This document shows positions 1 through 23,848 of a stretch of DNA of 23,848 bases, one piece after another. The stretch is taken from positions 1 to 23,848 of the IMG/VR virus record IMGVR_UViG_3300025927_000027, one strand, 5' to 3'. Source of the stretch: a virus. A program made the translations under genes and the position numbers. Positions within the stretch are counted from its first letter, which is position 1. The number at the start of each line of letters is the position of its first letter. The notes beneath the pieces are model-generated. The model saw nothing but the letters and a program-made list of their open reading frames with translations, was not told where the DNA came from and made no database searches.

Positions 1-219
1 CCCCAGGCTGTACAGGTGCCGGCACGCCCGCGCCTCGGCGTGCGACCGGTACCCGCCGTGATGCTCGAACTCGACGACCACCATCTGCCGCCACAGCGCC
101 TCCACGTGCGCCTGGTCGAGCGACACGAGCGGGTCGTTCGCGTGCTCCGAGCAGCGCGGACAGTCGTCCGACAGGCCGTGCTCCAGGCTGTCCGGGTGGT
201 ACGTGTGCATCGTGCTCAT
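1..219 (-). CDS. Small hypothetical phage protein, 3'-truncated by window edge
   Basis: An open frame of 73 codons starts at ATG 219 and is still open at base 1, so the C-terminus is missing. The start is chosen because ATG 219-217 overlaps the TGA (218-216) of the preceding gene, the ATGA junction typical of this window. The visible protein is acidic and His-rich, with a CPRC pair at about residues 20-23 that could bind metal together with nearby His residues. It resembles the small CxxC-containing proteins common in early regions of actinophages, but I do not recognise a named family. No function is assigned. Confidence 0.7.
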   Translation of the reverse strand, partial: MSTMHTYHPDSLEHGLSDDCPRCSEHANDPLVSLDQAHVEALWRQMVVVEFEHHGGYRSHAEARACRHLYSLG

Positions 220-452
220 GCGTCCCTCCGACGGTTCTCCACGAGCCGGCGAAGGCCGGCCCCCGGATGAGGCTGCCTCGGGCCTGCAAGGTAGTCGGCC
301 GCGAGTAGCTCCAGCATCCACCCGATCGCCACCGGGTCGGTGACCGGCCGCGGGCCGTCGCCGTAGAACCGGTCAGCGCACAGGCGTATCAGCCGGATCG
401 CGTCCGGGCTGCAGCGCACCGTCAGGTTCGTCAGGTAGGAGGGGTCGGGCAT
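216..452 (-). CDS. 78-aa protein related to the C-terminal domain of the ParB-like protein
   Basis: The predicted start is ATG 452, preceded by a purine-rich GGGGGTGG. An in-frame ATG at 470 lies inside a TACTAT-like box and is less likely. Residues 10-57 align without gaps over 48 positions with residues 178-225 of the ParB-domain protein at 1004-1684. I count 17 identities, including the shared block LAADYLAGP and a TVR/NVR beta-strand-like start. The strand-helix-helix layout resembles a ribbon-helix-helix DNA-binding fold, but that is inference. The gene ends by overlapping the next one by 4 nt. It may be a stand-alone partner or a duplicated module of the DNA-modification cluster. Confidence 0.72.
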   Translation of the reverse strand: MPDPSYLTNLTVRCSPDAIRLIRLCADRFYGDGPRPVTDPVAIGWMLELLAADYLAGPRQPHPGAGLRRLVENRRRDA

Positions 453-503
453 GGCGGGAGCCACCCCCATAGTACCACCACGCAACCCGTGCGTGGCGGC
501 CCC

Positions 504-923
504 TCACTGGCAGGCCGCGGGCCGCGCGACACCGCCTGAGTAGGCGACGTCGATCGAGCCTGTGCCGAGATTCTCGATCACCGTCTTGATCCGCATCGAC
601 GTGTCCTGCGGCGTCAGGTACTGGCACTGCTCGTAGTAGTCGTCGAGCCGGTTGTAGGGCACGACGTTCGGGGGGGTGACCGTCCGCTTGAGCGGCGTCG
701 GGACGTGGACGCTGTGATAGCCGCCGGCCGAGCCCTGCAAGTAGACCCGGATCTCGTACGTGCCGCCCGTGTAGCTGTCGCAGTGGATGCCCGCCGTCAT
801 GCGGGTCAGACCGTCCACGTAGACCGGGGCGCCGGCCGAGGTGGCGTTGCACGCCGATGCGGCGGCGGGCAGTGCCAGCACTCCGACCGCTGCGAGCGCG
901 ATCACGAGCAGTCGCTTGAGCAT
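504..923 (-). CDS. Predicted secreted protein with four cysteines
   Basis: The frame encodes 139 aa from ATG 923, with a strong ribosome site (GGAGG, 5 nt spacing). The N-terminus is a classical signal peptide: MLKR, then a hydrophobic Ala/Leu/Val core, with likely cleavage after the ASA at residues 22-24. A Cys follows immediately, but the -3 residue is not Leu, so a lipoprotein is less likely than an exported protein. The mature part has four Cys (near residues 25, 48, 101 and 138), enough for two disulfides, and is rich in Tyr, Thr and Gly. This suggests a small beta-rich extracytoplasmic domain. An 80-nt gap separates it from the ParB gene upstream, so it may be read through from the modification operon. 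No family recognised; role unknown. Confidence 0.8.
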   Translation of the reverse strand: MLKRLLVIALAAVGVLALPAAASACNATSAGAPVYVDGLTRMTAGIHCDSYTGGTYEIRVYLQGSAGGYHSVHVPTPLKRTVTPPNVVPYNRLDDYYEQCQYLTPQDTSMRIKTVIENLGTGSIDVAYSGGVARPAACQ

Positions 924-1003
924 GGGTTCCTCCCGGGCCGGGGGGTGTGGGAAAGTCCGGCCTGTTCTTTCTTACCCTGAACCTTCCGGGAGGAATCAGC
1001 AAC

Positions 1004-1684
1004 TCATTCGGGGCCGGCGAGGTAGTCCGCCGCCAGGTGCTCCACGAACAAGCCCCACGCGACGTCCTCCGCGATCTCCCCGTCCCGATCCGCCATGTAC
1101 CGGGTGAACGCGTCTGCGAGCACGGCGTGCTGCTCGTCCGTGACGCGCACGTTGATCGTGTGCCACCCGGGATCGGTGACCGCCCCACCGCCACGCCGCT
1201 TCGACTCGACCGGCCCGCCGCGACGCATGTCCACGTGACCCCAGTCCACGTCCGCCATCTTCACCAGGTCCGCCAACTCGTCGCCGGTGTACGGCAGGCC
1301 CTTCAGCAGCGCGTCGGTGCCGATCTCGTCGTCGAGTTGTGCCAGCAGCTGCGCGAGGCCGATCGTGTCCGCCTGCCCCCGCGTCTCGTTCAGGATCACC
1401 GTCAACCGCTTCGCGTCTGCGTCGGACAGGTCGCGCACGATCACCGGCACGTCGGTCGCGCCGGCGGCGAGCGCGGCCTCCCACCGGTGCTCGCCGTCCA
1501 CGATCTCGTACCCGGACCCGTCCGGGTGGGGCCGCACCAGGATCGGGTCGATGAACCCGAACTCGGCGACCGACTCGCCGACCGCCTCGCGCACCCGCGG
1601 CGTCTGCTCGTTCGGGTTCCACGCGTTCGCTCGCAGCGTGTCCGCTGGTACGTGCACGACCTCGATCGGCTTCACTCCGGCCAC
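1004..1684 (-). CDS. ParB/Srx-domain protein with C-terminal RHH-like domain, in the DNA-modification operon
   Basis: The protein has 226 aa from GTG 1684, which has an AGAGG ribosome site 6 nt upstream. A GTG at 1675 that overlaps the dpdA stop as GTGA is an alternative. Residues about 5-100 form a ParB N-terminal domain: an early NAWNPNEQ segment, an EFGFIDPILVRP strand region, and box II as GEHRWEAA (64-71). Residues about 100-165 are a helical linker. Residues 174-226 form a separate module also found alone in the gene at 216-452. ParB-like domains bind CTP or DNA and occur beside phage DNA-modifying enzymes. Here the gene directly follows dpdA, so a role in guiding or licensing base exchange is plausible but unproven. 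A nuclease role cannot be excluded. A much longer upstream extension of this frame overlaps dpdA and was rejected. Confidence 0.85.
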   Translation of the reverse strand: MAGVKPIEVVHVPADTLRANAWNPNEQTPRVREAVGESVAEFGFIDPILVRPHPDGSGYEIVDGEHRWEAALAAGATDVPVIVRDLSDADAKRLTVILNETRGQADTIGLAQLLAQLDDEIGTDALLKGLPYTGDELADLVKMADVDWGHVDMRRGGPVESKRRGGGAVTDPGWHTINVRVTDEQHAVLADAFTRYMADRDGEIAEDVAWGLFVEHLAADYLAGPE

Positions 1685-2514
1685 GTCACACCTCTCTGAG
1701 TCCAGTAGCTCGTTGCGTGCTGCATCAGCCGAGCGTACCCGGCCACGACGCCGCTCATGTGGTGCCGCATCGCGGCTGAGGCTTCGTGCGACTCGTGGTA
1801 GTTCGGCAGGCGGTGGCCCGACCGCAGCTGGCCGCCCCACCGGAACGGCGACAGCCACGAGGACGAGTCCGTCGAGAAGCACGGGTAGCGCAGCACCGCC
1901 CGCTTCGTCGCGATCCCGAGCAGGTGCGTCCGCGGTAGCTCGGGCAGCTTCGCGAGGGTGTCGTACACCTGGTCGAGCCAGTCGAACGCGGCCTGCCCCC
2001 TGCCGACCAGGCCGCCCAGGCACACGTACGGGTAGGCGTCCACCGCGCGCCGCACGTCGTCCATGCCGGCGCCCATCGTCACGACCGGCAGCACCACGCA
2101 GCCGCGGTCGGTGAGCCGGCGGTAGTTCGTCCACGTCGCCGCCTGGTCGCCGATCACGTCCAGCGACACGAACACGCTCTCCGCCACGTCCGGGCACAAC
2201 CGCTCGAAGTCGCGGATGAACTGCGCGTACTTCGCGAGGCTGATGTGCTTGCCCTGCGTGTACGCGGTGAACGCCCCGGAGTCGATCATCACGGTGCACG
2301 GGTGGTGCTTCCAGGCCGGCATCAACTCGCGGCGTTCCTTGGCGTACGCGAACGTGATCAGGTGGTACGGGTAGCGGTTGCGGTTGATCGCCTCGACGCC
2401 GATGCGCATGTCGCGGTCCACGCTGTAGTGCCCGCCGGTGCCGCCGGCCAGGTGCATCCTCACGCCGGCGTCCGCGGCGACCTGTGCGGGGATGCCTGCA
2501 AGGTGCAGCCTCAC
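1672..2514 (-). CDS. dpdA: DpdA-like DNA guanine transglycosylase (7-deazaguanine insertion into DNA)
   Basis: The product is 280 aa. It belongs to the TGT-like phage DpdA group, which swaps guanine in DNA for a 7-deazaguanine base. Visible landmarks on the TIM-barrel framework are MIDSGAFT at 76-83 (equivalent to the substrate-binding D-S/G-G-F region of Tgt), VSLDVIGD at 116-123 (candidate nucleophile Asp119), LPVVTMG at 142-148, CLGGLVGRG at 165-173, and the DpdA-typical YPCFSTDSSSWL at 210-221. The zinc-binding Cys cluster of bacterial Tgt is not apparent. GTG 2514 is chosen because it overlaps the queC stop as GTGA; longer N-termini run into the queC coding region. Adjacency to four preQ0 synthesis genes strongly supports a DNA rather than tRNA substrate. 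I cannot assign the DpdA subfamily without a tree. Confidence 0.88.
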   Translation of the reverse strand: MRLHLAGIPAQVAADAGVRMHLAGGTGGHYSVDRDMRIGVEAINRNRYPYHLITFAYAKERRELMPAWKHHPCTVMIDSGAFTAYTQGKHISLAKYAQFIRDFERLCPDVAESVFVSLDVIGDQAATWTNYRRLTDRGCVVLPVVTMGAGMDDVRRAVDAYPYVCLGGLVGRGQAAFDWLDQVYDTLAKLPELPRTHLLGIATKRAVLRYPCFSTDSSSWLSPFRWGGQLRSGHRLPNYHESHEASAAMRHHMSGVVAGYARLMQHATSYWTQRGVTWPE

Positions 2515-3224
2515 ACCACAGCGCGATCGCCGAACGCCTGCGCCCAGCCCTTCGCACGCTCGCCGCACGCGGGACACTCACCGCACCCGTACCCCCACGG
2601 GTGCAGCACCGAGCGGTTGCCCTGGTAGCACGTGTGCGTCCGGCGGATCACGTCCTGCAGCACCCCGAGCTCGTCGGCGAGCTTCCACGTCTCCGCCTTC
2701 GAGCGGTACAACAGCGGCGCCTCGATGGTGAAGTTCGGCTCGTCCAGCGCGAGGCGGATCGCGGCCTCCGCGGCGTGCGCGAACGTGCCGCGACAGTCCG
2801 GGTAGCCGGCGTCGTCGGCCTGGCAGATACCGGTCACGAGCGTCTTGAAGTCGCGCGGCACGCCGAACGCCGCAGCGGCCGTGAAGAACAACAGGTTCCG
2901 GCCCGGGATGAACGTGGACGGTAGGCCCTTGTCGGCCTGGTAGCCGGTCGTTGCCTGCGCCTCGATCTTGCGGCCACCGTCGGTGAGCGCGCCGCCGTGT
3001 AGCTCGTGCAGGATCGGCAGCCCGAGTGACCAGTGCGGCACGCCCCACGCGTCGGTGATCTCGTCCGCGCAGTGCAGCTCGACCGCGTGCCGCTGGCCGT
3101 AGTCGAAGCTGAGCGCGGCCACCTCGTCGAACCCGATCCGGTTCTCGGTCTGCTCGTGCAGCGCCCACGCGAGGCAGGTGGTGGAGTCCTGCCCGCCGCT
3201 GAACAGGACGAGTGCGCTAGTCAT
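2511..3224 (-). CDS. queC: QueC, 7-cyano-7-deazaguanine (preQ0) synthase
   Basis: The enzyme has 237 aa and converts 7-carboxy-7-deazaguanine to preQ0 with ATP and ammonia. The N-terminal PP-loop is intact: SGGQDS at residues 9-14, after a short hydrophobic strand. A DYGQRH motif follows at about 41-46, and FIPGRNLLF lies mid-protein. The zinc site at the C-terminus is complete, with Cys199 followed by Cys214, Cys217 and Cys220 (CGECPAC). Length is normal for the family (about 220-240 aa). The start, ATG 3224, overlaps the folE TGA by 4 nt, and the stop overlaps the dpdA GTG, so translation is probably coupled on both sides. This is the last base-synthesis step before DpdA. No QueF-like gene is visible to reduce the nitrile. 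Confidence 0.95.
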
Positions 3225-3799
3225 CGGGGTCCCCCTCGGAGTAGGTCGAGCACCTCGGCGCGCGCCGGCGGGTGCTCGCGGAACCGGCCCAGCATCACCG
3301 ATGTGGTGGTGCGCGTGCCGGGTGCCTTCACGCCGCGCATCGTCATGCACATATGCTCGGCTTCGATCACGACTGCCACGCCGCGCGGCTCCACCGGCGA
3401 CTCGGCGAGGGTGGACGCGACCTGCATCGTCAACCGCTCCTGCACCTGCAAGCGGCGCGCGTACCCGTCCACCAGCCGTGCGAGCTTCGACAGGCCGACG
3501 ATCCGTCCGGCGGGCAGGTACGCGACGTGCGCGACGCCCACGAACGGCAGCAGGTGGTGCTCGCACAGGCTGCGGACGGGGATGTCCTTCACGACCACGA
3601 TCTCGTCGTAGCCGTCCGAGTCGAACGTGCGCAGGTGCATCCCGGGGTCTTCGCCCAGCCCGGAGGTCATGTCGAGCAGCGCGTCCGCGAACCGGCGCGG
3701 TGTCTCCTGCAGCCCGTCGCGGTCGGGGTCTTCACCGATCGCCAGCAGCATGTCGCCGACGGTGCGCTGGAGCGAGCGGTACGTGACGTCGCTGTCCAT
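3221..3799 (-). CDS. folE: GTP cyclohydrolase I (FolE)
   Basis: The product is 192 aa, a normal length for FolE, and converts GTP to 7,8-dihydroneopterin triphosphate, the first step of 7-deazaguanine synthesis. The zinc ligands Cys79 and His82 lie in the [10 protein letters not shown] block and Cys151 in EHMCMTMRG. The family segments [10 protein letters not shown] (29-38) and [11 protein letters not shown] (98-108) are present. The start ATG 3799 shares one base with the queE stop (TGATG). A phage copy frees the pathway from host folate-biosynthesis levels. The motifs look catalytically complete. Confidence 0.95.
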
Positions 3800-4548
3800 C
3801 AGACGCCCCGCGCGTGGCCGTACGCGAGCACGTGCAGCTGCGGCAGGACGATCGCTTCGAGCGGTGGCGTCGCGTCGCACACCTGCTGGATCAGCCACGC
3901 GTACCGGTCGCCCACGTCGCGCCGCACCTCTGCCAGGTCACCGCCCGGGGTGGTGCCGACCGACAGGTACAGCGGCCGGCCGGCGTCAGCGAACCCGGAC
4001 AGGTCGTGCATCCGCCGCGCCCACAGGAAGTCCTCGCGGTCGAACACGACCACCTTCATCGCGACCGGCACACCCGAGTCGAGCACGTGCGCCGCGAACG
4101 CCGGCGCCTCCGCCTCGGCCCGCGCGCTCCACCCGCTCGAAGGCGGCTTCGGCGACCACACCACCAGGGACAGGAACTCCATCCACGGCTTCCACGTCGA
4201 ACCCTGCGTCTCGATCGCGCTCTTGTACCCGTTGATCGACAGTTCGTCCACCAGGTGCTCGAGGTCGTACAGCGCGGGGTTGCCGCCGCTCAGCGTCACC
4301 CACGGCGCGCCGGGCGCGCACGCCACCACGCGCTCCACGATCTCCAGGTACGTGAGTCGTTCGGCGGTGCGTGCCCACTGCTCGGGCAGCACCGCGTACG
4401 GCGTGTCGCACCAGCTGCACCGGTAGTCGCAGCCGGCGACGCGCACGAACGCGGTCACGTGGCCGGCGAGGGGCCCTTCGCCCTGCACCACCGGACCGAA
4501 CACCTCGCTGATCGGCACCGTCAGCGTGTCGCGCTGCGTGGCGCTCAC
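3799..4548 (-). CDS. queE: QueE, 7-carboxy-7-deazaguanine synthase (radical SAM)
   Basis: The product is 249 aa. QueE is a radical-SAM enzyme that rearranges 6-carboxytetrahydropterin to 7-carboxy-7-deazaguanine. The [14 protein letters not shown]-terminal signature sits at residues 17-29. The iron-sulfur cluster motif is CDYRCSWC (Cys40, Cys44, Cys47), the usual CxxxCxxC, followed by DTPYA. A GGNP motif ([10 protein letters not shown]) for SAM binding follows. GTG 4548 is preferred over an in-frame ATG further upstream at 4584. It has a GGAGG ribosome site 7 nt away, overlaps the queD stop as GTGA, and gives the family-normal N-terminus. Confidence 0.93.
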
Positions 4549-4940
4549 CTGGACACCTCCGCCCACCCGGTCGCTGTCTCCCACACCCGCACGCTCGTCA
4601 CGTGCACACCCTGCGGCCCGCCCTCGACCAGTTCGGCCTGGAAGAAGTCGTACAGGTAGCCGGCGATGTGCTCGGCGGTGGTCGGGTGGTACTGGGGCGG
4701 TAGCTGCTCGTTCAGGTTCCGGTGGTCAAGCTGATCCTCGATCTGCTTCCACGCGGCGGACACGGTGCCGAAGTCCATCAGCATCCCCTCGTCGCTCGCG
4801 CCGGCCGTGTCCACCAGGCCGTACCCGGCCAGCACGACCTCCACCTGGTAGGAGTGGCCGTGCGGACGCGAACACTTCCCGTCGTGGTTCGGCAGCACGT
4901 GCGCGGCCTCGAACCGGAACGTCTTGCCGATGCGGATCAC
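4545..4940 (-). CDS. queD: QueD, 6-carboxy-5,6,7,8-tetrahydropterin synthase
   Basis: The protein has 131 aa and converts dihydroneopterin triphosphate to 6-carboxytetrahydropterin. The zinc ligands are His14, His27 and His29 (FEAAH, then PHGHSY). The catalytic Cys23 is in GKCSRPHGH, and the Asp72-His73 pair is in QLDHRNLN. MDFG at 55-58, PTTAE at 86-90 and Glu121 in VWET complete the family signature. The start is GTG 4940, overlapping the stop of the XRE-type gene as GTGA. Every catalytic residue I can check is present, so the enzyme should be active. Confidence 0.94.
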   Translation of the reverse strand: MIRIGKTFRFEAAHVLPNHDGKCSRPHGHSYQVEVVLAGYGLVDTAGASDEGMLMDFGTVSAAWKQIEDQLDHRNLNEQLPPQYHPTTAEHIAGYLYDFFQAELVEGGPQGVHVTSVRVWETATGWAEVSR

Positions 4941-5272
4941 GCCGGCACCCTACCGCTCGCAGCGTTCACCAGCAGGTCGAACGGGACGCCCACCAGGCCG
5001 CTCACCGCCTTGGCGTGGCTGGCAGTGATGCGAGCGTCGCCGCTCTCCATCCGCGCCACCTGGGGACGCGACAGGCCGGCACGCTCCGCCAGCTGCTCCT
5101 GCGTCAACCCGGCGGCGGTGCGGCCGATCGTGAGGAACAACGGCCCGAGGTCGGGCAGTGGCACGACGCGCAGCAGGGCGGCTCCCACGTACGCGGCCTG
5201 CGCCGCGTCGTCCGGGTCCACCCACACGGTAGGTTCGCCGGCGTCGCGCCGGCGCACACGACTCGCTCTCAT
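4937..5272 (-). CDS. XRE-family helix-turn-helix regulator, first gene of the preQ0/DpdA operon
   Basis: The frame encodes 111 aa from ATG 5272. The C-terminal half is a Cro/CI-type HTH: LTQEQLAERAGLSRPQVAR at about residues 56-74, then a MESGDARI turn. The N-terminal 40 residues include a WVDPDDAAQAAYV segment and are not a known domain to me. The short N-terminal extension further upstream lacks support. A TACACT box 8 nt before the ATG suggests a leaderless or nearly leaderless message. An inverted repeat, GGGTC-5 nt-GACCC, lies where the -35 would be. Being first in a tightly overlapping operon, it probably autoregulates the modification genes. It could instead be a small DNA-binding accessory protein. 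Confidence 0.85.
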   Translation of the reverse strand: MRASRVRRRDAGEPTVWVDPDDAAQAAYVGAALLRVVPLPDLGPLFLTIGRTAAGLTQEQLAERAGLSRPQVARMESGDARITASHAKAVSGLVGVPFDLLVNAASGRVPA

Positions 5273-5280
5273 GGCGGGCA

Positions 5281-5307
5281 AGTGTACGCCCGGGGTCGGT
5301 CGGACCC
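5281..5307 (-). promoter_or_regulatory. Candidate promoter and operator of the preQ0/DpdA operon
   Basis: On the minus strand a TACACT box (5286-5281) ends 8 nt before the ATG of the XRE gene. The expected -35 zone (5293-5307) holds an inverted repeat with arms GGGTC and GACCC around 5 nt. No good TTGACA-like box is visible, so the promoter may need an activator. The repeat could be the binding site of the XRE protein. This is inference from position only. Confidence 0.4.
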
Positions 5308-5324
5308 GTGGCAGCGCCAGGGCG

Positions 5325-5355
5325 CCGGCGTAGCGGCCGTCTGCCGGCGCCACGC
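5325..5355. repeat. 31-bp intergenic repeat, copy 1
   Basis: A 31-bp sequence beginning CCGGCGTAGCGG and ending GGCGCCACGC recurs identically at 17948-17978. In both places it sits between a GC-rich hairpin (terminator) and the promoter of the next minus-strand unit. It has CCGGC/GCCGG arms around a CGGCCG core. It may be a binding site or a trace of intergenic recombination. Confidence 0.8.
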
Positions 5356-5356
5356 A

Positions 5357-5384
5357 AGACGGGCGACCCGTAGGCCGCCCGTCT
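5357..5384 (-). terminator. Hairpin terminator after the 253-aa protein gene
   Basis: On the minus strand a 12-bp stem (AGACGGGCGGCC with its partner, one G-T wobble) closes on a TACG tetraloop flanked by C and G, an especially stable loop type. It lies 22 nt after the stop codon at 5407. The following T-run is weak (TCTTGC), which is common for terminators in high-GC actinobacterial systems. Confidence 0.7.
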
Positions 5385-5406
5385 CGTCGGGGGGGATGGG
5401 GAGGTG

Positions 5407-6168
5407 CTAGGCGGTCGCGCGCGCCAGGGCGCGGGCGAGGGTGGTGAGCTTCGCGCCGAACTTCGCCTCGACGGCCTGCAGTTCGGTGACCTGCTCGGGG
5501 GTGAGCGTCAGCCCGCCGGTGCCGGCCTCGCGCTGCGTCTGCAGTTCCGGGGCGTGGCGGCGGAGCACACCGCTGACGACCTGCTGGCTGGTGTAGCCCA
5601 GCTCGGCCGCGATCTCGCTCAGCTTCTTGCCGGCCTTGCGCATCTCGATCACCTTCGCGACGCGCTCCGCGTCGGCGGTCTTCTTCGCCTCGCGGGCCGC
5701 GATCTGCTCGGCGCTCGGGCCGCGCTTCGGCTTCGCGGGGGCGGCGTCCTGCTCGGCCTTGACCTCGGCGGCGCGCTCGGCGACGGCCTCGGCCTCGGAC
5801 TTCGTGCGGTTCGCAGCGGCGGCCTCGCGCCGGTTGCGGTACTCCTGCAGGCCCTTCGACAGGGCGGCGTCCGTCACGGCCGGCGCGTCAGCGGCGGCGG
5901 TGCGCCGGCGACGGGCGGGCGGCTTCGGAGCGTCGGTCTTCGTGCTGGCCATGGTGTCCTCCTGGGACTCGTGGGTGATGGGGCGAACGCGGGTGCGGCT
6001 GGTGCCGGTGGCGCCGCTGTCGAACTCGACGCGGTTGAAGATCGCGAAGCCGTCGGCGCCGTCGTCGTTGACGATCGTGCCGGCGCCGTACTGGCCGTGC
6101 GTGACGCGCGTGCCGACCAGGAAGTTCTTGGCGGTGCGGGGGGCGGTGGTGTCCTGCGTGGTTCCCAT
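5407..6168 (-). CDS. SH3-like plus HTH DNA-associated protein with internal start
   Basis: The frame encodes 253 aa from ATG 6168, six bases after a -10 box, so the mRNA looks leaderless. Residues about 17-62 (VGTRVTHGQYGAGTIV onward) resemble the small SH3/Tudor-like fold seen at the ends of CarD- and UvrD-type proteins. Residues 78-170 are Ala/Lys/Arg/Glu-rich and probably helical and DNA- or RNA-binding. Residues about 170-207 contain an HTH-like segment (KKLSEIAAELGYTSQQVV). Met73 (ATG 5952) has a perfect AGGAGG 5 nt upstream inside the coding sequence, so a 181-aa shorter form is likely. A chromatin-like or transcription-regulating role is inferred. It forms its own unit between promoter and terminator. 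Confidence 0.82.
   Translation of the reverse strand: MGTTQDTTAPRTAKNFLVGTRVTHGQYGAGTIVNDDGADGFAIFNRVEFDSGATGTSRTRVRPITHESQEDTMASTKTDAPKPPARRRRTAAADAPAVTDAALSKGLQEYRNRREAAAANRTKSEAEAVAERAAEVKAEQDAAPAKPKRGPSAEQIAAREAKKTADAERVAKVIEMRKAGKKLSEIAAELGYTSQQVVSGVLRRHAPELQTQREAGTGGLTLTPEQVTELQAVEAKFGAKLTTLARALARATA
5952..5963 (-). promoter_or_regulatory. Internal ribosome binding site (AGGAGG) for a shorter product
   Basis: The minus strand reads AGGAGGACACCATG within the 253-aa reading frame. It is a perfect Shine-Dalgarno at 5 nt spacing before Met73. The long form is apparently leaderless, so this internal site may be the better-translated start. Confidence 0.6.
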
Positions 6169-6174
6169 GCACCC

Positions 6175-6203
6175 ACAATCACATCGCCGCGCTCGCCTGT
6201 CTC
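6175..6203 (-). promoter_or_regulatory. Leaderless-type promoter (GAGACA / 17 bp / GATTGT)
   Basis: On the minus strand GAGACA (6203-6198) and GATTGT (6180-6175) are separated by 17 bp, and the ATG at 6168 begins 6 nt after the -10. The block GGGTGCATGGGAACCAC across the start is identical to that of the promoter at 19771-19799, although the 17-bp spacers differ. Confidence 0.7.
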
Positions 6204-6236
6204 CGCCTGGATGATGAAGCGTTCGTGAACGTTCGC
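6204..6236 (-). promoter_or_regulatory. Conserved upstream element and palindromes adjoining the -35
   Basis: Bases 6204-6231 match 19800-19827 at 20 of 28 positions in register with the -35 box. On the minus strand both read GTTCACG, a short gap, CTTCA, then ATCC and GGC before GAGAC. In this copy the outer part also holds overlapping palindromes (GAACGTTC; CGTTC-GT-GAACG). It is probably an activator or repressor site. Confidence 0.55.
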
Positions 6237-6301
6237 GGCCCGTCCTCCGTCTGCTCGCCCGCCGGGTGTGGGAAGACGGGTGCTGGCTCGGAGGACGGGC
6301 C
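6237..6301 (-). terminator. Long-stem hairpin downstream of the 68-aa gene
   Basis: A perfect 13-bp inverted repeat (GGCCCGTCCTCCG at 6237-6249 and its complement at 6289-6301) encloses a 39-nt loop that is itself GC-rich. It lies between the stop codon at 6364 and the promoter at 6203. A terminator is the simplest reading. The long loop is unusual and a structured regulatory RNA is possible. Confidence 0.5.
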
Positions 6302-6363
6302 GGTCGTGGCGGTGGGTACGTGCCGCCGGCGCCAGGAGGGCCACCGGCTTCACCCGCCCCGAT

Positions 6364-6570
6364 CTAGGTGGGGTCGTCCCCCACGGGTGCGTCGAGGTTG
6401 AGCCTGGCGCGTAGCTCCGCTGCGAGCGCGTCCGCCAGGTACGCGGCCTCGTCCGGTGCGCAGATCACGGTGCCGAGCAGCGGTCGGCTGCCGGGCGTCC
6501 CGAAGCCGCGCACCTGCAGCGTCACGTGCGCGTCGGTGCGGTTCACCTCGTGGATCGTGATCGCGTGCAT
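6364..6570 (-). CDS. 68-aa hypothetical protein
   Basis: ATG 6570 has an AGGTGG ribosome site 6 nt upstream and shares one base with the stop of the tiny ORF before it. The protein starts MHAITIHEV, then predicted strands, then a helical stretch (EAAYLADALAAELRARL) and an acidic tail. I do not recognise a family. It is the last gene of the membrane/secreted-protein unit before the hairpin at 6237-6301. Confidence 0.7.
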   Translation of the reverse strand: MHAITIHEVNRTDAHVTLQVRGFGTPGSRPLLGTVICAPDEAAYLADALAAELRARLNLDAPVGDDPT

Positions 6571-6638
6571 CACCGGCCACCTGGCGGGCGTCGCGGGACG
6601 CGGATGCGCTGTCCGTCCGGGCCGAGTAGCGTCGGCAC
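6570..6638 (-). CDS. Possible 22-aa ORF
   Basis: A GTG at 6638 opens a 22-codon frame (VPTLLGPDGQRIRVPRRPPG and two more residues). It fills the gap between two genes and ends in a TGATG junction with the next start. A GGGCGG lies upstream. Small basic peptides of this type occur in phage operons, but such a short frame could be chance. Confidence 0.35.
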   Translation of the reverse strand: MPTLLGPDGQRIRVPRRPPGGR

Positions 6639-6640
6639 GT

Positions 6641-6907
6641 TCAGCCGCCCTTGTACCGCGGCGCGGCGGTCGCGACGAACAGCGCGACTGCGAGCGCCGC
6701 ACGGCGCAGGCGTGGCCGCGGGGTGGTAGCGAACACGACCAGTGCCCGCGCGTCGCTCGTCCACACGAGCGCGAGCACGACCGCTGCGACGAGGAACGCG
6801 ATGCTGACGATCAGCGCGGCCGTGTCGAGCCACCGCAGCTGCTGCGCCGCCGCGTCGATGCCGGCGACCAGGCGCCGCACGTTCTCGGTGATCGGCGTGT
6901 CAGTCAT
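6641..6907 (-). CDS. 88-aa predicted membrane protein (two TM segments)
   Basis: ATG 6907 has GGAGG 8 nt upstream and overlaps the previous stop as ATGA. After a soluble helical N-terminus (to about residue 28) comes a clear membrane segment (TAALIVSIAFLVAAVVLALV). A second hydrophobic stretch lies near the C-terminus (AALAVALFVATAA), which ends in basic residues. Size and topology could fit a holin-like or membrane-anchored accessory protein. No endolysin is in the window, so function stays open. Confidence 0.72.
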   Translation of the reverse strand: MTDTPITENVRRLVAGIDAAAQQLRWLDTAALIVSIAFLVAAVVLALVWTSDARALVVFATTPRPRLRRAALAVALFVATAAPRYKGG

Positions 6908-6993
6908 GACGCGAGCCTCCCCAGCACCATCAGCAGGAACCCACCGGCGATCAGCAGGTATGCGGCGAGTCCTAGCACCTGCGCGCGGTTCAT
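6904..6993 (-). CDS. 29-aa single-pass membrane peptide
   Basis: ATG 6993 overlaps the previous TGA as ATGA, and the frame ends in an ATGA overlap with the next gene. The peptide starts MNRAQ and is otherwise one hydrophobic helix (VLGLAAYLLIAGGFLLMVLG) with a short polar tail. Perfect stop/start overlaps on both sides and a coherent membrane helix argue that it is real despite its size. Function unknown. Confidence 0.62.
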   Translation of the reverse strand: MNRAQVLGLAAYLLIAGGFLLMVLGRLAS

Positions 6994-7388
6994 GGCAACG
7001 CGTCCAGCAGCAGGCTTCGGCGCGGGCTGTACGTGACCGCGCCGGCACCGTCCTCGCCGAGGCCGGCCGGCACCCGCGCGGCCACGCTCACCGCCAGCGT
7101 CAGCACTGCCAGCCGCTGGCGATGGTCGCGGGTGCGGTACACCCGGAACGTGCACGTCGCGGGCCGGCCGGTGCGGCGCGGACCCTTCGGGCCGTGCACG
7201 TGCGTGAACGTGCACCGCAGCGCGTAGCTGCGCGCGTGCCCGTCGTGGCGTTGCCACTCGCGCCACTCAGCCGACGCGATCCGCTTCGCCGCGGCCTCGG
7301 TGTGCACGCGTGGCGACACCGCGGCCTTCCCGACCGCCGGCGCCACCAGGAACGCGACCACGCCGGCCACGGTCTGCCAGCGCTTCAC
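6990..7388 (-). CDS. 132-aa predicted secreted or membrane-anchored protein
   Basis: GTG 7388 overlaps the preceding stop as GTGA, with GGAAGG just upstream. The N-terminus has KR followed by a hydrophobic run (TVAGVVAFLVAPAVG) and a likely cleavage region near GKA. The mature part is very basic and has two Cys (in LRCTF and ATCTF) that may form a disulfide. No family recognised. It sits in a cluster of exported and membrane proteins (6641-8096). Confidence 0.68.
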   Translation of the reverse strand: MKRWQTVAGVVAFLVAPAVGKAAVSPRVHTEAAAKRIASAEWREWQRHDGHARSYALRCTFTHVHGPKGPRRTGRPATCTFRVYRTRDHRQRLAVLTLAVSVAARVPAGLGEDGAGAVTYSPRRSLLLDALP

Positions 7389-7639
7389 GACACCTTCCCC
7401 CTGGCGCGCTCCACGGCGTCCTGCTGCTCGGAGCGGGTGAACTTGCGGAGCGTCGTGAGCGCGGCGTTCAGCTCCTGCGCCTCGTTCTCCAGGATGCGCG
7501 CGACGCGTGCGGCCTCGCGGCCCCACATGCCGGGTGCGCTGGTCACGCGCGTCGAGAGCGCGGCCTGCGCCGCGCCGATCTCGCGCGCCGAAGCGGCGAC
7601 GGTATCGACGGCTTCCTGCGGTGTCATCTCGGTGTGCAT
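7385..7639 (-). CDS. 84-aa helical hypothetical protein
   Basis: ATG 7639 has GGAGG 6 nt upstream; the longer frame lacks support. The protein is almost entirely predicted helix, rich in Ala, Glu and Arg with heptad-like spacing (EAARVARILENEAQELNAAL), so a short coiled coil is likely. The position between two exported proteins suggests a possible structural partner. Function unknown. Confidence 0.75.
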   Translation of the reverse strand: MHTEMTPQEAVDTVAASAREIGAAQAALSTRVTSAPGMWGREAARVARILENEAQELNAALTTLRKFTRSEQQDAVERARGKVS

Positions 7640-7664
7640 GGGTTCCCTCCGGGGGGTTCGTGGG

Positions 7665-8096
7665 TTAGTCGCCGCGCGCGATGCGCACGAGGTGGCCGCG
7701 CGGCACGATCGTCGGGCCGGCACCGCCGCCGAACGCGCGGGTGGTGGTCGCGCACTCGGGCGCGATGATCAGGAACGGGGTGCCGGTGTCGCCGGCCTCG
7801 GTGCCGTCCACCGCGGTCGTCGCCTGCGTCTGCGTCGGGTCGAGCACGTTCTGCGTGTACAGGTACCCGAACGTCCCGGCCGGGTCGCCGTACTGCGTCA
7901 GGTTCACGAACTGCATACAGCCGATCAGGCCGTTGAGCGCGGCGCGATCCTGCTTCTCGCGCTTCGAGACGACCTTCAGGTCGTGCTGGAGCTTCCGGAT
8001 CTTCGACGCGGTGGACGCGCCTGCCGGGGCGGCGGTGAGCATCATCAGGCTCCCGCCCGCCAGCAGCGCGCCGGCGATCTTGGTCGTGCGGTTCAT
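7665..8096 (-). CDS. 143-aa predicted secreted protein with coiled-coil N-terminus
   Basis: ATG 8096 has AGGAGG 6 nt upstream. A signal peptide is clear: MNRTTK, a hydrophobic core, and cleavage near APAGAS (residues 23-28). A short coiled-coil follows (KIRKLQHDLKVVSKREKQDR), then a domain with two Cys, one in LIGCMQF and one in APECATT. It also has GYLYTQ and a Gly-rich loop. Similar secreted proteins with this layout occur in actinobacteria and their phages, but I cannot name the family. Export suggests an action at the host cell surface, for example altering adsorption, but that is inference. Confidence 0.77.
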   Translation of the reverse strand: MNRTTKIAGALLAGGSLMMLTAAPAGASTASKIRKLQHDLKVVSKREKQDRAALNGLIGCMQFVNLTQYGDPAGTFGYLYTQNVLDPTQTQATTAVDGTEAGDTGTPFLIIAPECATTTRAFGGGAGPTIVPRGHLVRIARGD

Positions 8097-8119
8097 GGCG
8101 TTCCTCCTACGGGGGTGGT

Positions 8120-8147
8120 GGGCGCCGGCCGCAGCCGGCCGGCGCCC
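8120..8147 (-). terminator. Hairpin terminator after the zinc-ribbon gene
   Basis: A perfect 11-bp GC stem (GGGCGCCGGCC and its complement) encloses a 6-nt loop and starts about 10 nt after the stop codon at 8157. No T-run follows, as is usual in this window. Confidence 0.68.
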
Positions 8148-8156
8148 GGGGGTGGA

Positions 8157-8678
8157 CTACTCAGCCGTCTTCGCGCGCCGGCTGCGCCGCTTGCGGCGGA
8201 CACCGGTCACCTGCTCCTCGCAGTACGGCCCGAGTCCGATCCGGATCGAGTCCGGGTCGGTCAGCGCGTCGCCGCACCGGCGACAACGGTCTTCCAGCTG
8301 CAGGCTGTAGGTGCGGTCGGCGAGCGTCGCCTCCCACTCCACGGCCGGCACCTCGTCGTCCTCGCGCACCGTGGGGGCGGTGGTGAGGCTGGCCGCGACG
8401 GCCCGCGCGGCGAACAGCGCGAGGCGGTCGTCGGTCGCGTTCCGGGTGGTCGTGTGCGTGCCGTCGTCGAACACCTTGCCGCACGCGACCCAGTCCTGGT
8501 CGGCGGTGCGCAGGTCGATCCAGTAGCCGACGCCCGGCACCTCGACGCCGTGCGAGTTCACCCACGGCTTGCACGCCCGCACCCGGTAGGTCAGGTGCTC
8601 GCCCGTCTGCCGGCTCGTGATCGTGACGATCGCGTACCCGGTGCGAACGAGCGGGCGGGTGGTGGTCATCGTGGTCAT
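8157..8678 (-). CDS. 173-aa protein with C-terminal zinc ribbon (DUF6011-like)
   Basis: ATG 8678 has AGGAGG 5 nt upstream; ATG 8669 is an alternative. The first 100 residues form a beta-rich domain (GYAIVTITS, GYWIDLRTADQDW). The C-terminus has a compact zinc site: CRRCG, then LTDPDSIRIGLGPYC, the pattern of small DUF6011-type ribbons in actinophages. A basic tail (RRKRRSRRAK) suggests nucleic-acid contact. It has its own promoter (8730-8758), a 5' hairpin leader and a terminator, so it is an independently controlled single-gene unit. Confidence 0.78.
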   Translation of the reverse strand: MTTMTTTRPLVRTGYAIVTITSRQTGEHLTYRVRACKPWVNSHGVEVPGVGYWIDLRTADQDWVACGKVFDDGTHTTTRNATDDRLALFAARAVAASLTTAPTVREDDEVPAVEWEATLADRTYSLQLEDRCRRCGDALTDPDSIRIGLGPYCEEQVTGVRRKRRSRRAKTAE

Positions 8679-8702
8679 CCTGTCCTCCTGGTCGGTCGTC
8701 CA

Positions 8703-8723
8703 GCGGGGCGTACCCGGCCCCGC
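8703..8723 (-). promoter_or_regulatory. 5'-terminal mRNA hairpin
   Basis: GCGGGGC and GCCCCGC form a perfect 7-bp stem with a 7-nt loop. It begins at about the expected transcription start (7 nt after the TACTAT box) and ends before the AGGAGG site. Such 5' stem-loops can protect mRNA. The DUF932 gene has a counterpart at 9935-9949. Confidence 0.55.
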
Positions 8724-8729
8724 ACACCC

Positions 8730-8758
8730 ATAGTAGGGGGAACCTTCGCGGTTGTCTC
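8730..8758 (-). promoter_or_regulatory. Promoter (GAGACA / 17 bp / TACTAT), leadered type
   Basis: GAGACA at 8758-8753 and TACTAT at 8735-8730 are 17 bp apart on the minus strand. The 17-bp block AGGGGGAGACAACCGCG (8763-8747) is identical at the promoter of the DUF932 gene (9993-9977). Confidence 0.72.
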
Positions 8759-8904
8759 CCCCTACCGTTCCGGGCAGCCTTCCCCGGCTGCTGCGGGCGT
8801 CGGCCCGGCTCGCGGTGCCCGGGGAGCGGCGTACCGGTCCCAGTGGGCGGTGCGGTGGGCGGCGAGGCGCGAGACTCACGCCGGGGAAGGCTGGCCGCAA
8901 CGGT
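8759..8904. other. Gene-free stretch with a widely spaced 14-bp inverted repeat
   Basis: No convincing gene is seen between the promoter at 8758 and the hairpin at 8905. Bases 8775-8788 (CAGCCTTCCCCGGC) are perfectly complementary to 8880-8893 (GCCGGGGAAGGCTG), with about 90 nt between. This could be a structured RNA, a paired operator or an organising site. Frames here look like ordinary GC-rich shadows. Confidence 0.5.
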
Positions 8905-8937
8905 GGCGGGCGCCGGCCCCCTCGACCGGCGCCCGCC
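8905..8937 (-). terminator. Hairpin terminator after the DUF932 gene
   Basis: A perfect 12-bp stem (GGCGGGCGCCGG and its complement) with a 9-nt loop starts 10 nt beyond the stop codon at 8948. Stem strength and position fit a terminator. There is no T-run. Confidence 0.72.
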
Positions 8938-8947
8938 CCTTGCAGCC

Positions 8948-9916
8948 CTACTCGGCCAGGCTGGCTGCAAGCTCCAGCGCGTGCTTCGCGAGCGGCTGGT
9001 GGCCGTCCACCATGAACCGGTGGAACGTCTGCTCGTCGGTGCGGTTGTAGCCGTAGTGCTGCTCCCACTCCGCCGCCGCGTGCACCAGCCCCAGGTACGT
9101 ACCGCGCAGGTCTTCCAGGTTCGGCGACTTGCGGTACACCGTCGCGAGGTTCATGCGCTTCACGTCGATGTTCTTCCGGGTCACGTCCGACACCTCGGCC
9201 TCGGGCGTGTACGGCACCAGCCGCCGCCAGAACCGCGTCGCGCCGCCGGCGGTCACCCGGCGCGCCGCCAGGCGCTCCGAGATCGCGGCCAGGTGCTTCT
9301 CGTAGTCGTACGCCAGCCCGAGCGCGGCCTTCGCCTCGAACAGCCGCTCACGAGCGTTCTTCGTGTGCCGGATGGTGTAGCTCCGAGGCGCGCCCTCGAT
9401 CGCCCACGACAGGGTGTTCCAGCAGACGACGCGGGTCATCGTGGTGCACGCCCGCATCCCCATCGAGCCGTCGAACGAGTTCACGACCAGCAGGTGCTTC
9501 ACGTACTGCTCGCCGGCGATCGTGTCGGTCGGGATCTCCAGCAGCCCCCACGCGAGGGCGCCGTCCTTCAGGGTGCCGGCGGTCTTCCAGCGCCCGCCGG
9601 CCTCGACGATGTCCTCGCCGAACTGGAACAGCTCCGAGTTCTGGATCAGCTCGTAGGTGGAGCGGACGACGCCGAGCGGCTTCCCGTCGATCTGCCGCAC
9701 GTTCATCGTCCACGCGGCCATGTCGGCGATGTGCATCTCGCCGGCATCGTCGAACCACGAGCCGAACAGGCTGTTGGACTGGACGACCGGGCTGGCGAGC
9801 AGCGGGAGGTGCGCGAACACCTCGTCCATCGTCAGGTGCGTCTCGGGCACCACGGTGCCGAGGCCGTGCCACGCGGGCACGTTGTCGGTGAAGACGCCGG
9901 ACTCGAACAGGTGCAT
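8948..9916 (-). CDS. DUF932 family phage protein
   Basis: The protein has 322 aa from ATG 9916, with AGGAGG 6 nt upstream. The N-terminal PAWHGLGTVV block (residues 14-23) is the hallmark of the DUF932 / phage-plasmid TIGR03299 family. Family features follow: YELIQNSELF, then the long central segment with VVNSFDGSMGMRACTTMTRVVCWNTL and the late HTKNARERLFEA helix. The function of DUF932 is not established; members are widespread in phages and plasmids near replication genes. Here it is a single-gene unit with its own promoter and terminator. An upstream GTG at 9961 overlaps the -10 box and is rejected. Confidence 0.9.
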   Translation of the reverse strand: MHLFESGVFTDNVPAWHGLGTVVPETHLTMDEVFAHLPLLASPVVQSNSLFGSWFDDAGEMHIADMAAWTMNVRQIDGKPLGVVRSTYELIQNSELFQFGEDIVEAGGRWKTAGTLKDGALAWGLLEIPTDTIAGEQYVKHLLVVNSFDGSMGMRACTTMTRVVCWNTLSWAIEGAPRSYTIRHTKNARERLFEAKAALGLAYDYEKHLAAISERLAARRVTAGGATRFWRRLVPYTPEAEVSDVTRKNIDVKRMNLATVYRKSPNLEDLRGTYLGLVHAAAEWEQHYGYNRTDEQTFHRFMVDGHQPLAKHALELAASLAE

Positions 9917-9934
9917 GTCGTACCTCCTGGTCAC

Positions 9935-9949
9935 GGGGAGCGCGTCCCC
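9935..9949 (-). promoter_or_regulatory. 5' leader hairpin of the DUF932 mRNA
   Basis: GGGGA and TCCCC form a 5-bp stem around 5 nt. It lies between the predicted transcription start (about 9953) and the GACCAGGAGG ribosome site. It matches the architecture of the leader at 8703-8723. Confidence 0.42.
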
Positions 9950-9959
9950 TAGTACCCCC

Positions 9960-9988
9960 ACGGTACGCCACCCCGGCGCGGTTGTCTC
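9960..9988 (-). promoter_or_regulatory. Promoter (GAGACA / 17 bp / TACCGT), leadered type
   Basis: On the minus strand GAGACA (9988-9983) and TACCGT (9965-9960) are 17 bp apart. The -35 block shares 17 identical bases with the promoter at 8730-8758. It drives the DUF932 gene through a short leader with a hairpin. Confidence 0.68.
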
Positions 9989-9994
9989 CCCCTG

Positions 9995-10345
9995 CTATGG
10001 GGATGGAGGCTGGCTTCCCGTGAGCCGGCGGTAGGCGCGCGCCAGGCCGACGTGCTCGACCGCTCGCGCCTGTTCGGCGATCGACAGGTGCGGCAGCAGG
10101 TCGAGCCGGCGCGCGTCGTACTGCTCGTGGTGCGTGTGGCACAGCGGCACCACGTCCAGCGGGTGCACGTACAGGTCGCCGTTCGCCAACTCCCGCGGAC
10201 TCGGCAACGGGTGCGGCTTGTCGTACTCGCGGCCGATCACGTGTGCCGCTTCGAGGCGCCGGCGCGGCGCGCCGGGCGGGCACACCCGGCACGCGCCCTC
10301 CTGCTCGACCTTCCGCCGCGCGTCGTTCCAGTTCCGGCTAGGCAT
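9995..10345 (-). CDS. HNH endonuclease
   Basis: The protein has 116 aa. The zinc-finger HNH layout is clear: Cys19-x2-Cys22, EAAHVIGRE with His35, then VVPLCHTHHEQYD with Cys69, His72 and His73. HNH enzymes of this size in phages cut DNA in packaging, replication or homing. This one ends the long replication operon and is about 11 kb from terminase, so a terminase-partner role is less obvious than usual. ATG 10345 overlaps the previous gene by 8 nt with no clear ribosome site, suggesting coupled translation. Confidence 0.87.
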   Translation of the reverse strand: MPSRNWNDARRKVEQEGACRVCPPGAPRRRLEAAHVIGREYDKPHPLPSPRELANGDLYVHPLDVVPLCHTHHEQYDARRLDLLPHLSIAEQARAVEHVGLARAYRRLTGSQPPSP

Positions 10346-10724
10346 CGGTCGGCACGCCCGGCAGCAGTCCCTCGCGGATCATCTCCTCGACCCGCTCGGC
10401 CGTGATGCCGTGCTGCTCCAGCCCGGGGTAGCCGCGCCGGCGCCACTCGGCGAACGTGATCCGCCCCGCGTCGTCCGCACGCCACTCCGGGATCTGCTTC
10501 GGCGCGAGCGTGGCTTCCTGCCGCGCAACCTCAGCCCGGATCTCCGACGCGCTCGGCATGAACTCGCGCGTCTTGCCGAGCGCGGACAACGCCAGCGCCA
10601 CGTGCCCACCTTCGAGGTCGTCCAGCAGTTCGTACCAGAGCTCGGCCGTGTCGTGGTTCATCTTCCCGGCCGGCCACGTCGCGGCCACCGCCTCGGACAG
10701 CTTGAACCACTCGTCCCGCGTCAC
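10338..10724 (-). CDS. Helicase-loader-like replication protein (G39P-like, tentative)
   Basis: The protein has 128 aa. GTG 10724 overlaps the stop of the winged-helix replication protein as GTGA. The N-terminal 65 residues (DEWFKLSEAVAATWP, WYELLDDLEGGHVALALSAL, REFMPSASEIRAEV) have the helical pattern of phage helicase loaders of the SPP1 G39P type. These carry the Trp/Tyr-x-x-L element and a closing F-x-P-S-x-x-E-I. The position right after the probable initiator supports this. No DnaB-type helicase is in the window, so the partner may be a host or distant phage helicase. Confidence 0.6.
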   Translation of the reverse strand: MTRDEWFKLSEAVAATWPAGKMNHDTAELWYELLDDLEGGHVALALSALGKTREFMPSASEIRAEVARQEATLAPKQIPEWRADDAGRITFAEWRRRGYPGLEQHGITAERVEEMIREGLLPGVPTDA

Positions 10725-11608
10725 GGCGCCACCGTCGCGCGCATCGCGGCCATCTGCTCGGCGAGCGTGCCGCGCGGCCCGGCGGCGGCGGCGCGGATGC
10801 CGGCGATGCGGTCGGCCACCCCGTTCCCGTTCCCGCCCTGCCGTTCGCGGCGGATCGCGGCGACGAGCTTCGGCATCTGCGCGCGGAGCTTCGCGGGGCA
10901 CAGCACGTTCGGCGACCAGAACTGCGCGTCGCGGGTCGGACTGTCCAGCCACTGGATCACGAACAGCAGCTGCTCGACGCTCCACTCCGGGTCGCTGCGG
11001 CCCGGCCCGTCGAGCATCAGCCGCACGTCGCGGCGCCACGCCTTCGTCACGTTCGGCTCGCGCGTGGTCGCGGTTCGGACGTGCGCTGCGAGGGCGGTGA
11101 CGACTTCCTCAACGTCCGCTCGCGGCGTCTCGGACTCGCAGACACCGTTAGGTGTCTGCTCTACGTACCTTGCGTCTATGTACTGGGGTGCAGGATCTGC
11201 GGGGGGGGCCTGCAAAATCTGCGGGGCGGTGGGTGCAGGATCTGCACCCCGGTCGGCCGGCGGCTCGGACGCGAGCACGTAGAGGTTCGACCGTTGCTGT
11301 CCGTCGTCGCGGTACCGCTGCTGGACGGCGACCAGTCCGCGGTCGGTCAACTCCTGCAGTGCACCGCGGACGGTGTTCTCACTGCAGCACATCCGCGCGG
11401 CGATGGTACTCACCCGCGGGAAGCACGCGCCGTCACCGCGCGCGAAGTCGATCAGGGTGATGAACGCGAGCTTCGCCTTGCAGGTGAGCGTCTCGTCGCG
11501 GATCACCCAGGAGGGGATCGCGACCCACGCGCCGGGCGCCTGCTTGATCTGGTCGGCGTCCGTGGTGCTATCGTGGTGCATGTTCGCTCCCGGTTCGGGG
11601 GTGGGCAT
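10721..11608 (-). CDS. Winged-helix replication initiator-like protein
   Basis: The product is 295 aa from ATG 11608 (GGAGG 8 nt upstream); ATG 11581 with GGGAG is an alternative. Residues about 25-110 are a helix-turn-helix of the replication-protein type: WVAIPSWVIRD, LTCKAKLAFITLIDFA, FPRVSTIAARMCCSENTVRGALQEL, then a QRSNLYVL wing. A Pro/Ala-rich linker follows. The C-terminal part (EWSVEQLLFVIQWLDSPTRD, FWSPNVLCPAKLRAQMPKL) matches the usual tail of phage replication proteins that carry this domain. It is probably the origin-binding protein, acting with the following loader-like gene. Its own coding sequence may hold the origin, but I found no clear iterons. Confidence 0.78.
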   Translation of the reverse strand: MPTPEPGANMHHDSTTDADQIKQAPGAWVAIPSWVIRDETLTCKAKLAFITLIDFARGDGACFPRVSTIAARMCCSENTVRGALQELTDRGLVAVQQRYRDDGQQRSNLYVLASEPPADRGADPAPTAPQILQAPPADPAPQYIDARYVEQTPNGVCESETPRADVEEVVTALAAHVRTATTREPNVTKAWRRDVRLMLDGPGRSDPEWSVEQLLFVIQWLDSPTRDAQFWSPNVLCPAKLRAQMPKLVAAIRRERQGGNGNGVADRIAGIRAAAAGPRGTLAEQMAAMRATVAP

Positions 11609-11796
11609 GTTCCAGACCTCCGGTGAGGGTGGGGCAGATGAACGGGGCGCGCCGTGGTGGGAGCCACAGCGACGACGTAGACGGCCTCCGCGGCGCGCAC
11701 GCAGCGGGGGCCGTCTCTCGTAGCTGCCAGCGCCCGCGGCTTGGACACCATACACCCGTGGTGCAGGTGTGGAGAACTCGCGGGTCGAAGGCCCTG
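11609..11796. other. 188-bp gap between RusA and the replication protein
   Basis: There is no convincing separate gene. A frame starting at ATG 11751 overlaps the replication gene and has shadow-like composition. On the minus strand TGTATGGT near 11755-11748 resembles a -10 but has no partner GAGAC box at 17 bp. A promoter or untranslated leader for the replication protein is possible. Confidence 0.4.
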
Positions 11797-12345
11797 CTAG
11801 ACGGGCAGAGCCAGGCGGTTGTCCACAGCCGCCGGCACCGCGCTGTGGATGACCAGCAGCGCGCCGGGCCGCTCGCCGAGGCCGACCCACACCTTCTCGA
11901 CCACCACGCGCGTCACGAGTCCGTCGTCGCCGAACGCGAGTTCCTTGAGCGCGTCCTCCGCGAGCTTCAGGTAGTTCGACAGGTCCGGCTTCGTGTCCGG
12001 CACCGGGTGCCGCAACCCCTCCGTGCTCAGCGTGCCGTCCGCTCGCAGGTGCGCCTTCGGCCGGCGCCGGTACACGGTCAGGTGTAGCTCCACCGGCCCG
12101 TCGATGCACGGCCGGTCGTCGGTCGCGAGCCACGCCCGCTTCCAAGCGGCCTTGCCAGCCTTCGCTTCGACGCTCGCGAACAGGTGCGCGTAGATCATGT
12201 TCCGCCACACGGCGCCCTTCGGCAGACCAGCCCGAGCGCCCTTCCGCTCGCCGATCGTCAACTCCCCGTCGAGGCGGGAAGGGACGGGCGCGTCGAGCCA
12301 CAGCCTCAGCTCGACGCGCCCCTCGTCCTCGTTGTGGCTGTGCAC
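11797..12345 (-). CDS. rusA: RusA-like Holliday junction resolvase
   Basis: The protein has 182 aa. The RusA core is clear: RRRPKAHL at 93-100, then KPDLSNYLKLAEDALKELAFGDD at 119-141, giving the acidic triad Asp121, Asp131 and Asp140/141, then a VVVEKVW strand. The enzyme resolves four-way junctions in phage recombination and replication, fitting the ERF protein in the same operon. Length is at the upper end for the family because of an insertion around residues 30-75. The only in-frame start is GTG 12345, because a stop lies 16 nt upstream, and that GTG is inside a perfect hairpin. Confidence 0.85.
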   Translation of the reverse strand: MHSHNEDEGRVELRLWLDAPVPSRLDGELTIGERKGARAGLPKGAVWRNMIYAHLFASVEAKAGKAAWKRAWLATDDRPCIDGPVELHLTVYRRRPKAHLRADGTLSTEGLRHPVPDTKPDLSNYLKLAEDALKELAFGDDGLVTRVVVEKVWVGLGERPGALLVIHSAVPAAVDNRLALPV

Positions 12346-12358
12346 CCTTCCAGGGTGC
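12342..12358 (-). promoter_or_regulatory. Hairpin overlapping the rusA start codon
   Basis: GCACCCT and AGGGTGC form a perfect 7-bp stem around 3 nt. On the minus-strand mRNA the 3' arm contains the GTG start and an AAGG just before it. It could hold back RusA translation until opened by an upstream ribosome or a protein. Confidence 0.5.
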
Positions 12359-12397
12359 CACTACGCCCGGATGCCAAACCTGCACGCCTGCTCGAAG

Positions 12398-12892
12398 CTA
12401 CCGGAGGCTCACACGACGACTGGTCTTCGGCCGCTCCACCCGGCACTCCATCAGCGCCTCCGCGACCTTCTGCGTGGCGCCGTCCTTCAGCCGGTTGACC
12501 TCCGCGGCGATCACCACCACCGTCGTCTGCAGACACGCGTCCGCTTCGCGCTGCGTGATGTGGCCGGCCGCGACCAGCTGCGGCAGCAGCACCTGCAGCG
12601 CCTCCAGGCTCCACGACGTGTCCGGCCGGTTCGACGGCATCGACGCTGCGCCGCCGGCGAGCGTCCACTTCTGTCGCACGTCCGCGCGTGACCGGAGCCA
12701 CTGCGACACCTCGCCGTCCAGCGCGTCCACCACCGAACGACAGTCACGGATGAACCGCAGCAGGTCGATCACGTCCTCGTCGCTCGAGGTCTCGTCCACG
12801 ACCTGGCCGGTGCGGGGGTTGACCAGCCCGCCGGTGTCGGTGACGGCGGGGAGCGTGTCGGGGCTGGCTTCGGGTACCACGTTGCGGCGCAT
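12398..12892 (-). CDS. 164-aa hypothetical phage protein
   Basis: ATG 12892 shares a base with the previous stop (TGATG). The middle (SDEDVIDLLRFIRDCRSVVDALDGEVSQWL) and the C-terminal half are mostly helical. The C-terminus has a TQREADACLQTTVVVIAAEV helix and a basic tail. The acidic-helical front plus basic end is common in small phage proteins of replication operons. I do not recognise a named family. Confidence 0.72.
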   Translation of the reverse strand: MRRNVVPEASPDTLPAVTDTGGLVNPRTGQVVDETSSDEDVIDLLRFIRDCRSVVDALDGEVSQWLRSRADVRQKWTLAGGAASMPSNRPDTSWSLEALQVLLPQLVAAGHITQREADACLQTTVVVIAAEVNRLKDGATQKVAEALMECRVERPKTSRRVSLR

Positions 12893-13275
12893 CAGTCGTC
12901 CTCTCGCAGTTCGTCGAACAGCGCGTCCGCGTCCTGGCGGTGCTGCTCGGTGATCAGTTCCCGCGGTCCGTCGCGGTGCTCCCGGAACGCCGCGTACCAC
13001 GGCTCCAGGTGGGCGCGCGCGACCAGCCGCAGCTGTGCGCGGTCGGCCGGCCCGAGGTGCGCGTACCGCTGCTCGGAGCGGTCGAGCACGCGCGCGATGA
13101 GCGTGTCGTAGTCGCCGACCTCGACCAGTTCCGAGCACGCGTCGCACGCGAACCACGACCCGATCGACACGTGCTCGACGTCGTGCGTGTCGGTGAGCGT
13201 GAAGTTCCGGCACGGGTAGCGCCACCGGATCGGCGGGTCGTCGGGGGTGCCGAAGTCGCACTGGTCAGCCGTCAT
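12892..13275 (-). CDS. 127-aa protein with a CxxC zinc-ribbon-like N-terminus
   Basis: ATG 13275 overlaps the previous gene by 11 nt. The N-terminal half has Cys near residues 6, 22, 44 and 47 (CDFGTPDD, YPCRNF, FACDACSELVEVGDYD), consistent with one zinc ribbon. A helical C-terminal half follows (RVLDRSEQRYAHLGPADRAQ). It resembles small actinophage zinc proteins of unknown role. Confidence 0.75.
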   Translation of the reverse strand: MTADQCDFGTPDDPPIRWRYPCRNFTLTDTHDVEHVSIGSWFACDACSELVEVGDYDTLIARVLDRSEQRYAHLGPADRAQLRLVARAHLEPWYAAFREHRDGPRELITEQHRQDADALFDELREDD

Positions 13276-13483
13276 CGCTCGGCCCTCCGAGGGTCGCCAG
13301 CGTCTCGCCTGTCTCGGCGTCGCGCAGCCGCAGCGGGATGATCCGGCCCTGCGCGAGGCCGCTGCCGGCGAACAGGGTGAACAGGTGCCGGCCGAACGGT
13401 TCCTCGTCGGTGGCGGCGACCTCGTACCAGTGGCCGCCGGCCCGTTCCCGCTCGACGCGGTAGCGGAGCCTGTCGCCGTTCAT
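13265..13483 (-). CDS. 72-aa hypothetical protein
   Basis: ATG 13483 overlaps the previous stop as TGATG, with GGAGG 10 nt upstream. The protein is predicted mostly strand (RLRYRVERE, HWYEVAATD, RHLFTLFAG, GRIIPLRLRDAETGETLATL), probably a small beta-barrel. No family recognised. Confidence 0.68.
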   Translation of the reverse strand: MNGDRLRYRVERERAGGHWYEVAATDEEPFGRHLFTLFAGSGLAQGRIIPLRLRDAETGETLATLGGPSDDG

Positions 13484-13713
13484 CACGGGACGACCTCCAG
13501 GTTCGCGAGCGTGCGGTGCCACGCGACGTGCTGGCGTAGGTGCCGGTCGTCGTCGGGGCGGTACACGGGCACGCCGGCGCCGCACTGCGAGCACGCAGCC
13601 AACCCGACGGCGTACGCCCCGTGCGGGCCGCTGGCAGCCGCGAGCAGCATCCCGTCGGGGAACCACCCGGCCAGGTCTTCGGGCACCCACGCCGGGTGCG
13701 GCACGGCGCTCAC
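13483..13713 (-). CDS. 76-aa C2H2-type zinc-finger-like protein
   Basis: GTG 13713 overlaps the previous stop as GTGA. The C-terminal half carries CSQCG at about residues 41-45, then RHLRQHVAWH. Two Cys and two or three His are spaced as in the small C2H2 proteins common in actinophage early regions. The N-terminal half is hydrophobic and Gly/Trp-rich. It probably binds nucleic acid or protein; no specific role can be assigned. Confidence 0.72.
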   Translation of the reverse strand: MSAVPHPAWVPEDLAGWFPDGMLLAAASGPHGAYAVGLAACSQCGAGVPVYRPDDDRHLRQHVAWHRTLANLEVVP

Positions 13714-14141
13714 GACGACCTCGGATCTGCGATCGGCCGGCCCCACGTGCGCGCCTTCGACCCGTCGGCCGACTCCCACGTCTGCTCGTGCGTCGGCTGC
13801 CACCACGTCCCGTCGGCCTTCTGGTACGGCGGCGGCTTGAACGGCCACCCGGCCGTCCCGAACAGCGGCGAGAACACCCGCTCGCCCTCGTAGATCACGA
13901 CCTCTGTCTGGTCGCCGTTCGATCCGAGGCGCAGGTGATCCGCCGGCCCGATCGTGGTGCCGTACTTCTCGTGCCGCACACCGGTCGTGGCCGACGGGTA
14001 CGTGTCAGCGTCCTCGATGGGATCGGGATACGCGTCGTCGGCGGGGCGCGTCGTGCGCGGCCCGCGGCGGTACGCCCACGACACCGCCGCGACGCCGGCA
14101 CCGACACCGAACACGATCGCCGCCGCAACCGGCGGCGTCAC
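13710..14141 (-). CDS. 143-aa protein with an N-terminal membrane segment
   Basis: GTG 14141 overlaps the previous stop as GTGA and has GAGGGA close upstream. Residues about 4-23 (PVAAAIVFGVGAGVAAVSWA) form one membrane span followed by the basic RRGPR. The rest is soluble, acidic at first, then Trp- and Pro-rich. Topology suggests a cytoplasmic C-terminus. Function unknown. Confidence 0.7.
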   Translation of the reverse strand: MTPPVAAAIVFGVGAGVAAVSWAYRRGPRTTRPADDAYPDPIEDADTYPSATTGVRHEKYGTTIGPADHLRLGSNGDQTEVVIYEGERVFSPLFGTAGWPFKPPPYQKADGTWWQPTHEQTWESADGSKARTWGRPIADPRSS

Positions 14142-14713
14142 GACTCCCTCGCCATCTGCACGCTCTGGAAGTCGAGCGGGTCGCCGCCCCTGTCCGGATG
14201 CGTGGCGCGTAGCGCCGCCCGCACGCCGCCGTGCTGGTCGATGAGGTGTACCCCTCGGGCACGCGTCGCGTGCGCCGTGTGGCCGTCCTCGCCGGCGCCT
14301 AGCGCCTTCCACCCGGCGTACTGCTGCCGGTCGCGCGTGATGCCGTACCGATCGACCGCTCGCAGCGCCTGCAGCCCGAGCGCGATCGCCCGCACGTTGT
14401 GCTGCCAGAACTCGTACTCGTCGGTCGCGTACACCAGCCGCGTCGGCTCGCCGGCCCGCAGCTGCATCTCGAAGCTGACCTCCACGCCGGGGTGCCACGG
14501 CGCGGCGGCGTTCGCACGCGGCCACCCGTCCAGGCGAATGTCCGTCTCGCGCAGCGCAGCGCCGATCACCACGTCGCGAGCTCGCAGGTGGTGCAGTTCC
14601 CGGTCGAGCAGGTCGAGCGTGTCGGCCCACCCGGCGCGGAAGCTGAACCGGCCCTTGCGCTTCCGGGTGGCGCCGTGTCCCCATGTCGCGTACGGGCGGA
14701 AGCGGACGTCCAT
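14138..14713 (-). CDS. DnaJ-like phage protein (MDVRFRP family)
   Basis: The protein has 191 aa. The start MDVRFRPYATW and the block DTLDLLDRELHHL, then RLDGWPRANA and AIALGLQALRAVDRYGIT, match a family found in many actinophages and annotated as DnaJ-like. The C-terminus has HLIDQHGGVRAALRATHPDRGGD, which keeps the HPDRGGD turn and helix end of a J domain rather than a full J domain with the helix II/III spacing visible. ATG 14713 gives a TGATG overlap; GTG 14716 is an alternative. It may recruit host DnaK or act only as a scaffold. Confidence 0.8.
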   Translation of the reverse strand: MDVRFRPYATWGHGATRKRKGRFSFRAGWADTLDLLDRELHHLRARDVVIGAALRETDIRLDGWPRANAAAPWHPGVEVSFEMQLRAGEPTRLVYATDEYEFWQHNVRAIALGLQALRAVDRYGITRDRQQYAGWKALGAGEDGHTAHATRARGVHLIDQHGGVRAALRATHPDRGGDPLDFQSVQMARES

Positions 14714-14907
14714 CACAGGACGTCCGCGTCGCGCAGGATACGCTCGGCTTCGAGCAGGGTGCGTTCCTCAGCGGCGGCGCGCCACATCTTCGCGGCCTCG
14801 GCCCGCTCGTTGAACGCGACCTTGAACAGCATGAACGCGACGAACCACATGATCGCCGCGAACAGCCACATGACGGCGGCGCACAGCCACACGAACCCGG
14901 CGTTCAC
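14713..14907 (-). CDS. 64-aa membrane-anchored small protein
   Basis: GTG 14907 overlaps the ERF stop as GTGA. Residues 4-30 are strongly hydrophobic with many Trp, Phe and Met (FVWLCAAVMWLFAAIMWFVA). A charged amphipathic helix follows (NERAEAAKMWRAAAEERTLL). This is a single-pass membrane protein with a cytoplasmic helix. Its role in a recombination operon is unclear. Confidence 0.7.
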   Translation of the reverse strand: MNAGFVWLCAAVMWLFAAIMWFVAFMLFKVAFNERAEAAKMWRAAAEERTLLEAERILRDADVL

Positions 14908-15887
14908 GATCCGTACCCCGGGTCGCCGGGCGCCTCGTCAACGTCCGGCAGCGTGTCCGGCTCGGGTTCGGCCGGCGTGGCGCCGACGCCCATCCCGGAC
15001 ACCCACTCGTCCACCGCCGCCGCGACCGCGCCGGCGTACTCGTGGTTCTGCGCCGCGTGCTCCATCGTCGCGAACACGCGCTCGATCTCGTCCCGCGTCA
15101 GGTCGTTCAGCGACGCGACCGGGTTCGCCGGCACGTCGTCCCGCACGACCCAGCGGCACAGGTCGTGCACCGCGGCCTTGTCCACACCGCCGCCATGCGC
15201 GGCGTCCACCAGGAACGGCACGTCGCGCGCCAGGCCGAACAGGCGGCCGACCTGTCCCTTCGTCGCCGGCCGCGTGTCGGGGCCGTCCGCCGGCGCCGCC
15301 TGCTGCTGCGAGCGCGGCTGCTGCTGGCCGGCGCGGGTGTACGGCTCGCCGCCCTGGTCAGCTTCCTCGTCGCCGGTCGAGATCAGGAACCGGAAGATCA
15401 GCCACGACTTCTTGCACGCGGTGATCGCCTTCGGCACAGCCTTGTCGGTGTAGTCGGTCGCGTCGCCTTCCCAGTAGGACTCCTCGACCTCGCCGGTGTC
15501 GGCACACGTCAACGTCATCTGCATCCGCACCATCGCGAGGGTGCCCGAGTTCCCAGCCTGCGACGTGATCTGCGCACGCTCGCAGCTGAGCATCGACCCG
15601 CGGAACCCAACGCGGTACTTCGCGAGCAGCACCCGCACCATGTCCGCGATGTCGCCTTCCTTCGCGAAGTCATAGTGCTGCTTGTCGTTCCGGCCGGTCT
15701 TGCGGACGCGGTGCACCTCGCCCATCACCGCGCTGGTCTTCCAGGCGAGCAGGCTCGGGCCGGGCGCGTCCGCATCCCATGCCGGCGCCTCGGCCATGAC
15801 TTCGGCCAGGCCGTCCGGCATCACGTCCGGCACGTACGGGGGGGCGCCGTCGGTGGCCGGCGGCGGGGTCTTCGTGGTGGGAGCCAT
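14904..15887 (-). CDS. erf: ERF-family single-strand annealing recombinase
   Basis: The protein has 327 aa. The N-terminal half shows the ERF core: AVMGEVHRVRKTGRNDKQHY, a KEGDIADMVRVLLAKYRVGF stretch, a LAMVRMQMTLTCADTGE strand pair, and the characteristic GDATDYTDKAVPKAITACKK followed by SWLIFRFLI and STGDEEAD. The C-terminal third is Gln/Pro-rich, then a helical domain, as in other ERF proteins. It anneals complementary single strands in phage recombination and pairs naturally with RusA in the same operon. ATG 15887 lies 2 nt after the preceding stop. Confidence 0.88.
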   Translation of the reverse strand: MAPTTKTPPPATDGAPPYVPDVMPDGLAEVMAEAPAWDADAPGPSLLAWKTSAVMGEVHRVRKTGRNDKQHYDFAKEGDIADMVRVLLAKYRVGFRGSMLSCERAQITSQAGNSGTLAMVRMQMTLTCADTGEVEESYWEGDATDYTDKAVPKAITACKKSWLIFRFLISTGDEEADQGGEPYTRAGQQQPRSQQQAAPADGPDTRPATKGQVGRLFGLARDVPFLVDAAHGGGVDKAAVHDLCRWVVRDDVPANPVASLNDLTRDEIERVFATMEHAAQNHEYAGAVAAAVDEWVSGMGVGATPAEPEPDTLPDVDEAPGDPGYGS

Positions 15888-15889
15888 GC

Positions 15890-16060
15890 CTACGCCTTCA
15901 GGTTGCGGTCGAGGTACTCGGACAGTGCCTTCCGGCGGTGCCAGCTCTGCGGGTTGCCGGTCTGCTCAGCGAGCCGGGCGAGCCGGTCGGCGTCGCCCTT
16001 GGCGACGTTGATCCGGCACAGCTCGGCCGTCTCGCCGGCGACTGCATGGGGTCGGCCCAT
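15890..16060 (-). CDS. 56-aa small protein, possible RHH-like fold
   Basis: ATG 16060 has AGGAG 6 nt upstream. The protein has a strand-like ELCRINVAKGDADRLARLAE stretch followed by a helical RRKALSEYLDRNLKA end. That fits a strand-helix-helix (ribbon-helix-helix) pattern, but the match is by eye only. It sits directly before erf with a 2-nt gap and may autoregulate or serve as a small accessory. Confidence 0.68.
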   Translation of the reverse strand: MGRPHAVAGETAELCRINVAKGDADRLARLAEQTGNPQSWHRRKALSEYLDRNLKA

Positions 16061-16069
16061 GGCGGTCTC

Positions 16070-16429
16070 CTAACGTGGTGGGGTTTCCCCATTATAGGGG
16101 GGAGTCTGGTCGGCCCGGAGCTTCGCGATCATGTCCGCGAAGGTGGGGTGCAGGTCGATCGTCGGGTCGGGTTCCAGGTCGTCGCGTGTCATCTGGCCGG
16201 TGGCGAGGCGCAGGCGGATCGCGATGCTGTGGTCGCCGTACGCCCACAGCCATCCGGTGCACACCACCTCGGCGCCGTCGCGCGACTGGTGGCACGCGAA
16301 GATCGGCGCGCCGACCTCGCGGCCGGTGGTGGACACCAGTCCCTCGGCGAGGTCGTGGTCGTAGCCCGGGATCGCGTCGGCGTGCTGCGCGACGCGCCAC
16401 GGACAGGTGCGGCACGGGACGCGCGTCAC
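16070..16429 (-). CDS. DUF6283 family protein
   Basis: The product is 119 aa. The signature VPCRTCPWRV (residues 4-13), then IPGYDHDLAEGL, then APIFACHQS and VVCTGWLWAYG fits DUF6283. This is a small Cys/His protein of actinobacteria and their phages with a likely metal site (CxxC near the start, CH mid-protein, and a later Cys). GTG 16429 overlaps the previous stop as GTGA; an AGGAGG is present but only 1 nt away. Function not established. Confidence 0.83.
   Translation of the reverse strand: MTRVPCRTCPWRVAQHADAIPGYDHDLAEGLVSTTGREVGAPIFACHQSRDGAEVVCTGWLWAYGDHSIAIRLRLATGQMTRDDLEPDPTIDLHPTFADMIAKLRADQTPPYNGETPPR
16091..16096 (-). promoter_or_regulatory. Isolated consensus -10 (TATAAT), uncertain promoter
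   Basis: A perfect TATAAT lies on the minus strand 30 nt before ATG 16060, followed by TGGGGAAACCCCA (5-bp arms). It is within DUF6283 coding sequence (codons for Tyr-Asn) and no -35-like box is found at 16-18 bp. It could support an internal promoter for the 56-aa protein and erf. Confidence 0.3.
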
Positions 16430-16908
16430 GCCTCCTCGGTGCCTTCCACCACCACGACGTGCGGGTTCGGCTCGATGCGGTACTCCCACAGCCCGTCTCC
16501 GACGTACCGCCGCTCGACGGTGTGCGACCCGAACCGCTTCTTGCGGTAGTCGCGCAGCCGCGCGGACACGGACGCCTCGGGGTGGTTCGTGACGTTCGCG
16601 ATGTGCTGCAGCGTGCGCCACTGCCCGTCGCGCATCACCGCCCACACGTCCCAGAACTGGCGCGTCAGCCGCACCGCGTCGCGCTCCGGATCGAACGTGT
16701 CGCCGTCGAAGTTCAACTGCCCGGTCATCGGCACTCCTGGTCGTAGTCGTCGTTCGAGGTCGGTGACGCGCTGCGTCCACGTGATCGCCCAATCGCTGTC
16801 CGTGACGCGCCGGACGGCAACGTCCGTGTGCCCGACCTGGCGCAGCTGCGCGGCGAGCGTCTCGGCCGCGCGCTCCGTGCGGCGCATGGTCTTCTGGCCG
16901 CGGCTCAT
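16426..16908 (-). CDS. 160-aa two-part protein with C-terminal winged-helix domain
   Basis: ATG 16908 overlaps the previous stop as ATGA. Residues 1-60 are basic and helical. Residues 61-160 (from MTGQLNFDGDTFDP) contain a winged helix (VMRDGQWRTLQHIANVT, SVSARLRDYRKKRFG) ending in GLWEYRI. In other actinophages this second part commonly starts a gene by itself. Here Met61 (ATG 16728) has AGGAG 5 nt upstream, so a separate 100-aa product is likely. The long frame is either a fusion or two products from one frame. DNA-binding role inferred. Confidence 0.72.
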   Translation of the reverse strand: MSRGQKTMRRTERAAETLAAQLRQVGHTDVAVRRVTDSDWAITWTQRVTDLERRLRPGVPMTGQLNFDGDTFDPERDAVRLTRQFWDVWAVMRDGQWRTLQHIANVTNHPEASVSARLRDYRKKRFGSHTVERRYVGDGLWEYRIEPNPHVVVVEGTEEA

Positions 16909-17138
16909 GCCGGCTCGATCTCGTCGCACAGGAACGCGTCGATCACGATCGGCCCGTGCGCCTCGGAGCGAACGAAGTACCACTCGCGGGGCCGCAGCGC
17001 GAGGGGGCAGAACGCCGTCTCCAGCGTCCCCTCCCCCTCGCTGACAACTGGCGGGGATGCGAGCGCGGGGCTGTCCGGGCCGAGCACCAGGTAGCGCCGC
17101 TCGCGCCGGTAGTGCACTCGGCAGCCCGGCGTCAGCAT
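16905..17138 (-). CDS. 77-aa hypothetical protein
   Basis: ATG 17138 overlaps the preceding gene by 7 nt. The protein is predicted mainly strand (RVHYRRERRYLVLG, REWYFVRSEA, PIVIDAFLCDEIEPA), with three Cys (residue 6 and two in the second half). No family recognised. Confidence 0.65.
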   Translation of the reverse strand: MLTPGCRVHYRRERRYLVLGPDSPALASPPVVSEGEGTLETAFCPLALRPREWYFVRSEAHGPIVIDAFLCDEIEPA

Positions 17139-17338
17139 GGCGCCGGCGGGTCGTAGTGCCGGTCGCGGATGCCGAGCGCGCGCTGGCAGCTGGACGCCAC
17201 GTGCTGCGCCTCCCAGTCGATCCAGCCGAGCAGCGACAGGCGGTACTCGTCGCTCGCGTGCGGGCTGTGGATGGTGGTGCGCAGCGCGTCGCGGAGCGCG
17301 TCGCAGCGGCGCAGGATCACGCGGGTGCGGCCGTCCAT
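17132..17338 (-). CDS. 68-aa hypothetical helical protein
   Basis: ATG 17338 has GGAGG 7 nt upstream and a TGATG junction with the previous gene. Helical (TRVILRRCDALRDALRT, YRLSLLGWIDWEAQHV) with three Cys, one of them C-terminal. No family recognised. Confidence 0.66.
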   Translation of the reverse strand: MDGRTRVILRRCDALRDALRTTIHSPHASDEYRLSLLGWIDWEAQHVASSCQRALGIRDRHYDPPAPC

Positions 17339-17628
17339 CAGTCCACCTCCTGCTGATGCGCGAGCCGCGCGACCATCGCCGCATCCGCGCTCGACAGGTA
17401 CACGGCCTTCACGATCCGCACCTCGTCGCAGATCAGCGTCTCGAAGTCCCACGGGCCGGCCGCGCCGCGCGTCAGCCACGACTCGCGGTCGCCGTTCGCC
17501 CATGCCTCGACGACGCGCCAGCCGCGCTCGTCGCAGTCCTCGAACTCGGCGATCCAGCCGCCGGTGACGGTGCGGGCGCCGACCACGATGGTGGTGCCCT
17601 CGTCGTCCAGGAACGTCGGGGTGCTCAC
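17338..17628 (-). CDS. 96-aa hypothetical protein
   Basis: GTG 17628 overlaps the previous stop as GTGA. The front is strand-rich (TTIVVGARTVTGGWIAEFED), the middle Trp/Asp/Glu-rich, and the end helical (SSADAAMVARLAHQQEV). No family recognised. Confidence 0.67.
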   Translation of the reverse strand: MSTPTFLDDEGTTIVVGARTVTGGWIAEFEDCDERGWRVVEAWANGDRESWLTRGAAGPWDFETLICDEVRIVKAVYLSSADAAMVARLAHQQEVD

Positions 17629-17897
17629 GACGACGCCACCGTGCGCACGAGGCGGATCGCGTCGTACACCTCAGCGGTCGGGTCGCCGTCGTCCACGAGC
17701 ACGTCGAGCGCGTCGGACACGTTCCACCCCTCGGTGAACTCGTCGTCCGGGAAGCAGGCGCAGTACGCGTCGGCCACGGTCAGGCACGCCTCGCGGAGCA
17801 CCGAGCCGGTGTCCGGGTCGTCGATGATCGGCGCGAGCGCGCGGTGCATGACGGGCAGCTCGTGCCACGCCGGGCGGGTGTCGTTGTTGGTTCCCAT
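17625..17897 (-). CDS. 90-aa hypothetical protein, first gene of the long replication operon
   Basis: ATG 17897 begins 7 nt after a TACTAT box, so the message is probably leaderless. The start ATGGGAACC matches two other leaderless genes. The protein is acidic and helical (REACLTVADAYCACFPDDEF, SDALDVLVDDGDPTAEVYDA). As the first gene after the promoter, it may be regulatory or host-directed. No family recognised. Confidence 0.7.
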   Translation of the reverse strand: MGTNNDTRPAWHELPVMHRALAPIIDDPDTGSVLREACLTVADAYCACFPDDEFTEGWNVSDALDVLVDDGDPTAEVYDAIRLVRTVASS

Positions 17898-17904
17898 ACC
17901 CCCC

Positions 17905-17933
17905 ATAGTACACCCAAACAATGCGGGTGTCTC
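17905..17933 (-). promoter_or_regulatory. Leaderless-type promoter (GAGACA / 17 bp / TACTAT)
   Basis: GAGACA at 17933-17928 and TACTAT at 17910-17905 on the minus strand are separated by 17 bp, and ATG 17897 starts 7 nt after the -10. It probably drives the whole operon down to 9995, since no strong hairpin interrupts it. Confidence 0.72.
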
Positions 17934-17947
17934 CGACGATCTGCGAA

Positions 17948-17978
17948 CCGGCGTAGCGGCCGTCTGCCGGCGCCACGC
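17948..17978. repeat. 31-bp intergenic repeat, copy 2
   Basis: This is identical to 5325-5355. It lies between the hairpin at 17996-18030 and the promoter at 17905-17933, the same relative position as copy 1. Confidence 0.8.
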
Positions 17979-17995
17979 GGGGGGGCTGTGGGGTT

Positions 17996-18030
17996 GCCCG
18001 CCTGCGGCCATGGGAGGGCCGCGGGCGGGC
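17996..18030 (-). terminator. Hairpin terminator of the 19764-18039 operon
   Basis: A stem of 7 plus 6 bp (GCCCGCC, one mismatch, GCGGCC, with complements) closes on a 7-nt loop, starting 8 nt after the stop at 18039. It separates the two small-gene operons. Confidence 0.68.
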
Positions 18031-18038
18031 AGGGTGCG

Positions 18039-18350
18039 CTAGCCGCGCACCCGTGGGGCTGCCACGCCGCCGGCCACCACCCGGCGGGCGACGGGTGCCC
18101 ACACGCTCATCGCGCGCACCTTCACGGACAGGTCGTCGCGCCACACCTGCCGATGCCACCCGACGTACTCCGGGTGCTCCAGCAGCGCCTGCGCCGCGAA
18201 CTCGCGGGCCGTCACGAGCAGGTCGCGCTGGTCGGCCCATCGCACCCACGCGTCGTCCTCGATGCTGCACGCCGGCTCGCGCGGCATGTGCTCGGCGACC
18301 GCACGCTGGCACTCCAACGCGCGCGCCGCGAGCAGCGCCAACTCAGGCAT
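18039..18350 (-). CDS. 103-aa helical hypothetical protein
   Basis: ATG 18350 has GGAGG 6 nt upstream. Starts MPELALLAARALECQRAV and is mostly helical with a Trp-rich centre (DDAWVRWADQRD) and an Arg/Val-rich tail. Its start CGATGCCTGAGT is the same as that of the preceding gene. It is the last gene before the terminator. No family recognised. Confidence 0.68.
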   Translation of the reverse strand: MPELALLAARALECQRAVAEHMPREPACSIEDDAWVRWADQRDLLVTAREFAAQALLEHPEYVGWHRQVWRDDLSVKVRAMSVWAPVARRVVAGGVAAPRVRG

Positions 18351-18513
18351 CGGACACCTCCCGGAGCGCCGCGTCGATCCGCTCCAGCAGTGAACCGAGC
18401 CTCTCGCTGATGGGATCCTCTCGCCCGAGCCGCACCCGCGCCATCCCCACCAGGGGGGACAGGTCGTGGCGCGCCTCACGGAGTGCAGCTACAGCGCGCT
18501 CGGACTCAGGCAT
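18343..18513 (-). CDS. 56-aa helical hypothetical protein
   Basis: ATG 18513 overlaps the DUF4314 gene by 8 nt, and the stop lies within the next start region (both junctions read GATGCCTGAG). The peptide is charged and helical (ESERAVAALREARHDL, ERLGSLLERIDAALREV). A GAGGT lies about 8 nt upstream. Paired overlaps support it as a true gene. Confidence 0.65.
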   Translation of the reverse strand: MPESERAVAALREARHDLSPLVGMARVRLGREDPISERLGSLLERIDAALREVSDA

Positions 18514-18706
18514 CGCGCACGACCTCGAAGCGGTCGTAGCCGCGCACCATCCCGAGCGTCGCGCCGTTGTCCCACGCGACGTGCACGGTGCCCACGTCGT
18601 CGATGAACCGCACGGTGCCGTACGTGCCGCGCGGCAGGGTGGTGTACGGGTCGCTGCAGCTGACCAGCCGCACGCGCGTCCCAGCCATCGGAGCGGGGTT
18701 GTTCAT
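18506..18706 (-). CDS. DUF4314 family protein
   Basis: The product is 66 aa from ATG 18706 with an AAGGGA site 7 nt upstream. An in-frame ATG at 18745 overlaps the previous stop as ATGA and would add 13 residues. GTRVRLVSCSDPYT, then LPRGTYGTV, then DDVGTVHVAWDNGATLG and YDRFEVV match DUF4314, a small SH3-like domain found in phages and plasmids with unknown function. Confidence 0.85.
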   Translation of the reverse strand: MNNPAPMAGTRVRLVSCSDPYTTLPRGTYGTVRFIDDVGTVHVAWDNGATLGMVRGYDRFEVVRDA

Positions 18707-18741
18707 CCGGGTTCCCTTCCTCGGAGTGTGGTGGAGCTTGT

Positions 18742-19014
18742 TCATGGCGCCGGCGCGTCGTCGATCAGCGAGCACAGGATCGCCGCGAGGTTGGTGAGCG
18801 CGGACTTCGCGTCGCGCCGGCTGATCGCCACGTGCGTCGTCTCGTGCGGCGCGTCGCCGGTGGGGAGGGTGTGCAGCATCAGCCACACGTACCCGTCCTG
18901 CTCGTGCGACACGCTCAGCAGCCGAAGCTCGGCCGGCCGGGTCGGCCGGCGGGCGGCGTGCTCGTTCAGCACCTGCTCGGCCTCCTGCGGCGTGAGGTTC
19001 TTCCGGCGGGGCAT
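18742..19014 (-). CDS. 90-aa hypothetical protein
   Basis: ATG 19014 shares a base with the previous stop (TGATG). Basic start (MPRRKNLTPQEAEQVLNEHA), then strands (LRLLSVSHEQDGYVWLMLHT) and a C-terminal helix (ALTNLAAILCSLIDD). No family recognised. Confidence 0.68.
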   Translation of the reverse strand: MPRRKNLTPQEAEQVLNEHAARRPTRPAELRLLSVSHEQDGYVWLMLHTLPTGDAPHETTHVAISRRDAKSALTNLAAILCSLIDDAPAP

Positions 19015-19307
19015 CAGTCCCACGGTTCCTCGGGGGGCGTGAACGCCGCGTCTTCCAGGTCGGCCAGGATGCACCGCACGTCGAGCTTGATCGCGTCCGC
19101 GATCGCTCCGAAGCAGTCCGGCACGATCACGTCGTCCGGGTACACCACGATCGGATCGTCGAACCCGTCCACGTCGAGCACGGTGACGGTGCCGACGACC
19201 ATGTCGCCGCGCACCAGATCCTCCTGGCGCACATCGACCTTCCCGCCGGCCTCGGTGAACCCGATCTGCACGGCGAGCGCGATTTCCTCTCGCAGGGTGA
19301 GCGCCAT
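19014..19307 (-). CDS. 97-aa hypothetical protein
   Basis: ATG 19307 shares a base with the previous stop (TGATG). N-terminal helix (LREEIALAVQIGFTEAGG), then strands (MVVGTVTVLDVDGFDDPIVV) and an acidic C-terminal helix (GAIADAIKLDVRCILADLED). No family recognised. Confidence 0.68.
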   Translation of the reverse strand: MALTLREEIALAVQIGFTEAGGKVDVRQEDLVRGDMVVGTVTVLDVDGFDDPIVVYPDDVIVPDCFGAIADAIKLDVRCILADLEDAAFTPPEEPWD

Positions 19308-19513
19308 CAGAGCCACGCCTGCTTGTCGATGGTGGTGGCTTCGCGGACGCCGGCGAGCTTCCACCCGGTGGGCAGTCCAGCCTTCGCGAACGACTGCGCG
19401 GTGCGCAGGGTGGGCGCAGCGACGCGCCGATGCATGGCGTCGGTGAGGGTGCCGTCCGCGCCGTGCTTCGAGTAGTGCGCGACGAACACCGGCCCGCGGT
19501 AGGTGGCGCTCAC
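19307..19513 (-). CDS. 68-aa hypothetical protein
   Basis: GTG 19513 overlaps the previous stop as GTGA, with GAGGTGG 4 nt upstream. Starts VSATYRGPVFVAHYSKHG and is predicted mostly strand with a short central helix. Basic, no Cys. No family recognised. Confidence 0.66.
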   Translation of the reverse strand: MSATYRGPVFVAHYSKHGADGTLTDAMHRRVAAPTLRTAQSFAKAGLPTGWKLAGVREATTIDKQAWL

Positions 19514-19764
19514 AGCGCCACCTCGTCCGCGTCGCGCAGGAGCACGACGTAGTCGAGGTCGAACACCCCGACGACGTACGTGACGGCCTGCAGCGCACGG
19601 CGCAGCGCCGCGCGGAGGTTGCCGGCCCGGAGCAGTTCGCTCGCGTCCAGCAGGCACACGACCGCCGAGCTGTGAAGCTCAGCGTCGCGGTTCGCGCGCA
19701 CGATCGTCGCGGCGCGGTTGAGCAGGATGTGGACCTGCTCTGCGGGGGAGGTGGTGGTTCCCAT
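19510..19764 (-). CDS. 84-aa helical protein, first gene of a leaderless operon
   Basis: ATG 19764 begins 6 nt after a TACTAT box. The opening GGGTGCATGGGAACCAC equals that of the gene at 6168. The protein is mostly helical (SPAEQVHILLNRAATIVRAN, LDASELLRAGNLRAALRRAL) with a hydrophobic, acidic end. No family recognised. Confidence 0.7.
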   Translation of the reverse strand: MGTTTSPAEQVHILLNRAATIVRANRDAELHSSAVVCLLDASELLRAGNLRAALRRALQAVTYVVGVFDLDYVVLLRDADEVAL

Positions 19765-19770
19765 GCACCC

Positions 19771-19799
19771 ATAGTACCCCCATACAACCCGGAAGTCTC
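19771..19799 (-). promoter_or_regulatory. Leaderless-type promoter (GAGACT / 17 bp / TACTAT)
   Basis: GAGACT (19799-19794) and TACTAT (19776-19771) on the minus strand are 17 bp apart. The start codon at 19764 follows after 6 nt. The flanks on both sides, but not the spacer, match the promoter at 6175-6203. Confidence 0.72.
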
Positions 19800-19841
19800 G
19801 GCCCGGATCGTGAAGGCTGCGTGAACCCGGAACCGTGGTTC
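19800..19841 (-). promoter_or_regulatory. Conserved upstream element, copy 2
   Basis: Bases 19800-19827 match 6204-6231 (20 of 28). A GAACC-GT-GGTTC palindrome lies just beyond at 19830-19841, as palindromes do at the other copy. Confidence 0.52.
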
Positions 19842-19992
19842 GTGGTCTGGCTGGCAGCCCCTATCCGCCGACCTTCAACGGGGCAGCCCCTGCGGTTCCC
19901 TCCCCCACACTGTGGCCGGCACGAGCCAACGGGAACAAGGCGGCGGGCACGGCGAGGGTCGGCGGGCAGGTGCCGATCCACACCCTACCGGG
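19842..19992. other. Gene-free stretch between the 100-aa gene and the 19764 operon
   Basis: I see no gene here. CCGCCGACC at 19865-19873 is complementary to GGTCGGCGG at 19957-19965, about 83 nt apart. A GGGGC-GCCCC-type run is also present. No tight terminator hairpin is found, so the nature of the stretch is open. Confidence 0.35.
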
Positions 19993-20295
19993 TCAGCTCC
20001 GAGGCGGCCAGCCCCACGTCCCCGACTGGTGCGTGCGCGGCTGCGCCTCATCGTCCGGGTCGTCATCCTCGGGCGCGTCGTCGTCGTGGCGCACCGCCTG
20101 CACCACACCACCCGCGTCGTGCCGCGTCGGCAGCAGGTACAGGTCCACGCCACCCTCGGGCGCGTCGCCGACCACGATCCCCACCACCGGCGCCCACTCG
20201 CGCTCCGTCCCCTCGTCCCCGTCCTCGATCTCCGGCAGCGCCGGGTGGTAGTGCACGACCCGACCCGGCGTCGCGACCTGCTTCTCGTCAGCCAT
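19993..20295 (-). CDS. 100-aa acidic protein near the strand switch
   Basis: ATG 20295 lies 7 nt after a TACAGT box (20308-20303), so it may also be leaderless; GTG 20304 would overlap that box. Contains TPGRVVHYHPALPEIEDGD, then PVVGIVVGDAPEGGVDLYLL, and a very acidic tail ending RTHQSGTWGWPPRS. Similar small proteins occur beside the terminase genes of many actinophages, with unknown function. Confidence 0.75.
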   Translation of the reverse strand: MADEKQVATPGRVVHYHPALPEIEDGDEGTEREWAPVVGIVVGDAPEGGVDLYLLPTRHDAGGVVQAVRHDDDAPEDDDPDDEAQPRTHQSGTWGWPPRS

Positions 20296-20311
20296 GCCGA
20301 ACACTGTACGC

Positions 20312-20327
20312 GGTACGCTCCCGTACC
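20312..20327. promoter_or_regulatory. Interrupted palindrome in the divergent intergenic region
   Basis: GGTACG-CTCC-CGTACC (6-bp arms, 4-nt centre) ends immediately before ATG 20328 and lies about 16 bp from the minus-strand start at 20295. It could be an operator shared by the divergent units. The HTH protein encoded at 20328 is a candidate binder. Confidence 0.5.
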
Positions 20328-20549
20328 ATGAGTCTCGCCACCGACGCGCAACTCAGCCGCGTCCGCAACGCCGCCGCCCGCCGCCGCCAACTCGAAGGCG
20401 AGCTCGAGGAAGCGATCCAGCAGCTGCGCACCGAGATGCAGCGCGCCCGCGACGGTGGCCACTCCACCACCGAGATCGGCGCCGCCGCCGGCCTCAGCCG
20501 ACAGCGCGTCAACCTCGCAACCCGGGAGGCAACCGATGGGCCGGCCTAG
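20328..20549 (+). CDS. 73-aa HTH protein
   Basis: ATG 20328 directly follows the palindrome, with no ribosome site, so translation may be leaderless. The N-terminal 45 residues are a charged helix (VRNAAARRRQLEGELEEAIQ). The C-terminus has an HTH-like HSTTEIGAAAGLSRQRVNL, similar to small phage proteins placed before terminase. It overlaps the next start by 14 nt. Possible regulator of the late or packaging operon. Confidence 0.75.
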   Translation: MSLATDAQLSRVRNAAARRRQLEGELEEAIQQLRTEMQRARDGGHSTTEIGAAAGLSRQRVNLATREATDGPA

Positions 20550-21039
20550 CCTACTCACCCCCGACATCCACGAAGGCATCATGCGGATGATCACCGCCGG
20601 CGTGCCGTTCAAGACCGCCGCCGAAGCACACGGCATCACCTACCAGACGTTCCAGAACTGGCGGCTGCGTGGCCGCGACGCGCTGAGCGTGGCACAGGAG
20701 CACGAGGCGGACGTTCCCGACGACGACCAGAAGTACGTGGACTTCTTTGAGGCGGTCCCTGCGGCTAGGGCCAACTGTATCGCCAGGCTGGTGCTGCTCG
20801 TGTCGCAGGCAGCGACGACGGACTACCGGGCGGCGCTCAGGCTGTTGGCGGTGTATGACCCGCAGACGTTCGCGGATCGGCGGTGGCTGGACGTGGCGCT
20901 GCGCCCGCCGGATGAGGGGTTGCCGCAGGGCGACGTGGCGAACGTGGAGCCGGTGCGGGTGCTGCCGGACGTGCAGCGCGCGTCGCAGCTGGTGGCGATC
21001 CTGGACGAGGCGGGGCTGCTGTCCGACGACGGCGCGTAG
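20536..21039 (+). CDS. terS: Probable terminase small subunit
   Basis: The product is 167 aa from ATG 20536 with GGGAGG 6 nt upstream. The N-terminus has a homeodomain/HTH-like segment (FKTAAEAHGITYQTFQNWRL) after DIHEGIMRMITAG, the arrangement of many small terminases that recognise the packaging site. The rest is helical with acidic segments, fitting the oligomerisation part. Its place just before the large subunit supports the call. Sequence is diverse in this family, so this rests on position and HTH. Confidence 0.75.
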   Translation: MGRPSLLTPDIHEGIMRMITAGVPFKTAAEAHGITYQTFQNWRLRGRDALSVAQEHEADVPDDDQKYVDFFEAVPAARANCIARLVLLVSQAATTDYRAALRLLAVYDPQTFADRRWLDVALRPPDEGLPQGDVANVEPVRVLPDVQRASQLVAILDEAGLLSDDGA

Positions 21040-21055
21040 TACAGTTCCCCCACGA

Positions 21056-21334
21056 ATGCCTACGATCCAGGTACGCGTGGACGAGAAGCACCGGGCGCGG
21101 CTGCAGGCGATGGCCGACCGGGAGGGCATGTCGCTGTCGCAGTTCCTGCGAAGCGTGCTGGTGGCGCTGCCGGATGACCACTCACCCGGCGCGTCGCTGC
21201 AGCGGTTCGTGGACGAGCACGTGACCGCGGCGATGGCACCGCCGAAGGTGCACCGCCGCCGCGCCGGCTGCGAGCGCGTCGCGTTCCACCGGTCGGGCGT
21301 CTACTGCAAGACGTGCGGCACCACGCCGGCGTGA
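21056..21334 (+). CDS. 92-aa RHH-type protein with C-terminal zinc motif
   Basis: ATG 21056 is 10 nt after a TACAGT box with no ribosome site. Residues 3-40 (TIQVRVDEKHRARLQAMADR, SLSQFLRSVLVAL) match a ribbon-helix-helix DNA-binding fold. The tail contains Cys, His and CKTCG (residues about 71-89), a likely zinc site. It lies between the two terminase genes and overlaps the large-subunit start by 4 nt. It may assist packaging-site recognition or regulate the operon. Confidence 0.76.
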   Translation: MPTIQVRVDEKHRARLQAMADREGMSLSQFLRSVLVALPDDHSPGASLQRFVDEHVTAAMAPPKVHRRRAGCERVAFHRSGVYCKTCGTTPA

Positions 21335-22728
21335 AGCCGCTCTCGTCGCTCGGGCGTCGCCAGCGCACCAGGATCGCGGAGCAGGTGCTGCGCGACTGGG
21401 GCGAGCCGCGCCTGCGGTACGTGCCCGACTACTTCGACCCGACCCTGAAGCAACGCGTGCTGCTGTCGCTGGACAGGCTGGACGTGTTCTACGGCGGCGC
21501 GGCCGGGCCGGGCAAGTCGTGGGGCCTGCTCGCCGGCGCACTGCAGTACGTGGACGTGCCGGGCTACGCCGCGATCATGTTCCGCCGCACGTTCCCCGAG
21601 CTGTCCCAGGCGGGTGGGCTGATCGAGGTGTCGCACCTGTGGCTGGACGGCACCGACGCGCGCTACCACCAGGGCGACCACCAGTGGACATTCCCGAGCG
21701 GCGCGTCGCTGACGTTCGCGCACATGCAGTACGAGACGGACAAGGATCGGTATCGCGGCGCGAGCTACCAGTACATCGCGTTCGACGAGTTGACGACGTT
21801 CACCGAGACGCAGTTCCGGTACCTGTTCGGCCGGCTCCGCCGTCCCGAGCGGTCACCGGCCGGCGCCGCCCCCGACGGGCTGACGCTCGACCAGGTGCCG
21901 CTGCGGATGCGCAGCGCGTCGAACCCGGGCGGGCCGGGACACGACTGGGTGAAGGAGCGGTACATCGACAAGGAGACGCGCGAGCGGCGGATCTTCCTCC
22001 CAGCGCGCCTGTCCGAGAACCCGCACATGGATCAGGCGGCGTACCTGACGTCGCTGGCCGAGTTGACGGAGGTGGAGCGGGAGCGGTTGATCCTGGGCGA
22101 CTGGGACGCGATCGACGCGGGCGGCATGTTCGAGCCGAGCCTGTGGCCGACGATCGCGCGGTACTCGTCGGATCAGTGGCTGCGGGTGTGGGACCTGGCC
22201 GGCTCGAAGCCGACGCCCGAGTACCCCGACCCGGACTGGACGGTCGGTGGCCGCATCGACCGCGACCGGACGACGGGACAGGTGTACGTGACGGACGTGG
22301 TGCGGTTCCGGGAAGACCCCGCGACGACCGAGGAGATCGTGAAGGCGACGGCGCTGCGCGACGGGTACGGGCCGGTCGCGATCGAGCAGGAGCCAGGCTC
22401 GGCCGGCGTGTCGGTGATCACCAGGTACAGCCGGCACGTGCTGCAAGGGTTGGCGTCCGTGCACGCGATCCGTCCGACGGGCGACAAGGTGACGCGAGCA
22501 CGGGCGGTCGCGGCTGCAGCTGGGCGCGGCGAGGTGACACTGGTCGTGGGGCCGTGGAACGCGGAGTTCAAGCCCGAGCTACGCCGGTTCCCGCACGGCG
22601 CGCACGACGACCAGGTGGACGTGCTCGCGCACGGCTACAACAACATCGAGCGCCTGGCGGTGTCGTTCACCACCTCGACGCCGGGCGCGGCGCGGCTGCC
22701 GAACGCACGCGACCGACGCGCTCGGTAG
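21331..22728 (+). CDS. terL: Terminase large subunit
   Basis: The protein has 465 aa. GTG 21331 overlaps the preceding stop (GTGA); GTG 21313 is an alternative. The ATPase has Walker A GGAAGPGKS (about residues 50-58), an FRRTFPEL segment after it, and Walker B YIAFDEL. The nuclease domain has RVWDLAGSKPT, the AIEQEPGSAG block, and late GAHDDQVDVLAHGYN, the usual acidic residues for the RNase H-like fold. It packages DNA into proheads and cuts it at the ends. Both enzymatic parts are intact. Confidence 0.95.
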   Translation: MKPLSSLGRRQRTRIAEQVLRDWGEPRLRYVPDYFDPTLKQRVLLSLDRLDVFYGGAAGPGKSWGLLAGALQYVDVPGYAAIMFRRTFPELSQAGGLIEVSHLWLDGTDARYHQGDHQWTFPSGASLTFAHMQYETDKDRYRGASYQYIAFDELTTFTETQFRYLFGRLRRPERSPAGAAPDGLTLDQVPLRMRSASNPGGPGHDWVKERYIDKETRERRIFLPARLSENPHMDQAAYLTSLAELTEVERERLILGDWDAIDAGGMFEPSLWPTIARYSSDQWLRVWDLAGSKPTPEYPDPDWTVGGRIDRDRTTGQVYVTDVVRFREDPATTEEIVKATALRDGYGPVAIEQEPGSAGVSVITRYSRHVLQGLASVHAIRPTGDKVTRARAVAAAAGRGEVTLVVGPWNAEFKPELRRFPHGAHDDQVDVLAHGYNNIERLAVSFTTSTPGAARLPNARDRRAR

Positions 22729-22738
22729 CCTCGCAGCG

Positions 22739-23374
22739 ATGAGCAGGCTTGAGGTCGTGGTCGTGATCCCCACCGTGCAGGGCCGGGAGGATCACCTGGA
22801 CAGGTGCATGGCGGCGTACATGCGCACCCTCGCCGGCGTGCGCTGGCAGGCGGTGGTGGAGCACAACCGCGCGACGTGCGGCGAGGCGTGGAACCTCGGA
22901 GCGGAGGTCGCGCGGGCGGCGGGCGCGACGTGGCTGCACATGACGGCGGACGACCTGGAGCCGCTGGACGGATGGTTCGAGGCGGCGGTGTCGTGCGTGC
23001 GCGAGTTCGGTGCGTCTCCGAGCGCGCTGATCTGGACGGCGCGCGCCGGCGAGCCGGACGTGATCGAGTCGCACGGCGACTGGGCGGCGCGCTACTCGGT
23101 GCCGAACGCGGTGTCGATGAGCCGCATCCCGTTCTGCCGCACCGAGCTCTGGATCGACATTCCACCCATCCACTACTTCTCGGACAACGCTTTCAGTTCG
23201 GCGATGCAGGCACAGGGCATACCCTTGGTCGCGGTGCCGGGGTACGCGTTCCGGCACCACTGGGCACAGGCCGGCCGGAAGCAGATGAACGATGACCAGT
23301 GGTTCCGAGAGCAGACGACGTGGCAGCAGTGGGCGGCCGGCGAGCTGCTGCAGCGCGCTCCGCGGTGGAGCTAG
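22739..23374 (+). CDS. GT-A-type glycosyltransferase-like protein
   Basis: The product is 211 aa from ATG 22739, 10 nt after the terL stop with no strong ribosome site. The start VVVVIPTVQGREDHLDRCMAAY has the nucleotide-sugar-binding pattern of GT2-like enzymes. HMTADDLEPLDGWFEAAV contains a DD metal-binding motif in the DxD position. YFSDNAF provides a later acidic motif. It lacks membrane segments, so it should act in the cytoplasm. Together with the following epimerase it probably decorates virion proteins or DNA. Target not known. Confidence 0.78.
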   Translation: MSRLEVVVVIPTVQGREDHLDRCMAAYMRTLAGVRWQAVVEHNRATCGEAWNLGAEVARAAGATWLHMTADDLEPLDGWFEAAVSCVREFGASPSALIWTARAGEPDVIESHGDWAARYSVPNAVSMSRIPFCRTELWIDIPPIHYFSDNAFSSAMQAQGIPLVAVPGYAFRHHWAQAGRKQMNDDQWFREQTTWQQWAAGELLQRAPRWS

Positions 23375-23383
23375 GAGGACGAG

Positions 23384-23848
23384 ATGCGGATCGTAGTGAC
23401 GGGTGGGCAGGGGTTCATCGGCACGCACCTGTGCCACGCGCTGTGCCTGCACGGGCACGAGGTGACGAGCCTCGACATCAAGCCCGAGCCGCAGGTGAGC
23501 GGGTGGCACCAGATGTACGGCCGCGACGTGCTGCGCCCCGGGCCGGGCGACACGAGCGTGGAGCTGGACGAGGCGATCCGGATCGTTGACCCGGACGTGG
23601 TGGTGCACCTCGCAGCGCAGGTCGGCCGGTTGTTCGGCGAAGACAACATCGAGCACACGATCGAGTCGAACGCGCTGATGACCGCACGGGTCGCTCGCAG
23701 CTGCAGCGCCGCGTTCCGCCGGCCACGGCTGGTCTACACGTCCACGTCGGAGGTGTACGGCGACCTGTCCACCGTCGCGGTCGGGTGCGAGGACTGGACG
23801 GGCGTGTGGCAACTCCCTCACAACCTGTACGGCTTGTCGAAGCGGTGG
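23384..23848 (+). CDS. NAD-dependent sugar epimerase/dehydratase, 3'-truncated by window edge
   Basis: 155 codons are visible from ATG 23384 (AGGAGG, 5 nt spacing), and the frame is still open at the edge. The extended short-chain dehydrogenase signature is complete: TGGQGFIGTH at residues 6-15, DPDVVVHLAAQ mid-protein, YTSTSEVYGD around the catalytic Ser, and YGLSK (Tyr and Lys) close to the edge. It makes or alters an NDP-sugar, presumably the donor for the adjacent glycosyltransferase. The exact substrate cannot be read from this fragment. Confidence 0.87.
   Translation, partial: MRIVVTGGQGFIGTHLCHALCLHGHEVTSLDIKPEPQVSGWHQMYGRDVLRPGPGDTSVELDEAIRIVDPDVVVHLAAQVGRLFGEDNIEHTIESNALMTARVARSCSAAFRRPRLVYTSTSEVYGDLSTVAVGCEDWTGVWQLPHNLYGLSKRW

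Follow-up and report, generated by a model that had tools for sequence, protein, structure and literature searches.

Mycobacterium phage Rosebush and Escherichia phage CAjan encode the same five enzymes as the locus described here (FolE, QueD, QueE, QueC and the transglycosylase DpdA), and carry dPreQ0 (2'-deoxy-7-cyano-7-deazaguanosine) at about 28% and 32% of their guanines, respectively (Hutinet 2019, PMC6884629). Both were placed there in group 2 of the phage preQ0-DNA systems, whose members have neither an amidotransferase (Gat-QueC, ArcS) nor QueF-L. Deletion of dpdA in CAjan abolished both the modification and the protection that it confers, and the DpdA of phage 9g alone was sufficient to introduce preQ0 into E. 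coli plasmid DNA at a low level (PMC6884629). In bacterial Dpd systems, preQ0 insertion is described as requiring DpdB, a ParB-like ATPase that some clusters can do without (PMC12839542), and the ParB protein of phage CRB2 was proposed to be a DpdB homologue in 2019 (PMC6392294). A ParB-like gene located near DpdA and preQ0 pathway genes is found in LizLemon (a phage of the Rosebush species), Saguaro, CRB2, Gordonia phage Sour, Bipper, Typha, Knocker and Mufasa8. The LizLemon gene is unnamed in its annotation, QueC is missing from some of these actinophages, and a small gene lies between ParB and DpdA in Knocker, Bipper and Typha.

Genomic context and operon structure

The window analyzed here is the complete 23,848-base IMG/VR virus record IMGVR_UViG_3300025927_000027, a fragment of an uncultured phage with a G+C content of 71%. 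Outside the operon it encodes replication-initiation-like and Erf-like annealing proteins, which fits a phage. No near match to the window was found in a DNA-level search of about 50,000 phage records, and a single-protein scan with DpdA identified one close relative among viral contigs and none among genome contigs. A virus contig of 22,073 bases (G001) is 97-98% identical to the window across 5 kb; the matching part extends from QueD, where the contig breaks, to ParB and further, with 374 additional bases directly after ParB. The open reading frames downstream of ParB in this relative are large, and none of them has a PHROG or Pfam match.

A base-by-base check placed seven genes on the minus strand, between 5272 and 1004, in the order XRE, QueD, QueE, FolE, QueC, DpdA and ParB (Table 1). 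The gene order and the overlaps between genes thus stand as given in a preliminary description of this locus, with the overlap lengths corrected from 1-13 nt to 4, 4, 4, 4, 4 and 13 nt. A GC-rich hairpin located between XRE and the upstream gene (end 5407) is likely a terminator that isolates the operon; it was missed by the terminator scan, probably because its tail is poor in Ts. No promoter for the operon was detected by the sigma-70 scan, and TACACT at 5286-5281, a few bases ahead of the XRE start, could be the -10 element of a leaderless promoter.

Table 1. Predicted genes and upstream hairpin of the operon, in order of transcription of the genes
Feature	Position	Strand	Start	Length (aa)	Supporting evidence
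XRE, operon's first gene, putative regulator	4937..5272	-	ATG	111	PF01381 (HTH_3) 3.9e-12
QueD, 6-carboxytetrahydropterin synthase	4545..4940	-	GTG		TIGR03367 94.5 bits; PF01242 5.5e-34
QueE, 7-carboxy-7-deazaguanine synthase (radical SAM)	3799..4548	-	GTG		TIGR03365 208.9 bits
FolE, GTP cyclohydrolase I	3221..3802	-	ATG		TIGR00063 214 bits
QueC, preQ0 synthase	2511..3224	-	ATG	237	TIGR00364 198 bits
DpdA, DNA-guanine transglycosylase	1672..2514	-	GTG	280	PHROG 887 1.7e-29
ParB-fold protein	1004..1684	-	GTG	226	PF02195 3.9e-16; TIGR00180 66 bits (cut-off 58)
GC-rich hairpin	5357..5384	-			12-nt inverted repeat, 92% complementary; fold z-score -3.64 vs shuffles

Among the records searched, an XRE gene heading such an operon was found in the window only. 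It does not lie beside the operon in any of the 23 other ParB-containing records, the contig of the closest relative breaking at QueD, and HTH_3 matches in these records were either distant from the operon or absent. With no counterpart at this place in relatives, XRE is suggested by its position to be the dedicated regulator claimed earlier, and the protein may control the operon.

The ParB-fold protein and its linkage to DpdA

Since the ParB reading frame stays open upstream to 2581, underneath DpdA, the two genes may look like a fusion. A ParB-DpdA fusion was nevertheless ruled out by the different frames, the separate start of ParB and the 13-nt overlap, so that the fused ParB module of the preliminary description is in fact a separate overlapping gene. 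The protein has an N-terminal ParB/Srx NTPase fold: its best PDB sequence match is Spo0J (1vz0, 6.3e-15), and over some 139 residues at the N-terminus its predicted model matches ParB and Noc structures with bound CTP or CDP. The nucleotide-pocket motif GEHR keeps the Box II (P-motif) arginine (R67), a residue required for NTP binding in other members of the fold (PMC12704722) and kept in 17 of 23 DpdA-linked ParBs; with these pocket motifs present, NTP binding is predicted. No helix-turn-helix was recognised in the C-terminal part by Pfam or PDB sequence searches, in which the N-terminal domain alone gave matches. The bacterial DpdB model NF041060 gave no match in the window at E <= 10, and the protein is therefore at most an analogue or a remote relative of DpdB.

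For the survey, over a hundred relatives were compared, including phage references and 80 loci on viral contigs that a DpdA alignment had retrieved, and iterated profiles were used for six genes; PF02195 alone detects ParB in 18 of the 80 records (E <= 0.001), the other assignments relying on the iterated profile. Among the six modelled genes, ParB adjoins DpdA in all ParB-containing phage loci (38/38), either overlapping it or lying within 125 bases by open frame, with the exception of one 2.1 kb gap. QueC, QueD and FolE change neighbours across rearranged operons, and the adjacency of ParB and DpdA is kept; ParB even remains with DpdA in three loci (L053, L073, L084) that lack most or all of the Que genes. 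ParB directly by DpdA was also observed in 13 loci on bacterial genome contigs, the ParB-containing cases being mostly actinobacterial. One bacterial-genome locus (L102) looks like a repeat of a viral locus (L045).

The presence of ParB is coupled to part of the DpdA tree. On a tree of 88 rows, which are unevenly related and include several long branches, ParB state changes three times, by gain or loss, compared with 28.4 changes after shuffling (0/500 shuffles as low), and only twice if the 2.1 kb case is scored as ParB-containing. ParB is absent from one DpdA branch, that of 9g, CAjan and their relatives; a single ParB-less clade was not rejected by the tree test and fitted slightly better than the free tree. 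In addition, the distances of ParB and DpdA remain correlated after removing QueD, QueE and FolE (0.48; 0/1000 permutations), with little residual correlation between DpdA and any of these three proteins. As the residual correlation between ParB and QueE beyond the other genes is also 0.48, part of the signal is due to co-inheritance of the operon. These observations suggest that the partnership of the ParB-like gene with DpdA is confined to one branch of these enzymes. Within the open-licence literature, this split is described neither in the 2019 phage survey, where ParB and DpdB are unmentioned (PMC6884629), nor in a 2025 survey of ParB folds, which does not mention queuosine, deazaguanine or transglycosylase (PMC12704722).

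It is conceivable, but unlikely, that the phage makes dPreQ0 DNA and employs ParB separately, in plasmid-like partition, as a nuclease or in regulation, the gene being merely co-transcribed. The N-terminal fold is indeed that of partition ParB and Noc, and many phages have annotated ParB proteins without any link to DpdA. However, of the two marks of a ParABS system, a ParA (PF13614, PF01656) was found neither in the window nor in the 22 kb relative, both of which are fragments, and an HTH domain was not matched in the window ParB. The adjacency moreover survives operon rearrangement, and ParB follows the DpdA tree. The adjacency, the ParB-less branch and the covariation beyond the Que genes indicate that ParB is probably a partner of DpdA and not a partition protein.

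The preQ0 pathway and the predicted product

FolE, QueD, QueE and QueC all score above the curated NCBIfam equivalog cut-offs (TIGR00063, 182; TIGR03367, 89; TIGR03365, 206; TIGR00364, 150 bits). Their characteristic motifs are present, namely CX3CX2C in QueE (CDYRCSWC), CX3HGH in QueD, CEHH...C in FolE, and SGGQDS with four cysteines in QueC. The complete preQ0 gene set with DpdA, as first described, is thus borne out, and such a set in a phage points to 7-deazaguanine DNA, in line with the original reading. Because QueC has no amidotransferase (GAT) domain and no QueF scored above its cut-off in the window or the 22 kb relative, dPreQ0 is the modified nucleoside most likely to occur in the phage DNA. 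This product, the enzyme activities and the resulting restriction resistance are expected by analogy with characterised relatives.

The insertion of a different 7-deazaguanine, for instance after further conversion by the host or by the product of a gene that the recovered contigs do not include, appears still less likely than a separate function of ParB. Both records are fragments, the window of 23.8 kb and its nearest relative alike, and other phages make dG+, dPreQ1 or dADG (PMC6884629), but QueC is devoid of the amidotransferase domain of the 9g Gat-QueC, and the sole QueF match was FolE itself, below the cut-off.

DpdA as a predicted DNA transglycosylase

DpdA was assigned through PHROG 887, annotated as queuine tRNA-ribosyltransferase, and had no match in Pfam, NCBIfam or PADLOC models, the bacterial DpdA model NF041059 included. 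With tblastn it retrieved 216 phage records, many of them labelled DpdA or queuine transferase, and it shares 32% identity with the 9g DpdA over 176 aa. For a profile of 42 DpdAs, the sole significant PDB entry was the bacterial DNA-guanine transglycosylase 7ui4 (8.8e-5), and no tRNA Tgt was among the matches. Both the Tgt and the 7ui4 folds are matched by the structure predicted for the window protein, which has a mean pLDDT of 75, with the core above 90 and a C-terminal part of low confidence. The phylogenetic placement with tRNA-specific Tgt that would have spoken against the assignment was not obtained, the protein grouping instead with the DpdAs of phages and with the DNA-guanine transglycosylases of bacteria.

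Four residues (D78, D119, H197 and D216) are invariant in 42/42 aligned sequences, and H197 aligns with His196, the histidine that marks the 9g type and is reported to be missing in DpdA2 (PMC6884629). However, the window DpdA has Thr146 at a position that is His in the other 41 of the 42; from the order of strand-end motifs, this position may correspond to a base-recognition position of Tgt. The earlier statement that the catalytic motifs are intact therefore holds for the pathway enzymes and for these four DpdA residues, though not for position 146, and because of this replacement the chemistry of the window enzyme should not be assumed. A degenerate or tRNA-directed DpdA, with the preQ0 pathway serving tRNA queuosine, is suggested by Thr146 but highly improbable given the four conserved residues, the profile match to 7ui4 and to no tRNA Tgt in the PDB, and the absence of both the CxCxxC zinc motif and any match to PF01702 (Tgt), a family found by the same search in all 14 control genomes.

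Proposed function and significance

The locus is probably a Rosebush-type DNA-hypermodification operon that produces dPreQ0 through DpdA, with ParB as a DpdB-like NTP-binding partner that has no part in partition. FolE, QueD, QueE and QueC would convert GTP to preQ0, which DpdA would exchange for some of the guanines of the phage DNA, and the resulting dPreQ0 would shield the DNA against host restriction. ParB, as an NTP-binding partner, would load, activate or aim DpdA on double-stranded DNA. Thr146 of DpdA, the low-confidence C-terminal part of its model and the missing match between ParB and the DpdB model count against this explanation. As the 9g enzyme works without ParB, ParB is not a general chemical requirement, and in our reading it aids loading or targeting in one DpdA branch.

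More tentatively, with the balance slightly against it, phage DpdAs may fall into two mechanistic classes, one ParB-independent and often encoded near a replication polymerase (9g, CAjan), the other using a dedicated ParB-fold NTPase that controls the site or efficiency of guanine exchange by DpdA in double-stranded DNA. The window would then belong to the ParB-using class, and its ParB would be the phage counterpart of DpdB, although unassignable to DpdB by sequence.

Through the operon, an anti-restriction strategy that was already known now includes an uncultured phage of 71% G+C. The wider pattern, in which a ParB-fold NTPase accompanies a single branch of the phage DpdAs, carries more weight than the operon itself. 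It makes testable how a transglycosylase related to tRNA enzymes gains access to its base when the DNA is double-stranded, and whether aiming or loading the DNA-modifying enzymes of phages is a general function of ParB-type NTPases; such a general function is also suggested by phage methyltransferases that are fused to ParB (PMC12704722) and by ParB genes beside CmoX (PMC12783734).

Comparison with known systems

Escherichia phages CAjan and 9g (Queuovirinae) share with the window the preQ0 pathway and a DpdA with the HGFG-type histidine, CAjan also sharing the dPreQ0 product predicted for the window. Unlike the window, both lack ParB and have DNA polymerase genes after DpdA, and the QueC of 9g is a Gat-QueC, with dG+ as the product of this phage. 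In bacterial Dpd islands, a DNA transglycosylase of the TGT fold is likewise combined with an NTPase of the ParB superfamily, which is described as driving the insertion (PMC12839542); they differ in that their models NF041059 (DpdA) and NF041060 (DpdB) are unmatched in the window, where only one ParB-fold protein was identified.

Arthrobacter phage Mufasa8 and its relatives (L013, L018, L030, L036) have DpdA followed by an overlapping ParB as in the window, DpdAs that group with that of the window in the tree, and the ParB most similar to the window protein (46% over 142 aa). Unlike in the window, their Que genes lie downstream of ParB, and upstream of DpdA the four relatives encode an additional protein of 390 aa that contains two ParB domains.

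The Rosebush type (cluster B2, represented here by LizLemon) shares with the window a single cluster of overlapping genes that comprises the ParB-like gene, DpdA, QueC, QueD, QueE and FolE. Its gene order differs, ParB-DpdA being first and FolE last; the cluster adjoins the terminase and has no XRE at its head. The LizLemon DpdA is about 30% identical to that of the window, and its ParB has GNHT in place of GEHR. The same ParB-DpdA-Que cluster occurs in cluster-B mycobacteriophages, Gordonia phage Sour and Arthrobacter phage Mufasa8. The gene set and its ParB, which had been thought to set this operon apart, are therefore not new in kind, being present in known actinophages for one of which a DpdB-like role was proposed in 2019; what the survey probably adds to this known operon type is the recognition of ParB as a DpdA-associated partner in one branch.

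Variation in gene content at DpdA loci

At four surveyed loci (table), the product of the gene immediately upstream of DpdA, the transglycosylase gene, is 390 aa long and contains two ParB domains; the downstream ParB is present as well. Upstream of DpdA in Streptomyces contigs L107, L112, L113 and L114 lie three separate ParB-like genes. These contigs contain the preQ0 pathway genes QueD, QueE and FolE, while QueC was undetected at their loci; the loci could be prophages or islands, and the host may be the source of QueC. ParB-DpdA pairs with few or zero preQ0 genes close by were identified in L123 (Enterococcus), L136 (Peptostreptococcus), L053, L073 and L084.

The 97% identical viral relative L096 has 374 additional bases directly following ParB, within the interval that separates it from the next gene, and two large ORFs with no Pfam or PHROG match. 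In the window, a DUF932 gene shares a strand block with replication genes.

DpdA gene pairs, with copies near each other, occur in viral contigs L014, L020 and L085 and actinobacterial genomes L099, L107, L108, L113 and L118, with ParB in between at some of these loci. The motifs DSGA, LDVI, HGFG and SVDSS are retained in most copies, and the paired genes possibly represent two specificities.

Positions of features at the surveyed loci and in the window
Feature	Locus	Positions	Remark
Two-ParB-domain protein	L013	4811-5983	
Two-ParB-domain protein	L018	1398-2570	
Two-ParB-domain protein	L030	4814-5983	
Two-ParB-domain protein	L036	4816-5988	
Additional bases	L096	4008-4382	
Large ORF	L096	6576-9947	1123 aa
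Large ORF	L096	11106-14792	1228 aa
DUF932 protein	window	8948-9961	match 1.3e-40
DpdA copy	L085	7348-8235	without standard last motif
DpdA copy	L020	5045-5962	SIDTTTW present

Follow-up and report, generated by a model that had tools for sequence, protein, structure and literature searches.

A phage promoter family with predicted leaderless use and a start block common to unrelated genes

Results

In a 23,848-bp viral record with a GC content of 71% (the window, i.e., the whole stretch of DNA analysed), three unrelated genes begin with the same nine bases, ATGGGAACC, closely behind promoters of one family. We think it likely that this phage lineage uses the family for leaderless expression, that promoter, discriminator and ATGGGAACC form one module, and that the block is mostly kept for an unstructured 5' end.

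The window comes from a soil phage of a lineage without a close named relative. None of 50,697 named phage records gave a DNA match to the window, and its best terminase matches there, in phages of Gordonia, Brevibacterium and methanogens, reach 39-45% identity.

21313 to 22728, plus strand: terminase

Terminase identity relates four viral fragments to the window, L003, L004 and L005 at 98-100% and L072 at 91%. As no terminase match was found between 91% and about 48% identity, the lineage appears isolated; matches among genomes reached 41-48% only and came from mixed phyla. The promoter-start pattern had 0 matches in genome contigs, scans of viral contigs with the DUF932 and gene-1 proteins found no further relatives, and the leaderless gene products tested gave no phage match. 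The high GC content suggests an actinobacterial host.

The promoter family comprises the following sites, one of them only a possible member:

6175 to 6203, minus strand: putative leaderless promoter 1, GAGACA (6203-6198), 17 nt, GATTGT (6180-6175); weight-matrix score 18.7, leave-one-out 13.2
17905 to 17933, minus strand: putative leaderless promoter 2, GAGACA (17933-17928), 17 nt, TACTAT (17910-17905); score 24.0
19771 to 19799, minus strand: putative leaderless promoter 3, GAGACT (19799-19794), 17 nt, TACTAT (19776-19771); score 22.1
8730 to 8758, minus strand: leadered promoter 8758, GAGACA-N17-TACTAT, with a leader containing a short stem-loop and AGGAGG before ATG 8678
9960 to 9988, minus strand: leadered promoter 9988, GAGACA-N17-TACCGT, with a leader containing AGGAGG before ATG 9916
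8948 to 9916, minus strand: DUF932 gene behind leadered promoter 9988
469 to 497, minus strand: possible decayed sixth member, GCCACG-N17-TACTAT, with an ORF following at 452 or 464

A check of the coordinates bore out the original prediction that a GAGAC(A/T) box and a -10 box lie exactly 17 bp apart at three sites, all on the minus strand. The TACTAT-like form claimed for the -10 box holds at 17905 and 19771, and only loosely at 6175 (GATTGT). The members at 8758 and 9988, the leadered use and the possible sixth copy with TACTAT at 474-469 had been missed. A weight matrix built on the family scored 18.7-24.0 at the five sites and 10.4 at the best non-member in the window, and GAGAC-N18-TACTAT was observed three times in the window versus 0.001 expected. 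Because 8758 and 9988 precede AGGAGG genes, one promoter family would serve leadered and leaderless genes alike. These two sites also have GGG discriminators, they lack the start block, and the stem-loops of their short leaders are no more stable than shuffled sequence. The decayed copy (497-469) has a promoter 3-like spacer followed by TACTATGGG. The family consists of few independent copies.

Using the SigA/sigma-70 criterion (at least 9/12 matches to TTGACA and TATAAT), 0 sites were found in 5500-20400, which indicates that GAGACW/TACTAT is not a consensus promoter; GAGACA/TACTAT matches the SigA consensus boxes at 8/12 positions. The motif search in related phages that had been proposed earlier recovered the family in L003, L004 and L005, and in approximately 545 kb of other high-GC DNA the motif of the five sites was present only in these three close relatives. 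Two isolated promoter matches were seen at other high-GC loci. When the promoter scan was widened, 68 viral stretches came up, and L003, L004 and L005 were the only high-GC relatives among them; the rest are mostly low-GC and look like chance. Promoter 3 is present in all three of these relatives, and the spacer of promoter 2 is the same in L005.

Several promoters are preceded by repeats:

19800 to 19825, minus strand: upstream element with a TTCACG direct repeat at 11-bp spacing, common to promoter 1 (6204-6229) and an extra unit in L004
6236 to 6302, minus strand: perfect 14-bp inverted repeat, terminator-like, 33 bp upstream of the promoter 1 -35 box; z -4.0
17995 to 18031, minus strand: 15-bp inverted repeat (93%), terminator-like, upstream of promoter 2; z -3.5
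8905 to 8937, minus strand: perfect 12-bp inverted repeat upstream of promoter 8758; z -4.0

The extra L004 unit is also headed by a strong inverted repeat. No T tract follows the stems, as an intrinsic terminator defined by a G+C-rich stem plus T tract would have. The inverted repeats, lying before the promoters, would fit a division into separate transcription units. A PhoP-like interpretation of the TTCACG repeats went no further than an idea and was rejected; in L005 the 11-bp spacing is broken.

The genes and start blocks behind promoters 1-3 are:

5407 to 6168, minus strand: putative leaderless gene 1, 253 aa, with a weak Tudor-like N-terminus and a weak HTH in the C-terminal half
17625 to 17897, minus strand: putative leaderless gene 2, 90 aa, absent in L005
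19510 to 19764, minus strand: putative leaderless gene 3, 84 aa, with a different 72-aa gene in L005
6160 to 6168, minus strand: start block 1, ATGGGAACC, preceded by GGGTGC
17889 to 17897, minus strand: start block 2, ATGGGAACC, preceded by GGGGGGT
19756 to 19764, minus strand: start block 3, ATGGGAACC, preceded by GGGTGC

The ATG follows the -10 box after 6, 7 and 6 nt at sites 1, 2 and 3, as predicted originally. A TANNNT -10 box stands just before the ATG at sites 2 and 3 and at a late gene of the relatives, and partly at site 1 (GATTGT); in M. tuberculosis a TANNNT element is centred 7-12 bp before start sites (PMC3898074). The predicted absence of a ribosome site was likewise upheld, with no AGGAGG-type match upstream of the three ATGs in the region searched; AGGAGG precedes ATGs 8678 and 9916 and an internal ATG at 5952. 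G-rich stretches before 17897 and 19764 could pair with the anti-SD sequence at -7.8 and -9.8 kcal/mol, at unusual distances and within the promoter. Between relatives the gap varies (7 versus 6 nt at 17933, 6 versus 7 nt at the late gene) and the same ATG is kept. An ATG within TACTATGGG was rejected as a start, as the window and L005 place it in different frames relative to the gene; the second ATG is retained.

From 6168 to 5953, as well as in genes 2 and 3, the GC content by codon position resembles that of genes (GC3 0.92-0.97). Downstream codons with ribosome sites, named at the outset as a sign against leaderless starts, do occur in gene 1, where the in-frame ATG at 5952 has AGGAGG five nt ahead and may give a second product of 181 aa; genes 2 and 3 have no strong ribosome site at downstream starts. 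At nt 7-27, A and C account for 81% of bases in leaderless starts versus 55% in other window starts (p = 7e-4, five independent loci), and leaderless starts fold more weakly than other window starts (p = 0.02, independent loci), the control starts in both comparisons having been chosen by us and perhaps including wrong ones. In E. coli and other bacteria, leaderless translation benefits from CA repeats close to the start and from an unstructured message (PMC9031893). Altogether, the promoter, the relatives and the A/C-rich, weakly folded starts strongly support leaderless expression, which we predict with high confidence for genes 2 and 3; it is less likely for gene 1 because of the weak -10 box and the internal start. 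The original proposal of a leaderless promoter family thus appears well supported by the fixed geometry, TANNNT-type boxes, lack of SD, hairpins, and kept ATG and frame.

ATGGGAACC has exactly three copies in the window, all at these gene starts, in agreement with the earlier claim; for three genes with this start among approximately 35, P is about 2e-7. GGGTGCATGGGAACCAC is common to sites 1 and 3, whose start regions agree at 17/17 positions and their spacers at 5/17 (p = 2e-5), so that the reported sharing despite different spacers was confirmed. The sequence ATGGGAAC is common to four unrelated genes, three in the window plus the relatives' late gene. GGA makes up 8% of Gly codons, yet it is chosen at every block. 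Judged from these letters, the block is conserved at the nucleotide level. Genes 1 and 2 and the late gene also look related over codons 1-7 (MGTxxDT), as fusion of different gene bodies to a single start would predict. Beyond the lineage, an ATGGGAACC-type start was matched five more times, each time without the promoter, and these matches are taken as chance. GGGAACC was considered as an operator and is not clearly enriched (9 copies on both strands versus 5.7 expected).

The relatives provide natural experiments on this arrangement. At 19764, L005 is 97% identical to the window through the promoter to gene base 12 (ATGGGAACCACC), continues with a different 72-aa gene, and regains identity at the next gene's GTGAGCGCC. 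At 17897, identity runs through the promoter to ATGGGAACC(A) and the 90-aa gene is absent; in L005, ATGGGAACC is followed by approximately 18 unmatched bases and then leads in frame into the next gene (17338-17628), which in the window has its own GTG at 17628. L004 carries an additional hairpin-promoter-leaderless-gene unit (about 1005-1348), inserted relative to window 18941/19010. Its promoter is GAGACA-N17-TACTAT, its upstream element is 82% identical to that of promoter 1, and its 73-aa gene starts with ATGAGCACC instead of the block. Phage morons are self-contained promoter-gene inserts between genes that are adjacent in a relative, and the L004 unit is such an insert. To the right of the window end, a late plus-strand gene starts with ATGGGAAC in 4/4 relatives (L003, L004, L005 and L072), its ATG 6-7 nt after TACGGT or TAGGAT and the GAGAC box absent. 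The 27 nt upstream of it are identical in 4/4 relatives, and the L072 flanks have diverged.

Discussion

We propose that GAGACW, 17 nt and TAC(T/C)(A/G)T or similar would be read by host RNA polymerase, probably in combination with its housekeeping sigma factor and perhaps assisted by a factor of phage or host, and that a short transcription unit running leftward would start from each copy. At three of the copies transcription would begin at the ATG 6-7 nt past the -10 box; an RNA starting there would lack a leader, and its translation would begin at the 5' end with no Shine-Dalgarno sequence. Promoter, discriminator and ATGGGAACC would act as one module behind which gene bodies are replaced or fused, probably through homologous exchange with the help of an ERF-type annealing protein.

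14904 to 15887: gene for an ERF-type annealing protein

Since the first nine bases are identical in several unrelated genes, whole genes would be exchangeable behind a fixed on-switch-plus-start module. The most probable reason for keeping the block and the A/C-rich codons that follow is that they leave the 5' end of the leaderless message unstructured; the block would serve secondarily as a joint for exchange. The original suggestion that block conservation serves leaderless translation is thus partly sustained. The late gene with its different promoter and the A/C-rich, unstructured starts speak for it; the ATGAGCACC copy in L004 speaks against it, as does M. smegmatis, where randomisation of +4 to +9 revealed no preference at leaderless starts (PMC4633059). 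Each of the four explanations (unstructured 5' end, exchange joint, initial transcription, descent) fits in part, and more than one may be at work.

The strongest alternative, which we regard as possible though not favoured, is that the block is a recombination boundary, with the short promoter-ATGGGAACC homology letting the annealing protein exchange gene bodies and the letters irrelevant to translation. In L005 both gene changes set in after 9-12 nt of the ORF, paralogues combine upstream element, spacer and start in different ways, the ERF protein is encoded in the window, and a boundary-sequence model is established for phages (PMC3233612). However, selection for intact genes alone also predicts breakpoints at starts, nine bases are short for homology, the A/C bias extends beyond the block, and at the late gene, which lies on the opposite strand, the block follows another promoter. 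This last arrangement enters a more tentative reading, on balance improbable, in which ATGGGAAC(C) would be a promoter-independent signal for leaderless translation initiation that includes the start codon, used on both strands by early units with GAGAC and late units with TACGGT, with new genes captured by fusion behind it.

It is doubtful that the block acts in transcription, its first bases and the GGG discriminator setting promoter escape or forming part of an operator. The block is contiguous with the discriminator GGGTGC, the leadered copies begin with GGG discriminators too, and the repeats upstream, spaced by 11 bp, hint at a regulator, but the two leadered copies do without the block and GGGAACC is not clearly enriched elsewhere. 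Equally doubtful is mere inheritance from a recent promoter-start duplication with too little time to diverge: upstream and spacer pieces are common to sites and the MGTxxDT codons look related, whereas sites 1 and 3 have diverged in the spacer and not in the start, and the late-gene ATGGGAAC survives in L072 despite the diverged flanks. That the genes are not leaderless, with RNA starting farther upstream or translation starting downstream at ribosome sites such as that of ATG 5952, is very unlikely given the gene-like codon composition ahead of 5952 and in genes 2 and 3, the lack of a strong downstream site in the latter two, and the constant 6-7 nt spacing at several unrelated genes.

Among known systems, the Corndog promoters PL1 and PR2 of Cluster O mycobacteriophages are leaderless and SigA-like with TTGACA/TATAAT-type boxes (PMC4351075); in the window the -35 box is GAGACW and unrelated genes share their first nine bases, a block not described for Cluster O in the part of that report considered here. 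The SAS and ESAS elements of Cluster K are likewise short repeats at unrelated gene starts, some with an extended upstream element and promoter (PMC3203893, PMC11373665), but the SAS lies upstream of the ATG near a ribosome site, whereas the window block spans the ATG and codons 2-3 and has no ribosome site. The Cluster K SAS GGGATAGGAGCCC, sought 3-9 bp before starts with at most 3 mismatches, gave 6 window matches versus 6.5 expected. Actinobacterial leaderless genes share the TANNNT-type box just before the ATG and the lack of SD; no downstream preference is reported for them, whereas codons 2-3 are identical across the window genes (PMC3898074, PMC4633059). Phage boundary sequences also involve gene exchange at gene borders (model summarised in PMC3233612), but in the relatives studied here, in contrast to boundary sequences and morons, the joint falls within the ORF, 9-12 nt from its leaderless start. 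Compared with the parts of PMC4351075 and PMC3203893 considered here, the new elements are a GAGACW promoter with mixed leadered and leaderless use, a block spanning the start codon, and gene replacement behind this block.

Leaderless mRNAs are common in actinobacteria, but the mycobacterial work considered here found nothing beyond a 5' ATG or GTG to matter (PMC4633059); this view could be put to a direct test with a phage in which several unrelated genes have their first nine bases fixed. The breakpoints of the relatives just behind the leaderless start point to a simple route by which acquired genes could be expressed without a ribosome site, and the module could serve as a compact expression part for high-GC hosts.

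In relatives of the virus, the late gene, which lies beyond the right end of the window, begins with ATGGGAAC preceded by CCCACGTAACGGGGGGGTGCGCTGGTA, and this arrangement is the same in four related viral fragments:

L003, 5970, plus strand, late-gene start
L004, 6831, plus strand, late-gene start
L005, 709, minus strand, late-gene start
L072, 3033, plus strand, late-gene start

From its sequence, the late-gene promoter is predicted to represent another class of leaderless promoter, one that lacks the GAGAC box. A candidate further leaderless start, without the nine-base block shared by several leaderless genes, is ATG 20295 (minus strand), which has TACAGT 7 nt upstream and lies in a divergent region with the palindrome GGTACGGGAGCGTACC (20295-20330).

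Copies of TTCACG that recur at 11-bp spacing, near -61 and -50, form a possible activator or repressor site, and this spacing is disrupted in L005:

Window, 19800-19825, TTCACG repeats
Window, 6204-6229, TTCACG repeats
L004, 1269-1303, TTCACG repeats

At the leadered promoter 8758, a perfect, operator-like 9-bp inverted repeat, GTAGGGGGA/TCCCCCTAC (8733-8765), covers the -35 and -10.

Leaderless gene 1 has an internal in-frame ATG with AGGAGG at 5952 (minus strand), and possibly yields both a longer product that includes the Tudor-like N-terminus and a shorter one that lacks it. Finally, the minus strand (1672-2577 and 4545-4940) encodes a DpdA-like tRNA-guanine transglycosylase and a QueD-like protein, which suggests that the phage DNA carries 7-deazaguanine modification.
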